Shown piece after piece: positions 1 through 64,000 of a DNA stretch of 64,000 nucleotides. Both the position numbers and the translations under genes were made by a program. This stretch comes from an uncultured Lachnospiraceae bacterium. Lineage in GTDB: Bacteria; Bacillota; Clostridia; Lachnospirales; Lachnospiraceae. The stretch covers positions 31,087 through 95,086 of the forward strand of contig CADCII010000015.1 in NCBI GenBank assembly GCA_902801515.1, written 5' to 3'. Each line of letters opens with the position of its first letter. Within the stretch, counting starts at the first letter, position 1. The notes below the pieces were generated by a model, which was given only the letters and a program-made list of their open reading frames with translations, did no database searches and had not been told where the DNA came from.

Positions 1-821
1 GCCGGACACACATGGTTCCAGAATGCATCACCTTCCGGATAGTACTTACCGCAATAGATGCAGTATGACTGACCCGGTGCAGAGGGATCCTGTGTTCCAT
101 TAGCGGAATCCAGCGCATAGTTTCCATTACCGGATGATCCTGAGTTCTTGTCTGCAGGTTTTGTTTCAGACAGGAAGGAGGAAGAAATATACGCTTTTGA
201 ATTATTGAAGTCGATCTGGTACCAGCCGATATCGGTGCCGTTCTTCTGTACAGTGCCGGTTACGTGAACCTCTTCCCCGTAGTATTTCGTCCCGATCGAC
301 TTATCATCGATCGAGAAGCCGATACGGACATTAACATCGTCACTGGTGATGTAGTAAATCTTATCCATAGGCACGATCTCAATTGACGCAGCATCAGTCT
401 CCGGATTGACAGCGGATTTAGTGTCAAACTTCAGGATTTTGATAGTGCCGATTGCCTTCATGACTGATTCAAGCTCTTCGGCCTTGGGGGAGCAGCCCTT
501 TACGGCGAATACTTCATTCCTGGTAGAAACAAACGCCTGATAAACGGCAGCATAGGTATCATCTGCAACTGCTACAGCCGGCAGGTTTTCGCCATTGCTC
601 AGATGTTCGATCGTGATCGTGTTCGTGCCGTCCGTCATCGTAAACCAGTGATTCGCATCCTGCATCACTTCCCAGTCATCAGAAGGAGCCTCGATAGAAA
701 GAACCCCATCGGAAGTGGCGATGATTCTGGGTTTTGGAGTTGTGTCAGCCTCTTCTGCAATGGTACATACGGATGTGCCAAGTATCATACAGAGAGCCAA
801 AGCTAAAATTCTTTTCTTCAT
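1..821 (-). CDS. Secreted SH3-like domain protein with C-terminal Cys/His motif, partial
   Basis: The reading frame is open from an ATG at 821 (minus strand) to the window edge, so the C-terminus is missing. A purine-rich ribosome site (GAGAGGAGAA) precedes the ATG. The N-terminus (MKKRILALALCMILG...) is a signal peptide. A roughly 110-residue globular region follows, then a bacterial SH3-like domain around residues 155-215 (YYITSDDVNVR, GWYQIDF, YISSSFLSE), a Ser/Gly linker, and a CxxC motif with a downstream His and Cys (CIYCGKYYPEGD, then WNHVC). It is a clear paralogue of the protein at 57103-58071, which has the same order of parts and two complete Cys/His motifs. It probably acts at the cell wall or outside the cell. 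Its function is not known. Confidence 0.85.
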   Translation of the reverse strand, partial: MKKRILALALCMILGTSVCTIAEEADTTPKPRIIATSDGVLSIEAPSDDWEVMQDANHWFTMTDGTNTITIEHLSNGENLPAVAVADDTYAAVYQAFVSTRNEVFAVKGCSPKAEELESVMKAIGTIKILKFDTKSAVNPETDAASIEIVPMDKIYYITSDDVNVRIGFSIDDKSIGTKYYGEEVHVTGTVQKNGTDIGWYQIDFNNSKAYISSSFLSETKPADKNSGSSGNGNYALDSANGTQDPSAPGQSYCIYCGKYYPEGDAFWNHVCP

Positions 822-966
822 TTTCTGTTATTCTCCTCTCTTTAATTATGTATGTCCCCTTCTCCAGTTTCTATACCGTATAATGCTGACGGAGAAAGAA
901 ATTTCAAAATATATTATAGTACAGACAAAAATTATATACAATTAGAATTAAAAGCAGAAAGTAAGG

Positions 967-972
967 TATAAT
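967..972 (+). promoter_or_regulatory. Possible -10 box for mnmA
   Basis: A TATAAT hexamer in the context GGTATAATC lies about 40 bases before the mnmA ATG. I see no good TTGACA-like -35 at 17 bases; TTAGAA lies at 19. The 822-1012 gap otherwise holds only AT-rich sequence and must also contain the promoter of the divergent minus-strand gene. Confidence 0.35.
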
Positions 973-1012
973 CATGAACAGGACAAATGGAAGTCAGTGA
1001 GGTGTCAGACAA

Positions 1013-2095
1013 ATGAAAAAAGTTATCGTGGGTATGTCAGGGGGCGTGGACAGCGCCGTGGCAGCTTATCTTCTCAAACAGGCCGGATATGATGTCGTGG
1101 GCGTCACACTGCGCACCTGGGCCGGCACAGAAGGACAGGAGAGCCGCTGCTGTGAGATTGACGACGCAAGACAGACCGCCCGCGCGATCGGGATCCCTTA
1201 TCACGCATTTAACTGTCTTTCCGATTTTGAGAACAAGGTTGTAACGCCCTTCGTCCAGGATTATCTTCACGGAATGACGCCGAACCCCTGTGTAGTGTGC
1301 AACAGGGAAATAAAATGGGAACGGCTGCTTTATCATGCGGATGTGCTGCAGGCCGGCTATGTGGCGACAGGCCACTATGCTTCGGTGGTAAAGCTTGAGA
1401 ACGGAAGATATACGGTCCGGAAGGCGTCTCATTTCGAGAAGGACCAGACATATATGCTTTACCGCCTGACGCAGGAGCAGCTGTCAAGAACCCTCATGCC
1501 GCTGGGAGAGTATGCCAAGTCAGACGTCCGGCAGATAGCAGAGGAAGCAGGGATCCAGGTTGCGTCAAAACCTGATTCCCAGGAGATCTGTTTTGTTTCC
1601 GATGAGAATTATGCGGATTTCATCCGCGATCATGAGAATGGAGCGGTGCCCGGGGAAGGGAACTATGTCGATGAAGAGGGCAATGTTCTTGGCAGGCACA
1701 GAGGCATCATTCACTATACAGTCGGACAGCGCAAGGGCCTTGGAGTGGCATTCGGACATCCCATGTACATTAAGGAAATACGTGCCGACAGAAATGAGAT
1801 CGTGCTCAGCGGGTATGAAGAGACCTACTGCAAAGCGATCCTGTGCAGCGACCTGAACTTTATGAGCATTCCTGAACCGGAGACGGGTGAAGCACTTCGC
1901 TGCCAGGCCAAAGTGAGATACCGGCATTCAGGCCAGTATGCGCTGCTTGAGAAAATCGACAAAGACCGGGTCAGAATCTCTTTCGACGAACCCGTGCGGT
2001 TTGCAGCACCGGGGCAGTCCGCCGTATTCTACGATCAGGATGACTGTCTGCTGGGAGGCGGTGTCTGCTGGGAGGCGGCGTCATATCAGAAGTGA
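1013..2095 (+). CDS. mnmA: tRNA-specific 2-thiouridylase MnmA
   Basis: MnmA activates C2 of the wobble uridine U34 in tRNA Lys/Glu/Gln with ATP and transfers persulfide sulfur to make 2-thiouridine. The 360-residue length is normal for the family. The PP-loop SGGVDS is at residues 9-14. The catalytic cysteine pair is visible as Cys93 in NPCVVCN and Cys193 in SQEICF. The tRNA-binding and C-terminal barrel parts follow (GQRKGLGVA, CLGGG near the end as CLLGGGVCW). The start is supported by GAGGTG about ten bases upstream. It converges with, and overlaps by 10 bp, the MATE gene on the other strand. It is a housekeeping gene next to the island and not obviously linked to it. Confidence 0.97.
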   Translation: MKKVIVGMSGGVDSAVAAYLLKQAGYDVVGVTLRTWAGTEGQESRCCEIDDARQTARAIGIPYHAFNCLSDFENKVVTPFVQDYLHGMTPNPCVVCNREIKWERLLYHADVLQAGYVATGHYASVVKLENGRYTVRKASHFEKDQTYMLYRLTQEQLSRTLMPLGEYAKSDVRQIAEEAGIQVASKPDSQEICFVSDENYADFIRDHENGAVPGEGNYVDEEGNVLGRHRGIIHYTVGQRKGLGVAFGHPMYIKEIRADRNEIVLSGYEETYCKAILCSDLNFMSIPEPETGEALRCQAKVRYRHSGQYALLEKIDKDRVRISFDEPVRFAAPGQSAVFYDQDDCLLGGGVCWEAASYQK

Positions 2096-3471
2096 TCTAT
2101 GTGTAGAGGGTGATCCGTCACGCGATAGTCATTTCTTTTCTTCAGCCAGGCAAGGCAGGCAAAACACATGAATATCTGCAGCAAAGATGAGCAGGGTGTG
2201 GCAAGTCCGATGTAAAACAGGGACACAGGCCGTATCCTGCTCATAAACCATGATACGGGCACCCTGACACAGAATGCACTGATAATGCCCTGCAGCATGA
2301 CAAAGCGGGTGAGCCCGAGACCATTGTAGTATCCGATGAAGACAAAGAAGATGGCGGTGAACAGGCAGTCAATCGCATAGGATTTAAGGTAATCCGTTCC
2401 TGCCAGTATGACTTCGGGATCATTTGAGAAGATACTGCAGAGCAGGTCTCCCCGGAAAAATGAGAAAACTCCGATCACTGCGCCGGCCGCAAGGGAGGCA
2501 CTGATGCCATAGCGAAGAGCCAGAAGCGCACGCTTCCCCTTCCCGGCACCGATGTTCTGCGCAGAGAGGGCTGCCATTGACTGCATAAATGAACTGGGCA
2601 CGAGCATGATAAACGCGCATACTTTTTCGGCAACTCCGATGCCCGCAGACGGAACCAGTCCGAGCGAATTAACGATCGCCTGAATGATCATGAACGAAAG
2701 GCCTACGAGCAGGTCAGAGATGGCAAGAGGAAGTCCGAGAGCAGTGATCCTGCGCCAGATTCCGGTGTTAACGCAGATCATTCTACGGGAAAATGAAAAC
2801 GGGAGGGGCTGTTTCCGGATAAGGACCAGGGAGATCAGGACACTGATCCCCTGGGCGGCAACGGTAGCAATCGCGGCTCCTCTGGCACCAAGACCGCACG
2901 CAGCAACCAGGAACAGATCTCCTGCGACATTGAAGATGCAAGCGATAAGAACCGCGATCAGCGGCGTTTTTGAATCCCCGATCCCACGGAAGATGCTGCC
3001 GATCAGATTATAAGCGACAATGACAAGCACGCCGGCTCCGCAGATACGTACGTATCCGGAAGTCTGCAGGAACGCAGCTTCCGGAGCGTGCATGGCTGTA
3101 GCAATCGCATCAGGAAAACCGACCAGGATAGCTGTCAGGACCGATCCCAGAAGGATGAACAGTGTGATGCCTGCACCTATGATCCGGCCGCCATTTCTCC
3201 CGTCTCCGCTTCCGATCTGCTGTCCAAGCAGAACCGTGATCCCCATGGCAAAGCTTGAAAGAGGACCTGTCAGCGTCATCATAATGTTGGATCCGGTGGC
3301 GACGGCAGAAACATCCGCCGAAGTGGCAAACTGCCCGACTACCATAAGATCGACGGCGCCGTAAGTTGCCTGCAGCAGAAGCGCGAACAAAACCGGCACA
3401 GAGAACCGTATCAGTTTCGGGAGAATACTCCCGGTAGTAAAATCGTGTGCATCCTGTGCTTTAGAATTCAT
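2086..3471 (-). CDS. MATE family multidrug/cation efflux transporter
   Basis: This is a polytopic membrane antiporter of about 461 residues with the 12-helix MATE layout in two six-helix halves (for example PVLFALLLQATYGAVDLMVV near the N-terminus and a second half beginning near ALGLPLAISDLLVGLSF). The family exports organic cations and drugs using H+ or Na+. The frame is open to an ATG at 3522, but I choose the ATG at 3471 (MNSKAQDAHDF) because GGGAGATGAA sits directly in front of it and the extra 17 residues have no family counterpart. It overlaps the 3' end of mnmA tail-to-tail. The substrate cannot be told from sequence. Confidence 0.93.
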   Translation of the reverse strand: MNSKAQDAHDFTTGSILPKLIRFSVPVLFALLLQATYGAVDLMVVGQFATSADVSAVATGSNIMMTLTGPLSSFAMGITVLLGQQIGSGDGRNGGRIIGAGITLFILLGSVLTAILVGFPDAIATAMHAPEAAFLQTSGYVRICGAGVLVIVAYNLIGSIFRGIGDSKTPLIAVLIACIFNVAGDLFLVAACGLGARGAAIATVAAQGISVLISLVLIRKQPLPFSFSRRMICVNTGIWRRITALGLPLAISDLLVGLSFMIIQAIVNSLGLVPSAGIGVAEKVCAFIMLVPSSFMQSMAALSAQNIGAGKGKRALLALRYGISASLAAGAVIGVFSFFRGDLLCSIFSNDPEVILAGTDYLKSYAIDCLFTAIFFVFIGYYNGLGLTRFVMLQGIISAFCVRVPVSWFMSRIRPVSLFYIGLATPCSSLLQIFMCFACLAWLKKRNDYRVTDHPLHIDHF

Positions 3472-3629
3472 TTCATCTCCCAATAAAAAAGACCGGACAG
3501 ACTGCAGGTACAAACCTGCCATCTTATCCAGCCGCTCATTCTTACTGTCTGAAGAACAATCAACCCTCCGATGACCGAAATCATTCTACGGGAACAAATA
3601 TGTAAAGTCAATAGAGATTCTCAGGAGCA

Positions 3630-3672
3630 GGAAAACGCATTTTACAGATGCGGAAAAGTAATCTGGTACTCT
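3630..3672 (+). promoter_or_regulatory. Island promoter element, copy 1
   Basis: GGAAAACGCATTTTACAG at 3630-3647, then TACTCT at 3667-3672, 17 nt after ACAGAT. This is the first of eight copies of a conserved element (AAAA-N4-TTTT inverted repeat followed by ACAG and a -10-like box). It lies about 50 bases before the secreted-protein gene at 3721. The -10 is weak in this copy. Confidence 0.65.
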
Positions 3673-3720
3673 GACATTGGCAAATAACAATCCATGCAAT
3701 GACACAACAGGAGGTAAGGC

Positions 3721-4335
3721 ATGAAAAAAAGAAACAGGAAATGGATTACTTTTGTACTGATGGCAGCGGTCTTTACATTGCTCGCAGGGATGAGTGCATT
3801 CGCAAAGACTCACAAGGAAACGAAGGGTGTTCCGTACGGGCAAAGAGAATACTTTGTATACAGCGGACCGGCATCAGGCATATCAAAGGTCAAATCTTCC
3901 AACAAGAAAGTAGCATCAGTTACAACCCGGAAAGAAGGGGCAGGCGTTGAGGTCTGCCTGAAGCTCAAGAAGCAGGGTATGACGAATCTTTCCTACAAGG
4001 TCAAGAAAAATGGCAAAACGGTTACCTACAAGATCAAATTGTGTGTATACAAGAATCCATTCAAGACCTTAAAGGTTGGCAATGCAAACTACAAATCACA
4101 GTTTAGTGTTGGAGATTACAGTACCCTTCTGAAAGGCAAGGGCAAGGTCAAAATCAAGTTAAAGAAAGGCTGGAAGGTCAAATCTATTAAAGTGCAGGGA
4201 GGCGGCAGCAACTGGAGAAAACTGAAAAAGGGCGAACAGGTCGATATTGAACATAAGCACAGCTTGCGGATCACCCTGAAGAATACAAAATATCGCTTCA
4301 CAACAGACTACTGGATCTGGGGTGGCGGCGTCTAA
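3721..4335 (+). CDS. Lys-rich secreted protein with Ig-like (Big2-type) features
   Basis: This 204-residue protein starts at an ATG 5 bases after a strong AGGAGG. The signal peptide is residues 1 to about 28 (ends SAFAKT). The mature part is very basic, with short patterns such as SKVKSSNKKVASVTT that resemble Big2-type Ig-like domains (SSNKKVATV) found at the C-termini of the island's giant proteins. It is probably a secreted or wall-bound structural protein. It is the first gene of the island, it has its own copy of the island promoter, and a hairpin follows it. It resembles in general character the small secreted protein at 41424 that closes the island. I recognise no enzyme motif. Confidence 0.8.
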   Translation: MKKRNRKWITFVLMAAVFTLLAGMSAFAKTHKETKGVPYGQREYFVYSGPASGISKVKSSNKKVASVTTRKEGAGVEVCLKLKKQGMTNLSYKVKKNGKTVTYKIKLCVYKNPFKTLKVGNANYKSQFSVGDYSTLLKGKGKVKIKLKKGWKVKSIKVQGGGSNWRKLKKGEQVDIEHKHSLRITLKNTKYRFTTDYWIWGGGV

Positions 4336-4340
4336 AGATG

Positions 4341-4432
4341 AAAAAGGCGCAGCGTGCCAAAGCGGCGGCTGCGCCAGATCTTTCGCATAGAGGAAAGCGG
4401 GACAGTTGAATGTACAATAACTACTTAGACAA
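4341..4432 (+). repeat. Duplicated intergenic block, left part, ending in a 12-bp inverted repeat
   Basis: Bases 4341-4420 closely match 10616-10693 (hairpin, then AGAGGAAAGCGGGACAGT and an AT-rich end). The block ends with CTACTTAGACAA (4421-4432), the exact inverse of TTGTCTAAGTAG at 5825-5836. The two inverted copies bracket the 4498 gene and the kinase remnant. At 10.7 kb the two flanks lie almost side by side with no gene between them. Confidence 0.7.
4346..4375 (+). terminator. Hairpin, probable terminator
   Basis: GGCGCAGC (4346-4353) pairs with GCTGCGCC (4368-4375). An A5 run precedes it and only a weak T-rich stretch follows, so it may also act on the other strand. The same hairpin and flanks recur at 10621-10650. 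Confidence 0.6.
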
Positions 4433-4497
4433 AATGAACAGGAACCATACTGTCAGAATTGAAATATATTAGTACATAATAGAAGGAGACTAAATAG

Positions 4498-5715
4498 ATG
4501 ATGGACCGTAAAAGAATAACTTCAGTATGTCTAGCTGCAACGTTCACAGCTGCTTTACTTGTAAGTCCTGCATGGGCTGATGAAGAAAGCCCCTGGGCAG
4601 TAGCAGATAATGTATTGAATGTGAATAACCCGCTTCCCGAATACAAAGAGATCGTCATAGAAGAGGAACCGGTTGTCGAACGGGAAGGGCAGTTCACAGA
4701 TGAAGAGAGAGAGTTCTCATATAGTTATACTGCACCGCGGGATGGGTATTACTTACTTTGGATTGATGATTTTACTCCGAATTGTGGGGCATCGGTTTCC
4801 TGGACTGATCCGTATGGAAATAAACTAAGCAACTCTGATGTCCAGTTGGAAGAAGGATTGACTTATGATATTACCGTCTGGAGCGGTAACAATACTCATT
4901 TTAAAGTATCTGTATTCCAACAGAAACCAACTACGGATCTTTCAGGATATATTAAGGCAAAGGATCAAATTGCTTTTGATGCACAACATAATTACTATAC
5001 GTATACAGCTAAAAACACAGGTACTCATGTGCTTTTCCTGGATCTGGCTCCTAATATAGGCGTTTGGTATGGGGTTTATGATTCCTATGGTAATGAAATA
5101 AAATGCAGTAATACTTGGTATGGGGATAAACATGTTAGTGTTGAATTGGAGAAAGACGAGACGTATACACTTGAGATTTGCTCTTCGGATCACGGGTATT
5201 ATTCGGTTTACTTTGGAGAGAAAAAGCCGCTTGTTGATGTGAGTGGGTATTCGGTAATAAATGATGCGTTTGACTATAGAAAGCAGGTTAATAATTATTC
5301 TTTTAATCCACCAATAGAGGGAAAGTATAGAATTTACTGTGAAGGAAAACAGGTTGATTCATTTAAAGTATATAGTGAAGAGGGGGATGACATTAATCCG
5401 AATCCGTTCAACGATTACCAATGTTCCTTAGAAGAAGGAGCAGAATATAGTTTTGTGGTTTATGGAACAGATGATGGTATCAGCGATTATACAATTACGA
5501 TCGATTACCCATCTGAAGCCCAGGCTTACCTGGATCAGGTTGCTTCCGGCGTTGTAGAGACGGAGGCGGACGGGACTGCGGAAGTCGATCCGAAATATGC
5601 TGAATTGGAAGCCAGGAATCAGGAACTGGAATCTGAACTTGCTGCGCTTCAGGAAAAATATGATCTGCTGACAGACATTCTCGGCGACAGCGGTCTGCAG
5701 ATTGATGGAGAATGA
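4498..5715 (+). CDS. Secreted repeat protein with C-terminal coiled-coil tail
   Basis: This 405-residue protein starts at the first of two adjacent ATGs after AGAAGGAGAC. The signal peptide ends near SPAWADEE. Three beta-rich repeats of about 85-95 residues follow, each opening with a pattern like VDVSGYSVINDAFDYR...YSF and resembling pre-peptidase-type beta-sandwich domains (this match is inference). The last 45 residues form a coiled coil (EARNQELESELAALQEKYD). It is a paralogue of the protein at 31967-33250 in all three parts, and the tail also recurs in the lectin fragment at 36346. A kinase start codon lies 2 bases after its stop, mirroring the kinase/coiled-coil pairing at 30340-33250. 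Base composition is more AT-rich than its neighbours. Confidence 0.85.
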   Translation: MMDRKRITSVCLAATFTAALLVSPAWADEESPWAVADNVLNVNNPLPEYKEIVIEEEPVVEREGQFTDEEREFSYSYTAPRDGYYLLWIDDFTPNCGASVSWTDPYGNKLSNSDVQLEEGLTYDITVWSGNNTHFKVSVFQQKPTTDLSGYIKAKDQIAFDAQHNYYTYTAKNTGTHVLFLDLAPNIGVWYGVYDSYGNEIKCSNTWYGDKHVSVELEKDETYTLEICSSDHGYYSVYFGEKKPLVDVSGYSVINDAFDYRKQVNNYSFNPPIEGKYRIYCEGKQVDSFKVYSEEGDDINPNPFNDYQCSLEEGAEYSFVVYGTDDGISDYTITIDYPSEAQAYLDQVASGVVETEADGTAEVDPKYAELEARNQELESELAALQEKYDLLTDILGDSGLQIDGE

Positions 5716-5716
5716 T

Positions 5717-5836
5717 ATGGATTTTCCGAAGCTCCCGCAGAAATGGGATGACTGGATTATAACAGAGAAGGTCGGTGAAGGGTCCTACACTAGACTTCAA
5801 TGTGAAAGCCAGATAAACAGCATATTGTCTAAGTAG
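5717..5836 (+). pseudogene. 5' remnant of a Hanks-type Ser/Thr kinase gene
   Basis: The ORF MDFPKLPQKWDDWIITEKV (then GEGSYTRLQ) is 39 codons long and ends at a TAG inside the 12-bp inverted repeat. Its first 25 residues line up with the N-termini of the two intact kinases here: W-x2-W, then a glycine-rich loop (GEGSY here; GSGSYG at 30340; GTGSFG at 14865). Everything after the glycine-rich loop is gone. It starts 1 base after the stop of the 4498 gene. I read it as a kinase gene cut off by rearrangement. Confidence 0.7.
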
Positions 5837-6000
5837 ATTCTGAACAGCGGCGTATGGGGCCGCTGTTCTTCATTCGCTGACAACATATCTTTGATATTAA
5901 TCGATTCTGAAGCGTCAATCCGACAGATTTTGTAATCTCAATCAGGCTGATTCCAAACTTTCCCCTTGCAGACTGAGAGCAGGAAAACGGATTTTACAGG
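5823..6000 (+). repeat. Duplicated intergenic block, right part
   Basis: Closely matches 10707-10886 over about 180 bases with small differences. It carries TTGTCTAAGTAG, a hairpin, a CGCTGACAACATATCTTTGA stretch, and the island promoter element at its 3' end. The two copies drive different secreted-protein genes (6068 and 10968). Confidence 0.8.
5842..5868 (+). terminator. Hairpin terminator
   Basis: GAACAGCGG (5842-5850) pairs with CCGCTGTTC (5860-5868), followed by TTCATTC. The same hairpin occurs at 10727-10753. Confidence 0.65.
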
Positions 6001-6023
6001 AATAGAAAAGCATATGGTACAGT
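5982..6023 (+). promoter_or_regulatory. Island promoter element, copy 2
   Basis: GGAAAACGGATTTTACAG at 5982-5999, then TACAGT at 6018-6023, 16 nt after ACAGGA. It lies 45 bases before the ATG at 6068 and argues against translation beginning at the upstream ATG at 5966. Confidence 0.65.
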
Positions 6024-6067
6024 GGTTTCAGCAATCAATAGCATACAAATCTTTGAGGAGGATCATC

Positions 6068-6664
6068 ATGAGGAAAAAATGGATTGCGTACCTGGTTTTA
6101 ACGTTTTTTGTTCTTATGCTTTCATTCAACACTTTTGCCGATGAAGTGAATGAATTCACATTCAGAAATTGTATTAAATTTGGGATGAGCAAAGCAGAAG
6201 TATTACAGGCAGAAATAGAGATTAATCAAACAAATAAATCGGATTGGTATCCCCTTACACCGGAAAAATGGGAATGGCTATTTTATGATGACTTTGTTGA
6301 GGTTAGTGATTATGCAGGGATCGTTATGTACAGTTTTGCTGACGGCTTCCTTCAGGGGGCCAACTACATGTTTGGGATATACGGTGAGGGGGAATATAAA
6401 GATTTATCAGAAGCCTTGTCCGAGGTCTACGGAGAAAAAACTTCGATCCCGAACGACAAACTTAATGAAATGGCAAGGCCTGTAATAGCAGGCGTATTAG
6501 GCTCAGATGTTAAGCTATCAGACGGATATGTCTGGTATCAGGACAATGTGACCATATATGAATACCAGTATGGGGATGACGGACAATTTGCAATTACGTA
6601 TCTCAATCCGAATTTTGATTACGAGGCATTTAACAATGGTACAGCAAGCACAGGAGGATTATAA
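6068..6664 (+). CDS. Small secreted protein of unknown function
   Basis: The frame is open from 5966, but the ATG at 6068 follows GAGGAGG and begins a clean signal peptide (MRKKWIAYLVLTFFVLMLSF, cleaved near FADE), so 198 residues. The upstream ATG would overlap the promoter. The mature part is acidic and mixed alpha/beta (FRNCIKFGMSKAEVLQAE near its start resembles the opening of small lipoprotein-like periplasmic folds, but I do not recognise a family). It lies between the rearranged 4498-5836 segment and the giant LRR gene at 6732, 67 bases upstream of the latter and probably cotranscribed with it. Confidence 0.8.
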   Translation: MRKKWIAYLVLTFFVLMLSFNTFADEVNEFTFRNCIKFGMSKAEVLQAEIEINQTNKSDWYPLTPEKWEWLFYDDFVEVSDYAGIVMYSFADGFLQGANYMFGIYGEGEYKDLSEALSEVYGEKTSIPNDKLNEMARPVIAGVLGSDVKLSDGYVWYQDNVTIYEYQYGDDGQFAITYLNPNFDYEAFNNGTASTGGL

Positions 6665-6731
6665 GGAAAACCCATCTTGGGCTTTCAGGCGAAACGGTCG
6701 TAATCACTGAATCCATAGGGGAGAACCGGAA

Positions 6732-9700
6732 ATGAAGACTAGAAGATGGAATAATTGCCTGTTGACTGAATTAATCGCCGTGATGCTCGTCATTACTCAT
6801 ATGGGAGGAATGGTAGCTCTGGCGGACGAGGAATTCGAAGTGATTCCGGATATTGATGCTGTATGTATTGAAAACGATCCGGGAGGTACAGAAGAAAGAA
6901 TAGAGTCCGGCATGAGTTTAACGGATGAAGAGGAACCGATCGCCTGCTTAATTGAAGATCTGGAGAAGGAAGAGCCTGAACCTGATGGACTGACCGTGGA
7001 TGACACGAGTGAAACGGAGTCAGAAGATATATCGGCAGAGAACGGAATCTGGCAGGAAGAAGCTGACATATCCGGAGATGGCGTGCCTGAGACAGATGGC
7101 GCAGCAGGTATCGAGGAGACAGAGACGGAGTATACTCTGGGGGAGACTGTTTCGGAGGAGATTACTTCGGAAGAAATGGCTCTGATGGAAGCGGCAGCGG
7201 ACAATTCTTCTGAATCTGCAGGAGAACTTACACTTAAGCAGAGTGAGGTTACACTGTATTATGCATCGGACAATCTGAAGAATCAGAAGGAAATCCCTGC
7301 AGATAAGCCAGGGCAATATAAGATCGAATTGTCTCAGACATATGATGGAAATGTAACATACAGTTACTGGTCGAAAGATAACAATTGCAGTTTTGCAAAT
7401 GACCTGTATGTCGATCTGACAGAGGATGGCGTAATCACTGCGAAGAAAGCGGGGGAATCGATGATCCGGGTGCGGGCCGGTTCATCCGTGATGTTCCTGA
7501 CAGTCCATGTAAAGTCTTACGACCGGGAGTATGTGGAAAATATACTGGATTCATATATACAGGAACATATTCTGCCGCTTTCTACCCAGAAGGAACAGGC
7601 GGAGGCTATAGTCCGGTACGTTGCTGAAAACTACAGTTACAGCGCGTCTTACAGCGGATATGTTTCCATGGGGGTAAACGGTGCCGGTGACTGCTGGGCC
7701 AGTACGGATATGATTCAGTATATGTGCAAGAAGGCGGGAATTCCTTCAGAAATGTGGATTGAGGACAAGGAAAACTTCGGAGTACTTACCGGCGGGCATA
7801 TGAAGGCGATTATCTATGCAGATGGAGAATATTACATCGGAGAGGCCGGATATGTTCAGCAGAAACCCCGCAGATATGATTTCTACAAATTGTCAGGTCC
7901 CTTCTCTATTGAAAAGCTGACAGATACCACCTGCGAGATTACCCGGTATGACGGTGTGGAGGGGGACGTGGTGATTCCGGAGAAGATCAATGGCTTTACT
8001 GTAACCTCCATCGGACATCACTGTTTTTACCGGACTGGCGTGCAGATTACATCTGTCAGGATTCCGGATACTGTAACCAACATTGGGAAATTTGCATTTG
8101 CAGGCTGCAGCCAGCTCTCGGAAATGATGATTCCGGCATCGGTCACATCCATCGGTTCAGGCATTTTCTGGAGTGATATCAGCCTGAAAGAGATAAAAGT
8201 TGATTCCCGGAATTCAAGCTATAAGAGCATCGACGGCGTACTGTTCTCTGCGGATGGGAAAGTTCTGGTCGAATGCCCGAGAGGACTTACAGGCGCTTTT
8301 GTGGTTCCGGAGGGGACAGAAGAGATACAGGCAGCAGCATTTTCCGGTTCTGAGATAACCGAAGTCACCATTCCCGGATCGGTCCGAACTATCGGGAACA
8401 GTGCTTTTCAGTATTCCAAGCTGAATAAAGTAACATTGAATGAGGGCCTTGTGACGATCGGAGAATGTGCATTTGCGTCCACGTATACGAAGAGCATTAC
8501 GATTCCATCCTCCGTAAAGAGCATTCAGGCAGGAGCGCTGCAGAATATCACGAGAGGCATTCTCGTACTGACAAAGGACGCAGAGATCGGTACGGAAGCG
8601 ATGCCTCACGGGTATATTGCAGCCTATCCCGGATCCACTGCACAGGCTTATGCAGAGGAAAACAACTACAGATTCACAGAATTGGACAGCAGCGGGAGGA
8701 TTCTGCTGAAGGATGAATGGTTTGCGCTGAAGAGCACGGAGTATACCTACAGTGGAAGGGAGATGCGGCCTGAGGTTTCTGTTTCAGGATCGATTGTGCA
8801 GAACAATCAGGACCAGGCGGACTATACAGTTACTTATGAGAATAATACTGACGCCGGATGCGGATATGCCGTCATAAACGGGATAAACCGATTCAGCGGA
8901 ACGGTGCGTCTGCCGTTTACCGTTCAACCGCAGAAGATTAATATGAGCAGCCTGAACACATCTGTTGCGGTGGATGACTGTTTCCTCTCTGACTACAGCA
9001 ACGGGTGCGAGCCGCAGATAGAAGTGTATACCGGGAGCTATTATTATCGAAAGACCTATACACAGGGGAAAGATTATACAGTTGTCTATGCGGAGAACAA
9101 AGACCTTGGAGAGGCAACTGCAACCATCACCATGACTGGAAATTACACTGCGGATACGACAAAGACGATTACCTTCCGTGTGTATGAGCATCTTCCCGAG
9201 CCGGAAAAGATTGAGGATGTGGTATATAACGGAAACGATCAGAAACCGGATGTTGCAGTGAATGGACTGAGCCCGAATGAAGATTACGGAGTCCGGTATA
9301 CAAACAACAGGGAGACCGGTGTGGCAACTGCAACAGTGATCGGCATGGGTTATTACAGGGGAGAAAAGACGGTTGAATTCAACATTCTGCCATGCCCGAT
9401 AGAACGGGTGGAAATCAGTGTAAATGCATCAGATATTGTTTATTCGGGCAAAGAGCAGAGGCCGAAGATCACTGTGTATCATAAGATCCCGTATACAGTC
9501 GATGAGAAAACGTATTATACACGCCGTTCCCTGGAGGAGGGGAAGGATTACAGCGTCATATATAAAAACAATGTCAATGCCGGAACTGCCGGCGTGACAT
9601 TGACCGGCATGGGAAATTATACCGATGAAAAAACGGAGACATTTACCATAAAGCCGGCATCCATCTATGATGTGGTATTTAACACAATGACCCTGAAAGA

Positions 9701-10595
9701 CGGCCAGGTTTCAACAGAAGCTCAGTACAGCGGGATGAAGCTTACGGAAGGAGTGGATTACAGCACGGAACTGAAGAGCTATTATATCAGGCTGTCGGCT
9801 GCGGAGAAATATCGACAGGAAGTTGGAACTGTACTGTTCCGGGGAATCGGTAACTTTGGAGAAAGCTGCGAAAGCAAGGTATCTGGCGAGAGGGAATCCG
9901 GTACGTTTATCCCCATTGCACCAATCGATGACAGAACTTATATCGGCCAGGATATCTGCCCAAAAGCGGAGGTGCTCTATGACGGAAACACACTGACCGA
10001 AGGGACGGACTATAGCCTTTCTTACCGGAACAACCGGTATGTGGGAACTGGAACGGTCCGGATCAGCGGAATCGGAAACTATCGGTTTGATGAGGAAGTC
10101 TCGTTTAGCATCGTAGAGAAGAAAGATGCTGATGACTCGACAGGAGGAATCGGAAACGGCGATAACGATGATGACGTTGGGAATGGCGATAACGACGGTA
10201 TCACAAGCCGAGAGAATGAGGAACACAGACATACCTTTGGAAGCTGGAGAATTGTGAGGAAAGCTACTGCTGTTTCTACGGGTATGAAGTGCAGGGTGTG
10301 TTCATGCGGAGCGACTGAAAGCAAACCTGTTGCCAGGCTGCGCGCAACCGGCCGGTTCAACAGAAAGAAAGTAATGGTCAGGAAAGGGAAGACATATCGA
10401 AAACTGAGTGTGACCGGACTTGCGGAAGGCGACTATGTGGTGAGCGTCCGCTCCACGAAGAAGAAGGTGCTTCAGGTTAAGAACTTTGACAGGACAGGAA
10501 AGATTGTATTGAAAGGGAAAAAGAAAGGAAGGGCTAAACTTATCGTGACACTTGCCAGCGGCAGGAGGATCAGCATGAAGGTAAAGTGCAGGTAG
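6732..10595 (+). CDS. Giant secreted transglutaminase-like / LRR / Ig-like repeat protein
   Basis: This is a 1287-residue surface protein. Parts in order: a signal peptide (to about residue 33, VALADEE); an acidic low-complexity stretch (about 34-165); a Big2-like strand region; and a transglutaminase-like domain (about 285-380) with Cys in GAGDCWAS, His in GGHMKAI and GEAGY where the third residue is expected. BspA-type LRR_5 repeats follow (about 410-640: VTNIGKFAFAGCSQL and similar). Next come about five Ig-like repeats with the DYTVTYENN...GNYTGT pattern (about 670-1130), a Gly/Asp linker, a CxC/CxxC-bearing segment, and a basic Big2-like C-terminus. No LPXTG motif. The same design is seen at 36862-40236. 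It likely acts outside the cell in adhesion or peptide/polysaccharide processing; the activity is not established. Confidence 0.9.
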   Translation: MKTRRWNNCLLTELIAVMLVITHMGGMVALADEEFEVIPDIDAVCIENDPGGTEERIESGMSLTDEEEPIACLIEDLEKEEPEPDGLTVDDTSETESEDISAENGIWQEEADISGDGVPETDGAAGIEETETEYTLGETVSEEITSEEMALMEAAADNSSESAGELTLKQSEVTLYYASDNLKNQKEIPADKPGQYKIELSQTYDGNVTYSYWSKDNNCSFANDLYVDLTEDGVITAKKAGESMIRVRAGSSVMFLTVHVKSYDREYVENILDSYIQEHILPLSTQKEQAEAIVRYVAENYSYSASYSGYVSMGVNGAGDCWASTDMIQYMCKKAGIPSEMWIEDKENFGVLTGGHMKAIIYADGEYYIGEAGYVQQKPRRYDFYKLSGPFSIEKLTDTTCEITRYDGVEGDVVIPEKINGFTVTSIGHHCFYRTGVQITSVRIPDTVTNIGKFAFAGCSQLSEMMIPASVTSIGSGIFWSDISLKEIKVDSRNSSYKSIDGVLFSADGKVLVECPRGLTGAFVVPEGTEEIQAAAFSGSEITEVTIPGSVRTIGNSAFQYSKLNKVTLNEGLVTIGECAFASTYTKSITIPSSVKSIQAGALQNITRGILVLTKDAEIGTEAMPHGYIAAYPGSTAQAYAEENNYRFTELDSSGRILLKDEWFALKSTEYTYSGREMRPEVSVSGSIVQNNQDQADYTVTYENNTDAGCGYAVINGINRFSGTVRLPFTVQPQKINMSSLNTSVAVDDCFLSDYSNGCEPQIEVYTGSYYYRKTYTQGKDYTVVYAENKDLGEATATITMTGNYTADTTKTITFRVYEHLPEPEKIEDVVYNGNDQKPDVAVNGLSPNEDYGVRYTNNRETGVATATVIGMGYYRGEKTVEFNILPCPIERVEISVNASDIVYSGKEQRPKITVYHKIPYTVDEKTYYTRRSLEEGKDYSVIYKNNVNAGTAGVTLTGMGNYTDEKTETFTIKPASIYDVVFNTMTLKDGQVSTEAQYSGMKLTEGVDYSTELKSYYIRLSAAEKYRQEVGTVLFRGIGNFGESCESKVSGERESGTFIPIAPIDDRTYIGQDICPKAEVLYDGNTLTEGTDYSLSYRNNRYVGTGTVRISGIGNYRFDEEVSFSIVEKKDADDSTGGIGNGDNDDDVGNGDNDGITSRENEEHRHTFGSWRIVRKATAVSTGMKCRVCSCGATESKPVARLRATGRFNRKKVMVRKGKTYRKLSVTGLAEGDYVVSVRSTKKKVLQVKNFDRTGKIVLKGKKKGRAKLIVTLASGRRISMKVKCR

Positions 10596-10620
10596 ACGGC
10601 AAATAGAGAAAACTGAAAAA

Positions 10621-10650
10621 GGCGCAGCATGCCTTGCGGCCGGCTGCGCC
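10621..10650 (+). terminator. Hairpin, probable terminator of the 6732 gene
   Basis: GGCGCAGC (10621-10628) pairs with GCTGCGCC (10643-10650). Near-identical to the hairpin at 4346-4375. Confidence 0.6.
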
Positions 10651-10726
10651 GGATCATTCACAAAGAGGAAAGCGGGACAGTCGAATATACAACTCAGTCA
10701 ATTTGTATATTGTCTAAGTAGATTTT

Positions 10727-10753
10727 GAACAGCGGTGTATGAGGCCGCTGTTC
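10727..10753 (+). terminator. Hairpin terminator, second copy
   Basis: GAACAGCGG (10727-10735) pairs with CCGCTGTTC (10745-10753), followed by TTCATTC, as at 5842-5868. Confidence 0.6.
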
Positions 10754-10867
10754 TTCATTCGCTGACAACATATCTTTGATTATAATCGATTCAGAAGCAT
10801 CAATCCGACAGATTCCAGGAATTCAATTTCGAAAGATTTCATACTCTCCCCTTGCAGATTGTGACCA

Positions 10868-10910
10868 GGAAAACGGATTTTACAGGCAGGAGATCGCAGG
10901 ATGCTAAGAT
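10868..10910 (+). promoter_or_regulatory. Island promoter element, copy 3
   Basis: GGAAAACGGATTTTACAG at 10868-10885 and TAAGAT at 10905-10910, 17 nt after ACAGGC and preceded by TGC (extended -10). It lies 58 bases before the start of the 10968 gene. Confidence 0.7.
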
Positions 10911-10967
10911 AAATTACCGTGTATAGAGTACAGACAGGGGCAATGACTGAAATTGGAGGTTGATGTG

Positions 10968-12773
10968 ATGAAGAGAGTAAAAAGACAAATTGTTATGCCG
11001 GTTGCTATTATAATGATGTTCACGGTGCTTGCTTCGAACGTATATGCAGCAGGCGATTATGCGGAAGACAACTCAGAAGTTCAAAATGCAGACAGTCAAG
11101 TGTATACGATCTCAGACATTGATCATACTTATCAGGCAAGCATAACGGAGATGCCGGATCATTGGGTGGACGCCTCTGATTCCACGGTCACGTTCCTAGA
11201 GGAGGGTAATCCATTTAATCGTGTTACCTACTTTTTCGATAACTCAACAACAGAGGAAGTGGTTCTGTTGAACGCACATTCTTATTATGACACGGATCAT
11301 AAAGTCACGGATGATGGTTTGGATGATCCCGGATCCTTTACGCTGGAGGACGGGACGGAAGTTTTTATGGCAGGATACCATTATCTCTATGGCGGAGATG
11401 AGTATACGAAAAGCATGACCGGTTATGTACAGGTATCGGATGATTCTATGTATGGTACATATTTATGTGTCAAAATACAACGAGTCACAACGGATCCGGA
11501 TAACTTCGTCCCTGTATCAGAGGAAGAGATGAGAGAGGCCTGGTCTCGAGTTACCCTGACAGAAAATGATTCGGAATATACCGGCAGTTATGAGGATGAC
11601 GCTTACTATAACGATGATGAATATTACGAAGATGCTGATCAAGATACCGGACTTTTTCATATACGGGAACAGGATGATAAGTATGATATCGAACTGGTTA
11701 TTGACAGCCCTGATGGCCTCTCGGGACATGCTAGAGAAAACAGCGCATGGTTTTCTGATGACTTCTATATAACTGATGTGACATATGAAATCTTTGCACA
11801 GTATATTATTGATCAGGAGATATATGCGGATCAGTACAGATACCAGAACAAACTATGGAGTGTGTACGACCCGGATGAAGAAGACAATGAAGATGATGTG
11901 ATAACTTACGAAGAGTATCCGAACAGCGACCTTTATAAGACATCCCTTCCTGATGGTCGCGAAGCAACCTGGTTTACGACAACATACGAAGATCCGGCAA
12001 ATGAAGCATATATCTATATTCCGCTTGATGAGGAGTCATTTATCAGAATCTTCATTTCAAGATTTGATGAGGAAGGGGAGCATATTGTAGATGAAGAAGA
12101 GGTCTTGTACTACTATGGATTGATCCGGGAGATTAATCTGATTCCGGCAGAGGAATCAGATCCGGATTTTATGGTTGGATATAAGGAAGACTTCGTAGAA
12201 CCCATCGAAAGGCCTCCGTACTGTTTTACATCTTCTGAAAATAATGAATGTTCAGCTGTCATAACCGCCAGACCGGCTGGCACCGCTGTTGCCAGCGTAT
12301 ACGAGGATGCCGCAAACTTTTTCAGCATGACTGTATCTCCTGCCGCAAGAACGGTGGAGTACGATTTCCTTCAGATGACTGTCGATGAATATGAACAGGA
12401 ATACCTTCCTCAGGCATTAGTGAATCCTGACTGGATGGACGTCTTTTACAATTCTGCTGCCATTGAGATTGATGAAGAAAGTGGAGAAGAGCTGTATGAT
12501 GCCAGCCAGGGTGTGTTTCAGACAGGTGATCTGTCTGATGACTATTCAGGCGTGTGGGCAGCCATGACCTGCCATTACAAGGGACTGGATGGTTCAGGGG
12601 CAGCTTTTCATGACTATTATGCCAATACAGCATCTGCCTGCCTGGATCTTGAAAACGGCTGGCTGTTATCTGTGATCGTTTCTGATATTACGGATGCAGA
12701 GACATTTTCCGTTCCATATACGGAAGAATCCCTGCGGACATTGTTTGAGTGCGTGGATATAACTGTAGCGTAG
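10968..12773 (+). CDS. Acidic secreted protein of unknown function
   Basis: This 601-residue protein starts at the ATG at 10968 (MKRVKRQIVMPVAIIM), eight bases after GGAGG; an in-frame TTG at 10953 would overlap that ribosome site. The signal peptide ends near NVYAAGD. The mature protein is strongly acidic (Asp, Glu, Tyr rich), with a DEYYEDADQD stretch near residue 220. It appears to contain two or three related beta-rich domains, each with a phrase like HWVDASDSTVTF or SITEMP followed by long mixed segments. No catalytic motif is recognised. It is followed after 39 bases by another secreted protein and then a kinase, so it may be the ligand-side partner of that signalling unit (inference). 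Confidence 0.8.
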   Translation: MKRVKRQIVMPVAIIMMFTVLASNVYAAGDYAEDNSEVQNADSQVYTISDIDHTYQASITEMPDHWVDASDSTVTFLEEGNPFNRVTYFFDNSTTEEVVLLNAHSYYDTDHKVTDDGLDDPGSFTLEDGTEVFMAGYHYLYGGDEYTKSMTGYVQVSDDSMYGTYLCVKIQRVTTDPDNFVPVSEEEMREAWSRVTLTENDSEYTGSYEDDAYYNDDEYYEDADQDTGLFHIREQDDKYDIELVIDSPDGLSGHARENSAWFSDDFYITDVTYEIFAQYIIDQEIYADQYRYQNKLWSVYDPDEEDNEDDVITYEEYPNSDLYKTSLPDGREATWFTTTYEDPANEAYIYIPLDEESFIRIFISRFDEEGEHIVDEEEVLYYYGLIREINLIPAEESDPDFMVGYKEDFVEPIERPPYCFTSSENNECSAVITARPAGTAVASVYEDAANFFSMTVSPAARTVEYDFLQMTVDEYEQEYLPQALVNPDWMDVFYNSAAIEIDEESGEELYDASQGVFQTGDLSDDYSGVWAAMTCHYKGLDGSGAAFHDYYANTASACLDLENGWLLSVIVSDITDAETFSVPYTEESLRTLFECVDITVA

Positions 12774-12812
12774 TCTGCATATATTGATAATATACACAGC
12801 AGAGGAATAATT

Positions 12813-14804
12813 ATGAAGAGAAAAACTATAATGCTGATGTGTCTCTTTACTATATTTGGACTGGCCTTTGACACGTCTGCAGATGAGGCAGATGCAGATG
12901 TTCACGACCGTTACATTGAATATATAGATAATCAGTGGGATCTAGATGAGGAATATTTTATTTTTATAGCAGCTGAAGGAGATCTCAACGGGGATCAGGT
13001 AAATGATTTTGTTTTATTCAATGCGGCTGGAGATTTTGAAACCGATACGGAAATGACCATCTGGACTGCTTATCCCTTAGATATCCTGACGGTGGAAGAT
13101 GGATCTGTGATATCTGTTGCAGGAGATGTGTTTGCGGATAATGCTTCTGTTATATATGATCCAGAAGCTGTGAACTACTCTTACAAAGGATACTGTGCGG
13201 AAACGCATCAGATGCTGGTCGAAAAAACCTGGTCTGAACAAAATGAAGAAGATATAGATGGACTATCAGATATTAAATCTCAGTATTATGCACTTGAAAT
13301 AAGCGGAGATAAAATTGCAATGTCCGAAGCAGACGATAGTTCAGGTGCAGATAAATGGGATGATGCTATGGAATTCCAGTTCATCAGATGTGCCTTCACA
13401 GATCAGACGGATATAAAGTTACTTTTTAATGATTATGAATGGGCTTTTTATGATGAGTCAGACGAAAATACGTACTCCGCATGGGGCGGCGGAGGAGATG
13501 AATCTATTGACGACTGGGATGAATATGATGCTGAGTACGAAGACATTGGAGACTATGATATTTCTGTTGACGAGCTGCAGAAAAACTGCGCAGAAGCTGC
13601 AGAACAGATAGAGCAATGCCATACAACGGTGTCGGTTTCTCTTGGGGGAACTCTTTACAATGCGATTACGAACTCACATAATAATCCTTATGGCATGCAT
13701 ATACCGTCTGTATTCAACAGCATTTCCTGCATCAACGATAATTATGAGATTGATTATCGGAAGGAGCCCTTCGCTTTCAAGGTGGAAAGAGAATTGAGCA
13801 GTGCTGACAGTTATGATGGAAAAGGGGATTTCGACATGAATCCGGCAGGCAATTTCACACTGTATATACTGGAAGAGGAAGATGGTGGAAAGGTCTATTA
13901 TTCCGGACAGTTTAGCATCGGCGGATTTGAATTGAATTCCTCTGGGTGGGAATCAGCCAGCCTTGACGCAGACAAGCTCGAAAGCATCAAAAATCATATC
14001 AATGCCGTATACACTGCGGGCTGTGAGAATACTACAGCATATCTTGTAAATTTGCTTGCAATTGCCGGAAACTATAGAATGTCAGAGTTTATCACTTCGC
14101 TGAGTCAGATGAAGCCGATGGATCCGGATGAACTATCTACAACAACGACAAAATGGGAAGAGATAACCGGTTCGGACTCACAGCAATATGACGAGTGTTT
14201 TCTTTCTACAAGCCATATTATGGAATACGCTATGGAAGTGTTCTTGGGCAGCTTCAGAGAGATGCTGGGATTAGAGCCACGAATGGTTCCGGAGGATTAC
14301 AGAAAGTATATGGACCTCATGAATACTGAACAGATCTCAGCTCTCACAGAGAAGACTAAAGACCTATATCTGGCAGATTCCGTCAGTATTTTCGGCCCTG
14401 GATCAAGCGATGGAACCTGGTATGCATCCTCTGTTTCGCTGGACATGGAACAGTTCGCAAATATGGTTTTCTCTGTAATTCAGGATACAGCAAGTGAAGA
14501 GGATAATCCGTATCTGCAGGGGTTAAAATCTTTGTTTACTGAAGAAAAATACGATGTCTACTATTACTATGATAAATCATACAGGCCTCTTGAGATCATG
14601 TTCTGCATCGATAATACCAAGAATAACCAGATCTACCAGGAGTTTGCGAACAAGGTCGGCAGCCTGATCGCTGCTTCGAGGGGAATGGGCGATGAGGATA
14701 TTAAAGAGAGTTACATTACACTTGACAGATGGTTTGGCATCATTGTGAACTGCCAGTATGACGGAGATCTGGATTTTACGCCACCTGTCAACCTATTGAG
14801 ATGA
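12813..14804 (+). CDS. Large acidic secreted protein upstream of a kinase
   Basis: This 663-residue protein has a signal peptide (MKRKTIMLMCLFTIFGLAF, then DTSADE) and an AGAGGAAT ribosome site. Near residue 55 there is a GDLNGDQVNDFV motif of the calcium-binding FG-GAP/dockerin-like type (DxNxDxxxD). The rest is acidic and I recognise no family. It lies 60 bases before the kinase at 14865 and seems to be in the same transcript as the 10968 gene, since no terminator or promoter element is seen between them. Outside-cell sensing or binding is plausible but not shown. Confidence 0.8.
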   Translation: MKRKTIMLMCLFTIFGLAFDTSADEADADVHDRYIEYIDNQWDLDEEYFIFIAAEGDLNGDQVNDFVLFNAAGDFETDTEMTIWTAYPLDILTVEDGSVISVAGDVFADNASVIYDPEAVNYSYKGYCAETHQMLVEKTWSEQNEEDIDGLSDIKSQYYALEISGDKIAMSEADDSSGADKWDDAMEFQFIRCAFTDQTDIKLLFNDYEWAFYDESDENTYSAWGGGGDESIDDWDEYDAEYEDIGDYDISVDELQKNCAEAAEQIEQCHTTVSVSLGGTLYNAITNSHNNPYGMHIPSVFNSISCINDNYEIDYRKEPFAFKVERELSSADSYDGKGDFDMNPAGNFTLYILEEEDGGKVYYSGQFSIGGFELNSSGWESASLDADKLESIKNHINAVYTAGCENTTAYLVNLLAIAGNYRMSEFITSLSQMKPMDPDELSTTTTKWEEITGSDSQQYDECFLSTSHIMEYAMEVFLGSFREMLGLEPRMVPEDYRKYMDLMNTEQISALTEKTKDLYLADSVSIFGPGSSDGTWYASSVSLDMEQFANMVFSVIQDTASEEDNPYLQGLKSLFTEEKYDVYYYYDKSYRPLEIMFCIDNTKNNQIYQEFANKVGSLIAASRGMGDEDIKESYITLDRWFGIIVNCQYDGDLDFTPPVNLLR

Positions 14805-14864
14805 TGGAAACCTGCCGGTTTATGAAGATGAATTGTGAGGCCGTTCTGTGGGAGCAGATCACTT

Positions 14865-16790
14865 ATGACAGATGAAATCTATCAGAATACAGACCACGTA
14901 CAACTCCCTGAAGCATGGTCAGACTGGGAACTATCAGAACAGATCGGCACAGGTTCTTTTGGGACGGTTTTCCTTGCAGTCCGGGGGCCGGAGAAGTGTG
15001 CTGTCAAGGTAATAAAGATCCCTTCGGATAATTCCGAAAGATCTGCGTTGCTGGCGGAAGCCAAAAATGAAGCAACAGCGCAGCAGTATCTGAGTGATCT
15101 GGTTGAGAATTATTCCAGAGAGATTCAGTCTCTGTATGCTCTTCGGGATAACCCTCATATTGTTCGAATAGAAGATCATTATATTGAAGAGTTGAAACCC
15201 TTTGGATATAAGATCTATATCCGGATGGAACTTCTGACAACACTCAGGGAGCATCTGGACGGAAGAACCGTGGCAGAGGAGGATGCTGTGCAGGCAGGGA
15301 TGGATATCTGCGATGCACTGACAGCCTGTGAAGAACAGCACATAATACACCGGGACATTAAACCGGATAATATCTTCTGGTCTGAAAAAGGTACATATAA
15401 ACTTGGCGATTTTGGGACTGCCAGGCAGATGGATCTCACCTTTGGTACTTATTCTGCCAAGGGGACCTTCAGTTTCATGGCACCGGAGATCTATAAAGGA
15501 GAGAGGTATAATAAGCAGGTAGATATATATTCACTTGGAATTGTATTGTACCGTCTTATGAACAGGAACCGGGATCCGTTTCTGGATCCGCTCAAGCAGC
15601 TGGTTTTTTATCAGGAACGGGAAGAAGCCCTGCGCAGCCGAATGGAAGGAGAACCGCTGCCGAAGCCCATCGATGCCAGCGATAGATTTGCACAGGTGAT
15701 ATACAAAGCCTGTGCTTATCGTGCTGAAGATCGCTATGAGGATGCCGCGGCCTTTAAGGCAGATCTGAAGAGAGTACTGGACCCAAGGGCAGTGATCAAA
15801 GCTTCATTGTCCGCCGATAAAAGAGAAATCCGGAATACTGCCGCCGGAACCGGAAGAAAGAAGGCTCTTCTGACAGGCATCATAATATCAATTGTGGCTT
15901 TAATTCTGGCCGGCACTGCAGTATGGCATACGATCCGAAAACCCTCAAAACCATCTGCCGGTATACTTGATCTTGAAGCAGGCGAGATTAAGATGCGGAA
16001 GCCGGATGCAACTGCTTCGCCCGGCATGGAGGAAGCGCTCAACGCAGCAGAAAAACTTGTTGATGATATGTCGCAGTACGCGATGAAGGACAGGACCCTG
16101 TTCAGCCATTATTTCCATAATGTTGATGATGAGATAATAGATAATTACTTTTTGCAGTTTAAAGACTTTAATGAATACCCTCATCGAATGATAATTCCGG
16201 TACTGAAACAGGATGACTTGTATATAATAAATGTGATTGGCTACAGTGATGAAGAACCAGAGAAGGATAGTTCAAAAAACTGGGATTATGGAATAACATT
16301 ATTCCTGTCCAAAGCCAATGATGAATGGTATATAGAGGGAGCTGACTCCGCTGAAAACGCAATGGATGTACTGCTTGAAGGTGCATTCCCTGCGGGATTC
16401 AGGGAAGCCGATAATTATTATTATGCTGCCGGAAACTGGATCTACCTGTACAGCGATCTTGCATATGAGGGATTTAATACCAGCAGACCTATGTATATAT
16501 GGCAGACTGATTCAGGCGACGTATACCTTAGCATAGATTTTGCGAATGGGACAGATGCGAATGCCCGGTTCAGGAATCTCTCAGTACAGGTGAATGATGA
16601 AGAGCTGGGAACAATACTGGCAGCAGATATTAAAGGGGATGTTATCGTTGAACCAGGTAAAAATGAATTGATGACATACAGATTTGATTCATCACTTATT
16701 GAAACCGGAAATGAACAATGGTCCATAGAAGATGAATTAGTAGATAAGATTACGATCGTTCTTGATTCGAAAGTAGAAGAGATCAGCTGA
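14865..16790 (+). CDS. Membrane Hanks-type Ser/Thr protein kinase
   Basis: The protein has 641 residues from the ATG at 14865, which follows GGGAG; the frame extends back to 14835 without a good start. The cytoplasmic kinase domain (about 20-310) has every key motif: glycine loop GTGSFG (28-33), Lys48 in CAVK, HRDIKPDN (His162, Asp164), DFG in LGDFGTAR, and APE in FMAPEIY. A juxtamembrane segment rich in basic residues leads to one transmembrane helix (about 333-354, TGIIISIVALILAG). An unknown extracellular domain of about 280 residues follows. There are no PASTA repeats, so it is not a PrkC/PknB-type muropeptide sensor. It is a paralogue of the 30340 kinase in the catalytic domain, but the outer domains differ, suggesting different signals feeding the same kind of output. 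Confidence 0.93.
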   Translation: MTDEIYQNTDHVQLPEAWSDWELSEQIGTGSFGTVFLAVRGPEKCAVKVIKIPSDNSERSALLAEAKNEATAQQYLSDLVENYSREIQSLYALRDNPHIVRIEDHYIEELKPFGYKIYIRMELLTTLREHLDGRTVAEEDAVQAGMDICDALTACEEQHIIHRDIKPDNIFWSEKGTYKLGDFGTARQMDLTFGTYSAKGTFSFMAPEIYKGERYNKQVDIYSLGIVLYRLMNRNRDPFLDPLKQLVFYQEREEALRSRMEGEPLPKPIDASDRFAQVIYKACAYRAEDRYEDAAAFKADLKRVLDPRAVIKASLSADKREIRNTAAGTGRKKALLTGIIISIVALILAGTAVWHTIRKPSKPSAGILDLEAGEIKMRKPDATASPGMEEALNAAEKLVDDMSQYAMKDRTLFSHYFHNVDDEIIDNYFLQFKDFNEYPHRMIIPVLKQDDLYIINVIGYSDEEPEKDSSKNWDYGITLFLSKANDEWYIEGADSAENAMDVLLEGAFPAGFREADNYYYAAGNWIYLYSDLAYEGFNTSRPMYIWQTDSGDVYLSIDFANGTDANARFRNLSVQVNDEELGTILAADIKGDVIVEPGKNELMTYRFDSSLIETGNEQWSIEDELVDKITIVLDSKVEEIS

Positions 16791-16806
16791 TAAAGGAGAG
16801 ACATAA

Positions 16807-19800
16807 ATGAGAAGAAAACAGCATGCAGTAATATCTCTGGTATTGGCAGGCGTATTATGTGCCGGAAATATAAGCAGTGCAGTTTATGCCGGTGAAGCAG
16901 GAATCATTGAGGACGTATCTGTAATCACAGAAGAAACAGAATCAGAAGAGACTGAAGCTTCCTGCGATGTGGAAGACCTTATGATCTGCGAAGATGAAGA
17001 TGGTCAAGAGGAAGAAGTATATGACAACTTTATGGAGGAAGAGTTGTCTGTTGCTGAAGATTCGGGCGATGCAGATATTGTTGAGGAAGGGGTATGCGGA
17101 ACTAACGTAAAATGGAAATTGGACGCAAACGGTAAACTGACTGTCTATAGCGGGTCAGATACTCCCCAGCCGATGAGTGACTATTCTGATGGACAGAGTC
17201 CGTTCAGTGATGATGAACGGATAGAAACAGTGGTTATCGGCCCAAATGTTTCAAGTATTGGAGCGTATGCTTTCAGCGGATGTTGCTGCATCAGTTCCAT
17301 GGAATTACAAAGTAGTGTTTATGATATCAACGGAACAGCATTTCAGTGGTGTGATTCTCTTTCCAGTATTATTCTTTCAGAAGACAATAATCATTTTGCT
17401 TTTAAAGAAGGTGTGTTGTATAACAGAGAATTCACCAAACTGATTTTCTGCATAAAACGAAAGGATTCGGTAGTTATTCCCGATACAGTCAAACAGATAG
17501 GCCCGTTTGCATTTGCAGGCTGTTCAAACCTTTCAAGTATAACTATTCCAGACAGTGTAACGGAAATAGGAGTACACGCTTTTGACGAGTGTACAAACCT
17601 TTCAAGTATAACTATTCCAGACAGTGTAAAGGAGTTAGGAGAATACTCCTTTAACAATTGCAGAGGACTTACAAGTGTTGTTATCTCAAACAGTGTAACA
17701 GAAATAGGTGCATTTACCTTTTGGGATTGTGAAGGACTTACAAGTGTTACTGTTCCAGACAGCGTAAGTGTATTGGGAAAATACGCTTTTGGAAGATGTA
17801 AGAAGATTAAAGAAGTCAATCTTTCCAATAACTTAACTACTATTAGTGAAGCGGCGTTTGGTGCATGTGAAAGTTTAAAAACAATTCGAATTCCGGAAAG
17901 TGTACAAGAGATCGGAATATTTGCTTTTACCAATTGTGGACTTGAGGAGTTTATTTTTCCACATGGAGTATCTGTTATTGAAGGAAATATATTCTCGAAC
18001 TGTTATCATCTAAGGAAAGTGTTTATCCCTGATACCATCACGGAAATAAAAACCAGTGCATTTCGCAACTGCTCGAGTCTGAGAAAATTGTATATTCCTC
18101 AGAGTGTGCGGAATAATGGAATCGAAACGGGTGCTTTTTCCGAGCATTTGGAAACGGTACTATATGGTTATAAAGAATCTTATGCGGAAAAATATGCGGA
18201 AGTATTTGGTCTTCCATTCAGCCAGGTGTTTTATCATGGGATTGTCTCGTTCGATGAAGAGAAAAATGTATGGATTGATGAAGATACAGGGCGTTTTTGG
18301 GAATATGACAGCAAGCAAAGTGCATATCATTTCTTTGATCCGTCTGTAAATGAATGGGTTTCTGCCGCTGCCATTGCCGGAGATGGTTCGGATTACTCAA
18401 CATTCCTGATATCATATAGTAACGGGATGGCTGAACTAATCGTTGCAGCAGATAATAATACCATCGGTGAGGAAGACCCTGTTGAGTTAGATCCAATAGG
18501 GGAAGATAATAAAACTGGCCGATGCGGGCCCGAAGTGACATGGACTCTGGACGAGCAAGGAGTCTTAACCATTGATGGAACAGGGCGCGTATATGAATTT
18601 GGTCCTCAGTCCAGTCCTTTTTACAACTCTCCTCTGATTCGATCCGTAATCATAGGGGAGGGAGTGACAAACATTGGGGCATACATGTTCCACCTTTGCA
18701 AGAATCTGGAGAGTATCTCAATTCCAGACCAGGTTTCTAAAATAGGAAAGGAAGCATTTGGGGGGTGCATTAGTCTGGAAAGCATCACTGTACCCGCTGG
18801 TGTAAAAGTTGTTTATGACGATACTTATAGTGGCTGCGTGAATTTAAGTGAAGTAAAATATCTGGGAGATATTTCTTATATTGGAGAAGGGGCTTTTCTG
18901 AATTGTAAAAAACTTGAAGCGCTTCCATCTTTTAAGAGTGTTGAAGCGATCCGGTCAATCGCTTTTCAAAACTGTGATGGCTTGAAAGAAATATCAATAC
19001 CAGAAGGGGTACAAATAATAGATTATTATGCGTTTTCTGGATGCAAGAATGTACGCAGTGTTGCTATTCCTAAGAGTGTTAGTGCAATCGTAACCCCATT
19101 TAGCGGTTGCTCTCAACTAGAGAGCTTTGATGTGGATCCTGAGAATATATTTTACAAATCTTCAGATGGAATTATATATAGCAAGGATGGCAAGAGTTTG
19201 GTCATGTGCCCACCAGCAGTAACAGAACTTTCACTACTTGATGGGACAACGCAAATCAGAGATTGGGCATTTTACGACTGCAGAATAAAGAATATTGATA
19301 ATTTTGGAAGCGTTGAGCGTATAGGGACATGTGCGTTTTGTCGCTGTACGGAACTGCTGCAGGCTCCAATTTCTTCTGTCACAAAATATATCGGGAATGA
19401 AGCCTTTAGTCACTGTTCAAGCTTAGAAGGAGTTTCTCTTTCGGATAGTGTGACCAAAATAGGACAAAGAGCATTTGCTGAATGTGACAATCTTTCGGAT
19501 GTCAGATTGCCCGGCAATATTACAGAACTACCCGCAAGCCTGTTTTGGGGCTGTAGAAGTTTAGTAAGTATTGAAATTCCCCAAACTGTTGCCCTCATAG
19601 GAAACTGTGCTTTTGCAGAATGCAGTAATCTCACAAAGGTATTATTTGGCAGTTCTTCAAGTTTGAGCCATATTGGGGAGTATGCGTTTAGAAATTGCAT
19701 TGTACTTTCAGGGATTGCATTGCCGAGTGAGGTAACCGCTGTTGATCAGGCAGCATTTAGCGGGTGCTGGAACCTGGGAGAAATATGGATTCCGGATCAC

Positions 19801-20787
19801 CTGACAGATATTGGAAAGAATGCTTTTCGCGATTGTTATGATATAAAGATTATCCGGTATCAGGATCAGGATTTTGATGAAGCTTCTTCCGAATATGAGA
19901 AACACTTCAGCATTGATCTTTATAACGATGAAAACGGCAGGCTGATCGATGATCAGGGCAATGAATACTACTATGATGAAGAGAATACTGAACTGTACAG
20001 ACTGGATGGATCCGGGGGAAAGATTCCTGTCAGAGAGTACTACAGACAGAAACTGATTCAAGAGGGATATACAGCAAGTGAAGTAGATGATTTCTTTGCT
20101 GCAGATATCATAGAATACCATAGAGCAACACCTGATAACGATGAAGACATTCTTTCTGCAGCATCTATTTCGGATTTATCAGTCAGGGGCAGATATGCAT
20201 TCTTCATTAGAAGAAAGAAATATGTCAGTGCGACTGCAGATAAGCAGAAAAGAGCGCAGACAGCTCTTAATAAATCAACTAAGACGTCTTCCCGCCCGAC
20301 AGTCAGGATCAGTTACAGAGGAACGATCTATATGACAGCGGGCAAGAAACTCCGGGGTGCCCGTGTATATGGGATGAAGAGCGGGGACAGTGTGCTTAAG
20401 TGGAAATCCTCCAAAACGACGGTTGTACGCGTTAACTCTAAAACCGGTATGCTGACAGCAAAGAAAAAGGGGACTGCGGCTATCACGGTTACGACCCGTT
20501 ATGGCGCCCGTGCATCTTTCATAGTAAAAGTCACTAAACCGACTGTAAGGCTCAGTAAAAAGAGGGTGACCATGCAAACAGGAACCAGTACTATGGTTGC
20601 TGTAAGTATGGTATCAGGAGACAGGATATCATCGGTGAAATCCAGCAAGAAGAAGGTAGTGCGGGTTGTTCGCCTGGGGAAGAGTATCTATCTGATTGCC
20701 AGGAAAAAGGGGACAGCAAAGATAACGGTACGAACCAAATATGGCGGAAAGAAAACGCTGAAAGTTATTGTGAAAAAGGCGAAATAG
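16807..20787 (+). CDS. BspA-like secreted LRR protein with C-terminal Big2 domains
   Basis: This 1326-residue protein begins after AAAGGAGAG, 17 bases behind the kinase stop. Order of parts: signal peptide (ends VYAGEA), an acidic stretch to about residue 95, a cap (CGTNVKWKLDANGKLTV), and a first LRR_5 array of 23-residue units (about 140-480). A second cap (CGPEVTWTLDEQGVLTI, about 575) and a second LRR_5 array (about 610-1020) follow, then a linker with an acidic YYYDEE segment, and two Big2-type Ig-like domains (about 1155-1326). Repeats are conserved at DNA level: 17525-17560 and 17594-17629 are identical with a 69-base offset. BspA-like proteins are surface adhesins. No sortase motif is present. 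Confidence 0.92.
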   Translation: MRRKQHAVISLVLAGVLCAGNISSAVYAGEAGIIEDVSVITEETESEETEASCDVEDLMICEDEDGQEEEVYDNFMEEELSVAEDSGDADIVEEGVCGTNVKWKLDANGKLTVYSGSDTPQPMSDYSDGQSPFSDDERIETVVIGPNVSSIGAYAFSGCCCISSMELQSSVYDINGTAFQWCDSLSSIILSEDNNHFAFKEGVLYNREFTKLIFCIKRKDSVVIPDTVKQIGPFAFAGCSNLSSITIPDSVTEIGVHAFDECTNLSSITIPDSVKELGEYSFNNCRGLTSVVISNSVTEIGAFTFWDCEGLTSVTVPDSVSVLGKYAFGRCKKIKEVNLSNNLTTISEAAFGACESLKTIRIPESVQEIGIFAFTNCGLEEFIFPHGVSVIEGNIFSNCYHLRKVFIPDTITEIKTSAFRNCSSLRKLYIPQSVRNNGIETGAFSEHLETVLYGYKESYAEKYAEVFGLPFSQVFYHGIVSFDEEKNVWIDEDTGRFWEYDSKQSAYHFFDPSVNEWVSAAAIAGDGSDYSTFLISYSNGMAELIVAADNNTIGEEDPVELDPIGEDNKTGRCGPEVTWTLDEQGVLTIDGTGRVYEFGPQSSPFYNSPLIRSVIIGEGVTNIGAYMFHLCKNLESISIPDQVSKIGKEAFGGCISLESITVPAGVKVVYDDTYSGCVNLSEVKYLGDISYIGEGAFLNCKKLEALPSFKSVEAIRSIAFQNCDGLKEISIPEGVQIIDYYAFSGCKNVRSVAIPKSVSAIVTPFSGCSQLESFDVDPENIFYKSSDGIIYSKDGKSLVMCPPAVTELSLLDGTTQIRDWAFYDCRIKNIDNFGSVERIGTCAFCRCTELLQAPISSVTKYIGNEAFSHCSSLEGVSLSDSVTKIGQRAFAECDNLSDVRLPGNITELPASLFWGCRSLVSIEIPQTVALIGNCAFAECSNLTKVLFGSSSSLSHIGEYAFRNCIVLSGIALPSEVTAVDQAAFSGCWNLGEIWIPDHLTDIGKNAFRDCYDIKIIRYQDQDFDEASSEYEKHFSIDLYNDENGRLIDDQGNEYYYDEENTELYRLDGSGGKIPVREYYRQKLIQEGYTASEVDDFFAADIIEYHRATPDNDEDILSAASISDLSVRGRYAFFIRRKKYVSATADKQKRAQTALNKSTKTSSRPTVRISYRGTIYMTAGKKLRGARVYGMKSGDSVLKWKSSKTTVVRVNSKTGMLTAKKKGTAAITVTTRYGARASFIVKVTKPTVRLSKKRVTMQTGTSTMVAVSMVSGDRISSVKSSKKKVVRVVRLGKSIYLIARKKGTAKITVRTKYGGKKTLKVIVKKAK

Positions 20788-20813
20788 CAGCTGATATGAA
20801 AGGCTGTAGCTAT

Positions 20814-20842
20814 CGAAAGGACGGGGAATGCCCGTCCTTTCG
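20814..20842 (+). terminator. Terminator of the 16807 gene
   Basis: CGAAAGGACGGG (20814-20825), loop GAATG, CCCGTCCTTTCG (20831-20842): a perfect 12-bp stem, followed by CATTTC. Confidence 0.8.
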
Positions 20843-20874
20843 CATTTCAGTAGTTGATGCGGTTTTTGATATAG

Positions 20875-20917
20875 GGGAACTGAGTTTTACAGAACAGGCT
20901 CCTGTGGCTGTTATGAT
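20875..20917 (+). promoter_or_regulatory. Island promoter element, copy 4
   Basis: GGGAACTGAGTTTTACAG at 20875-20892 and TATGAT at 20912-20917, 17 nt after ACAGAA. The left half of the inverted repeat is degenerate in this copy. It would transcribe the small ORF at 20970 and, through the hairpin at 21151, possibly the signal peptidase. Confidence 0.65.
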
Positions 20918-20969
20918 GCAGATAACCTACATACAGACAACAGGAAATTCAAAAACGGAGGGTTGCAGA

Positions 20970-21068
20970 GTGAGGCAAAAAAGTAAATGGTCAACCCGTG
21001 GGGGAGAGTTCATTCAGATCGTAGTTTGGAAGGGCAAGTATACAGGGTACCTAAACTTCGTTAAATGA
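20970..21068 (+). CDS. Possible 32-residue peptide
   Basis: A GTG start lies 7 bases after GGAGGG and about 45 bases downstream of promoter copy 4. The peptide is basic and aromatic (VRQKSKWSTRGGEF, ending YTGYLNFVK). It could be a real small gene or the stump of a longer deleted gene, since other genes in this island are truncated. No homology is recognised. Confidence 0.35.
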   Translation: MRQKSKWSTRGGEFIQIVVWKGKYTGYLNFVK

Positions 21069-21150
21069 ACGTTCTCCTGAAGAAGACGATGATGATGACT
21101 TTTAACTGATTTATTAACAGATTTCTGAGGCTGTATGCAGTCAGGATGCT

Positions 21151-21180
21151 GAGATCCCCGGCTTAATAGCCGGGGATCTC
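21151..21180 (+). terminator. Strong hairpin before signal peptidase gene
   Basis: GAGATCCCCGGC (21151-21162), loop TTAATA, GCCGGGGATCTC (21169-21180): perfect 12-bp stem followed by CTTATAAG, with no long T run. It could terminate or attenuate transcription into the gene at 21214. Confidence 0.65.
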
Positions 21181-21213
21181 CTTATAAGAGTTGATATAAC
21201 AAAGGAGATCAAA

Positions 21214-21774
21214 ATGTGTGAGTTGAGCAATGCGCAAAAACCTGTCCTGAAGGAACTTTTTTCGTGGATTCAGGTTATCGCGGCCGCAGTCATCTTTGCG
21301 TTGTTTATTAACAATGTGATCATTATCAATGCCTCTGTTCCGTCTGGTTCTATGGAGAATACCATCACGACCGGCAGCAGACTGCTTGGCTTCAGGCTGT
21401 CATATACTTTCGCAGATCCCAAGAGAGGTGATATCGTAGTTTTCAAATATCCTGTTGCGAAGGCTATGACAAGAGAAGAGCGAAAAGAAAACGATGTACA
21501 AGAGACATACGTGAAAAGAATTATAGGTCTCCCTAGAGAAACGATTGTTATCCGTGATTTAAAAATCTATATAGACGAATCGGACACTCCTCTTTCCGAG
21601 AACTATCTTCCTGAAAAATGGAATATAAAAAACACAGATCAAGTGTATCATGTGCCTGAAAACTGCTATTTTCTTCTGGGTGATAATCGCAATAATTCTG
21701 CAGATTCCAGATATTGGGCGGAGGAAGCTTTTGATTATGGGGTTGCTGACAGTATTGAGGAATCCGAGCATTAA
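21214..21774 (+). CDS. Type I signal peptidase with altered C-terminus
   Basis: This membrane-bound serine protease of the S26 family cleaves signal peptides on the outer face of the membrane. The 186-residue protein starts after AAAGGAGATC. It has an N-terminal helix (about 18-40), the catalytic serine Ser46 in PSGSM, the RGDIVVFKYP box, the general base Lys101 in YVKRIIGLP, and the GDNRNNSADSR box at about 156-166. After DSRYW the usual last 20-25 residues of the family (a GKA.FRYWP-like strand) are missing and replaced by AEEAFDYGVADSIEESEH. The DNA just beyond encodes the tail of an unrelated HTH protein in another frame. It may be dedicated to the many secreted proteins around it, if still active. 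Confidence 0.88.
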   Translation: MCELSNAQKPVLKELFSWIQVIAAAVIFALFINNVIIINASVPSGSMENTITTGSRLLGFRLSYTFADPKRGDIVVFKYPVAKAMTREERKENDVQETYVKRIIGLPRETIVIRDLKIYIDESDTPLSENYLPEKWNIKNTDQVYHVPENCYFLLGDNRNNSADSRYWAEEAFDYGVADSIEESEH

Positions 21775-21865
21775 GCTTCTTCAGCGCTTGGCAGACGGTA
21801 TGGGAATGGTTCTGAATGTAACCTTTACTCCGAAGGATGCTGTCGTAGGAATCAAAAAGATTTGA
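21746..21865 (+). pseudogene. 3' remnant of an XRE-type HTH regulator
   Basis: In a frame different from the signal peptidase, 39 codons read LTVLRNPSIKLLQRLADGMG (then MVLNVTFTPKD) and end in TGA at 21865. The phrase 'P-S-x-K-L-L-Q-R-L-A-D-G-M-G-M-x-L-x-V-x-F-x-P' matches the C-terminal half of XRE/HigA-type helix-turn-helix proteins. The N-terminal half with the DNA-binding helices is absent. It overlaps the last 29 bases of the signal peptidase ORF, so a deletion appears to have joined the two. Confidence 0.6.
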
Positions 21866-21910
21866 TGGTTTTGATGTACTTTTGAAAAGTACATAAGAGC
21901 GGTATGTACT

Positions 21911-21931
21911 GGACGGGGTCAATCCCCGTCC
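21911..21931 (+). terminator. Hairpin terminator
   Basis: GGACGGGG (21911-21918), loop TCAAT, CCCCGTCC (21924-21931), then ATTCACTTT. Confidence 0.7.
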
Positions 21932-21987
21932 ATTCACTTTCTGCGGACAACTTCATATACAGTGGACATATACAGCGGTTATTACGG

Positions 21988-22030
21988 GGAAAGTCCATCT
22001 TACAGAACGCGTATTTATTGTCGATATAAT
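21988..22030 (+). promoter_or_regulatory. Island promoter element, copy 5
   Basis: GGAAAGTCCATCTTACAG at 21988-22005 and a perfect TATAAT at 22025-22030, 17 nt after ACAGAA. It lies 90 bases before the ATG at 22120. One of the best copies. Confidence 0.75.
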
Positions 22031-22119
22031 GATCTCACAAAAAAGAACCCCTGTTTTGGCGGCAGCGGGATCCGCTATTGATACGTTAGCGACTGACATT
22101 TATTTAAGGAGGAGACGAA

Positions 22120-22311
22120 ATGACAGGAATCGGAATTGCAATTATTGTTGTATCTATACTGATTATACTTGAGTATGACAGTATGCTGCTGTTGGCATTC
22201 AGCTTTCTTACCGGGATTGGTTTCATAATAGCCGGCAGCAAGCTGGGGGAACTGATGAAGAGAGTGGATTCGGTTTCCAGAAATGAAGGGGAAGAATCTT
22301 TGCCGGAGTAA
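22120..22311 (+). CDS. Small two-helix membrane protein
   Basis: The protein has 63 residues, with a strong TAAGGAGGAG ribosome site. Two hydrophobic helices (about 2-18, IGIAIIVVSILIILEY, and 22-42, MLLLAFSFLTGIGFIIAG) are followed by a charged tail (KLGELMKRVDSVSRNEGEE). It has its own promoter element and terminator, so it forms a one-gene transcript. Function unknown. Confidence 0.75.
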   Translation: MTGIGIAIIVVSILIILEYDSMLLLAFSFLTGIGFIIAGSKLGELMKRVDSVSRNEGEESLPE

Positions 22312-22406
22312 CATAGCGACGGATGAAAGCAGTCTGTATAAAAGTACAGGCATGACGGTATATGTGATTATAAAGAGAACAACAGGTTAGCAGTAATATA
22401 TAGTGT

Positions 22407-22433
22407 CCCGGGACCTTGCCATAAGGCTCCGGG
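22407..22433 (+). terminator. Hairpin terminator of the 22120 gene
   Basis: CCCGG...CCTT pairs with AAGG...CCGGG across 22407-22433, followed by ATTCTTTG. Confidence 0.65.
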
Positions 22434-22462
22434 ATTCTTTGTATATCTGGCCTGGCTCTCAG

Positions 22463-22505
22463 GGAAAGTCCATCTTACAGAACGAGCCGCCGGTACTGTT
22501 AAGAT
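22463..22505 (+). promoter_or_regulatory. Island promoter element, copy 6
   Basis: GGAAAGTCCATCTTACAG at 22463-22480, identical over 18 bases to copy 5, and TAAGAT at 22500-22505, 17 nt after ACAGAA. It precedes the three-gene run of Cys-motif membrane proteins. Confidence 0.75.
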
Positions 22506-22587
22506 ACAGACAACAAGAACATGAATTGCAGCGATTATAGGAAGCATGTTCAGATCGTACAGTTCAGAGGAGACGGAGGTTACGATT

Positions 22588-23040
22588 ATGAATAAAGGAA
22601 CGAGATTAGGGTTGGCGGCGGTGATCCTGATTATCATTGTATCGGGATTCGCCGGATATACAGTACGGACGAATGGGATGACAGACATATACAATACTGC
22701 CCTTCAGCTTCATGAAGCGACGGATCCGAAGAAGCTCTGGAATCTTCCTGTCTTAGATATCCGCAGGAGCAGATCAACAGAAGACGGCGAAGAAGATAAT
22801 TCTGCATCCAGTCAGAGCACTATAGTACCGTCTGTCAACTATATCACCTGTCCGAGCTGCGGTGGTGCCGGAAGGTTTATCTGCGGAATCTGTGGAGGAA
22901 CCGGGCAGCAGTATATACCGAATCTGTATTACGATGCTGTCATGGGATGGACCGGCGGATACCAGGGCTGCGGCGGCTGCGGCGGAAGCGGTGGAACAGT
23001 TTGCTCAACCTGCGGCGGAACCGGACAGGTTATAGGCTGA
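22588..23040 (+). CDS. Membrane-anchored DnaJ-type zinc-finger protein without J domain
   Basis: The protein has 150 residues from the ATG at 22588, eight bases after GGAGGT; the frame is open from 22546. One N-terminal hydrophobic helix (about 6-25, LGLAAVILIIIVSGFAGY) is followed by a short linker and four CxxCxGxG-like motifs: CPSCGGAG, CGICGGTG, CGGCGGSG and CSTCGGTG. In DnaJ this cluster binds two zinc ions and unfolded protein. The J domain and substrate-binding C-terminal domains of DnaJ are absent. Predicted topology places the zinc region outside or inside depending on helix orientation, which I cannot settle. First gene of a run of three Cys-motif proteins (22588, 23082, 23706). Confidence 0.85.
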   Translation: MNKGTRLGLAAVILIIIVSGFAGYTVRTNGMTDIYNTALQLHEATDPKKLWNLPVLDIRRSRSTEDGEEDNSASSQSTIVPSVNYITCPSCGGAGRFICGICGGTGQQYIPNLYYDAVMGWTGGYQGCGGCGGSGGTVCSTCGGTGQVIG

Positions 23041-23081
23041 TAGGATTGCAGACTGAGAAAGAATGGAAGGAGACAAATGAT

Positions 23082-23663
23082 ATGTATTGCAGTAAATGTG
23101 GGCAGATGCTGCCAGACGGAATGAAATATTGCACTAAGTGCGGATCCTTATTATCGGAATCCGCCCCGGATGTAAAACCGAAAGATATAACCTTGGGTAT
23201 GGCTGCGGATGCAGCAGGCATATCTGATGTGGAAGCAGCAGACGTACCAGACGTACAGCCCAAGACTTATATGTCTGAAGAAAGCGTTACCAACCAGCTT
23301 CTTCGGGAAATTCTGCAGAAGCTTGACGAGAACAAGTGTGATCTTCGAAGCAATCAGAAATATAAAGTCACAGACAAACCGACAATAAACAGCGAATCAG
23401 CAAATATCGGCGGCAGTATTACGGCATATGTTTTGTGTGCGCTCTCTGTTATTTATATGACTCTCATTGTGTATACGTCAGTGATTACCTACACGGGAGA
23501 TGTGCTTGACCTTCTACAGTATATAATCCCGAATCTTGTGATCTGCGCAGTTATATGGGGTCTTGGAATGTGTGTCCATCATCTGCATCATATTTATCAT
23601 AGTCAGAAAGATTTCTATGAGAGTCACAAGACACCGACAGGTTTTGAGGAGTTGGAGGATTAA
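23082..23663 (+). CDS. Zinc-ribbon membrane protein
   Basis: The protein has 193 residues, starting MYCSKCGQMLPDGMKYCTKC, which is a classic two-CxxC N-terminal zinc ribbon; the ribosome site GGAAGGAG is in front. A flexible Asp/Glu-rich linker (about 30-75) and a helical stretch (NQLLREILQKLDENK) follow. Two transmembrane helices lie at about 115-140 and 150-172, and a His-rich segment (CVHHLHHIYHSQ) after them. It belongs with the 22588 and 23706 genes in one probable transcript. No enzymatic motif. Confidence 0.82.
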   Translation: MYCSKCGQMLPDGMKYCTKCGSLLSESAPDVKPKDITLGMAADAAGISDVEAADVPDVQPKTYMSEESVTNQLLREILQKLDENKCDLRSNQKYKVTDKPTINSESANIGGSITAYVLCALSVIYMTLIVYTSVITYTGDVLDLLQYIIPNLVICAVIWGLGMCVHHLHHIYHSQKDFYESHKTPTGFEELED

Positions 23664-23705
23664 GACATCGTTAAGTATCTTATGTAAAGCAAGAGGAGAG
23701 ATTCT

Positions 23706-25439
23706 ATGTATTGTCCGGAATGTGGTAAACAGAATAGAGAGGACGCCAATTACTGCGGCTATTGCGGATACAGACTCCAGGTCTTGATGGACCACGATCC
23801 GGCGTATGCCCCGGAATTCCCGGAAGGGGATCTGCTTCTATCCGACAGCCCGGCTATGGAGGAGGAAGAATGTACAGAGTCTTTAAAAGAGGATGACGTA
23901 GATATAATTGACAAGACTGGAACTTCCGCCCGGAGAGTCTGGAAGAATCGTTTCTGGATCATGGGCATCCTGTGGCTGATTGCTCCTTACGCTGGACAGC
24001 TCATTCTTCTCACTCTTCCCAATGTGTATGTAAAGCGCATCATCGATCTGTTCAGCAACAGTGCGGTATACGGACAGCTTTCTGCAGAAATGGCGAGGAT
24101 CAGTGAATCGATCAGCAACCTCCGTTTTTCTGGGGTGTCAGATATCATTCCGATGGCTGGAAGGACAGTTTCTCTATTTGTACAGGTTCTGAGAGCCGGG
24201 GCAGCGATAATCATCCTCACGATACGAACACTTCCTGTTTTTTTCCTGCCTCTGCTTGTCCTTTCCGGACTGCTGTTAGCTGGCAGGTTCCTGCTTGAAA
24301 GAGGAGCTGCCTGGCGCCTGTTCAAGAAAGCAGGAATGGCACCATGGAAGAGCATTATTCCGGTCTATAACATTTACTGCAGAGTGAAGATCGCGACACA
24401 TGAGACGAAACTGTTCTGGCGCAGTTTGATTGTTGTTCTATGCGAGACAGTTGTGTCAGGGGCTCTCATTCGACAGCTGTTCACACTCCAGGGGCTGGAG
24501 GGAGCACCGAATACTGAGGGGATTAAGCTTATTGTGCTCTTGATCGTACAGATAGCTTTACTGCTGTATGTCCTGGTAATGACCCTGAAGGTTTATCATA
24601 GTATGGGAGTCTGCTTTGGATATGGACGGACGTTCCTGATAGTAACAGCGTTGGTGCTGCCTATATTATTCCTTGCAGTCTATTATGAATTCATTTCCGC
24701 AACCCCATATCCAGGCGTCTCAACCGTTGAGGACATTTTCACTCTGATAACATTTTTAAGTTTTCCGAAGCTTACTGAGTTCCTGCTTGGCTGGAATGAC
24801 GATGCCTACCTTGAAGAAGACTTTGGCTGGGAGCCCCGGAGCTGCCGAAGTGTTGGGATTGTAATTGCTATAACCGCCGGGCTGCTGGTTGCACTTGCTG
24901 CAGGTATACGATTTGGCGGAAAGGGAGCGGAACTGAATCCGCTAAATGCTGCTGTGGCAGAAAGCGAAGTCTCGCAGACAGATGTGACAACTCAGCTATC
25001 TCCGGCTCCAGAAGATTCCTCTCTGTTAACGCCCGCGCAGGAGACAGACCCCGGGAATTCAATGGTTCCGGCATCTGCGCAGGAAACACCTTCTCAACCT
25101 TCAACAGATACCTGTATGGGTGGCGGCGTGACGGTATCGTATGTTGGATCTGACAAAGGCAGCAACACTGTCACACTGCGGATCGAGAACAACATCGATT
25201 CCAATATCTCTCTTTTCGGGTTGCCCACACAGATCATCAACGGACAAAGTATCAGCCTGAATCCATATGCAAATATGGGATTAACAAGAGAGGAGATACT
25301 GCCGGATACATATCGGGATATTACATTCGCAGTCGACACACAGCTGCTTGACACAGGAGGAACGATCCAGGGAGAGCTGTTTATTCTGAACCCGACCATA
25401 GAGGATCGTATCTACTCCATAGATATCGCAGCGAAATAA
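23706..25439 (+). CDS. Zinc-ribbon polytopic membrane protein, DUF5684-like, with outer domain
   Basis: The protein has 577 residues after a GAGGAGAG site. An N-terminal zinc ribbon (MYCPECGKQ...YCGYCGYRL) is followed by about eight transmembrane helices. The stretch around 215-235 (FKKAGMAPWKSIIPVYNIY) matches the signature of DUF5684-type membrane proteins. After the last helix (about 385-403) comes a Ser/Thr/Pro-rich linker and a beta-rich domain of about 105 residues, probably outside the cell. It is the last gene of the Cys-motif run and lies 12 bases before family X, so signalling and membrane genes are cotranscribed here. Role unknown. Confidence 0.82.
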   Translation: MYCPECGKQNREDANYCGYCGYRLQVLMDHDPAYAPEFPEGDLLLSDSPAMEEEECTESLKEDDVDIIDKTGTSARRVWKNRFWIMGILWLIAPYAGQLILLTLPNVYVKRIIDLFSNSAVYGQLSAEMARISESISNLRFSGVSDIIPMAGRTVSLFVQVLRAGAAIIILTIRTLPVFFLPLLVLSGLLLAGRFLLERGAAWRLFKKAGMAPWKSIIPVYNIYCRVKIATHETKLFWRSLIVVLCETVVSGALIRQLFTLQGLEGAPNTEGIKLIVLLIVQIALLLYVLVMTLKVYHSMGVCFGYGRTFLIVTALVLPILFLAVYYEFISATPYPGVSTVEDIFTLITFLSFPKLTEFLLGWNDDAYLEEDFGWEPRSCRSVGIVIAITAGLLVALAAGIRFGGKGAELNPLNAAVAESEVSQTDVTTQLSPAPEDSSLLTPAQETDPGNSMVPASAQETPSQPSTDTCMGGGVTVSYVGSDKGSNTVTLRIENNIDSNISLFGLPTQIINGQSISLNPYANMGLTREEILPDTYRDITFAVDTQLLDTGGTIQGELFILNPTIEDRIYSIDIAAK

Positions 25440-25451
25440 CAGGACAGAGTC

Positions 25452-26696
25452 ATGACAAATACGAATTACCCCGAATTATTCCAGCAAATTGATCTCGACC
25501 GCTCCATCAAGGACTTTGAATATACGCGCAGGGCAATGAAGAACATACGCACCCTCACGCAGTCTGAAGATTTCCGGACGATGGATTCAGAGACGATATA
25601 TAACTACCTGCAGGATAACCAGACCTTTGTGTTTTTCTGCGATTACCTGAAGCGGTACATTTACCAGAATGTAGGAATAGAAGAGCCTTTTTCTGAGGTC
25701 GACGATGTGGTGTATCGCACCATACTGCGAGATTCCTTTGAAGCGACCAGAACGCCGAAATCTTTTACACCGACGTCCACAAAATGGAACGCGATCTTTA
25801 ATAACTGGCTGAAACAGTACTCGGTAAGAAGATCAACGGTGTTTATTCTGGGATTTGGTCTGCATATGCCCGTTGAAGATGTCTCCGAGTTTCTGACTAA
25901 GGTACTGAAGGAAGAGGACTTCCGTTTTGACGATGCGCAGGAAGTGATCTACTGGTTCTGCTACAGGAACGGCTTTGGATATCCGAAGGCAGTGGCGCTT
26001 CAGGAAGCCTATGAAACCCTGGATACGAAGGTACTGCCAGAGGATAAGCCGGTAATGAAGGCAGAGGATATCCTGCTTTTGCCGGACTTCCATCTGGAGG
26101 ATGAGGAAGATCTTCTTTTCTACCTTGCCTGCCTGAAGGGATCTGGCGAACAGTCGCACCAGCTTAATGCCTTTAGACATTTTTCGGAGCTTGTGGAAGA
26201 AGCCAGGGAGGAGATTGCCCGCTATTATACGAAAGACGATGGCGAGGAAGAGGCTGACAATAAAGGCAGGAAAAAGACCTGGAACCGCGCGGATATATCA
26301 AATGGCGATATTGAAAAATGGATCTGCAGCGGGATCCCTACCACGGGAAACGGGAACCTTATGAAGGCGTCTGACTCGACGCTCAGCAGGCTCTTTGGAA
26401 ACCATCGTATGAGCAGGCAGCGGCTGGATGAACTCCTTTCAAAGAAATCGCCCGTAGAGCGCTTTGACCTGATAACAATGAAGTTTTTTCTTGTCGCTAT
26501 ATCCCCGATCGATGATGCCGCCGAACGCTACAGGACATTTGCCGAACAGATGAATGAAATACTCGAAGACAGCCATATGATGAGCATTTATCCTGCCAAC
26601 CCATATGAGGCGTTCATACTGTTGTGCCTGATGACTGATGGGCCGCTGGCAGTATATTCCGATATATGGGAGATGTCTTACCATAATGAGGATTGA
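25452..26696 (+). CDS. Family X cytosolic protein, copy 1
   Basis: The protein has 414 residues, no signal peptide, no membrane helix and is predicted mostly helical. It is a paralogue of the protein at 34957 across its whole length; shared blocks include DYLKRYIY, TSTKW, VRRSTVFILGFGL, FLTKVLKEEDF, ICSGIPTT-NGNL-KAS, MSRQRLDELL, ERFDLIT and NPYEAF. The segment VFILGFGLHM...FLTKVLKE, repeated in style near LSRQR, loosely resembles helical modules next to HTH domains in clostridial regulators; this is a weak impression. The next gene, a PP2C phosphatase, begins 6 bases after its stop. I do not recognise a named family. A regulator or substrate of the kinase/phosphatase pair is the natural guess. 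Confidence 0.85.
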   Translation: MTNTNYPELFQQIDLDRSIKDFEYTRRAMKNIRTLTQSEDFRTMDSETIYNYLQDNQTFVFFCDYLKRYIYQNVGIEEPFSEVDDVVYRTILRDSFEATRTPKSFTPTSTKWNAIFNNWLKQYSVRRSTVFILGFGLHMPVEDVSEFLTKVLKEEDFRFDDAQEVIYWFCYRNGFGYPKAVALQEAYETLDTKVLPEDKPVMKAEDILLLPDFHLEDEEDLLFYLACLKGSGEQSHQLNAFRHFSELVEEAREEIARYYTKDDGEEEADNKGRKKTWNRADISNGDIEKWICSGIPTTGNGNLMKASDSTLSRLFGNHRMSRQRLDELLSKKSPVERFDLITMKFFLVAISPIDDAAERYRTFAEQMNEILEDSHMMSIYPANPYEAFILLCLMTDGPLAVYSDIWEMSYHNED

Positions 26697-26702
26697 TTAC
26701 TT

Positions 26703-27473
26703 ATGAGTTATCGCGTTGAATATGCTGCCATCTGTTTTACCGGAAAAGAGAGGGTGAACAATGAAGATAACTTCTATGTGGACGGGCGGTTCCTTCCAGA
26801 GAAGAACAGTGGGCTGCCCGGGCTGATAGAGGGGACATTCCTTTCAGGGGACAGGGCAATGGCAGCTGTCTTCGACGGACTGGGAGGTTGTGAAGCGGGA
26901 GAAAGAGCCGCGTTCCTGGCAGCGAAGACAATGGGAACGCTTTTAAACAGCAAAGCGGAAAAAGAAGTGGCAGAGGCAGATACACATTCTCTGATAAACA
27001 GCATGTGTGAAGAACTGAACCGGGCAGTGTGCGGCTCACAGGCAAACGCGACGCCCTTGTCAAGGGGGACGACCGTCGTATCAGCCCTTTTCAGGAACGG
27101 AAAGGTCGCGGCGTGGAATGTTGGGGACAGCATGTCTTTCCTTATCAGGGAAGGGAGAATAAAGTCCGTTTCAAAGCAGCATGTGGCGGATTACGGGTTC
27201 GCTTTTGGAAAACCACCCATCACGCAGTGTCTTGGCATTCCGGTTGATGAGATGGTCATTGAGCCATATATCAGCGAGTTTCCTGCCAGGGAAGGGGATA
27301 TTATCCTCCTGACGTCCGATGGGGTCACGGATGTCCTTTCGGAAGAAGAGATCCTGACGCTGGTGGAGCGTGGAGAAACATTAGGTGAAACCACTAAGAA
27401 AATCGCGTCCGTAGTGAACTTAAGGGGTGCTCCTGATAATACGACGGCCGTGTTATGCAGGGTGCAGATATAG
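26703..27473 (+). CDS. PP2C-type Ser/Thr phosphatase, copy 1
   Basis: The protein has 256 residues and is cytosolic. The PP2C metal-binding and catalytic motifs are all present: an N-terminal arginine/Asp motif (RVNNEDNF), VFDGLGGCEAGE (Asp-Gly-x-Gly-Gly), GTTVVSALF, WNVGDSMSFL, TSDGVTDVL and DNTTAVL. It should reverse phosphorylation by the Hanks kinases nearby using two Mn/Mg ions. It starts 6 bases after family X, with a GAGG within the end of that gene, so the two are translationally close. It is a paralogue of the enzyme at 40536. Confidence 0.95.
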   Translation: MSYRVEYAAICFTGKERVNNEDNFYVDGRFLPEKNSGLPGLIEGTFLSGDRAMAAVFDGLGGCEAGERAAFLAAKTMGTLLNSKAEKEVAEADTHSLINSMCEELNRAVCGSQANATPLSRGTTVVSALFRNGKVAAWNVGDSMSFLIREGRIKSVSKQHVADYGFAFGKPPITQCLGIPVDEMVIEPYISEFPAREGDIILLTSDGVTDVLSEEEILTLVERGETLGETTKKIASVVNLRGAPDNTTAVLCRVQI

Positions 27474-27520
27474 AAAAAAGTATGCAAAAGCAAGAGTTCA
27501 CCAGAAAGGAGGAACGAAAG

Positions 27521-28990
27521 ATGTTTCATGCAAAACGTCTGATCGTGTTTGTGATGTGTCTTGGTCTTGTCTCTGATGCGAAAGCAGTGTTTGCGGAGGA
27601 TTACTTTGAAAGAGTTCCTCTGTACCTGTCATCTGTCACAGGATACTCTGATGAGTATCGGCTGAATTACCATTTTCCGACGTATGAATTGAACGTTGAG
27701 ATCTCTGATACTGGTGTCGGGAACGGCGAGGAGAATTACAGTCCGCTTGACATGGTGCTGTTTTTATCGAAACAGGAACCTGGTCTGTCAGGGTATGACC
27801 TGAATCTATGGCAGTTTGCAGCGGTACAGAACTATCCGGAGCAGTTGCTGTTTCTTTTGAGCCAGGATATTCGAAACGGCAATATAGCAAGTATTCATTG
27901 TACTTATTCCGAAGAAGATGATTACCCATTCACAGGGATTGACTATCTTTTCGAGACCGATGGAGAGACACATCTGTTGGGGTATACAGAATCTTTCACA
28001 TTTTCCGACAATGTCGAGAGAGCCAGAGCCCTTGAACTGGAGTATATATATCACTATACAGAGGACTGGAGGCTGACTCAGATCGAAGTAGTATTCACGC
28101 AAAACAATCTCACGGCATTTCGATATCATATATGGCCGGAGATTACATATGATGAGAGTGGCCGTATTGTACATTTCGTTGGTGGAACCTGTTATAAAGA
28201 TGTGACTGAGTCCTGTACTCTGAGCTATGACGAAACGGGGAATATCTCCCAATGTTCAAGCCAGCCATGTTCAGTAAATGATCATACGGTTTTAAGTGCA
28301 CAGACAGATACCACAAGTTTTCAATTTGACCAGGAGCATCGGATACTGTCCTCCTCTTCAGACAGCCCGGAAAAAGAATCAGCTGTATATACCTATGATG
28401 AGTACGGGTATGTGACAACAGCTGCGACAACCATTGATGACTTTCCGGCGAGAGGAGCAAGCCTGGAGTATGGAGACGCGATCTCTCAAGATGCCAGGCA
28501 TGTGTCGGATGAGTATGATATATATGTGGCAAAGGAACCGCCATTCAAGGTATTTACAGTTGGCCCGGAGAACATCACAGATCAGTTTACGACAGACAGT
28601 GCGTTCTTCTATGACGGAGTTATTGAACTTTATGTGGGTCCGCAAGATAGGATGGAGTCAATCAAAAATGGAGACGCCGTTGCGTTTGAGATGAATGAAG
28701 GCTGGAACGCCACTGTCACAGAACAAGACTATGATCATGGAGAGGAGAGGGAGATTAAAAGCGGTGACACCTTGAGCCTCTATACTGTCGGGACTGGCTG
28801 GGGGCTGAACATCCATGTCTGGCGAGGTACAGACTACTATTCTGATGATTACAGAGAATGTAACTACCTGCTGTTGTCAAATCCCGAGATGCTTGAAGAG
28901 GAAACGGACGAGGATTGGGATGAGGAATGGGATGAAGAGTGGGACGAAGAGTGGGACGAGGAATGGGATGAAGAATGGTACGAGGATTGA
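27521..28990 (+). CDS. Secreted protein with acidic DEEW tandem-repeat tail
   Basis: The protein has 489 residues from the ATG at 27521 after AAAGGAGGAA; the frame is open from 27455 inside the phosphatase gene, which has no matching site. The signal peptide ends near KAVFAEDY. The middle contains short repeats with YDE-x-G patterns (TYDESGRIVHF, SYDETGNISQ, TYDEYGYVTTA), in the style of RHS/YD-repeat strands. The C-terminus is six tandem Asp-Glu-Glu-Trp units (28907-28978). It lies 47 bases after PP2C, in the same transcript as the signalling genes. No enzyme motif. Confidence 0.82.
   Translation: MFHAKRLIVFVMCLGLVSDAKAVFAEDYFERVPLYLSSVTGYSDEYRLNYHFPTYELNVEISDTGVGNGEENYSPLDMVLFLSKQEPGLSGYDLNLWQFAAVQNYPEQLLFLLSQDIRNGNIASIHCTYSEEDDYPFTGIDYLFETDGETHLLGYTESFTFSDNVERARALELEYIYHYTEDWRLTQIEVVFTQNNLTAFRYHIWPEITYDESGRIVHFVGGTCYKDVTESCTLSYDETGNISQCSSQPCSVNDHTVLSAQTDTTSFQFDQEHRILSSSSDSPEKESAVYTYDEYGYVTTAATTIDDFPARGASLEYGDAISQDARHVSDEYDIYVAKEPPFKVFTVGPENITDQFTTDSAFFYDGVIELYVGPQDRMESIKNGDAVAFEMNEGWNATVTEQDYDHGEEREIKSGDTLSLYTVGTGWGLNIHVWRGTDYYSDDYRECNYLLLSNPEMLEEETDEDWDEEWDEEWDEEWDEEWDEEWYED
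28907..28978 (+). repeat. Six tandem 12-bp units encoding DEEW
   Basis: Units follow GAY-GAR-GAR-TGG (one has GAT at the third codon). Third-position differences between units show that it is not freshly expanded, but it could still vary by slippage. It makes the last 24 or so residues very acidic with regularly spaced tryptophans. Confidence 0.85.
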
Positions 28991-28995
28991 GAATA

Positions 28996-30315
28996 ATGAA
29001 AATATGGAAGCTTCTTGCCATAGCAATGATCATTCTTGCTGCTAATATAAATGAGGCACTTCTGGTCCGGGCGGATGAGGCGACATACCGTACGGCTCCC
29101 TCCTTTCTCCCGTTTTCGTACACGGATGATTCCATTTTCCCGGATCCAGACATGATCTCTTTTCCGGGAAAAGAAGAACAGTTATATTTCATCGGTCTGA
29201 AGGAACAGGTAGACAAGTATGGAGAAATGCAGGGAATAATCAGTGATCAGGACGAGCCCCCGGGAGTCCGCTGGGCTTCGATGGCTGACTTTTGGGGCAG
29301 CGGTGATCAGATATTTGCTATCGTATACAGATCAGCGGGAGAGGAAAAGGATGCGTCAGAAACGCTCGACTGTACCCTTGATATATATAGAAGGGATGAG
29401 TCAGAGCTGACGCGGCTCTTCTCAACAACAGTCTCTGAGACCCCTGCGCTGATCAACAGCGGTGGGCAGGATCTTCTTCTTATCACTGATGCAGCCGGGG
29501 CGGAACTTCTCACGTATGACAATGGAAGGATATCCGTATTTCACGGGCTTACATCGGGGGGATCCGATGTGTTTCTGGACGGAGAAATCATATCACAGGG
29601 AAAATACTGGGACACCTTGTTCTCCTGGAAGACCTGTCTGAGGGAGACGAATGATTCGGTCATCTGGTACGAGGGATATAATGGGACAATGCACGCCGTC
29701 AATGCGGATATCTATGATGCCGTAACACGGATGACAGGCAGACAGCTGGGCGTCGTGCCATCCGATGGTGAAGCATATCTGTATAATTCCTACCTGAACG
29801 AGTGCATGAAGGATTGCTGCAACGCCGCTTCTTCTGATGCCGGTGATCTGAGCTATGCGCAAGGGGATTTTTACTTTAAGGATCTTGACGGGGATGGACA
29901 CCTTGAAGTGATCAGCCATTTTCTGAATGAAAGCGATGGAAATGAGCAGTGGAATGTCGCGACATCGGATGGAACGGTGATCAATGGAAAATCCATATCC
30001 AATCGTCAGGTCAATGCGATCTTCTCGGATGGGAACATATGCGTGGAAAGCCAGGGATCAGAGGAGGATCAGTATAAAAACGCACAATATAGCAACTGCT
30101 TTTCGGTCTCGGAAGGGAGATTGAAGGACAGCAGGATCGGTTTCAGCTGGCAGTATTCTGACTATGGGGGACTGCAGTACCTGAACGGTGAGCCTGTGTC
30201 CAGTGAAAGCTTTGCATTTCATGAGACGAATATGGAGGAAGAGGAAGGTGCGGGTTGTGATGTGTATTCCAATTGGGAGGATCTTCCGGACGTATTAAGC
30301 AAAAATTGCCCTTAA
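28996..30315 (+). CDS. Secreted protein of unknown function upstream of a kinase
   Basis: The protein has 439 residues from the ATG at 28996, five bases past the previous stop. The signal peptide (MKIWKLLAIAMIILAANI) ends near LVRADEA. A DGDGHLEV motif (DLDGDGHLEV at about residue 300) is of the calcium-binding FG-GAP/VCBS kind, as in the protein at 12813 that also precedes a kinase. The rest resembles a beta-propeller-like lipoprotein fold (RWASMADFWGSGDQIFAIVY) but this is an impression only. The kinase starts 24 bases after the stop. A linked ligand-binding role is inferred from position. Confidence 0.8.
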   Translation: MKIWKLLAIAMIILAANINEALLVRADEATYRTAPSFLPFSYTDDSIFPDPDMISFPGKEEQLYFIGLKEQVDKYGEMQGIISDQDEPPGVRWASMADFWGSGDQIFAIVYRSAGEEKDASETLDCTLDIYRRDESELTRLFSTTVSETPALINSGGQDLLLITDAAGAELLTYDNGRISVFHGLTSGGSDVFLDGEIISQGKYWDTLFSWKTCLRETNDSVIWYEGYNGTMHAVNADIYDAVTRMTGRQLGVVPSDGEAYLYNSYLNECMKDCCNAASSDAGDLSYAQGDFYFKDLDGDGHLEVISHFLNESDGNEQWNVATSDGTVINGKSISNRQVNAIFSDGNICVESQGSEEDQYKNAQYSNCFSVSEGRLKDSRIGFSWQYSDYGGLQYLNGEPVSSESFAFHETNMEEEEGAGCDVYSNWEDLPDVLSKNCP

Positions 30316-30339
30316 CGAAGACTTGGACGCAGGTGGACT

Positions 30340-31950
30340 ATGAACGACAGAATATCTCTTCCTGATGGATGGCAGGGTTGGAAAATAGTTGGTCTGATCG
30401 GAAGCGGATCGTACGGGACCGTATACAAGGCGGAGCGCACAGTCCGCGGCAAGGTGTTTTCATGCGCCATAAAAGTGATCTCGATCCCTGGAGATGACTC
30501 GGAAGACCAGATGCTCCGCAGGGAGTACAAGACTGACGAATCCCTGAGAGCGTATTACAAAGATCTTGTCGATGGCTGTATTGAAGAGATCCAGATGATG
30601 GATTCGCTGAAAGGAATCTCAAACATCGTTTCGATCGAAGACTATGCTGTGACCGACCAGAAAAAAGGGATCGGATGGAACATTTTCATCCGAATGGAGT
30701 TTCTTCAGAGCCTGCCGGACTTTTACGTCTCAAATAAATTGAAAGAGCGTGAAGTTATAAAACTTGGGACTGATATCTGCACTGCCCTTTCCTACTGTGA
30801 AAAGCTGAACATCATTCACAGGGATATCAAGCCGGACAATATTTTCATCTCACCGCTTGGAGATTTCAAACTGGGAGATTTCGGACTGGCAAGAAAACTG
30901 GACCGGTCCGCAGGAAGTTTCTCCACAAGGGGTACAGTGTCTTTCATGGCGCCGGAGGTCTTCAACGGACTTCATTACGGCAGGCAGGCCGACATCTATT
31001 CGCTCGGACTGGTTCTGTACCGGGTATTAAATCGAAACAGGGATCCTTTCGTCAATCCGTATAAGGCAATCGCGTATTACAAGGATAAAGATGAGGCGTT
31101 GCGGCGGCGGATCAGCGGGGAAGAACTCCCGCGACCGATTGAGGCATCGGAGGAGCTGTCTGCCGTTATTTTAAAGGCATGTGCGTTTGATCCTGCCAAA
31201 AGATATCAGTCGGCGGCTGATTTTAAAGATGCGCTGCTTTCCATCTCACAAGGAGGAAAGACTGATCATAAGATTATCCGGAAGACGCCGGCAGGCAGCC
31301 CTGAGAAGGAGAAGCAGGCCACTGAAGAGCGCAGGAACAGATTGAAACACAAGCCGCAGCTGCCGCTCCTTGTGATCGCCGGCTGTATTGTGATCACCGC
31401 TGGGCTTCTTGCAGGAAGAGGATTAAAAAACAGGAACCGCAGTGTGGGGCAGAAAGATACGGAGCGCCAGACAGAGCGTGTGGAAAGCATCTTTACCGGG
31501 CATCAGACAGAACTGGAACAGGCTGAATCTATACAGGGTTATTCTGACAGCGGAGTTTCTGAGGGGGAGATATCCGGGACTGAAGACCACGGAGAAACAG
31601 AACAGCAGATCACAAATTATCCGGGTAATCTGACATACAGAGCAGATAAAGATAAACAGGTTATAGAGATAAGCGACTGTTTTCGCTGCGTTATCAAAGA
31701 GGATGAGAGCGGCAGGACCGTCAGGAAGTACTTCTCAAAAAAGATTCTTGAGGACAGCATCAAGACGGGACTGAAAAGCCCGGAAGCGGAAATCCTGGCA
31801 GATACCGTTACAATAGACGATTTTGACATAGAACAGAACGGTGATGTAATTACAGCCCGTTTCCTGCCGGATGAGGAGACAATCAGAACGGAAGAGCGTT
31901 ACCACGTAAGCCTTGTTCTGAATCCGCAGGACGGTTCATCGGAAGAATAG
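30340..31950 (+). CDS. Membrane Hanks-type Ser/Thr protein kinase, second copy
   Basis: The protein has 536 residues. The cytoplasmic kinase domain (about 14-305) is complete: GSGSYG (21-26), Lys45 in CAIK, HRDIKPDN (His160, Asp162), DFG at 180-182 and APE at 204-206. A basic segment precedes one transmembrane helix (about 346-362, LLVIAGCIVITAGLLAG). The outer part of about 170 residues is a Glu/Ser-rich linker plus a small globular domain, shorter than in the 14865 kinase, and there are no PASTA repeats. The stop is 16 bases before the coiled-coil secreted protein at 31967. Its N-terminal W-x2-W pattern is shared with the remnant at 5717. Confidence 0.93.
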   Translation: MNDRISLPDGWQGWKIVGLIGSGSYGTVYKAERTVRGKVFSCAIKVISIPGDDSEDQMLRREYKTDESLRAYYKDLVDGCIEEIQMMDSLKGISNIVSIEDYAVTDQKKGIGWNIFIRMEFLQSLPDFYVSNKLKEREVIKLGTDICTALSYCEKLNIIHRDIKPDNIFISPLGDFKLGDFGLARKLDRSAGSFSTRGTVSFMAPEVFNGLHYGRQADIYSLGLVLYRVLNRNRDPFVNPYKAIAYYKDKDEALRRRISGEELPRPIEASEELSAVILKACAFDPAKRYQSAADFKDALLSISQGGKTDHKIIRKTPAGSPEKEKQATEERRNRLKHKPQLPLLVIAGCIVITAGLLAGRGLKNRNRSVGQKDTERQTERVESIFTGHQTELEQAESIQGYSDSGVSEGEISGTEDHGETEQQITNYPGNLTYRADKDKQVIEISDCFRCVIKEDESGRTVRKYFSKKILEDSIKTGLKSPEAEILADTVTIDDFDIEQNGDVITARFLPDEETIRTEERYHVSLVLNPQDGSSEE

Positions 31951-31966
31951 ATTCAGGAGGAGTCAT

Positions 31967-33250
31967 ATGCGTGTAGGAAGGCTTATTTCATGCTTTTGTG
32001 GCAGCCTGCTGTCTATCGCAGTTGTTCTGAGCAATGCTGCAGTCAGCGCAGGAGAGGAAGCACCGGGCGGGTATGCATCCGCTGTAAACCCGCTGGAGAT
32101 TGCTCCTCTTCCAGAGGTGAGCGAGGTCAGCATTGAAGAGGAGGCTGCTGTTGAATTCGAAGGGGCGCTTGATTCGGAGAAAGAACAGGAGATTTTTTCA
32201 TTTACGTCAAAAAGATCCGGGGCATACAATTTCTCAATCAGCACCAAAGACTCGGATCAGTCGGTATATATGTATATTCAGGATCCCTCCGGAGAAGAAC
32301 TTGCAGCAACCTCCGGAAGCAGCCATACGGAGAACAAAACCGTATTACTCGATGTAGAGAAAACATACACGATTCTTGTGAAGAAGGAAGACGGCGGGGC
32401 TGCGGAGTTCAAAGTGACGGTTCTGTCTCAAAAACCTGTAGCAGACATCAGTGATAACCGTATTGTCAAAGACCAGATCGTATTCTCAAAACAGTGCAAT
32501 TACTATACATATACTCCGGAAACCTCCGGTAGTCATTCACTGATCCTTCTCCCTTCCTCCTCCTCGTTATTCGGAGTCTATGTGTGGGATGAAAAGAAGG
32601 AGCTGGTGTTTCAAAGAGAAAATGACTTTGGAATATTGCCGGTAGAAATCTCATTGGAGGCCGGCAAAGCATATATGATCAGCATTACTACAGCTCTTTA
32701 TCCATACGAAGAATTAGGTGCCTATTCCTTTCAGGTTGGTCCTGCAAAACCAAGGGTGGATATTTCAGGGTACACCTCGGTCCAGGACAAATTTGATTAC
32801 AGAGGTCAGAAGAACACCTATTCTTTTACAGCGCCGTGTGACGGAACCTATGAATTTACATGCGATCCTGAATATAAGTATCTGTATCACATGTATACGG
32901 AAGACGAGCATGAGATGATCCTCCAGTGTACGAATCTGGCAGAAGAAAGCAATACGGTCTGTAATCTTGAAGAAGGAAAACAATACTATCTTGAGATTAA
33001 CCAAAGCGACGACATGGGGGATTATAAGATAAACATCTCCTATCCTGAAAATGCGCAGAGTTATCTGGATGAGTTTGCCCGGTCAGGAAGAGCCGCATAT
33101 ATCGCTCAGCTTGAGAGCGAGAACGAGGCATTAATGCAGGAAAATGAACTGATTAGGAAACAGAATCAGAGGCTTCTGGATATAATCGATCAATTCGGCA
33201 TCGTTGTACAGGAAGAATTGCTGGATGAAACAGGAGAGGTGACAAAATGA
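31967..33250 (+). CDS. Secreted repeat protein with C-terminal coiled-coil tail, second copy
   Basis: The protein has 427 residues after CAGGAGGAG. The signal peptide ends near AAVSAGEE. A motif PLPEVSEVSIEEEAAVEFEG just after it matches PLPEYKEIVIEEEPVVEREG in the 4498 protein, and three beta-rich repeats follow (each with a VDISGYTSVQDKFDYRGQ-like opening). The last 50 residues are a coiled coil (LESENEALMQENELIRKQNQ). It directly follows a kinase and overlaps the next gene by four bases (ATGA), so it is part of the operon. The tail could oligomerise the protein or dock it to a partner. Confidence 0.87.
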   Translation: MRVGRLISCFCGSLLSIAVVLSNAAVSAGEEAPGGYASAVNPLEIAPLPEVSEVSIEEEAAVEFEGALDSEKEQEIFSFTSKRSGAYNFSISTKDSDQSVYMYIQDPSGEELAATSGSSHTENKTVLLDVEKTYTILVKKEDGGAAEFKVTVLSQKPVADISDNRIVKDQIVFSKQCNYYTYTPETSGSHSLILLPSSSSLFGVYVWDEKKELVFQRENDFGILPVEISLEAGKAYMISITTALYPYEELGAYSFQVGPAKPRVDISGYTSVQDKFDYRGQKNTYSFTAPCDGTYEFTCDPEYKYLYHMYTEDEHEMILQCTNLAEESNTVCNLEEGKQYYLEINQSDDMGDYKINISYPENAQSYLDEFARSGRAAYIAQLESENEALMQENELIRKQNQRLLDIIDQFGIVVQEELLDETGEVTK

Positions 33251-34938
33251 GAATAAGATGGTTATTAACATTTGCATCTGCAGCGGCGCTGGCATTAACA
33301 TCAGGAGTCTTTTCCGCTGACATGGCGGAGGTTTATGCCCAGGGGAAGGACAATTCTGCATATGCTGAGCTGCTGGTGAGGTTAAAGGAGCAGCACGGAA
33401 TATTTGAATACAATTCGCAGGACGGAATGTCGCATAGTGGACTATGTTATGCAAACCTTGTGGACTTTGAAGGGACTTATGAGCCGTATCTGGTCGTGGG
33501 ATATGCGAATGAGATCGATGGCTCGAGAATATTCGGACAGATCCCTTTCCACTATGATATTGAGGTTTACGCTGACACAGGGACGGAGGCAGCGCTGATC
33601 CATGAAGCAAAGGATCTTCGCTCCTTCCAGATCCTGAAACTGGGTGATGCGGAATATCTGGATGAACAGTGGATCATCCGGGATGATCTTCGATTCGCTT
33701 ACGATATGAGTTTCTCTCAGACAGAGCGATGGCCTTTTTATGATTATCGTACGGGGACCTATGACCGCACAGCAACAGATGAGGCGCACGACGTGAGGGA
33801 GATCAACCAATTTGATCCCGGGACAGTCCTCCTCACAGAAGAACTGTATACGGCTGAGGGCGGAGCGGTCATCTGCAGCGATCATCTGACCGTGATGATG
33901 CCTGAAGATGGCTTGAAGAGGGAAACTGAAGGTGCTGACGGCATGGATTATGAGTGGGAGGGAATTTCTCCGACACAGGTAACAGTTGAAGGAAGTCTCT
34001 TTGAGAAGGTTTACTCAGCTCCGTATGATGGGTGGGTCGAGCCTGCAGAAGGGCTTGCAATGGAACTCCTCACCTCTTGTGCAGACGGTTCTGTTCAGAT
34101 GCAGAATCTGAACGGTTCGCCGTTCCCGCGCTGGCAGAACCCCTTGTATTCATTTACAGGATGGATCGATGATCAGGACATATTCCATGTGACACCGAAG
34201 GATCTGTACCACACGCTCAATATCATTGCAGATGAATCAGGGACAATGTTTTTTAATGATCGGAAAGGTTCTGATCAGGATACTCTGTATCACAGGCTTC
34301 TGGAGATCGCTGTCCCTGAGGCAGAGGAATACGGTTTTCTGGTTTCTGACACTGTACTTGACATGGGAAGGCCAGACAGTGTGCAGAGATATCTGAAGAT
34401 TGAGATCACAGAAGAATCGGGCTTATACATTGACTATTCTCAAACCATGTTTGGAATTCTTGTCTCAATCTCGACAGACAGTATCTCAGGGATTTTTATC
34501 GGGCCGGATGACAGGGGCGGATCAGTCAGCATGGATTACTCTGCAGAATCCGGGAAGATCCGCCTTGTTCGAGCAGATTACTCCACTCGTTATGTGGTTC
34601 ATTATTGTTTCCAGGTAGATGAAAACGAAGAGATTGAAAGAAAACATACAGCAATATCAAGAATGGTCGGAACCAGTACGGGGGATCATGCAATGTTTCC
34701 TTATTACTTCAGGTATATGGACGGAGTTCTTATTGCACCCCAAGTGATTTATGACGAGAATGGTTTTGTGATTGATACGGTTGGAACAGAAAACTTCTAC
34801 TGGGACTGTGTAGGTGTGTTGATACCTGGCGGGAAAGAACTGGCACAGGACAATATCCAGGAACTTGCATGTGGGGAAATGTATGATTTCGAACCTGAGT
34901 GGTCTTCTGTTTCCAATCGGGAAGCCGCTTCCGAGTAA
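33247..34938 (+). CDS. Secreted protein of unknown function
   Basis: The protein has 563 residues and its ATG overlaps the stop of the coiled-coil gene. The signal peptide is residues 1 to about 23 (ends GVFSADMAEVYAQ). The mature protein is acidic with a mix of strands and helices; the part from about 40 to 180 includes SYANLVDFEGT-like and YDIEVYADTGTEAAL phrases reminiscent of solute-sensing or beta-propeller folds, without a firm match. It lies 18 bases before family X copy 2. No catalytic motif is recognised. Confidence 0.8.
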   Translation: MRIRWLLTFASAAALALTSGVFSADMAEVYAQGKDNSAYAELLVRLKEQHGIFEYNSQDGMSHSGLCYANLVDFEGTYEPYLVVGYANEIDGSRIFGQIPFHYDIEVYADTGTEAALIHEAKDLRSFQILKLGDAEYLDEQWIIRDDLRFAYDMSFSQTERWPFYDYRTGTYDRTATDEAHDVREINQFDPGTVLLTEELYTAEGGAVICSDHLTVMMPEDGLKRETEGADGMDYEWEGISPTQVTVEGSLFEKVYSAPYDGWVEPAEGLAMELLTSCADGSVQMQNLNGSPFPRWQNPLYSFTGWIDDQDIFHVTPKDLYHTLNIIADESGTMFFNDRKGSDQDTLYHRLLEIAVPEAEEYGFLVSDTVLDMGRPDSVQRYLKIEITEESGLYIDYSQTMFGILVSISTDSISGIFIGPDDRGGSVSMDYSAESGKIRLVRADYSTRYVVHYCFQVDENEEIERKHTAISRMVGTSTGDHAMFPYYFRYMDGVLIAPQVIYDENGFVIDTVGTENFYWDCVGVLIPGGKELAQDNIQELACGEMYDFEPEWSSVSNREAASE

Positions 34939-34956
34939 TTTGTAAGAGACTGTAAG

Positions 34957-36159
34957 ATGAGATTTTTAGACACAACAGATTTTGAATCGACTGTCCGGGA
35001 TTTTGAATTTACACGAAAGGCGCAGAACCAGATCCTGAGAGTTGTGGAGTCGGATGATTTTGCCGATATGGATTCTGAGGCGATCTTCCGGTATCTGTAT
35101 AAGACGATGGAGATCGTATCCTTCAAGGATTATCTGAAAAGGTATATCTATGAGCGGGCAGGGCTCAGGGAACCCTTCCGGGCTGTTCCGGATGATGTCT
35201 TCGGGGAGATCATCGCGTACTCGTTCGAGGAGAATGCTGCGCCGCATTCATTTGAGCCCAGCAGCACGAAATGGTCTGTAACGATTAAGGGATGGCTCCA
35301 GCATGACAGTGTAAGACGGAGCGCAGTGTTCCTTCTCGGGTTTGGCCTACGTATGTCTGACAGAGATGTGTCGTCTTTCCTGACGAAGGTCCTGAAGGAG
35401 GAAGACTTCGATTTTATGGATCCGAAGGAAACGGTATTCTGGCATTGCTATCGCAATGGGAAGAGTTATGCAGAAGCGCAGGCAGTACTCCGTGAGACAG
35501 AGGCCAGAATCTCTGAGGGAGCAGAAGGATCCGGAGAATTGTCGATAAGAAACCATCAGGATGCGCTTAAGGCACACCTGGATGACAGATCGGCATTGAT
35601 CGATTATCTGATCTATCTCAATAAAAGCGGGAAAAGTACAGCAAAACAACGTACAGCATATGAGTATTTCTGCAGACTGTTGGAGCTGACAAAAGTAGAA
35701 GTTGCACGAATGAACAGTGAAGATCTGGCAGCAGATGCAGCAAAGAAGAGTTATTCACCGGAAGATATTACCTCTGCTGATATTGAGCAGGTGATCTGCA
35801 GCGGGATTCCTGTCACGAAGAACGGGAATCTGCAGAAGGCATCATCGTCTCTTCTCAGCAAGCAGTTTAACAATTTCCGCTTGAGCAGGCAGAGGATCGA
35901 CGGAGTACTGAAAAAACAGCTTCAGGTAGACCGATATGATCTGATCACGCTGGAATTCTTCCTTTACTCGCAGAAAGACTATGAGTTTCCGGAAGATATG
36001 CTGAGAGATTTCATGGATGATATGAACCGGATACTGCAGGAAAGCGGTCTGAAAGAGCTGCACGCAGTGAATCCATATGAAGCTTTTGTGCTGATGTGTC
36101 TGCTGTCAGAGGTCCCGCTTGCAACATATGCAGACGTCTGGGAGATGTCATTTTGCTGA
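34957..36159 (+). CDS. Family X cytosolic protein, copy 2
   Basis: The protein has 400 residues, soluble and helical, a full-length paralogue of the 25452 protein. Strongly shared blocks: DYLKRYIYE, PSSTKW, VRRSAVFLLGFGL, SSFLTKVLKEEDFDF, CYRNG, VICSGIPVTKNGNLQKASSS, LSRQRID, DRYDLIT and NPYEAFVLMCLLSE. No PP2C gene follows this copy; a terminator and promoter element come next. The last 80 or so bases are almost repeated at 40429-40512. The ribosome site is weak (AAGAG), consistent with coupling to the gene before it. Confidence 0.85.
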   Translation: MRFLDTTDFESTVRDFEFTRKAQNQILRVVESDDFADMDSEAIFRYLYKTMEIVSFKDYLKRYIYERAGLREPFRAVPDDVFGEIIAYSFEENAAPHSFEPSSTKWSVTIKGWLQHDSVRRSAVFLLGFGLRMSDRDVSSFLTKVLKEEDFDFMDPKETVFWHCYRNGKSYAEAQAVLRETEARISEGAEGSGELSIRNHQDALKAHLDDRSALIDYLIYLNKSGKSTAKQRTAYEYFCRLLELTKVEVARMNSEDLAADAAKKSYSPEDITSADIEQVICSGIPVTKNGNLQKASSSLLSKQFNNFRLSRQRIDGVLKKQLQVDRYDLITLEFFLYSQKDYEFPEDMLRDFMDDMNRILQESGLKELHAVNPYEAFVLMCLLSEVPLATYADVWEMSFC

Positions 36160-36183
36160 GTTCATAACGAAAGAAAACTATCC

Positions 36184-36211
36184 ATCACCGGTCGGTTAAA
36201 TGACCGGTGAT
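36184..36211 (+). terminator. Terminator after family X copy 2
   Basis: ATCACCGGTC (36184-36193), loop of eight bases, GACCGGTGAT (36202-36211), then TTGTTGTG. It probably ends the long transcript that began near 22500. Confidence 0.75.
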
Positions 36212-36243
36212 TTGTTGTGTCCGAATCTGTCACCCTTCCCCAG

Positions 36244-36286
36244 GGAAAATCGATTTTACAGAATGATTGTTTCCAGTCGATAAAAT
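36244..36286 (+). promoter_or_regulatory. Island promoter element, copy 7
   Basis: GGAAAATCGATTTTACAG at 36244-36261 contains the perfect palindrome AAAATCGATTTT. TAAAAT is at 36281-36286, 17 nt after ACAGAA. Positions 36264-36280 nearly match copy 8 (GTTTCCAGTCGA shared). Confidence 0.75.
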
Positions 36287-36345
36287 GGAATCGCAAACAA
36301 AGGAATCCGAATCCATGCTGAAAAGACAGGTGAAGGATAACCAGG

Positions 36346-36774
36346 ATGAAGGAATTCGTTGAGACATTAAACGAATCTAACTCAAGAGCGTGGATTGGGG
36401 GATATCGGGACGATAACTTTAACTGGCATTGGGTAACCGATGAGGACTGGGAATATACTAATTGGTCGCCCGGTGAGCCTAACAATTCATCAAATGTTAT
36501 AAGCAATGAGAATCGAGCCGTGCTATGGAGGCAGAAGTGGAATGATTTAAATGAGAATAATACAGGAGAGAGCCACGGATATATATGTGAATGGGAAGAG
36601 GTTAACAACTCGGATATTGATTTAAACAATTCTGCTGATAAAAGTGAATCTCTGCAAACATTGCAGGAAGAGAATAAAAAGCTAAAAACAGAATTGGAGA
36701 AGTTGCAGAAAGATTATGATTTTCTCCTGAAGATTGTTCAGGATGCAGGCCTGGAGTATGAGCCGGCGGATTAA
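36346..36774 (+). pseudogene. C-type lectin-like protein lacking its N-terminus
   Basis: The 142 residues begin inside a C-type lectin-like fold. The hallmarks are there: AWIGGYRDD, W-x-W, YTNWSPGEPNN (an EPN-type sugar/calcium motif), KWNDLN and the closing YICEWE. The first third of the fold and any signal peptide are missing. The C-terminal coiled coil (EENKKLKTELEKLQKDYDFL) is the same kind of tail as in the 4498 and 31967 proteins. Upstream, a separate frame starting at 36315 reads MLKRQVKDNQD, similar to the start of the next gene (MKRQL), suggesting that the promoter and first codons of one gene were joined to the middle of another. It could still be expressed as an internal protein, but I think it is a deletion product. 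Confidence 0.65.
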
Positions 36775-36861
36775 GATCCCGAGGCCTTGGGATGATGACT
36801 ATCCGCAGGACACAGGATATACAGGTCAATTGTAATTGATTATTCAAAAGAGGAACGCATC

Positions 36862-39800
36862 ATGAAAAGACAACTCTGTACATTTTCTTCTGTATTTGTT
36901 CTTTTGCTCAGCCAACTGGGCGGTTCAGTGTATGCAGATGAGCAGACTGCATGGACGGCAGATCCTGCCTCAGCTCTGGAATCAGTTGAAGATGGTTTCT
37001 ATGAAGCAGCACAGGATGAAGATGTAACCGATGTTTCAGACAACTTCATCGAAGACAATAGTCTGGTTGATCTGACGGTCACAGAAGAAACGGAACGGTC
37101 GGATGATCTCGAAGACGATTGCATAATTGAGAACATCGATGAAGTGGGATTCGCTGAGATCATCCCGGATGGAATTACTGCTGAAGCAGAAGATTCTGAG
37201 ATCATGCCGGATGGTATGGCAACTGAAACTGAAACGGAAAGTGAACTGCCGGATCCGGAGGAGCCGGTTACGATCTCAGAAGATGCTGAGGATGACACAG
37301 ATGCCCAGGACAGCGAAGGCGAGATCCTGTGCGCCGCGGATTCAGGGATAACCATTAACGCAGAGGAAGTGACGCTCTATTATCTCAGAGGTAATTACAC
37401 AGAATATATATCATCCATACCTGAAGATATGCCCACATCTTTTCAGATCAATGTTTCGGGAGCAAATAAAAAAGAGCGCTTTGTTCGGCGCAGCGGCGAT
37501 ATTTCAGTGGATGACAGCGGCTTCGTCACAATCTTACCAGGCAGCGGCAGCCGGAGTTCTTCGGGTGAGATAGAGGTTACGGTTGATGGAGAGACGATCG
37601 CTACAGTCAAAGTCAATCTCGTCAGCTATGAACGGTACTATGTTGAGCAGATTGTAAATGCGGATATAGAAAGACTCGGTATCAGGAATCTGAACAGTGA
37701 TTACGAGAAAGTCAGCGCGATCTGCAATTACGTTTCTAAGACATACAATTACAGTCCCAAGAGTTCCAGCATGATGGGTGAAGTTCTTACGGGTGGTGCT
37801 GACTGCATAGGGAACAGTGACCTTGTCTGCTATATGTGTGAGCAGTGCGGGATTCCCGCACACATACGCAATGCGAACTTTGTTCCTGGTGCAGGTGCCG
37901 GTCATGAGAACAATATCGTAAAGATTGACGGGGAATATTATATAGTCGATTGCGGATATACAGGCGATGCTCCTCGTAGTTATCAGTTTTATAAAGTTTC
38001 CAATGACTTTGAATACTCTATGAACAGCGATGGAACGATCTGTCTGGACAGCTATATGCGTTTTGACTTGGATGTGGTAACCATTCCGGCGCAGCTAGAC
38101 GGATACAAGGTCTCTTCCATTCGCAGTGGTATGCTGCAGGAGGACAGCTACAGCAGGATTCTGGTCGAAGAAGGGAGTGAATATTTCTCTTCAAGGAATA
38201 ATGCCCTGTGTACTCTCGATGGAAAGAAGCTGATTGCCTGTCCGCAGAAGACAGCAGGATGCTATACGATTCCAAACGGTGTTGAGACAATTGGAGAGAA
38301 GGCATTCATGTATTGTAAGGATATTACACAACTCACGATGCCGGACAGTGTGACCGCGATCGAAGACCATGCATTTTTATGGTGTAACAAGATGTCTGAG
38401 GTAAACTGGTCCGACTCTCTTGAAGTCATCGGAAATGACGCTTTCAGTGCATGTGAAAGTCTGAAAGAGATTATCTTCCCGGAATCGTTGAGGGTGATCG
38501 GCGCTGACTCTTTCGCAGCAAGTATGCATCCAGAAGCGGTATACATTCCGTCAGGGGTCACTTCAATAGGAGCGGGTGCATTTTTGAGGGTGCCTTTCAT
38601 GGTGATAGAAACGAAGGATCCGGAACTTGGTCATCATGCTGTCTGCGAGTGCACGACATTCTGCTATCCCGGGAGCACAGTTGATACAGTCTGCACCGGT
38701 CCGCACTATGATATCAACCTGCTGGATGAAAATAAGCGTCTGGTGCTGCGGAAGGAATTCTTCACAGTGGATCAGTCCGACAAAGTATATAAGGGAACCG
38801 AGCAGACACCTCTGGTACAGAATACAGAGGATTACAAATGGCTAGAGTATTATGACTGGAAATGGTCTGATGAAAAGAGTACATATGTAAAGCAGCTCAT
38901 CAGAGATAATTATGACGTAACCTATAAGAATAATGTCAATGCAGGAACCGGGACGATCGTGATCAGCGGGAAAAACAGGTGTACAGGTACACTTTCCTAC
39001 ACCTTTAAGATAAAACCGCAGAAAATCTTCTCCTCAAGTTATTATTCTTACCGGCTGCAGTTTAAAGATTCCGGTTCCCGCCTGGCAAGTTTCAAGTATA
39101 CCGGAGAGGAGATTCGGCCGGAGGTCGATATATGTAAGAAAGGGACTGTAGATACGTCTTTCCTGCCGGGAAGGGACTACACTCTCACTTATTCTGATAA
39201 CACAGATATAGGTTATGAGACAGGAACTATCACGCTAAACGGAATCGGCAATTATGCAGGGACTGATACGATTCATTTTACGATAAAAGGATCGCTTCCG
39301 GAGCCGGAGCCGATTCCAGACCAGCAGTATACCGGAAGCAGTATAGAGCCGGAGGTAATCATACCTGGATTGCCCCGTGACAATAACTATTCTGTGTTCT
39401 TTGAAAATAATATGAATCCGGGAAGGGCTTCTGTGACGGTTCAGGGATACAGATGTTATGAAGGCAGTTGGACGATTTATTTCTCCATCATCAGAGAGCT
39501 TCCTGAGATCAGCAGAATCGCAGACTGTACGTATACAGGCGCAGAGATCAGGCCGAATGTCTACATTCCGGGGGCTATCGAGGGAACCGATTATATGCTG
39601 GAGTATTCCAATAATACGGAGGTCGGCACCGCTACTGTGACAGCCACAGGAGTCGGATATTATACAGGCACCCAGACTGCTGAATTCCGGATTACCGCCC
39701 CTGGTTCTTCGCTGTCAGAGGGTTCTGATTATGACTATAAGTATATGAATCCGACAATCAAACTGAACGCATTTTTTATTCCTCTCAAGGTGGGACAGTC

Positions 39801-40236
39801 CACCAGGAAATTGAAAGTTTCCGGATTGCAGAAGGGAGACTCTGTTTGGGAATGGGCGTCCAGCAATACGAAGATTGTTACCGTGAATCAGAAAGGCGTA
39901 ATAAAAGCAGGCAAAAAGACCGGAACGGCATATATAGGAGTTTGGACGGATTACGGAGCTTTCGCAATGGCTAAGGTCAGTGTGCAGAAAAAGAAAGTTG
40001 CTGCGAAAAAGATCTCAGTGGTAAGAGCCATAACCCTGAAGAAAGGGGAGAAATACTCCCTGAATGCCAAGGTCACACCGATCACGGTCACTGACAAGAT
40101 CAAATATAAGTCTTCGAAAAAGAAGATAGCCACTGTTTCCGGTAAAGGCGTGATCACCGCAAAGAAGAAAGGCAAAACCACGATCACGGTCAAATGCGGT
40201 AAGAAGAAGATTAGGGTCAAAGTCCTGGTAAAATAG
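36862..40236 (+). CDS. Giant secreted transglutaminase-like / LRR / Ig-like repeat protein, second copy
   Basis: The protein has 1124 residues after AAGAGGAACG. Order: signal peptide (ends SVYADEQ), an acidic stretch (about 30-155), a transglutaminase-like domain (about 270-380) with Cys in GGADCIGNS, His in GAGHENNIV and Asp in IVDCGY. A short LRR_5 block (about 465-590: VETIGEKAFMYCKDI and similar), four or so Ig-like repeats with GNYAGT/NNTEVGTATV patterns (about 640-950) and two basic Big2 domains (about 965-1124) follow. The catalytic triad is complete, unlike the 6732 paralogue. Probably a surface protein that binds or crosslinks; no sortase motif. Confidence 0.9.
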   Translation: MKRQLCTFSSVFVLLLSQLGGSVYADEQTAWTADPASALESVEDGFYEAAQDEDVTDVSDNFIEDNSLVDLTVTEETERSDDLEDDCIIENIDEVGFAEIIPDGITAEAEDSEIMPDGMATETETESELPDPEEPVTISEDAEDDTDAQDSEGEILCAADSGITINAEEVTLYYLRGNYTEYISSIPEDMPTSFQINVSGANKKERFVRRSGDISVDDSGFVTILPGSGSRSSSGEIEVTVDGETIATVKVNLVSYERYYVEQIVNADIERLGIRNLNSDYEKVSAICNYVSKTYNYSPKSSSMMGEVLTGGADCIGNSDLVCYMCEQCGIPAHIRNANFVPGAGAGHENNIVKIDGEYYIVDCGYTGDAPRSYQFYKVSNDFEYSMNSDGTICLDSYMRFDLDVVTIPAQLDGYKVSSIRSGMLQEDSYSRILVEEGSEYFSSRNNALCTLDGKKLIACPQKTAGCYTIPNGVETIGEKAFMYCKDITQLTMPDSVTAIEDHAFLWCNKMSEVNWSDSLEVIGNDAFSACESLKEIIFPESLRVIGADSFAASMHPEAVYIPSGVTSIGAGAFLRVPFMVIETKDPELGHHAVCECTTFCYPGSTVDTVCTGPHYDINLLDENKRLVLRKEFFTVDQSDKVYKGTEQTPLVQNTEDYKWLEYYDWKWSDEKSTYVKQLIRDNYDVTYKNNVNAGTGTIVISGKNRCTGTLSYTFKIKPQKIFSSSYYSYRLQFKDSGSRLASFKYTGEEIRPEVDICKKGTVDTSFLPGRDYTLTYSDNTDIGYETGTITLNGIGNYAGTDTIHFTIKGSLPEPEPIPDQQYTGSSIEPEVIIPGLPRDNNYSVFFENNMNPGRASVTVQGYRCYEGSWTIYFSIIRELPEISRIADCTYTGAEIRPNVYIPGAIEGTDYMLEYSNNTEVGTATVTATGVGYYTGTQTAEFRITAPGSSLSEGSDYDYKYMNPTIKLNAFFIPLKVGQSTRKLKVSGLQKGDSVWEWASSNTKIVTVNQKGVIKAGKKTGTAYIGVWTDYGAFAMAKVSVQKKKVAAKKISVVRAITLKKGEKYSLNAKVTPITVTDKIKYKSSKKKIATVSGKGVITAKKKGKTTITVKCGKKKIRVKVLVK

Positions 40237-40339
40237 AAATTGTTATAACTTTTACCGCCAGTTTCTTCTGAAAATCAATCCGCTTTCCTTTGCTGAGGTT
40301 TATGAGGGCGATAAACAGAATTCATGAAACCCTGGAGAG

Positions 40340-40534
40340 ATGAACAGAGTGGATTCCTGTGATTGTTATGATGCAGATATAAGACAGGTTTTGAAGATCA
40401 TTTGTGCGTTAAATGATAGATTACATACGTATGAAGCCTTTGTCTTAATGTGTCTTCTGTCAGAAGTTCCGCTTGCAACGTATGCCGACGTCTGGGAAAT
40501 GTCATTTTCCTGCCCCACATCTAAGGAGAAATGA
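40340..40534 (+). pseudogene. 3' remnant of family X
   Basis: The last half of this 64-codon frame (YEAFVLMCLLSEVPLATYAD, then VWEMSF) is nearly identical to the end of family X copy 2; DNA is also close between 36076-36158 and 40429-40512. The first 30 codons have no counterpart in the family. The remnant lies right before a PP2C gene, as the intact copy at 25452 does, so the original arrangement was X then PP2C. Confidence 0.75.
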
Positions 40535-40535
40535 A

Positions 40536-41300
40536 TTGGGAAAGCTGATACGATATGCTGCCTGGTCCAGCAAGGGCCATGTGCGGGACAAAAACCAGGA
40601 TAACTTGTACTGTGGTGAAGGGTTCTTCCTTGAGGAAATGAACAATGGAATGGAAGAATTCTTTGTCGGTTCTACATCGCCGGGAGAGGGCAGCCTGTTC
40701 GCAGTATTCGATGGAATGGGCGGAGAGAAAGCAGGCGAAACTGCTGCGTATCTTGCTGCAAAAAGAATGCAGCAGATTGATATGAAGTATTCCGAATGGA
40801 AGAAGGCTCTGTTTCCTGAAAGATTCCTTGAATCATTCTGCAAGGCGGCCAGCGCGGAGATAGACAGCTGCCGAAAAGCCAGGCATTACGATGCGATGGG
40901 GACGACCACTGCTGCGGCGTATGTGCAGAGAGGGAAGGTGATCATCTGCAACGTCGGTGACAGCCGGATCTATCGCTATTCAGAAGGAGAGTTCAGACAG
41001 GTTTCCATAGATCACACAGAATCGTATTGCTTTGTCGGGAATGCAGCGCTTACACAATACCTGGGGATTCCGGCGGAAGAGATGGTGATCGAGCCGGCTG
41101 TCAGTCGGTTCCCTTACAGATCAGGAGATATCTATCTGCTGTGTACAGATGGGGTGTGGAACTGTTCGAATGAAACTGTTCTGCAGGAGCGCTTGTTGTC
41201 AGAGAGCAATATCCGAAGTAAGATGAGAAACCTCTTTGATATGGTATATGAATATGGAGAGAGGGACAACGCAACTGCAATTATTCTGGAATTAAAGTGA
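40536..41300 (+). CDS. PP2C-type Ser/Thr phosphatase, copy 2
   Basis: The protein has 254 residues from a TTG start at 40536, eight bases after AAGGAG; the frame extends back to 40473 but that part overlaps the family X remnant and does not match the family. Motifs: KNQDNLY, VFDGMGGEKAGE, GTTTAAAYV, NVGDSRIYRY, CTDGVWNCS and DNATAIIL. It is complete and probably active. The TTG start, its 1-base distance from the preceding stop and the GGAG within the remnant suggest translation coupled to what was family X. Confidence 0.93.
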   Translation: MGKLIRYAAWSSKGHVRDKNQDNLYCGEGFFLEEMNNGMEEFFVGSTSPGEGSLFAVFDGMGGEKAGETAAYLAAKRMQQIDMKYSEWKKALFPERFLESFCKAASAEIDSCRKARHYDAMGTTTAAAYVQRGKVIICNVGDSRIYRYSEGEFRQVSIDHTESYCFVGNAALTQYLGIPAEEMVIEPAVSRFPYRSGDIYLLCTDGVWNCSNETVLQERLLSESNIRSKMRNLFDMVYEYGERDNATAIILELK

Positions 41301-41301
41301 G

Positions 41302-41344
41302 GGAAATTCGATATTACAGAATGAGTGTTTCCAGTCGATATAAT
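41302..41344 (+). promoter_or_regulatory. Island promoter element, copy 8
   Basis: GGAAATTCGATATTACAG at 41302-41319 and perfect TATAAT at 41339-41344, 17 nt after ACAGAA. It begins one base after the phosphatase stop. Downstream sequence (GTCACAAATAAAGGAACCC) resembles the leader after copies 5 and 7. Confidence 0.75.
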
Positions 41345-41423
41345 GGAGTCACAAATAAAGGAACCCGAGCCTTCGCAAAACGCGGGTGAGGGCGGGTTAA
41401 TAGTAAGGTATAAGGAGAGACAT

Positions 41424-41888
41424 ATGAATTCATTAAGAACTGATAAGATCAGGAGCTTTGTCACAAAGGCGATCATAGTGCTGGGAATATTGCTCATGGC
41501 ATTTATGGTACAGGGAAGCCGGAAGAGCGTGCATGCAGCATCTAAGAAGTATGTGTACTATTCGAGTCTTAGCAGGCAGGAAAACTATAGTACGTACTGG
41601 GGCAGGACATCAAAGATCAGTTTGAAAGGAAAGAAGCTCAAGATAACCGGAACCCTTACAAGAGCAAAATCGGAGCAAATGATTTCCAGAGCAGGCAGAC
41701 TGCTTCCGAAGAAAAAGAGAACGTTTAAGCTCGCAAAGTCGTGTAAGTTTTATTTCAGGTCAGAGGACGGATTGTCAAGGGTCTCGAAGAGCAATTTTAT
41801 GAAGTATGCTAAGCGTTACCTTGGCCTGGGATTTGTTATTTTTACCAATAAATCCGGGAAGGTTACCAGGCTCTATCTATCTTCATAA
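41424..41888 (+). CDS. Small Lys-rich secreted protein
   Basis: The protein has 154 residues from the ATG at 41424 after TAAGGAGAGA; the frame is open further back but the promoter lies there. A long N-terminal signal sequence (hydrophobic AIIVLGILLMAFMV, cleaved near SVHAASKK) leads to a very basic mature part (KISLKGKKLKITGTL, KKKRTFKLAKSCKFYF). It is the last gene of the island and similar in size and composition to the first one at 3721. It converges on the ABC ATPase gene with one base between them and no terminator visible. Confidence 0.8.
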   Translation: MNSLRTDKIRSFVTKAIIVLGILLMAFMVQGSRKSVHAASKKYVYYSSLSRQENYSTYWGRTSKISLKGKKLKITGTLTRAKSEQMISRAGRLLPKKKRTFKLAKSCKFYFRSEDGLSRVSKSNFMKYAKRYLGLGFVIFTNKSGKVTRLYLSS

Positions 41889-41889
41889 A

Positions 41890-42567
41890 TCAGGTCGCAT
41901 ATTCACCGGTTTCCAGCATGTTGATATTGATCAGGAATCTTCTCAGGCGTTCATTATCAGGATGCTCGAAGATATCCTTCGCAGTGCCGTCTGCCACGTC
42001 CTGGGCAGCGGAACGGACAGTCTGAAGAACTTCGCCGACCAGTTCCGGATCCAGCGCGGAGGTTGGCTCATCCATGAGAAGGAGAAGCGGATTCATGGCC
42101 AGCGCCCTGGCAATGGCGACTCTCTGCTGCTGTCCGCCGGACAGATGTTTCGGATAATGAAACAGGCGGTCTTCCATGCCGACTTTGCGCAGGTGATACA
42201 GCGCGGTTTCCCGCGCTGTTTTTTCATCCATACCCTTCACAACGGTAAGTCCTTCCATGACATTCGCAAGGGCGGTCCGCTGCCTGAACAGATTGAACTG
42301 CTGGAAGACCATTTCCGTGTGGGACCGCAATTCATTGATCTCCTTGGAATTGCGGGTTGTCAGATCATAGCGCCTGCCCTCGATGGTGACGGTTCCGGAC
42401 TCCGGCCTTTCCAGGAGGTTCAGGCATCGAAGGAGAGTGGACTTGCCGGTGCCGGAAGGACCGATCAGTGCGATCACATCTCCTTTTTCGATATCCATAT
42501 CTACATTGTCCAGGACGATGTTGCTTCCAAAGCGTTTGCTTAGTCCCCGGATCTCTATATAACTCAT
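41890..42567 (-). CDS. Amino-acid ABC transporter ATPase lacking the H-loop
   Basis: This is the GlnQ/HisP-type ATP-binding subunit, 225 residues. Walker A GPSGTGKST, Q-loop (FQQFNLF), signature LSGGQQQR, and Walker B with D-loop (LLLMDEPTSALDP) are intact. Then the sequence passes from LVGEVLQTVRSAAQ directly to DVADGTAKDIFEHPDNERL. The family normally has about 25-30 residues here, including the VVTHEM switch histidine needed for hydrolysis. That stretch is missing in frame, and the protein is correspondingly short. It overlaps the permease gene by four bases. It probably hydrolyses ATP poorly or not at all. Confidence 0.9.
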   Translation of the reverse strand: MSYIEIRGLSKRFGSNIVLDNVDMDIEKGDVIALIGPSGTGKSTLLRCLNLLERPESGTVTIEGRRYDLTTRNSKEINELRSHTEMVFQQFNLFRQRTALANVMEGLTVVKGMDEKTARETALYHLRKVGMEDRLFHYPKHLSGGQQQRVAIARALAMNPLLLLMDEPTSALDPELVGEVLQTVRSAAQDVADGTAKDIFEHPDNERLRRFLININMLETGEYAT

Positions 42568-43391
42568 GCCATATCTCCCTTATCCGGAGCGGACGCTGCC
42601 GGAGTGATTCCCAGCGACGCTGCCGGGATGACTTTTTCCTTTTTGCCTTTGCGGATGTGCAGATTGCCGTATTCATCCATTTCCGGAGCCTCATCGGGAA
42701 CGGTGACTTTGGTCTCAAGCCATTTGATCAGCCGCTCCAGCATGAATGTGATCACCCAGTAGATGATCGCCAGGGAGCAGTAGACTTCAAAATACCGGTA
42801 GTTGCGACCTGCCAGGATCTTACCGGCGGCAGTGATCTCAACAACAGAGCAGGTAAACGCCAGGGATGTACCTTTGATCAGGGAGATCACGGAATTGCCA
42901 AGGGGGAGGAGCGCGACCGCACCTGCCTGCGGCAGGATCACCCGCTTCAGTACCTGGAACCCGGTCATACCGAGAGACCTGGCGGCGTCGATCTGACCGC
43001 GGTCTACAGACTGGATCGCAGAGCGGATCGTCTCTGAGTCAAATGCTGCCTGGTTCAGTCCCAGTGCGGCCATCGCAAAGACAATGCCGGGGATCGCGTT
43101 AACATCATAGTCGGTCCCGTTATAATAGTTAATATACTTCAGTGCGATCGGAATACCGAAATACGAGATATACAGCTGGACGATGATTGGTGTCCCGCGG
43201 ATAACCGACACAAATGCGATCGACAGCTGCTTGAGAACAGGGATGTTGTTGATACGGATCAGTGCGATGATCAGTCCGAGTACCAGGCCGATCAGAAGGG
43301 CAGCCAGAGTCAGCCAGATCGTTGCCGGCAGATAATGCAGAATCGCCGGGATCTCGGTGAATACAAGTTTAAAATCAAATAAATTCGCCAT
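42564..43391 (-). CDS. Polar amino-acid ABC transporter permease
   Basis: This 275-residue inner-membrane subunit of the HisM/GlnP family has about five transmembrane helices and the EAA loop that contacts the ATPase (AARSLGMTGFQVLKRVILPQ, about 165-184). A 45-residue charged cytoplasmic tail ends the protein. It is transcribed with the ATPase (ATGA overlap) and diverges from the binding-protein gene at 43601, with a shared 209-base control region. Confidence 0.93.
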   Translation of the reverse strand: MANLFDFKLVFTEIPAILHYLPATIWLTLAALLIGLVLGLIIALIRINNIPVLKQLSIAFVSVIRGTPIIVQLYISYFGIPIALKYINYYNGTDYDVNAIPGIVFAMAALGLNQAAFDSETIRSAIQSVDRGQIDAARSLGMTGFQVLKRVILPQAGAVALLPLGNSVISLIKGTSLAFTCSVVEITAAGKILAGRNYRYFEVYCSLAIIYWVITFMLERLIKWLETKVTVPDEAPEMDEYGNLHIRKGKKEKVIPAASLGITPAASAPDKGDMA

Positions 43392-43546
43392 AAGAGTACC
43401 CTTTTTTGCTTTTATTGTCTTATTTTATTCATTTACAGGCGCTGTGTCTAATATAAGTTTCCCGATCGACGCTTTTGGGCTTGTTATTGGTTTTCCCTAT
43501 AGCCAGAGATATTAAAATCATAATATTCAAATTACTGATTATCCGA

Positions 43547-43552
43547 TATAAT
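43547..43552 (+). promoter_or_regulatory. -10 box for the binding-protein gene
   Basis: A perfect TATAAT about 50 bases before the ATG at 43601. The -35 region is weak (TATTCA at 17 bases). The 43392-43600 gap has no other recognised element. Confidence 0.45.
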
Positions 43553-43600
43553 GGGCGATAACAAGCCATTTTCAATTCAAGGCAAAGAGGAGGTATGATC

Positions 43601-44461
43601 ATGAAATATCAGAAATTCGCAGCTGCCCTCGCAGCAGTTGTATCGGTTTCCCTGCTGGCAGGCAGCCTCAGCGTAATCAGCGCAGATGAGGTGAAGACGA
43701 TCCATGTCGCGAATGCGGCTATGCCGAAGCCCTATTCATATCTGGGCGATGACGGAGAGGTTACCGGGTATGACATCGAGGTGATCAAGGCGATCTTCGA
43801 GCAGCTGCCCCAGTACGAACTGGACCTGGAAGTCACCGAGTTTCCGTCAATCCTTACAGGAATCGATGCCGGTCGATATGATCTGGGTATTAACTGCCTG
43901 AAGTCCACAGAGGAGAGAAGGGAAAAGTACCTCTTCTCGAATCCTTATCTTCTGGACCGCAATGTTGTGGTTGTCCGTGAAGATAATGATGAGATCCAGT
44001 CTCTGGCGGATTTTGCCGGCAAGTCTGTGGTTGACCTGACCGGTACCATCGGCGTGACCCAGATGGAGAATTACAACGCCCGCACGGGAGCGGACATCCA
44101 GATCAATTATTCAGAAGCAGATTATTCTGTCCTGCTCACCGAGCTTGAGGATGGAAAGTATGATTTCATGTATCTCAACAAACTGACATTTGACACTCTG
44201 AATGCAGAGAAGTCTTATGCGCTGAAGACGTTCTTCCTGACTCCGGAAGATCAGGCTGAGTTCGCGGACGGTGCGGACATCGAGTCCACCTACATCCTCG
44301 CATCGAAGACGGATGAGGGACAGGCGCTGATCAATGATGTCAACGGTGCACTTGCGACCCTGATCGAGAACGGAACACTGAACGAGTTCGCAGAGACTTA
44401 TTTCGGCAGCACCGATTATGTCCCGACTCTGGATACGGCTGCGGAGACAGAAACCGAGTAA
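43601..44461 (+). CDS. Polar amino-acid ABC transporter substrate-binding protein
   Basis: This extracellular solute-binding protein of family 3 has 286 residues from the ATG at 43601; another ATG six bases earlier is too close to the GAGGAGG site. The signal peptide ends near SVISADE, and no lipobox cysteine is seen, which is unusual for a Gram-positive binding protein (most are lipoproteins). The ligand-binding halves show the usual patterns (PYSYLGDDGEVTGYDIEV, LGINCLKSTEERREKY). It captures an amino acid and delivers it to the permease transcribed the other way. Confidence 0.93.
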   Translation: MKYQKFAAALAAVVSVSLLAGSLSVISADEVKTIHVANAAMPKPYSYLGDDGEVTGYDIEVIKAIFEQLPQYELDLEVTEFPSILTGIDAGRYDLGINCLKSTEERREKYLFSNPYLLDRNVVVVREDNDEIQSLADFAGKSVVDLTGTIGVTQMENYNARTGADIQINYSEADYSVLLTELEDGKYDFMYLNKLTFDTLNAEKSYALKTFFLTPEDQAEFADGADIESTYILASKTDEGQALINDVNGALATLIENGTLNEFAETYFGSTDYVPTLDTAAETETE

Positions 44462-44531
44462 ATACGCCGATGGCGCACTTGAACACAGATAGCTGACCGT
44501 CTGGTACACACAGATAACTGACCGAAAAAGG

Positions 44532-44562
44532 CCGGCAGAGAACCATATGGGTTCTCTGCCGG
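44532..44562. terminator. Bidirectional hairpin terminator
   Basis: CCGGCAGAGAACC (44532-44544), loop of five, GGTTCTCTGCCGG (44550-44562), with TTTT after it on the plus strand and a T5 run on the minus strand. It serves both the binding-protein gene and the minus-strand operon ending at 44641. Confidence 0.85.
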
Positions 44563-44640
44563 TTTTCATGCGATTGTTCATTTCGAAATTTTGCCATACC
44601 GATTCCCATGACTTCCGGTATGGGAAGAACGCATAACAAT

Positions 44641-45510
44641 TTATGAATAATCTACCGCTTCCAGAAAACGCTTCATACCACCGGGGATTTCTGCCGCTTT
44701 ATCCAGATTGGTTTTGCCCAGAGGGATAAACTTGTTTTTTCCATGATAATCGCTTCCTGCTGTCACATACAGATCATACTTTTCAGCGAAGGACAGAGTT
44801 TCCTTCCTCAGCTTCGGAGGAAAGGTGGAATAGAAGGCTTCTACTCCCTGCAGGCCATATTCGATCAGGCGGCGAAGGCGCTGGTCCATCTCTGATCCGA
44901 CGATCAACTCATCTCCGCTGCCATAGGCGGGGTGCGCCAGAACCGGAATACCGTTTCCGGCAAGAATGCTCTGTATGGCATCCTCAGGGCGCACGTATTC
45001 ACTGTGAACCGGTGCTTTATTCAGATAATCGCAGATGGCAGTCTCCTTTGACGGTGCATAGCCGTACCGGACCATCAGGTTTGCGATGTGCGGTTTTCCG
45101 GGACTGGACATGGCAAGCAGATCCTGAGTATCCTGCTCTGAAAAAGTGAAACCATACTCGTCCCTGATATAATCGAGTCTTGTCCGGACCTTCTTCATCC
45201 GGTACCGGTGTCCTGCTTCAACCATGTCTTTGATTGATTTACTGTCCGGGTCATAGTTGTAGCCGAGGATATGATATTTTCCATGCTCGTCCCTGCAGGA
45301 GAATTCTGTTCCGTTCAGCAGTTTCGGGTCATTCTCACTGAGGATCTCACGGATCATTGCGCATCCATTGACCGCATCATGATCTGTCAGCGAAAACAGG
45401 GTAATTCCCGCATCCCGGACATGCTTAAGCAGCTCCGAAGGCGTATCTGTACCATCGGAGACTATGGAATGCATATGCAGATCGATTTTTCCTATTTCCA
45501 TTTTCTGCAT
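44641..45510 (-). CDS. PHP-domain phosphoesterase
   Basis: The protein has 289 residues from the ATG at 45510, one base after the stop of the upstream gene; the frame is open to 45573 but that region belongs to the previous gene. PHP metal ligands are visible: DLHMHS, SDGT, TDHD, a Glu in NGTEFSC, AHP in VLAHPAY and GSDYHG near the C-terminus. Close relatives are YciV/RNase AM-type enzymes that remove phosphate from nucleoside 3',5'-bisphosphates or trim RNA ends. It is the last gene of the partner-switching operon, but its link to that signalling is not evident. Confidence 0.88.
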   Translation of the reverse strand: MQKMEIGKIDLHMHSIVSDGTDTPSELLKHVRDAGITLFSLTDHDAVNGCAMIREILSENDPKLLNGTEFSCRDEHGKYHILGYNYDPDSKSIKDMVEAGHRYRMKKVRTRLDYIRDEYGFTFSEQDTQDLLAMSSPGKPHIANLMVRYGYAPSKETAICDYLNKAPVHSEYVRPEDAIQSILAGNGIPVLAHPAYGSGDELIVGSEMDQRLRRLIEYGLQGVEAFYSTFPPKLRKETLSFAEKYDLYVTAGSDYHGKNKFIPLGKTNLDKAAEIPGGMKRFLEAVDYS

Positions 45511-45511
45511 G

Positions 45512-46690
45512 TCAGAATACCAGTGAATCTGTACGGGGCAGCAATTGGGCCAGTATTGACCGGCAGGTTTCAATCATTTTACGTCCGTCCTCGCGGTTCA
45601 TGCCGTCACGCCGGATCTGATGACGCATGATCCGGGCCAGACCGATGATCATTGCCTTCTCCTCCACACTGTCGATGACGGCGGCGTCCTGTGTGCCGAG
45701 ATAGAGTTCGAGGCTCCTGCGCCAGAAGGTATAACAGGTTTCGGCGGAAAGGCCAAGAAACTTCATGGTGCAGTCAGGATCGATCAGGCCGAAGCCTACA
45801 TAGGCATTGTATATACTGGCAAGTTCAAAAACAGGATGGCCATGGCAGAGGGTGTCCATATCAATGAGAAGTATTTCATTATTCTGGTACATGATATTCT
45901 TGACGTGATAGTCGCCATGCATCAGATGCTCGTCCGCAGGCACAGCCGCGATCAGCGCGTGCAGTTTTTCATGCAACTCAGCAGGCAGATAATCCTTCAG
46001 GAAGTCTGCCCAGTCCAGCGCCACTGCTTTCATATCCGGCAGAGTGTCAGAGCGGATTACCTTGGAGTGAATGAGCTTGAGAAGATCAATGCTCATCTGT
46101 ACCACTTCGTCAAGCGGTTTATCGTCATAGGCGAGCAGCTTCGCAAAACTCCTGGCAGTCAGTTTTTCGAAGACGGTGCCATATCCACCTCCTGCGATAC
46201 GTACCACATCGTAGGGAATCGCCGTGGGCACGCCCGCGATGAAAGCAAGCCGGGCGAGTTCCCGCTCGCGGTGAATCTCCGGCAGGGCATCAGGGTTGCG
46301 GTAAACCTTGACAATTGTGTCCGGATCGATGCGGTATACCATTCCGTTGGCGCCCATACCGATTAATTCACAGCCTTCCACCGAGATTACGCGGTAAGCC
46401 CTGCGGACTTCCGTCATCTCAGTGAAGCCGGTCACATCCAGTATTTCATACATTTCAGAATGAACATTTGTAAGAATCACTTCATCCGTCTGCTGGATGA
46501 GCCGGAGCAGCACGCGCAGTCCCGCGCTGGAAGCGTATTCCAGCCGGTCGCAGTCCAGTTCGATGGAATCGTCGGGATACTGCTGCCGGATTTCATAGAT
46601 CCGGGTCTCAACCTCTTGTGCGTTGGACGAATCAATCTCGCCGGAGAGGGAGATTATGAGCCTGCCGTTTTCCTCTCTGCTCTGTACCAT
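45512..46690 (-). CDS. STAS domain fused to an APH-like phosphotransferase
   Basis: The protein has 392 residues. The N-terminal STAS domain (about 1-98) has YASSAGLRVLL, where the serine pair is the usual phosphorylation site of anti-sigma antagonists. A kinase-like domain of the aminoglycoside phosphotransferase fold follows (about 105-350): GMGANGMVYRI as nucleotide loop, the catalytic HGDYHVKNIM loop and LIDMDT metal motif. The second half resembles the paralogous phosphotransferases known as TIGR02172. It lies 38 bases after the free STAS gene and upstream of the PHP gene. It may be a partner-switch output that phosphorylates a small molecule or protein. Confidence 0.85.
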   Translation of the reverse strand: MVQSREENGRLIISLSGEIDSSNAQEVETRIYEIRQQYPDDSIELDCDRLEYASSAGLRVLLRLIQQTDEVILTNVHSEMYEILDVTGFTEMTEVRRAYRVISVEGCELIGMGANGMVYRIDPDTIVKVYRNPDALPEIHRERELARLAFIAGVPTAIPYDVVRIAGGGYGTVFEKLTARSFAKLLAYDDKPLDEVVQMSIDLLKLIHSKVIRSDTLPDMKAVALDWADFLKDYLPAELHEKLHALIAAVPADEHLMHGDYHVKNIMYQNNEILLIDMDTLCHGHPVFELASIYNAYVGFGLIDPDCTMKFLGLSAETCYTFWRRSLELYLGTQDAAVIDSVEEKAMIIGLARIMRHQIRRDGMNREDGRKMIETCRSILAQLLPRTDSLVF

Positions 46691-46728
46691 ATTGCATTTA
46701 CTCCTTTTGACAGGCGGAAGAATACCTG

Positions 46729-47031
46729 TTATTCCACCGTGACAACATCCTGGAAACCTATCAGGTCGAATATAGACATGATAGGATCACTGACATGGAT
46801 GAGCTTCATTTCCGCACCCCTGTTTTTCAGGGTCTGATTAAGACCAAGGAACAATCTTATTCCTGCGGATGATATGTAGTCCACATTCTCAAAGTCAACG
46901 ATGAGGTTACTGACGCCTGACAGATGCGTACGCAGTTCCTCCTCGAAATCCGGCGTGGTCATGCTGTTCAGCTCACCGACAGGCTTTACAGTCAGCGTTG
47001 TACCATTCATTTCAAAAACCGTATTCGACAT
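46729..47031 (-). CDS. STAS-domain anti-sigma factor antagonist
   Basis: The protein has 100 residues from the ATG at 47031 (MSNTVFEMNGTTLTV) preceded by AAAGGGG; the frame is open to 47067. It is a single STAS domain of SpoIIAA/RsbV type with YISSAGIRLFL around the phosphorylatable serine. In the usual switch, the HATPase of the neighbouring protein phosphorylates it and the SpoIIE phosphatase reverses this. Here both activities appear to sit in the protein encoded just upstream (47076-50726). Confidence 0.92.
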   Translation of the reverse strand: MSNTVFEMNGTTLTVKPVGELNSMTTPDFEEELRTHLSGVSNLIVDFENVDYISSAGIRLFLGLNQTLKNRGAEMKLIHVSDPIMSIFDLIGFQDVVTVE

Positions 47032-47075
47032 TCTTGTCAACCCCTTTCTTGTTTCTTCAAGAATCAATACTGATT

Positions 47076-50000
47076 TTATATTTTCTTCCGAATCGTCAGG
47101 ATATTCTGCCCGTCCTTATATTTGTAAGAAACATCATCCATGCTTTGCTGCACCATGAACAGTCCGAGACCGCCGATTGGGCGTTCCCTTGCCGGGAGCC
47201 TGGTTGTATCAGGCCGTTCCTCAGCAAAGGGATCGAAGGGGATACCCTGATCAATGAACGTAATCACTACGCACAGCGGGTTTTCATCTACTTCGACTTT
47301 TATCGTCACAGATCCTGTTTCCGGGACGTAGGCATAGTTCGCAATATTGCTGAATATCTCATCAATGGCTACATCTATCTGAACTCTGGTCCGCTCGGAG
47401 CAGCCCAAAGGTTTAAGATGTTCGTTGACAAAGCGCGTTACCCGTTTTACCTGATTCACCTGTGCGATGACGGTAATCTGATCCGCTTCTTTTCTGCCGC
47501 GGTATCTGACTGACAGCATAGTAATGTCATCAAACTGGGGCACATCCTCCGTAAAGAGCGCTATTGCCTTCTGTACATTGTCAAGCAGCTCTTTGGGCTC
47601 TGCATCCGGGATCTGGTTCAGCGCATCGATCAGACGCTCTTCGCCAAACATCTCGCCCGATGTGTTTTTTGCCTCTATGATGCCATCCGTATAGACAAAC
47701 AGGCAGTCCCCCGGATTCATTTCAAATTCACGATTCTGATACTTTGCTTTATCCATCACACCTGCAAACATGTTATGTTTATATTTCAACAGTTCAAATG
47801 ATCCGTCAGAGCGCCGGATTGCCGGATGCTCATGGCCTGCGTTACAGGCAATTCCCCTGCCGGTGGAGATCTCCAGCACTGCCGCCCAGACCGTCACAAA
47901 CATCCCGGATTCGTTGTTTTCGCACAACTGCACGTTGACATTCGTCATTGCCTCGGCAGGCGTAAGCCCTGTCATCAACTGGTTTTTGATCAGCGCTTTA
48001 GCCACCATCATAAACAGTGCGGCCGGAACACCCTTGCCGGATACGTCTGCTATGACCATTGCCAGATGGTCGTCATCGACCAGGAAATAATCATAAAAGT
48101 CGCCGCCGATATCCTTGGCCGGGGTCATGCTGGCATAAAGATCATACTTTTTATCTACAGAATCTGACAGAGAGGTATGCGGAAGAGCAGAAGACTGGAT
48201 CTCTGAAGCAAGGCGCAAGTCTCCGGCTATGCGCTCCTCGTCTTTTCTCTTCTCGATCTGCAGGGCCTGCCTCTTCAGGAAAAGACGTACCAGCCACATA
48301 TTGAGCAACAATGCAAAAAGGGCAATGAGAAACCAGAACCACAGCTGCTCATAAAACGCCGGCTTTTTGCTGATCAGCATGGAGATTTTATTGCTTTCAT
48401 TTCCTGCTCCGATGTCAAGACTCATTATAAAATGGTATTTGCCGCCCTGCAGGTTTGTATAATCCAGACTTGTCAGGTTGCTGAGGTTTACTGTTAACGG
48501 CGATCGGTCAAAGCCTTGCAGATAACAGAAAACCTTCGGATTCAGGGGTGCATAATTGAAGACATAACCCCTGACTGTCAGCTTGTGGGTGTAGGAGGGA
48601 ATCGTAAACTCTCCCTCGGGATCCGGCCAGACCCGGAAGCCATCCACGTCTACAAAGGGAACAGACATCTTCAGATCAACAGTTGCTTTATATGGGGTAT
48701 CGATATTCACTTTAATCACGCCGTTTGTGCCGGCAATATACAGATCTCCGTCTTCTGTCAGTTCGCTGAAGGAATTGGCTGTAGCAACGTAGTGGAGACC
48801 GTTATTGAGATCATAGTGCACGGTCTCGATTTCCTCATTTACAAGCAGCTGTTCAACAGGTGCCACATAGATCCCGTCGCTGGACAGTACCCAGAGCTCA
48901 CCCCTGCTGTTCTCATAAAGATCGTAGTTGTTGGCATAGGGGAATTTCCGGATTGTTGTCACTGTATAATCCGGAGTCATATAGGCAAGAGAGTTTCCTG
49001 TAACGATCCAGATCACATCCTCGCTGCGGCTGCGGGAAACGCGCATTACAACGTCTGATTCGAGACCGTTCTCCGTTCCGAAATGAGTAATCTCTCCCGG
49101 GCGGATGACCAGAAGACCGCCGCCGTCCGTGCCAAGGACATACTCCCCTCCGAAACCTTCCGTCACAGTCAGGACCGCATTGTTCGTAAGTCCGTCTTCC
49201 TGTTCGTAGACTTCAGTTATGCGATCGTCCCGGATTACGCAGAGCCCGCCGCTTAGCGCCGCAAGGATACTGCCGTCTGTACACTCGCTGATCGTGCGGC
49301 ATTTTTCTGAAGGGATACCATCCTCTGGCGTGAAGACCATTATCTCTCCGTCAAAATAGCGAATCAGGCCGTCACCGTTCCATGTAGAAATCCAGAGATA
49401 ACCCCGGCTGTCCTGCATAATGGAACGGATTCGGATCATATCCAGATAGGAGAGCAGATCCGTCGCTTTCAGAGACTTCCCGGAAGCTGTCACAGCCTTT
49501 GTGAGTGGGATGCTGGTCACTTCATCCCCATTCTGCATGGCGATCAGACCTTCGTCTGTTCCAAGTAAGAGCATGGAATCATACAGGCAGGTGGAATTGA
49601 TGACCTGGGCAGGCATCTGCCACCGTTCGAACATATCCACAAACTGGTTGGGCACTATCTTCATCACGCCTTGCCTGGTAGATGTGAACCACAGGTTTCC
49701 CTGATAGTCTGTCATGACATGCTGAACAGAATTATCCATCGGAACACCGTTCAGCAGGGTAATGCCATCTTCATCCAGCCTGCCAATGCCGTTCCTGGCG
49801 CAGACCCAGATCCTGCCTCCGATTGCCTCCATACCTTCCGGTTCAGTCAATTCTCCAAGATCCAGCACCCGGGCATCCTGAAACGCTTTTGACGCCTCAC
49901 CGTAATAGAGACTGGAACCCATATCGCCCAGCCAGAACCACCCTGGATTTTCCGGATCCGGGAGCATGCAGTTGACGTTTTCGATAGGGTTGTCTTCAGA

Positions 50001-50726
50001 ACTTATCAGGCTGACCCGCTTTCCTTTTTCAAACCCTGCCAGGTCTCCTTCACGGGTAAGTGCATATACCACGCCGTCGGCTCCTGTGCGGAGATTATGA
50101 ATCGACCCTTCAATTTGTTTATTGCTATCAACAGTAAATTTCAGTTCGGGATCGATGAACGCGATGCCGGAAATTGTACCGATATAGATGTATCCATCTT
50201 TATCTTCTGCAAAATTGCGGATCGTGAGGGATTCAAGTCCGTCAGCCCTCCCCCATCTCATGAACTGCCCGTTCTCCATCATCAGAACGCCTGCATCGTT
50301 GGTTCCGATCCACAGCCGGTTCCGACTGTCCTTAAACAGGACTTTTACATTGGAGATGGGTATATCTGCATCAATCCGTTCAAATGTTTTTCCATCGTAA
50401 CAGATCAGGCCTGCATAGCTTCCGATCCAGATAAATCCGTCATCTGTATGCGCAATGGCATTTGCTTCGGAGGTAGGAAGACCGCTGCGGTTATCATACA
50501 GGACTGCAGAGAAGGATTCGCCTTGCCTGAACGGATCGACAGAAGGCGAGATATTCAGATTTCCGGCGGAATTGATGGGCTGAGCCGGGATATCGCAGTA
50601 CGCCGGCCTGGACCATCCCCACATTGTCAGCACACAGAACAGCAGACATAACAGGAGCCTGCCGGCATGGTATAACGTCCACTTTTTTCGGAAAATGCTC
50701 ATCCTCACGAAGCAGATGTCCTCCAT
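47076..50726 (-). CDS. Beta-propeller sensor with SpoIIE phosphatase and RsbW-like HATPase
   Basis: The protein has about 1216 residues. Order: a signal/anchor helix (about 22-38); two-component-regulator propeller repeats (about 60-740, e.g. DGFIWIGSYAGLICYDGKTF, GNLWFTSTRQGVMKI); a Y_Y_Y-like beta domain (about 745-815); a transmembrane helix (about 822-842, FWFLIALFALLLNMWLV); a coil with DLRLASEIQSSALP; and a SpoIIE/PP2C domain (about 890-1080; GGDFYDYF, ADVSGKGVPAAL, VYTDGIIEA). Last comes a C-terminal HATPase (about 1095-1216; N-box EIFSNIANYAY, DQGIPFDP, GGLGLFMV). Start is uncertain: ATG 50726 has no good site; a GTG at 50708, 11 bases after GGAGG, is an option. It senses something outside and can both phosphorylate and dephosphorylate STAS partners. 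Confidence 0.9.
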   Translation of the reverse strand: MEDICFVRMSIFRKKWTLYHAGRLLLCLLFCVLTMWGWSRPAYCDIPAQPINSAGNLNISPSVDPFRQGESFSAVLYDNRSGLPTSEANAIAHTDDGFIWIGSYAGLICYDGKTFERIDADIPISNVKVLFKDSRNRLWIGTNDAGVLMMENGQFMRWGRADGLESLTIRNFAEDKDGYIYIGTISGIAFIDPELKFTVDSNKQIEGSIHNLRTGADGVVYALTREGDLAGFEKGKRVSLISSEDNPIENVNCMLPDPENPGWFWLGDMGSSLYYGEASKAFQDARVLDLGELTEPEGMEAIGGRIWVCARNGIGRLDEDGITLLNGVPMDNSVQHVMTDYQGNLWFTSTRQGVMKIVPNQFVDMFERWQMPAQVINSTCLYDSMLLLGTDEGLIAMQNGDEVTSIPLTKAVTASGKSLKATDLLSYLDMIRIRSIMQDSRGYLWISTWNGDGLIRYFDGEIMVFTPEDGIPSEKCRTISECTDGSILAALSGGLCVIRDDRITEVYEQEDGLTNNAVLTVTEGFGGEYVLGTDGGGLLVIRPGEITHFGTENGLESDVVMRVSRSRSEDVIWIVTGNSLAYMTPDYTVTTIRKFPYANNYDLYENSRGELWVLSSDGIYVAPVEQLLVNEEIETVHYDLNNGLHYVATANSFSELTEDGDLYIAGTNGVIKVNIDTPYKATVDLKMSVPFVDVDGFRVWPDPEGEFTIPSYTHKLTVRGYVFNYAPLNPKVFCYLQGFDRSPLTVNLSNLTSLDYTNLQGGKYHFIMSLDIGAGNESNKISMLISKKPAFYEQLWFWFLIALFALLLNMWLVRLFLKRQALQIEKRKDEERIAGDLRLASEIQSSALPHTSLSDSVDKKYDLYASMTPAKDIGGDFYDYFLVDDDHLAMVIADVSGKGVPAALFMMVAKALIKNQLMTGLTPAEAMTNVNVQLCENNESGMFVTVWAAVLEISTGRGIACNAGHEHPAIRRSDGSFELLKYKHNMFAGVMDKAKYQNREFEMNPGDCLFVYTDGIIEAKNTSGEMFGEERLIDALNQIPDAEPKELLDNVQKAIALFTEDVPQFDDITMLSVRYRGRKEADQITVIAQVNQVKRVTRFVNEHLKPLGCSERTRVQIDVAIDEIFSNIANYAYVPETGSVTIKVEVDENPLCVVITFIDQGIPFDPFAEERPDTTRLPARERPIGGLGLFMVQQSMDDVSYKYKDGQNILTIRKKI

Positions 50727-50987
50727 CAGTACAATTTAAAAATAACCTTCTGTTGAATACTGGTGTAATTTATTCATTCTAGCATACCTGCCATATCTTT
50801 AGCCACAGAAAAAGCGTCTGCGCACAAAAAACAGACAAACATTTTTGAACAACTTTTTTTGAAATGAACGAGTGGATTTTCATTTCTGTGTACGTATAAA
50901 ATTATGCTGCAGGGCAAAAGGAAAAATGAAATTGCCATTGCAAATTAAAATTATAACAATACTAAATATATATAAGGAGAAATAAAG

Positions 50988-51587
50988 ATGAGGAAAAAAG
51001 GTTTATTTGCAGCAGTTATGATGTGTGTGTTAAGCGTGGCGTCTGTGATGTGTGTTCACGCAGAGGAAATACAGACTGAGGAAATCCAGACCGAAGCAGT
51101 AGATACGGTTGGTGCGCCTGCGGAATTCAAATGGGATGAGAAGATGCAGCAGATGTTTATCGACGAAGGTTTTGCCGGTACTGTTTATGATATAGATGCG
51201 CTCGGCATGCAGATGCTTGTTCCGGAAGGACTTGAGAAAAGACAGCCTACCGACGAGGAGAAGGAAAAAGATACCATTCTGGTATTTGAGAATGAAGAGC
51301 AGGATAAGAAGATCGAACTGGTGCTTGGCGCCGTCGGCGAATGCAAAACTCTTGATGAGGTCAAGGCATATATCGAGGAGAATGTCCCGGGTATCGTGAT
51401 AACTCCGACAAAGATCAATGAGTTTGACACACTTGTATACGGCAGCGAAGAAACTGATTCCATGTGCGTACTGATCGGCGCCGGTGATGCCGGTTTCCTG
51501 AGGGTAATCTGCCGTCCGATAATGGATTCTCAGATGAACAGGCTGTACTCTTATGTGGCAGCGTCCATCCAGCAGATTAAAGACTGA
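50988..51587 (+). CDS. Small secreted protein of unknown function
   Basis: The protein has 199 residues after AAGGAGAAA. The signal peptide ends near SVMCVHAEE. A duplicated EEIQTEEIQTEA stretch follows. The mature domain (about 45-199) has patterns like MLVPEGLEKRQPTDEEKE and EVKAYIEENVPGI and probably an alpha/beta fold; similar N-terminal phrases of this type occur in many clostridial secreted proteins, but I have no family name. It is divergent from the partner-switch operon with 261 bases between them, and has a clear terminator. Not obviously linked to its neighbours. Confidence 0.82.
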   Translation: MRKKGLFAAVMMCVLSVASVMCVHAEEIQTEEIQTEAVDTVGAPAEFKWDEKMQQMFIDEGFAGTVYDIDALGMQMLVPEGLEKRQPTDEEKEKDTILVFENEEQDKKIELVLGAVGECKTLDEVKAYIEENVPGIVITPTKINEFDTLVYGSEETDSMCVLIGAGDAGFLRVICRPIMDSQMNRLYSYVAASIQQIKD

Positions 51588-51596
51588 AACAACGAC

Positions 51597-51619
51597 AAGC
51601 CGGGCCGGGTGCCCGGCTT
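51597..51619 (+). terminator. Terminator of the 50988 gene
   Basis: AAGCCGGGC (51597-51605), loop CGGGT, GCCCGGCTT (51611-51619), then TCATACT. Confidence 0.8.
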
Positions 51620-51772
51620 TCATACTGCAGACAAAATCCGGAGCATATGCTCTGGATTTTCTGTATTGATAAAGTGATAATGACGCTGAATGATCCGTAG
51701 ACTATAATAAGTATCAGGAACAGGCTGACTGGATGAATGATGCATTAAAATACCTTCAGACAGGAGGAGAAA

Positions 51773-54037
51773 ATGTCATTTTATGTTTGGGAACCTCTGC
51801 CGGGTGTTTTTCACATCCGGGATGTAATGGGGGTATGGATGACGCTGCTGAAAGGCAGTGATCGTGCGCTGCTGTTTGATACGGGATACGGCCTGGAAGA
51901 TGTATCTGCATTCGTCTCCTCTCTGACCGGGCTTCCGCTTCAGGTACTCCTTTCCCACGCACATCACGATCACGTGATGGGGGCGAGGTTTTTTCCGTCG
52001 GTATCCATACTGGAAGCGGAGCAGGAGACTGCCCGGGAGTATACAGGAGAGAAATGGCGCAGGAAGGTACTGGCGGAAGCTGTGGCAGCCGGGATCGATG
52101 TGTGTACGGAAGAGTACCTGCACGCTGACATGCCGGCCTTTGTTCCTGTGGGGGAAGGATGCATTCAGCTGGGAGGGCTCACTGCGCAGATCATAGCGTG
52201 TCCGGGACATACACCCGGTTCGGCAGTGATCTATGTGCCGGAGAGAGAACTTCTGCTCACCGGAGATGACTGGAATCCCTGCACCTGGCTGTTTTTTCCG
52301 GAAGCTCTGGGTGCGGTGCAGTACAGAGAGAATATATCGAAACTTCTCGATCTTCCGTTCAGACATATTCTCTGCCCGCATTCTGACAGACTGTGCGCAA
52401 GGGAAGAATTTGAGGCGTTTGTGCACGCTCTCTCGGATGAAGCGCTGTCAGGAGCGCCATCCTGCGGGGAAGGGGCTGCCATGGGGATCCATACGGCGCA
52501 GATATCTGTCCCCGGAGGAGACCGGTTTGTATATGACCGAAGGAAGGTCAGGAGCAGGTTCGGGGAAACATGGCTCCGCGCACTGCCGGTTCCGGATCTG
52601 GATTCTGTTACATCTCCCCTTGAGACAGCCCAGGCAGAGAGCGGCATGTTCTGCAGGCTGCACCCGGAAGAGCCGGAGATGAAGCTGGTCGTGGACGGCT
52701 CACTGGGTGATGGTTATGAGATTACGTGCACTCCGGAAAATACGCTGATACGGGGCGGGGAGAGCGGCATCCTGTATGGAACTTACGCATACCTGCAGGC
52801 GCGGATCTGCGGGGAAACGCCTCCTCAGGACCTTCAGAAGCCGTCGCACAGACTCCGTATGCTGGATGCGTGGGACAATATGGACGGCACTATTGAGAGG
52901 GGATACGCAGGCAGGTCTCTGTGGTTTGAGGGGAATTCATTTTGCTATGACGCCCGGAGGATCCGCCAGCTGGGACGCATGCTGGCCAGCGTGGGGATCA
53001 ATGTACTGTGCATCAACAATGTCAATGTTCATGAGCCGGCACAGTCCCTGACAGATGAAATGCTCAAGGATGCGGCGGAATTTGCTAAAATCCTGCGTCC
53101 GTTTGGCGTGTATCTGATGTTTTCGATCGATTTTTCCATGCCCATCCTGCGCGGCCTTCAGAGTGCAGATCCTCTGGATGAGGAGGTCAGAGCCTGGTGG
53201 AAGGACTGCGCGGACAGGATCTGGAGAGAAATTCCTGATTTTGCGGGTTTTCTGGTCAAAGCGGACAGTGAACACAGAGCCGGTCCGCACACTTACGGGC
53301 GGACGCACGCTGAGGGAGCGAATATGCTTGCAGATGCCCTGCGCGTATATGGCGGAGTGGTCGTATGGCGCGCATTTGTCTACAACTGCCTTCAGGACTG
53401 GAGAGATACAAAGACAGACCGTCCCTGCGCAGCTTTCGAACTGTACCAGCCGATGGACGGCATGTTCCGTGACAATGTGATCCTGCAGGTCAAGTACGGG
53501 CCTTTCGACTTCCAGGTCAGGGAGCCGCTCTCACCGCTGCTTTTGTCGATGCACAGAACAAACCTGTGCTGCGAACTGCAGCTGACCCAGGAATACACCG
53601 GTCATCAGATCGACCTGTTTGCCATGCCCGGTATGTGGAGAGAGATCTTTGACCAGATCGGAGAGAGGCAGCTTAGTGCGGTATCCGCTGTCAGCAACCT
53701 GGGAAGGGACAGAAACTGGACAGGCCATCCTTTCGCCGCATTGAACCTGTATGCATTCGGTCAGTTTGCATGGAACAGAAATGCAGATCCGGAACAGGTA
53801 ATCCGGGAGTGGATAAGGCTCAGTTATGAGATGCCTGCGCAGGAGGAGCAGACGCTTCTGCAGATCCTGCTGCAGAGCCGCGATGTGTACGAACAGTATA
53901 CGGCGCCGCTGGGACTTCGCCGCTGGGACTTTGCTGGATGGTACAGCCCCATGAGCATTATGGACCAAGCCCGTGGGGCTATGAGTTCCAGGCCTGGGGG
54001 ACCTACAACAGAGCGGACCGGGACGGAGTCGGAATAG
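51773..54037 (+). pseudogene. Metallo-beta-lactamase fold / GH67 alpha-glucuronidase fusion, frameshifted
   Basis: The frame reads 754 residues. The first part (about 1-225) is an MBL-fold hydrolase with HAHHDH at about 62-67, a second His in CPGHTPGS and Asp in LTGDDW. The second part (from about 235) is a GH67 alpha-glucuronidase, which removes 4-O-methylglucuronic acid from xylo-oligosaccharide ends: RMLDAWDNMDGTIERGYAGR, the acid Glu in VKADSEHR, and the base-carrying PMDG and QVREPLSPL. At 53904-53931 a perfect 14-bp tandem duplication shifts the frame, so the ORF ends with about 40 unrelated residues at 54037. Removing one copy restores GLCWMVQPHEHYGP and a protein of about 873 residues running to 54408. 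No signal peptide, so it would act inside the cell. As it stands the GH67 C-terminus is lost. Confidence 0.9.
53904..53931 (+). repeat. Perfect 14-bp tandem duplication inside the GH67 region
   Basis: CGCCGCTGGGACTT occurs twice in a row (53904-53917 and 53918-53931). Its length is not a multiple of three, so it shifts the frame by two bases. Loss of one copy by slippage would restore the gene. Confidence 0.97.
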
Positions 54038-54408
54038 ACAGAACCCGGCGCGGGACAGGATATGCCGCGCAGTACCCTCCGGAGCTGGAGAAACTGTATT
54101 CCGATCCGGAATCCTGCCCTGAATGCCTGCTTCTTTTCTTCCACCGTCTGCCTTATTCATTTGTGATGAGGGACGGAAGAACGCTGATCCAGAGAATCTA
54201 CGATGATCATTTCGAGGGATACAGGAAAGTACTCGAAATGCGGGAGAAGCTGACTAAGCTGCAGCTTCCGGATGCCGACAGGAAAGAGGCGCTGGCCAGG
54301 ATGGACTGTCAGGCGGAGAACGCCAGAGAGTGGAGAGACGTAGTCAATACATTTTTCCTGCGGCTGAGCGGGATTCCGGATGGACAGGGAAGAGAGATAT
54401 TTATTTGA
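53932..54408 (+). pseudogene. C-terminal part of the GH67 enzyme in the shifted frame
   Basis: These 158 codons (CWMVQPHEHYGPSPWGYEF, then WGTYNRADRDG, GTGYAAQYPP, CPECLLLFFHRLPY and TLIQRIYDDHFEGY) match the conserved C-terminal third of GH67 enzymes. An internal ATG at 53938 could start a fragment, but nothing suggests that it is used. It belongs to the gene beginning at 51773. Confidence 0.92.
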
Positions 54409-54489
54409 AAACGCGTTTTGTTAATTCCGGACAGATCAATGACCTAAGATGCGTCTGTATTTATGGTGGAGATAAGAGGAGATAATAAA

Positions 54490-55536
54490 ATGAGCAAATG
54501 CATAGCAACGATCATAACCCCGTTTCACAACACGGATCTCAGAATGTTCCGAAGCGCATTCGAATCCGTGCGCAGCCAGACGATTGGAATAGATTCCATA
54601 GAGTGGATCATCGTCGTTCACAACTCCGAGCCAGGCTATCTCGAGAGTGTGAGGGAAATGACAAAAGGTTATGACACGATCAAGGTCTATGAGCTCAACA
54701 ACGATATCCGTACTGCGTCCAGCCCCAGGAACTTTGCTTTGGAAAAGGCTCATGGCAGATACCTGTTTTTCCTTGACTCGGATGACCATATGACTCCCGA
54801 GTGTATTGAGAAAGTCACTGAAAAAATGGAGCAGACAGGTGCCCAGATATGCAAGTTCCGCGCCGAAAAGGAATTTGAGGATGACAAGGTACTTGATACT
54901 TACGATCCCCGTGTCAGATTTGATCAGACTAAAGAGGTGATCGAATATCGCAAGGGGGATCCCAACATCAAGGATATCCTGACACTCACCACATTTACGC
55001 CATGGACTCAGGCGCTTCGGCGCGACCTGGTAGAGGACAACCATATCCGCTATAACCCTGAGACGGTGATAGGGGAAGATCTTGAATTTAACGTGATATG
55101 CGTGAACTGCGCTGACAAGATCATCGCTCTTCCGCAGCTGATCGGGTATGTCTATTATATTAATCATGCATCGACACTGCAGTCTGGAGGACCGCTGACA
55201 CCCGAGTCCGTCATGAGCGGAACAAAAGATCTTTTCAAATGTATTGACCTCGGTATCAATTTCGGGCTCGATATGCGTTATTTGTTCTGGGGATTTGCAT
55301 GGGTCCTTGGAATCAGGCTCATGCACACACCACAGATCACTGATGAGCAGCGTGCTGAATTCCGTGAAACCTTTGGTAAATATTTTGATATGGTGGAACC
55401 TCTCGAAAGTGATGAGAAGTTTTTCCCGGGAACAAAGGCGCAGGAGCACATGGATTTTTGCCGTATCAATGTGCTGGGTGACGCCAGGGAAAGCATAGCC
55501 AGAGCTGAGAGAGATACGTTGCTCCAGATTGTTTAG
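54490..55536 (+). CDS. Family 2 glycosyltransferase, N-terminal part of a probable fusion
   Basis: The protein has 348 residues from the ATG at 54490 after AGAGGAGATAA; a frame start at 54463 lacks a site. The GT-A fold motifs are present: IITPFHNTD at the start, NNDIRTASSPRNFAL, and the DxD motif as LFFLDSDDHM. The family transfers a sugar from a nucleotide donor. The last 25 residues (NVLGDARESIARAERDTLLQ) do not look like a GT2 end but like the N-terminal helix of GH3-family proteins. The stop is TAG at 55534 and the same frame continues into the GH3 gene, so the stop may split one ancestral protein. Confidence 0.88.
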   Translation: MSKCIATIITPFHNTDLRMFRSAFESVRSQTIGIDSIEWIIVVHNSEPGYLESVREMTKGYDTIKVYELNNDIRTASSPRNFALEKAHGRYLFFLDSDDHMTPECIEKVTEKMEQTGAQICKFRAEKEFEDDKVLDTYDPRVRFDQTKEVIEYRKGDPNIKDILTLTTFTPWTQALRRDLVEDNHIRYNPETVIGEDLEFNVICVNCADKIIALPQLIGYVYYINHASTLQSGGPLTPESVMSGTKDLFKCIDLGINFGLDMRYLFWGFAWVLGIRLMHTPQITDEQRAEFRETFGKYFDMVEPLESDEKFFPGTKAQEHMDFCRINVLGDARESIARAERDTLLQIV

Positions 55537-55617
55537 GATAATAAAGCGACTGATTACGGAAGGTCATACGGCTTCTCCACTGTCCGCACGTATCAGGCTT
55601 TCTCTGAGAAGATTCCT

Positions 55618-57096
55618 GTGACGAAATATCAGGACTATGAACCCATGATCAACCTGATCGACAGACTCGGCGAGAAAAATCTCCTTTTTAAGGAAGAACT
55701 GCAGGGATTTGCCATGACCAGCGGGCAGCAGGGAAAACCGAAGAAGATCCCGTATAACGCGTCTCACATAAGACCGTATATCGACGCACTTGTCAGCGAG
55801 TTCAACAGCGCAGACAGCAGCACGTTCCTGATTATGTCCAGCACATTGGATGAAAAGGATGAAATCCCGCATGATACGATTACAGGCGCAGCTCTGCGCA
55901 GGCTGGACAAGAGCCTTCTGTACAGTTCACATGCACGCGCACATAAATACGGCAGTATCACGTCTCCAAGAGATGTGGTATTCCCGGAGGAGCATTTTGA
56001 CTCCAAAAACCTGAGCCTCGTTTTTGCGCTGGCAGATCCTGACGTTGAGCAGATCATTGCCCCGTTTACATGGAATGTGCTGGAATATTTTGAATACCTT
56101 GAAAATAACCACCGGGCGATTGTTGATCAGATCAGGACAGGCGATGTCTTTGTCAACAAGATGTCGGAAGAACTGCTTGACAGACAGAGGGCACAGTTCC
56201 GCGCAGATCCAAAAAGAGCGGATGAACTGGAGGCAATCTTTGCTGAAGGGTTTGACAAGCCCGTGACCAGGAAGATCTGGCCCCGCTTCAGGAGAATCGT
56301 TGCGGTCGGCACATTCCCGTTTAAGATCTATACGGATGGTCTGAAGCGATATGTGGACGATGACATTATCTTCGATAATGGATACTATGCTGCTTCAGAA
56401 GCTGTGATCGGCCGTTCCATGGGACCGGGCACCGACGAATACATACTGCTCACCGACCATGACTTCTTTGAATTTCTTCCCGCAGGCCAGACACCTTCGA
56501 AAGAGGCACTGCTGCAGACGAAGGATGTAAAACCGGGATCGGATTATGAAGTATTTGTCACAAATACTGCCGGCTTATACCGTTACAGACTCGGCGACAT
56601 TATCCATGTTGTACGGATGAAGGATTCAGTACCTGTATTTACATATGTACGCAGGTATTACGACGTCTGCAGCGCAGGAAGCACTGAACTCAGCCTGAAT
56701 GATATTGAGAAAGTCATCCCGGAACTTGAGAAGGAAGCAGGGATCGATATCCGCGATTACTGCATTGAAGCGGATAAGGAACTGAATGCGTTCCATCTGA
56801 TGATCGAGCTGTCACCGGTCGAAACATTAAGACCGGATACCGGGGATCCGGATACGAAGCAGCTGTCACAGGCAGCGGAACAACTGTTCTGCAGTCAATC
56901 TGACAGTTATGCAGAAGCAAGAAAAACAGGAGCGGTTGCTCCGGTTCATGTCAGTCTTCTTGAACCGGAGACGCAGCTCCTGTACCGTGATAAATGTGCT
57001 GTCAGCCAGAAGTGTTCAGAAGCACAGCTGAAGCCTGTGCGGATACTGGATACGATGGAAAAATCAAAGTTTTTCCACGCATTTATCGTGAAGTAA
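55618..57096 (+). CDS. GH3 family acyl-adenylating protein, start lost
   Basis: This is a bacterial member of the GH3 (auxin-responsive promoter) family, which adenylates carboxylic acids and joins them to amino acids. The annotated start is the only usable codon, a GTG at 55618 (492 residues), and has no good ribosome site. The frame is open from 55537, directly after the TAG, and those 27 codons (DNKATDYGRSYGFSTV...) are clearly family sequence, so the natural protein begins further upstream, in the 54490 ORF. Visible ATP-binding blocks: FAMTSGQQGKPKKIPY, YYAASEAVIGR, LYRYRLGDIIHVV and STELSLNDIEKVI. It is probably part of a GT2-GH3 fusion. The substrate is unknown and need not be auxin. 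Confidence 0.85.
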   Translation: MTKYQDYEPMINLIDRLGEKNLLFKEELQGFAMTSGQQGKPKKIPYNASHIRPYIDALVSEFNSADSSTFLIMSSTLDEKDEIPHDTITGAALRRLDKSLLYSSHARAHKYGSITSPRDVVFPEEHFDSKNLSLVFALADPDVEQIIAPFTWNVLEYFEYLENNHRAIVDQIRTGDVFVNKMSEELLDRQRAQFRADPKRADELEAIFAEGFDKPVTRKIWPRFRRIVAVGTFPFKIYTDGLKRYVDDDIIFDNGYYAASEAVIGRSMGPGTDEYILLTDHDFFEFLPAGQTPSKEALLQTKDVKPGSDYEVFVTNTAGLYRYRLGDIIHVVRMKDSVPVFTYVRRYYDVCSAGSTELSLNDIEKVIPELEKEAGIDIRDYCIEADKELNAFHLMIELSPVETLRPDTGDPDTKQLSQAAEQLFCSQSDSYAEARKTGAVAPVHVSLLEPETQLLYRDKCAVSQKCSEAQLKPVRILDTMEKSKFFHAFIVK

Positions 57097-57102
57097 ACCG
57101 GG

Positions 57103-58071
57103 TTAGTTGCCGGCGTTCATATCATCCATCGTGTGACCCAGCTGATGATCTCTCAGCTGATCCGGCTCGACCCATTCGCCGCACCGTTCGCACTGGACCT
57201 TGTCGCCGTATAAATCGTCCATTGAATGGCTCAGCTGATGATCTCTTATTTCATCCGGTGAGAACCACTGGCCGCAGCGCTCGCACTGAACCTTGCCGTT
57301 GTTATCACCCTGTCCCGACTGCCCGGACTGCCCGGTCTGGCTTGTACTGCCGGCTGTTCCCGCCGGTGCTGTCTGGGACAGGAATGAGGATGATACATAG
57401 CTGTCCTTACCGTTATACTGAATCTGATACCAGCCCGTATCAGCACCATCCTTTGTAACAGCCCCGATCACCGTTACAGCTTCTCCTTTATACAGGGAAC
57501 CGACGACTTCACTGTCTGAAGAGGGGGCGGAGCGGACATTCAGCTCGTCTGTCGTCACGTAATAGGTTGCATTGATCGCATTAATGCCGGACTGGGTGGT
57601 CTGGGCATTCTGTGTTTCTTTCTGCATAGCTGTTTTGGTATCATATTTCAGGATCTTGATGGTCCCGACAGTCTTTATGATATCTTCAAAAGATTCCCTG
57701 GAGTCCGCCAGCCCTGTCACGATAAAGACTTCGTTTTTGGTCGATATAAATGTCTGGCATATCTCTTCGTTCTCTTCGGCCGCCATCTTTACATCGGGAA
57801 GACTCTCACCATTGGCGAGGTGATCGATCATGATCGAATTCTTCCCGTCGGTTATTTCAAACCAGTGATCGGAGTCCTCTTTCTCTTTCCATTCATCTTT
57901 GGATACCTCAACGGACAGAACGCCGTCCGGAGTCGTGATCGTAGCTGCAGTGCTTTCAACTGCAGTATTCTCAGCTGCAGTGTTTTCTGCTCCAGTATTC
58001 TCCGCAGCGACGACAGTTAAAGATGAGGCCAGCAGCGCTATCATACCAATCAAAGCTATTGTTTTTTTCAT
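57103..58071 (-). CDS. Secreted SH3-like protein with two C2H2-like zinc motifs
   Basis: The protein has 322 residues with a signal peptide (MKKTIALIGMIALLASSLTV) and an AENTA-type pentapeptide repeat just after it. A globular region of about 120 residues, an SH3-like domain (about 165-235; YYVTTDELNVRSAPSSDS, GWYQIQY, SYVSSSFLS), a Ser/Gly/Gln linker, and two 32-residue repeats at the end follow. Each repeat has CERCG-x9-10-RDHQL-x-H, i.e. Cys-x2-Cys-x11-His-x3-His, like C2H2 zinc fingers, but outside the cell. It is a paralogue of the partial gene at 1-821. It ends 6 bases from the convergent GH3 gene. Confidence 0.88.
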   Translation of the reverse strand: MKKTIALIGMIALLASSLTVVAAENTGAENTAAENTAVESTAATITTPDGVLSVEVSKDEWKEKEDSDHWFEITDGKNSIMIDHLANGESLPDVKMAAEENEEICQTFISTKNEVFIVTGLADSRESFEDIIKTVGTIKILKYDTKTAMQKETQNAQTTQSGINAINATYYVTTDELNVRSAPSSDSEVVGSLYKGEAVTVIGAVTKDGADTGWYQIQYNGKDSYVSSSFLSQTAPAGTAGSTSQTGQSGQSGQGDNNGKVQCERCGQWFSPDEIRDHQLSHSMDDLYGDKVQCERCGEWVEPDQLRDHQLGHTMDDMNAGN

Positions 58072-58130
58072 AGATGTAATCCTCCTTCGATTATTTATTT
58101 CCCACTAACTGATTTTTAGTTCAAAGAGAG

Positions 58131-58136
58131 ATTATA
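58131..58136 (-). promoter_or_regulatory. Possible -10 box for the 57103-58071 gene
   Basis: On the minus strand TATAAT lies about 60 bases before the ATG, with TTGATA 15 bases further up, a short spacing. The rest of 58072-58325 is AT-rich with nothing recognised. Confidence 0.4.
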
Positions 58137-58325
58137 CCACACCTGATCATTTATCAATAACAACTGTTTTCCTTAAGAAACTTAACTTTTCCTGGCTGTT
58201 ATATTCGGTTACACTATAAATAACAGACTTATGTTACTATTGCCTTATCAACCGAAGGATGATGGTTTTAGGAAGAACCGGCAGCGGTAATGCCGGCAAG
58301 GTAATAAGAGAGGAGAATACCTGAG

Positions 58326-59258
58326 ATGAAAAAAAGCAGTATATTGTGTGCGTCTGTTCTGGTAATCGGAATGGGAATGTCCGTGACAGCATGGGCTGAG
58401 AAAGCGCCGGAGGATCCTGTTGATGAAATCGGCGGATTATTAAGTTCCCTTTCAGACCGTCTTCCGGAAAAGGTTAATGTCGGAGGTGCGCTCCGCACTG
58501 TCGGAGAAATACTGGAAGATGCCGGAAGTGCGGCGAATCAGGGACTTCAGACCGTCGCTGACAAGATAACCGACGAAGATGGCTCCGTTGACTGGCAGAA
58601 GGTGGAAAATTCAGCAGAAGAACTATTCGGTTATCTCGCTGGGGGGCTGTCGATCGGCGATGTCGACGGCGCCGGTGGAGAAACCGAGCAGGACATGGAA
58701 GCTTTAATGGCGGAGATCCTGGTTCCATATGAGAGAGCGGATGCGGTGATGTTTGATTATGTCGCTGAGCGCAACGCAGAGTTTATGGATGCAGGCGATG
58801 TGCAGATATTCTCGAAAACGCCAGGCTATGTGGGTGATCCCGAAGCGGATGAGTTTAAGGTACTTGGTGATTTCACCCAGGTCAACTATGTCATCGACGG
58901 CGATCACATGAACATGATAAGCGCAGCGACGGACACACTGCTCCTGACACTGACAAAGGGGGAAGACGGTACCTATACGGTGACGGATGAAAAGCATGCG
59001 GAAGATGGAGAAGGTTATACTGATTCCCTCGAAGCGATGTGCGAAGAGGTGGGAATCCCTGTTGATGACGTTCACGTTGCCTCCAAACTGGGGGCTTATA
59101 ATGACGCAGATGCACTGGCGAAATATCTGAATGAGCATCCCGAGATAGCGACTGCCGAGTATCAGGGCGAACAGATGACCGCAGAAGAACTGAAGGCGCT
59201 GTCAGACGGTTACACCAGTGATCTTATGGATGCTATTTTCGAAGAGACAGAGGAGTAA
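58326..59258 (+). CDS. Secreted acidic protein of unknown function
   Basis: The protein has 310 residues after AGAGAGGAG. The signal peptide ends near TAWAEKAP. Residues 30-110 are helical with amphipathic repeats (IGGLLSSLSDRLPEKVNV). The second part (about 125-310) is acidic, alpha/beta, with no cysteine pairs or enzyme motif. It is a single-gene transcript with its own strong terminator. No family recognised. Confidence 0.82.
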   Translation: MKKSSILCASVLVIGMGMSVTAWAEKAPEDPVDEIGGLLSSLSDRLPEKVNVGGALRTVGEILEDAGSAANQGLQTVADKITDEDGSVDWQKVENSAEELFGYLAGGLSIGDVDGAGGETEQDMEALMAEILVPYERADAVMFDYVAERNAEFMDAGDVQIFSKTPGYVGDPEADEFKVLGDFTQVNYVIDGDHMNMISAATDTLLLTLTKGEDGTYTVTDEKHAEDGEGYTDSLEAMCEEVGIPVDDVHVASKLGAYNDADALAKYLNEHPEIATAEYQGEQMTAEELKALSDGYTSDLMDAIFEETEE

Positions 59259-59281
59259 ACCTGGTATTTCTATGACTCCGC

Positions 59282-59308
59282 AGCCCCGGGTAAAGCCGGG
59301 GCTTTTTT
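59282..59308 (+). terminator. Strong intrinsic terminator
   Basis: AGCCCCGG (59282-59289), loop of six, CCGGGGCT (59296-59303) running into a T6 tract ending at 59308. It serves the 58326 gene and abuts the end of the convergent transporter gene. Confidence 0.9.
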
Positions 59309-60204
59309 CAGGTCAGTACAGCACTCCATATAATGATAGCCGGTATTGAACAGAGTGTGGAAAACACTACCAGCTTTGTAGCAAAGACAGGATCCCGGTC
59401 ATATTTGGATGCCAGCATACTTGTTGTAGCGCCGGCCGGCATGGCAGCCAGTATCACAGAAAGACCGCGGACCAGATGACTGACAGGTAAAATGGTCAGT
59501 ACTACATATATTATGAGTGGGATTATGACCAGCCTCTGAAGCGAATAAAGAATAACGGTTTTATCCACGATCTCTTTTATGTTTATTTCTGCAAGGATCA
59601 TCCCGATAACCATCATTGACAGTGCTGTATTGCAGCGGCCTATTGTCTGGATCGGTGTAAGTATGACTTCCGGGATAATTGCCTGAGTCAGCAGCAGGAT
59701 AAGACCAATCAAACATGCAAGAACGCAAGGGTGTGAGATGACCTTCTTAACCGTTTCCTTCTTATCTGAGATACCTGAATAGATCGCGATCCCTTCCGAC
59801 CACATCATAATGCGCTGCGGTATCAGGTAGATGCTGGCCAGCATAAGGCCCGTGGCACCATACAGCCCTTCTGCAATCGGATTGCCGAGAAAACCCGCGT
59901 TGGAACATATGATCCCGTAGCGAAGATTCATGGATCTGCCGGGGCTTTCTTTCCTGTAAAGGACCTTGCCATATATTACGGAAAAGGCCTGGACGCCGAC
60001 AGAAACCAGAAAAATCGTCACACATTCCCTGAGCAGGTCGGTGGAGAGTCTGGTAATAAAACTTGTTATGATATTGCATGGGAGCACAATATTGATAACC
60101 AGATTCGTAAGGTCTTTCCTGGCTTCAACGCCAACTATTCCAAGCTTTCTTACGATGAGGCCAACTAACATTGTCCCAAAAATGGTGATCTGCAGAACAA
60201 GCAT
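59308..60204 (-). CDS. AEC family transporter
   Basis: The protein has 298 residues with a GGGAAAAAG site before the ATG at 60204. It is a polytopic protein with about ten helices, two conserved halves, and the AEC-type motifs VINIVLPCNIITSF near the N-terminus and MVIGMILAEI in the middle. Bacterial members transport dicarboxylates such as malate or malonate, or other anions. The link in the family name to auxin efflux, like that of the nearby GH3 gene, is only nominal. Confidence 0.9.
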   Translation of the reverse strand: MLVLQITIFGTMLVGLIVRKLGIVGVEARKDLTNLVINIVLPCNIITSFITRLSTDLLRECVTIFLVSVGVQAFSVIYGKVLYRKESPGRSMNLRYGIICSNAGFLGNPIAEGLYGATGLMLASIYLIPQRIMMWSEGIAIYSGISDKKETVKKVISHPCVLACLIGLILLLTQAIIPEVILTPIQTIGRCNTALSMMVIGMILAEINIKEIVDKTVILYSLQRLVIIPLIIYVVLTILPVSHLVRGLSVILAAMPAGATTSMLASKYDRDPVFATKLVVFSTLCSIPAIIIWSAVLT

Positions 60205-60466
60205 CTTTTTCCCTTTTGTATGTTGTATCTGTGAAAAACGTCCTGTTACAAAGAAGATGATACGACATCTTTTTCAAATTATACTTTTCTTCAGATACCA
60301 GCACAAGTTTCCGCAGCCCTTTAACAAATTAAGGAGAGGGCATCAGGAAATACCTCTGGTCTGGCTAAAAAGATTGGATTATTATAGTCTAAATCGGAAA
60401 TAGAAGTATATTTTTTAAAGAAATGAAACTGTCGATGAAGAGGAGGCCTGCGAAGGGTATTGGCTT

Positions 60467-62059
60467 ATGAAAAAAAGAAGTATCATCGGAATCTTTGCAA
60501 CTGTTATTACTGTCATGCTTGTCGTATGCAGTTCAGGAGCTGCTGCTCAATCGACTCCTGATCTTCCTGAACCTGAAGCGCCTGTTGAAGTTAACAGAAC
60601 CTATGAGAAGATCGATCCGTCGCCGGCGGTGGAAGCACCCTCCTATGATCTTAACCTGAAGATCGATACGGAAAACGACCGCATCACTGAAGAGGTCAGG
60701 ATTGACATTCAGAATAATACGGACGTTCCGGTTGACTCTGTTTATCTCAGATTTTACCCGATGGGGTATTTTGGTTATCTGTGTGAAAAGGAACCTGATG
60801 CCGCAGAGGCAAATAAGGATAAGAAAGCTGAGATTACAGGTATAAGATTTGACGGCACGGATGAGGAACTGTCTGCAGAGTATTTTATGGACGATACGTC
60901 TGTAAAAGTCAATCTGGCTGAGACTGCAATGCAGCCGGGCGAAAAAAGGACACTGGTCATTGAAGCCTGGACCGATATACCCGATGCACCGCAGCGTTTC
61001 GGGATGATAAGACATGAACAGAGGAAACTCTACCTGCTTTCATTTTTCTATCCTTACGTTGAGTGTAGCAGCGAAGGCATGTGGCAGGTAGATCCTCCGC
61101 TGTATCTGGGAGGAGAAGGAGAGAACAGAAATCCCGATCTGAAGACTTTTCATGTGGAAATGGAAGTGCCGGAGAACTTTACAGTAGCCTGTGCCGGAAC
61201 GGCTGTGAGAGAAAATGGAATCGTATCATTCGATCTGGAAAATATCCGGGATCTCGCCATTGCTGTTTCGGATTTTATGGATGCTGATACTTTCGAAACG
61301 CAGGGAGTAACGATCCGGAGTTATTATCTTACAGCCGGTAATTCTAAAGCTTACAGAGAGATAGCCAAACAGGTCGTCAAAGATGGATTTGAGTATTTTA
61401 CGGATCTGTTAGGTAATTACCCCCGTGCAGAATACACCCTTATTCAGGGTGTAGACGGGATGGAGCATTCCGGACTGGCGTTTGTTGAAGGGCAGACTTT
61501 TTTGAATGATCAGGATGAAATTGCAAATAAACTTCAGAGAAACATAGCGCATGAGATAGGTCACTCCTGGTTCTATGATTCCGTCGGAAACAATGAATAC
61601 CGTGAGGGCTGGATCGATGAAGGGATATGTACATATATTGTAAGTGATGAACTGTTATACAATGACATTGAATCCTATAAGACCGAAACAAAGTATGGCT
61701 CGGACGGGTCTTTGGAAAGCTATACCAGTGCACGTGACTGGGCTCATTCCAATGACGAAAAATATGACCTGGAGGGCCTGGATCACCTTTATCTGAACGA
61801 ACCCTGGGATGTGTTTCCGGATAATATCTCCCAGACAGAGAAAGAGTATGGCGTGGCGCCTATATTCCTGCGCCACGTAAAAGAGATCATGGGCCAGGAG
61901 GTCTTCTATGGATTCCTGCGCGAAGTATATGAGACATATACCTTGAAGATCGTCCATTCCGAAGATATTTTGAAGATACTTCGTAAATACAATGACAGCG
62001 AAGAGATTAATGAGTTGATTGATTTTTACTTTGATTCTGCTATATCAAGCAGCAGATAA
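60467..62059 (+). CDS. Secreted M1 family metallopeptidase
   Basis: The protein has 530 residues with a signal peptide (MKKRSIIGIFATVITVMLVV) ending near SGAAAQ. An N-terminal beta-sandwich domain (about 50-260) precedes the catalytic domain with HEIGH at 362-366 and the third zinc ligand Glu385 (HExxH-x18-E). The GxMEN exopeptidase box appears as DGMEHSG at about 328-334, with His where Asn is usual. It probably cleaves peptides at the cell surface. It has 262 bases upstream without any recognised element. Confidence 0.92.
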   Translation: MKKRSIIGIFATVITVMLVVCSSGAAAQSTPDLPEPEAPVEVNRTYEKIDPSPAVEAPSYDLNLKIDTENDRITEEVRIDIQNNTDVPVDSVYLRFYPMGYFGYLCEKEPDAAEANKDKKAEITGIRFDGTDEELSAEYFMDDTSVKVNLAETAMQPGEKRTLVIEAWTDIPDAPQRFGMIRHEQRKLYLLSFFYPYVECSSEGMWQVDPPLYLGGEGENRNPDLKTFHVEMEVPENFTVACAGTAVRENGIVSFDLENIRDLAIAVSDFMDADTFETQGVTIRSYYLTAGNSKAYREIAKQVVKDGFEYFTDLLGNYPRAEYTLIQGVDGMEHSGLAFVEGQTFLNDQDEIANKLQRNIAHEIGHSWFYDSVGNNEYREGWIDEGICTYIVSDELLYNDIESYKTETKYGSDGSLESYTSARDWAHSNDEKYDLEGLDHLYLNEPWDVFPDNISQTEKEYGVAPIFLRHVKEIMGQEVFYGFLREVYETYTLKIVHSEDILKILRKYNDSEEINELIDFYFDSAISSSR

Positions 62060-62303
62060 ACGTCTTCCATGGGGTAAAGTCTTTCACCGGTCTGGGACGG
62101 ATTGTACGGATATTCTCCTTCCGTGTATTCTGTGCAGCGCGGACAAGGCTTTGATCAAGCTCATCCGAAAACTATACTAATTCCTCTGAATTCACGTTCT
62201 TTTTATGCTACCATTGCTTTATGAACGTAGCAAAGCTGCTCCCGGCAGGATGATACCATTGGCCGTGCGGGTGATCGTGTTATTCCCTTTGTGAGGCTGA
62301 AAA

Positions 62304-63854
62304 ATGAAATCATTAGTGAAAAAAAACAGGTTTTTTGTTGCTTCGACGATTGCAATGCTGGCTTTTTATCTCTGGATAGCTGCGCAAATCCCATACACAC
62401 ATGATGATTGGGACTGGGGACTGGAAGTAGGTATGCAACATCTGTTGAAGGCGGATATTAACAGTAGGTATGTCGGGAATCTAATCGAAGTAATAATAAC
62501 CAGAAGTGTGATTCTCAAAACGCTTATAATGGGTATTATTTTCACGCTAATTCCTTTTACGATCACTATTATTGTCGGAAAGCTTATCAAAAAAGAGAGC
62601 AAGTGTTCAGACTTAATAAAGGTCAGTATTTTTTTCTTTTCGAACATGATGATTCTGTTAGTGCCAGGAGACGTGTGGCGGCAAACCAATGGCTGGGTTG
62701 CCGGATTCTCTAATTTCGTTGTATCCGGGCTTGGGTTGTTATTGTATCTTCTTTTCATGATAGAATCTGATACTTACTCAAAAGGCCCCAAATGGACGTT
62801 GATAAAACGTATCGGTCTGTTTGTTTTTGGGATTGTGATACAATTGTTCCTGGAAAATCTAACTATCTTTTTCTTCTTGTTTTCTGTTATTTTTTTGATA
62901 GCAAAAAGAAAACAAAAGGGTATTGTCCAACATGTAATCCCTTTGCTTTTGGGGAATTTGTTTGGGCTGATGATAATGTTCAGCAGTAATATATACTCCA
63001 GCCTCTGGAACACAGGATATGCCATCGGTACGTATCGTCATCTTATGTATAATCCTGCCAGGCCATTGCATGCCTTTATTATTGAATCGGGGCTGAGATA
63101 TATCGGCGTATTTATTCCGCAAATTGTATTTCATAATGGTATTCTTATAGGATGCATTGCCGGAATGATGGCAGTCGTGATTATTTTGAGAGAGAAGAAG
63201 AGTATTACAGAGCTTACTCTAAGTGTTGCTGACATTATTTTTAGCATCTACTATATTTTTTCTTATATTAAAGGAAATCCCTATTGGGATATTCGTCATG
63301 ATTTTGGAGCAATAGTTTTTCGACCAGTGATTACTGCCATCGATTGTTTATTTGTTGCTTTGATGATTATTGAGATTATCCTTCTTTTTAGGACGGACAG
63401 ACAGTTATTGCCCTGGCTGTTAGTGTTATGGATTATACCATTTATAATCATAGCACCGATGATTATGATAAACACCGTTGGTCCCAGATCTTATTATACA
63501 ACGGATATTTGCTTCATTCTGTTTGGAGCTATGATTTTCTCTTATATAGCTTGTAAAAAACAAATATATATAGTAGTACTGTCGATTCTCAGTTTTATTT
63601 CCGTAACAATATCAGGAACTAGATGGATAAAAATATATAGGCCAATAGGATATCAGAGCCGCGAACGTGAAAGGATTATTGAAACCGCTGTTTCGAATGG
63701 AGATAATCAGATCACTTTTTCGAAGTATCCTTATGGTGATTATTTGTGGGTGCCGGATCCTTCACAAAAGGATCCCCAGCGAGTAGCTTATTTCAAAGAG
63801 TTCTATCATATCCCGGAATATGTAGATATATGGTTTGAAAGTTGGGACAAATGA
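62304..63854 (+). CDS. Polytopic membrane protein, DUF6056/GT-C-like
   Basis: The protein has 516 residues, a GTGAGG ribosome site and 11 to 13 transmembrane helices. An acidic pair just after the first helix (Asp34-Asp35 in YTHDDWDWG) is typical of GT-C-like glycosyltransferases and DUF6056 proteins, which use a first-loop Asp. An outer loop at the C-terminal end (about 455-516) closes the protein. It is AT-rich compared with its neighbours. The stop codon TGA is part of an ATGA that directly precedes a structured sequence. It is probably involved in surface polysaccharide or teichoic acid decoration. Confidence 0.85.
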   Translation: MKSLVKKNRFFVASTIAMLAFYLWIAAQIPYTHDDWDWGLEVGMQHLLKADINSRYVGNLIEVIITRSVILKTLIMGIIFTLIPFTITIIVGKLIKKESKCSDLIKVSIFFFSNMMILLVPGDVWRQTNGWVAGFSNFVVSGLGLLLYLLFMIESDTYSKGPKWTLIKRIGLFVFGIVIQLFLENLTIFFFLFSVIFLIAKRKQKGIVQHVIPLLLGNLFGLMIMFSSNIYSSLWNTGYAIGTYRHLMYNPARPLHAFIIESGLRYIGVFIPQIVFHNGILIGCIAGMMAVVIILREKKSITELTLSVADIIFSIYYIFSYIKGNPYWDIRHDFGAIVFRPVITAIDCLFVALMIIEIILLFRTDRQLLPWLLVLWIIPFIIIAPMIMINTVGPRSYYTTDICFILFGAMIFSYIACKKQIYIVVLSILSFISVTISGTRWIKIYRPIGYQSRERERIIETAVSNGDNQITFSKYPYGDYLWVPDPSQKDPQRVAYFKEFYHIPEYVDIWFESWDK

Positions 63855-63858
63855 ACTA

Positions 63859-64000
63859 CCCACAACCGACTATCGTCGGATGGAGTTTCTATGCTGGCTC
63901 GTTCCCGTGCCAGTCCCTGTGAGGGTCGCTTACGCGATCTTCACAGCATATGGCGTGTCCACGACGCCTCTATCCCATCCGGTTCCGTTTGGGATTACCT
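63859..64000 (+). ncRNA. Highly structured RNA-like sequence, cut by the window edge
   Basis: Folding by eye gives an outer stem CCCA/TGGG (63859-62 with 63990-93) and AACCG/CGGTT (63864-68 with 63980-84), with CGGATGG/CCATCCG (63877-83 with 63975-81) as an inner or alternative closing stem. Inside lie three hairpins: CTGGC/GCCAG (63894-98 with 63909-13), a 13-bp stem 63917-63929 with 63934-63946 (loop TTAC) that includes two G-T pairs, and GGCGT/ACGCC (63952-56 with 63964-68). G-T pairs inside a long stem favour an RNA. One reading is the HEARO/omega RNA of an IscB-type element inserted after ATGA; this is inference. Confidence 0.5.

Follow-up and report, generated by a model that had tools for sequence, protein, structure and literature searches.

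The stretch of DNA analysed here (the window, 64,000 nucleotides of contig CADCII010000015.1 from an uncultured Lachnospiraceae bacterium) contains an island, positions 3630-41888, in which kinases, PP2C phosphatases, members of a family designated X and surface genes are all encoded on the + strand. The inventory given in the original prediction was borne out, with two intact Hanks kinases plus a remnant, two PP2Cs and two family X genes plus a remnant on this one strand. The predicted set of secreted or membrane proteins also stands at about fifteen ORFs with a signal peptide or membrane segment (by eye), except that the ORF at 36346-36774, a truncated C-type lectin with a coiled-coil tail, carries no signal peptide. 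BspA-type LRRs were detected in three of the secreted or membrane ORFs by Pfam scan. The features are as follows.

3630-3647 (+): promoter element copy 1, lacking a clear -10; precedes the secreted-protein gene 3721-4335
3721-4335 (+): secreted protein, 204 aa, Ig-like by eye, no confident Pfam match
4498-5715 (+): secreted protein with C-terminal coiled coil (cc1), by eye
5717-5790 (+): kinase remnant, N-terminus to glycine-rich loop, MDFPKLPQKWDDWIITEKVGEGSY, directly after the cc1 gene 4498-5715
5982-5999 (+): promoter element copy 2, lacking a clear -10
6062-6664 (+): secreted protein, likely start within ORF 5966-6664
6732-10595 (+): secreted LRR_5 / transglutaminase-like surface protein (Pfam)
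10868-10885 (+): promoter element copy 3, TAAGAT 19 nt downstream
10968-12773 (+): secreted protein, in ORF 10953-12773
12813-14804 (+): secreted protein, by eye
14835-16790 (+): Hanks kinase 1 (PF00069, E 4.1e-41)
16807-20787 (+): secreted LRR_5 / Big_2 surface protein (Pfam)
21214-21774 (+): type I signal peptidase (domain/family profile match)
21988-22005 (+): promoter element copy 4, TATAAT 19 nt downstream
22463-22480 (+): promoter element copy 5, at the head of the gene run at 22.6-36.2 kb, with TAAGAT 19 nt downstream
22588-23040 (+): membrane protein with CxxCxG repeats, by eye
22947-23663 (+): zinc-ribbon membrane protein (Pfam)
23706-25439 (+): zinc-ribbon multi-TM protein (Pfam)
25452-26696 (+): family X copy 1, two units akin to kinase-linked XRE-type HTH proteins (profile comparison)
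26703-27473 (+): PP2C phosphatase 1 (Pfam)
27521-28990 (+): secreted protein, in ORF 27455-28990
28996-30315 (+): secreted protein, in ORF 28975-30315
30340-31950 (+): Hanks kinase 2 (PF00069, E 2.0e-43)
31967-33250 (+): secreted protein with C-terminal coiled coil (cc2), by eye
33247-34938 (+): secreted protein, by eye
34957-36159 (+): family X copy 2, 45% identical to copy 1
36244-36261 (+): promoter element copy 6, TAAAAT 19 nt downstream
36346-36774 (+): truncated C-type lectin with coiled-coil tail (Pfam)
36862-40236 (+): secreted LRR_5 / Big_2 / transglutaminase-like surface protein (Pfam)
40425-40512 (+): family X remnant, 88 bp, matching the C-terminal 28 codons (sequence comparison)
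40473-41300 (+): PP2C phosphatase 2 (Pfam), the true start probably lying further inside, as judged by eye
41302-41319 (+): promoter element copy 7, TATAAT 19 nt downstream
41418-41888 (+): secreted protein, likely start within ORF 41325-41888

Clear duplications within the island (repeats D2, D4, D5, D7 and D11) accompany these remnants, and repeat D14 is common to the two coiled-coil secreted genes. Both island kinases are of the Hanks type, matching PF00069 and, by eye, having an intact catalytic lysine (VIKI/VISI), HRDIKPDN and GDFG, and each possesses one transmembrane segment, located at residue 345 and followed by 288 residues in kinase 1, and at residue 341 and followed by 177 residues in kinase 2. 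Both PP2Cs match PF00481/PF13672 and display the DG.G, SDG/TDG and DN metal motifs by eye. The whole genome (3.08 Mb) encodes seven kinase domains and three PP2Cs, the third PP2C being paired with a PASTA kinase elsewhere (contig C1, locus L190). Neither a vWA nor a sigma-like family was found among the 24 island proteins scanned with Pfam, and no phage families were found among island proteins in Pfam scans. In PADLOC, whose scan covered the island kinases, X and the PP2Cs, the kinase domains match best to the mad6 and PD-T4-6 models, with the mad6 matches confined to the kinase domain (judged, for each kinase, over the best 25 of 34 matches); neither PP2C matches a mad family.

Family X matches nothing in Pfam, NCBIfam or PADLOC, neither the full protein nor its C-terminal segment matches a Pfam HTH family, matches in PHROGs were weak and confined to function-unknown families, and PDB profile searches with either query gave nothing credible. 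Structure models (pLDDT 84 for the full protein, 94 for the domain) found no significant match among solved structures in Foldseek, HTH proteins included (best E 0.36 and 1.3), and weak fold matches of the domain model to the XRE repressors Stl and C.Csp231I, with E above 1, were discounted as evidence. Profile comparison instead suggests a relation of X to a small family of XRE-type HTH proteins, which is likewise kinase-linked, in 25/30 loci (counted over 30 of the 60 matches listed, the query's own included) and occurs in 51 of 200 sampled family genomes. The C-terminal half of X matches this family at 87% (E 4e-6), falling to 0.1% with a shorter alignment, and the N-terminal half at 69-74% (E 3-5e-5), dropping to 42% with the full alignment; shuffled controls reached at most 2.1%, and the two halves show no direct match to each other (0.8%). 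The HTH family in turn matches an XRE profile, built from 19 of 28 HTH_3 matches (20 taken, one in the wrong frame left out), at 95%, so that the relation of X to XRE proteins draws stronger support by this indirect route than from direct comparison of the X C-terminus, read by eye as XRE-like, with the XRE profile, which is weak (13.6%). Family X is probably a DNA-binding protein, and it looks like an HTH-derived regulator of the regulon, more than a protein that simply accompanies it.

It had been predicted that X, kinase and PP2C genes would neighbour each other in other genomes, and this is indeed the case. A single-sequence scan of genome contigs for X found nothing, and an alignment-based scan recovered 26 loci with 32-47% identity to the window X. 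Among the 23 near-full-length loci elsewhere in Clostridia (a set that leaves out the X fragments L038, L042 and L043 and keeps the near-identical L018/L020 and the same-genome L019/L022) a Hanks kinase is present in 21 and a PP2C in 14. The module may be as small as kinase plus X, as in L034 and L035, where X is the sole candidate regulator encoded. An FHA-FHA-ABC exporter lies beside the kinase in X operon L030 according to Pfam, and kinase plus such an exporter were also recognized in the X operons of L024, L026, L041 and L111 with our own FHA model and protein length; L030 additionally adjoins cas-like genes, as judged by eye. The proposed link to surface genes holds in part: predicted secreted ORFs are enriched near modules (21/60 vs 8/68 far away), but the link is not universal, since seven of the 23 loci have no secreted neighbour.

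The predicted shared promoter element was likewise recovered, as an inverted repeat, G(G/T)AAAAT-N2-ATNTTAC, present in seven copies on the + strand of the island where 0.17 would be expected at ≤2 mismatches. At ≤1 mismatch the whole genome holds seven copies, all within the island, counted with a pattern derived from these same seven. TATAAT-type -10 boxes lie 18-19 nt downstream in 21 of 25 sites, the 18 non-window sites among them having been chosen by element and position and not by -10; two of the seven window copies have no -10 at all. The repeat is centered near -41.5, as reckoned from the -10 spacing and a deduced start site, and these promoters possess a -10 but no well-spaced -35, a layout of the class II kind. 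Class II activators bind near -41.5.

Recurrence was assessed with a matrix built solely from the seven window copies combined with TATAAT 18-19 nt downstream, a rule that three of these copies pass and whose score threshold and -10 requirement were fixed after sites had been seen. Sites were detected in 17 of the 23 near-full-length X loci (21 sites in 364 kb), standing before kinase/PP2C operons and surface genes, including LRR and lipoprotein genes, as compared with none in control DNA (356 kb, other kinase loci included) and 0-2 in six 533-kb Markov simulations. No site was found in L022, L026, L027, L031, L033 and L036, of which L031 and L033 begin at contig edges, nor in four of four further X loci from whole genomes (L113, L116, L117, L118). 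The 30 rule-passing sites comprise three window copies included in the matrix, two other window sites (20875, 58155), four in loci selected by prior pattern match (L111, L112, L188) and 21 from 29 loci selected independently of the element; L020, a near-duplicate of L018, is left out of this set and included in the 17/23 count. The 300 bp ahead of X modules are enriched for matches to the matrix, 12 of 21 loci reaching p<0.05 (Fisher 3e-10; set without L031 and L033, where the module lies at the contig edge, and the three X fragments). At ≤1 mismatch the full promoter occurs in 6/12 X-carrying vs 0/12 X-lacking genomes, the former including the own genome, the X-fragment genomes G003 and G014 and three with a site already known; two mismatches give no separation (7/12 vs 5/12). 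Among 397 family genomes, three were listed with ≤1 mismatch (own genome included), all carrying X; only such matches were used, a 3-mismatch pattern having been set aside as mostly noise (104 matched, reversed-pattern control non-trivial). The element is specific to the island in its own genome and recurs in other genera, and, together with the neighbouring trio elsewhere, it supports the notion that the island is a single regulated system.

The reading favored here, with a probability of roughly 55%, is that X, as a two-unit HTH protein, activates the island regulon and is switched by the membrane kinase and PP2C. The island would then constitute a regulon with a Ser/Thr phosphorylation switch of its own, in which kinases that have their catalytic domain in the cytosol, one span and 177 or 288 residues on the outside may sense a surface signal and, together with PP2C, set the phosphorylation state of X. 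Consisting of two units that each resemble the small XRE-type HTH family encoded beside Hanks kinases, X would act like a covalent dimer, bind the inverted repeat near -41.5 and recruit RNA polymerase to promoters with a -10 and no well-spaced -35. Its targets would include the kinase/PP2C/X operons themselves, providing feedback, as well as nearby genes for secreted surface proteins of the LRR, Ig-like and coiled-coil kinds; the island copies may have arisen by duplication followed by partial decay into remnants.

Alternatively, X could be an adaptor, scaffold or substrate of the kinase that does not bind DNA, the element being bound by an unlinked regulator. This is rather unlikely, although it agrees with the lack of a solved HTH match for the X model, with the ten X loci that have no element and with distant X relatives, among whose weak-match loci 15 of 21 have a kinase ORF within 1.5 kb, these kinases being quite different and including one with an NB-ARC-type ATPase. 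Against it, both X halves match the XRE-type HTH family, and the element is confined to the island in its own genome and absent from the control DNA, so that an unlinked regulator would serve mainly X loci. That the element is an alternative-sigma-factor promoter and no activator site appears the least probable option: GGAAA does resemble the -35 of some extracytoplasmic sigma factors, yet the -10 is the housekeeping TATAAT at 18-19 nt in most sites and the scanned island proteins include no sigma-like family.

It is improbable, too, that the island is a fast-duplicating surface locus that carried kinases, PP2C and X along and copied the promoter with its genes; the repeats and remnants fit such a history, whereas other genera have the trio and the promoter but not the surface genes of the window, and their X is only 32-47% identical. 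Equally low odds are given to a defence or toxin-antitoxin module, like KKP or MADS, with surface genes as passengers. The best PADLOC scores of the kinase domains, the cas-like genes beside one locus and the similar kinase and PP2C content of KKP, in the available portion of its report (PMC11341870), speak for it; X is nevertheless without PADLOC match, the kinase matches span the kinase domain only, the promoter is common to LRR and lipoprotein genes, and secreted genes are enriched near modules.

Under the favored activator reading, the same genes with the same promoter in other gut bacteria point to an undescribed phosphorylation-controlled gene switch. More tentatively, at somewhat below even odds, Clostridia may possess an undescribed class of Ser/Thr-kinase-controlled transcription switch, made up of membrane kinase, PP2C and XRE-derived regulator, in which X would be a fused two-unit form that reads the -41.5 repeat and sets surface-protein repertoires, and the small kinase-linked HTH family a simpler, wider form. 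For most bacterial Hanks kinases, to our knowledge, neither the targets nor the cognate regulators are known; in the present case, one conserved neighbour family, one conserved putative operator and a defined gene set render kinase-to-promoter signalling directly testable. If true, this would explain how surface-protein sets are controlled in some gut and rumen Clostridia, assign a function to a recurrent family that has neither a name nor an entry in Pfam or NCBIfam, and make kinase plus HTH regulator a Ser/Thr counterpart of two-component systems.

As predicted, no described system with the make-up of the island was matched in the libraries scanned or the open-access literature searched. According to the available part of its description, KKP is prophage-borne and comprises two kinases and a PP2C with joint toxicity, acting on the DNA-binding MvaU, a host protein encoded elsewhere (PMC11341870). 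It thus shares with the X system kinases plus PP2C in one operon and a DNA-binding protein as target (for X, a presumed one), and appears to differ in its prophage location and its target encoded elsewhere, X going unmentioned in the available portion of that source. PknF-Rv1747 of Mycobacterium tuberculosis combines a kinase with an FHA-ABC exporter, resembling those X operons elsewhere that pair a kinase with an FHA-FHA-ABC exporter; X operons add X and PP2C, and no such exporter is found among the scanned proteins of the window island. The distinction from PrkC/PrpC was upheld: the island shares a one-span Hanks kinase with a PP2C partner, but has several copies, an X partner and no PASTA domain (Pfam), and the PrkC reading was rejected at NF033483 scores of 134.7 and 130.6 bits against a cut-off of 450, the genome's own PASTA kinase/PP2C pair sitting on contig C1. 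TerY-P triads, in which a vWA (TerY-like) protein stands beside kinase and PP2C, share the latter two with the island and were rejected as a reading, again in line with the prediction, since the scanned proteins include no vWA family. MADS, a mad1-8 set including a methyltransferase and an ATPase, was rejected because, among the kinases, X and PP2Cs scanned, only the kinase domains match mad6 in the best matches listed. In PknH-EmbR, a Ser/Thr kinase is adjacent to its own transcription factor, EmbR, which carries FHA. The X system would resemble it in pairing a Ser/Thr kinase with its own putative regulator, and it differs in that X is two-unit, XRE-like and without FHA, and in having a PP2C and a conserved putative operator.

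The island lies in a genome of 3.08 Mb in 94 contigs, as a co-oriented gene run between two transporters that were named by eye:

2086-3522, MATE transporter flanking the run
3630-41888, plus strand, the island
25452-26696, plus strand, family X (an unnamed protein family), copy 1
34957-36159, plus strand, family X, copy 2
41890-43391, amino-acid ABC transporter flanking the run on the other side

The inventory first noted, of two intact Hanks kinases plus a remnant, two PP2C phosphatases and two family X copies plus a remnant, was borne out, the catalytic motifs of the kinases and phosphatases being intact by eye. The rest of the run includes genes for a signal peptidase, for membrane proteins with zinc ribbons and for numerous secreted proteins, among them three with BspA-type leucine-rich repeats (LRRs). 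The genome as a whole holds seven kinase domains and three PP2C genes, and its PASTA kinase with a PP2C is located outside the island. In the adjoining DNA, the ABC ATPase at 41890-42567 appears by eye to be shortened internally past the Walker B region, an APH-type phosphotransferase is fused to a STAS domain (45512-46690), and a single ORF (51773-54037) unusually combines GH67 alpha-glucuronidase domains with a metallo-beta-lactamase-type domain.

Four aligned X proteins (A1), used to search public genomes, returned 26 X loci; the genomes bear titles such as Lachnospiraceae, Oscillospiraceae, Ruminococcaceae or Clostridiales, and many are ruminant gut assemblies. The expected gene linkage recurs there: according to profiles made in this analysis and applied to the DNA around each locus, among 23 near-full-length X loci, 21 have a kinase gene and 14 a PP2C, mostly adjacent and on the same strand, against a chance expectation of about 0.05 kinase domains per 20 kb (from 7 per 3.08 Mb). 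The loci without a kinase, L027 and L033, are both near contig edges. X is uncommon, since 32 of 397 sampled genomes of the bacterial family have any match, ten with E below 1e-20. For distant relatives found as weak matches (L053-L073), the nearest kinase gene lies no further than 1.5 kb away in 15 of 21 cases, another relative (L015) adjoins a kinase with an NB-ARC-type ATPase, and eight distant relatives scanned against Pfam gave no credible match. The L030 operon additionally encodes an FHA-FHA-ABC exporter, and in L024, L026, L041 and L111 an FHA protein of similar length sits between kinase and X. In L022 (G007:C1) the X gene's neighbours are clustered genes for FHA, vWA and PP2C proteins and for zinc-ribbon kinases; by eye, BspA/DUF285-like repeats are present in one of the kinases. 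In L016 (G000:C61) an M20-like peptidase is flanked by two similar kinase genes (by eye), and the kinase scanned by Pfam contains RCC1 repeats.

The shared promoter element that had been proposed, GGAAADYSSATHTTACAG, occurs seven times in the window against 0.17 expected and, at up to one mismatch, nowhere else in the genome; as the pattern was derived from these seven copies, only its absence elsewhere carries information. Five copies have a recognisable -10 box, and the gene runs behind them jointly hold both kinases, both X copies and the first PP2C. When an 18-position matrix built from window copies only was run on other loci, the 300 bp before X modules scored higher than elsewhere in that locus at p<0.05 in 12 of 21 cases. 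The Fisher value over all 21 is 3e-10, an approximate figure given overlapping control windows and one pair of near-identical loci. The spacing is also kept, a TATAAT-like box following the element by 18-19 nt in 21 of 25 aligned sites (the L037 box, at 19 nt, came from the later element-plus--10 scan). A weak element-like site with TATAAT lies outside the island on the minus strand (58131-58172), about 60 bp upstream of a secreted protein (57103-58071).

Element and -10 box together were found at 30 sites in 533 kb (33 loci, window included). Six Markov simulations yielded 0-2 sites, and a control set of 86 loci (355,798 bases), among which were further kinase loci from the same bacterial family and stretches of the window's own genome, yielded none. 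Without the window and three loci fetched by the promoter pattern, the count is 21 sites over 29 loci and 435 kb, or 22 with L020, a near-duplicate of L018. By locus, a site is present in 17 of 23 near-full-length X loci from the A1 search, in one of three X-fragment loci and in none of four further X loci (L113, L116, L117, L118). Our reading of the 25 non-window sites puts 11 in front of kinase or PP2C operons, X fragments or, in L112, a kinase separated from the site by a transposase gene. Another 12 stand before genes for secreted, membrane or zinc-ribbon proteins or lipoproteins, among them an LRR protein (L029); two, L040 and L041 at 8688, are unclear as to gene. The L112 transposase-like gene (4251-4661, by eye) stands between a near-perfect promoter copy and the kinase gene. 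L188 has two perfect copies downstream of X (1731 and 4343), preceding membrane and lipoprotein-like genes and then ABC-transporter-like genes, an output that differs from that of the window. In a set of 24 genomes, the whole promoter at up to one mismatch turned up in 6 of the 12 that carry X and in none of the 12 that lack it, a separation lost at two mismatches (7 of 12 versus 5 of 12); all three genomes listed at up to one mismatch in the 397-genome scan, the window's own among them, carry X.

A link to surface proteins had likewise been proposed. Predicted secretion, judged by a crude signal-peptide criterion, is more frequent close to X modules: 21 of 60 ORFs lying no more than 1.5 kb away qualify, versus 8 of 68 more than 4 kb away (p 0.0027). 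The link is not universal, 7 of 23 X loci having no secreted neighbour. This enrichment, and the promoter common to both gene groups, support a surface-gene regulon.

As to X itself, no match was found in Pfam, NCBIfam or PADLOC. Its AlphaFold2 model is confident and all-helical (pLDDT 84, pTM 0.80; residues 58-193 alone, 94 and 0.87), and the models had no significant match among PDB structures. A scan of the window's own genome with the X profile picked up a small protein encoded immediately upstream of a further membrane kinase; the outer part of that kinase contains LRRs. This small protein weakly matches Pfam HTH_31 (E 6e-4, below the curated cut-off), and an XRE profile from the genome's HTH_3 proteins matches its family at 95%. 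The N-terminal half of X scored 69-74% against that family (42% with the full alignment) and the C-terminal half 87% (75%), with shuffled and reversed alignments at no more than 2.1% and 0.5%. An HTH origin of X is thus likely, and is graded no higher because the two halves gave no match when compared directly and a 74-column C-terminal alignment scored low (13.6% to XRE, 0.1% to the small family). The small XRE-type family (L192:5528-5962; relatives L193-L222) is carried by 51 of 200 genomes of the bacterial family and has a kinase gene within 1.5 kb in 25 of 30 loci examined, apparently a wider kinase-regulator pairing.

Element positions 1-16 form an imperfect inverted repeat, GTAAAAT-NN-ATNTTAC; averaged across 25 sites, 5.0 out of 8 potential pairs are matched against 2 by chance, in the best of 12 registers tried. 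Taking the first base of the -10 box as -12, with the start site inferred, the repeat is centred at -41.5 where the spacing is 19 nt and at -40.5 where it is 18 nt; a centre near -41.5 is the class II activator position established for CRP, and by eye no well-spaced -35 box was seen at element promoters. A protein with two HTH units, recognising an inverted repeat whose halves differ, would be a good fit to this operator. The main alternative is that X serves as a kinase adaptor while an unlinked factor binds the element. What the data show directly is the linkage of the genes, the recurrent promoter with its spacing and the intact enzyme motifs. X as an activator of the module and surface genes, switched by kinase and PP2C, is given a probability of about 0.55, a value lowered slightly on account of the four further X loci that have no site: the kinase would sense an outside signal, kinase and PP2C would set the phosphorylation state of X, and X would turn on both sets of genes.

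In line with the original prediction, no described system matching the cluster was found in Pfam, NCBIfam, PADLOC or PHROGs scans or in the open-access literature. Kinase-plus-regulator pairs are already a known kind, as exemplified by PknH-EmbR. Another case is KKP, which acts on MvaU (PMC11341870). As far as has been searched, family X, the putative two-unit regulator, the conserved operator and the proposed surface regulon are new.
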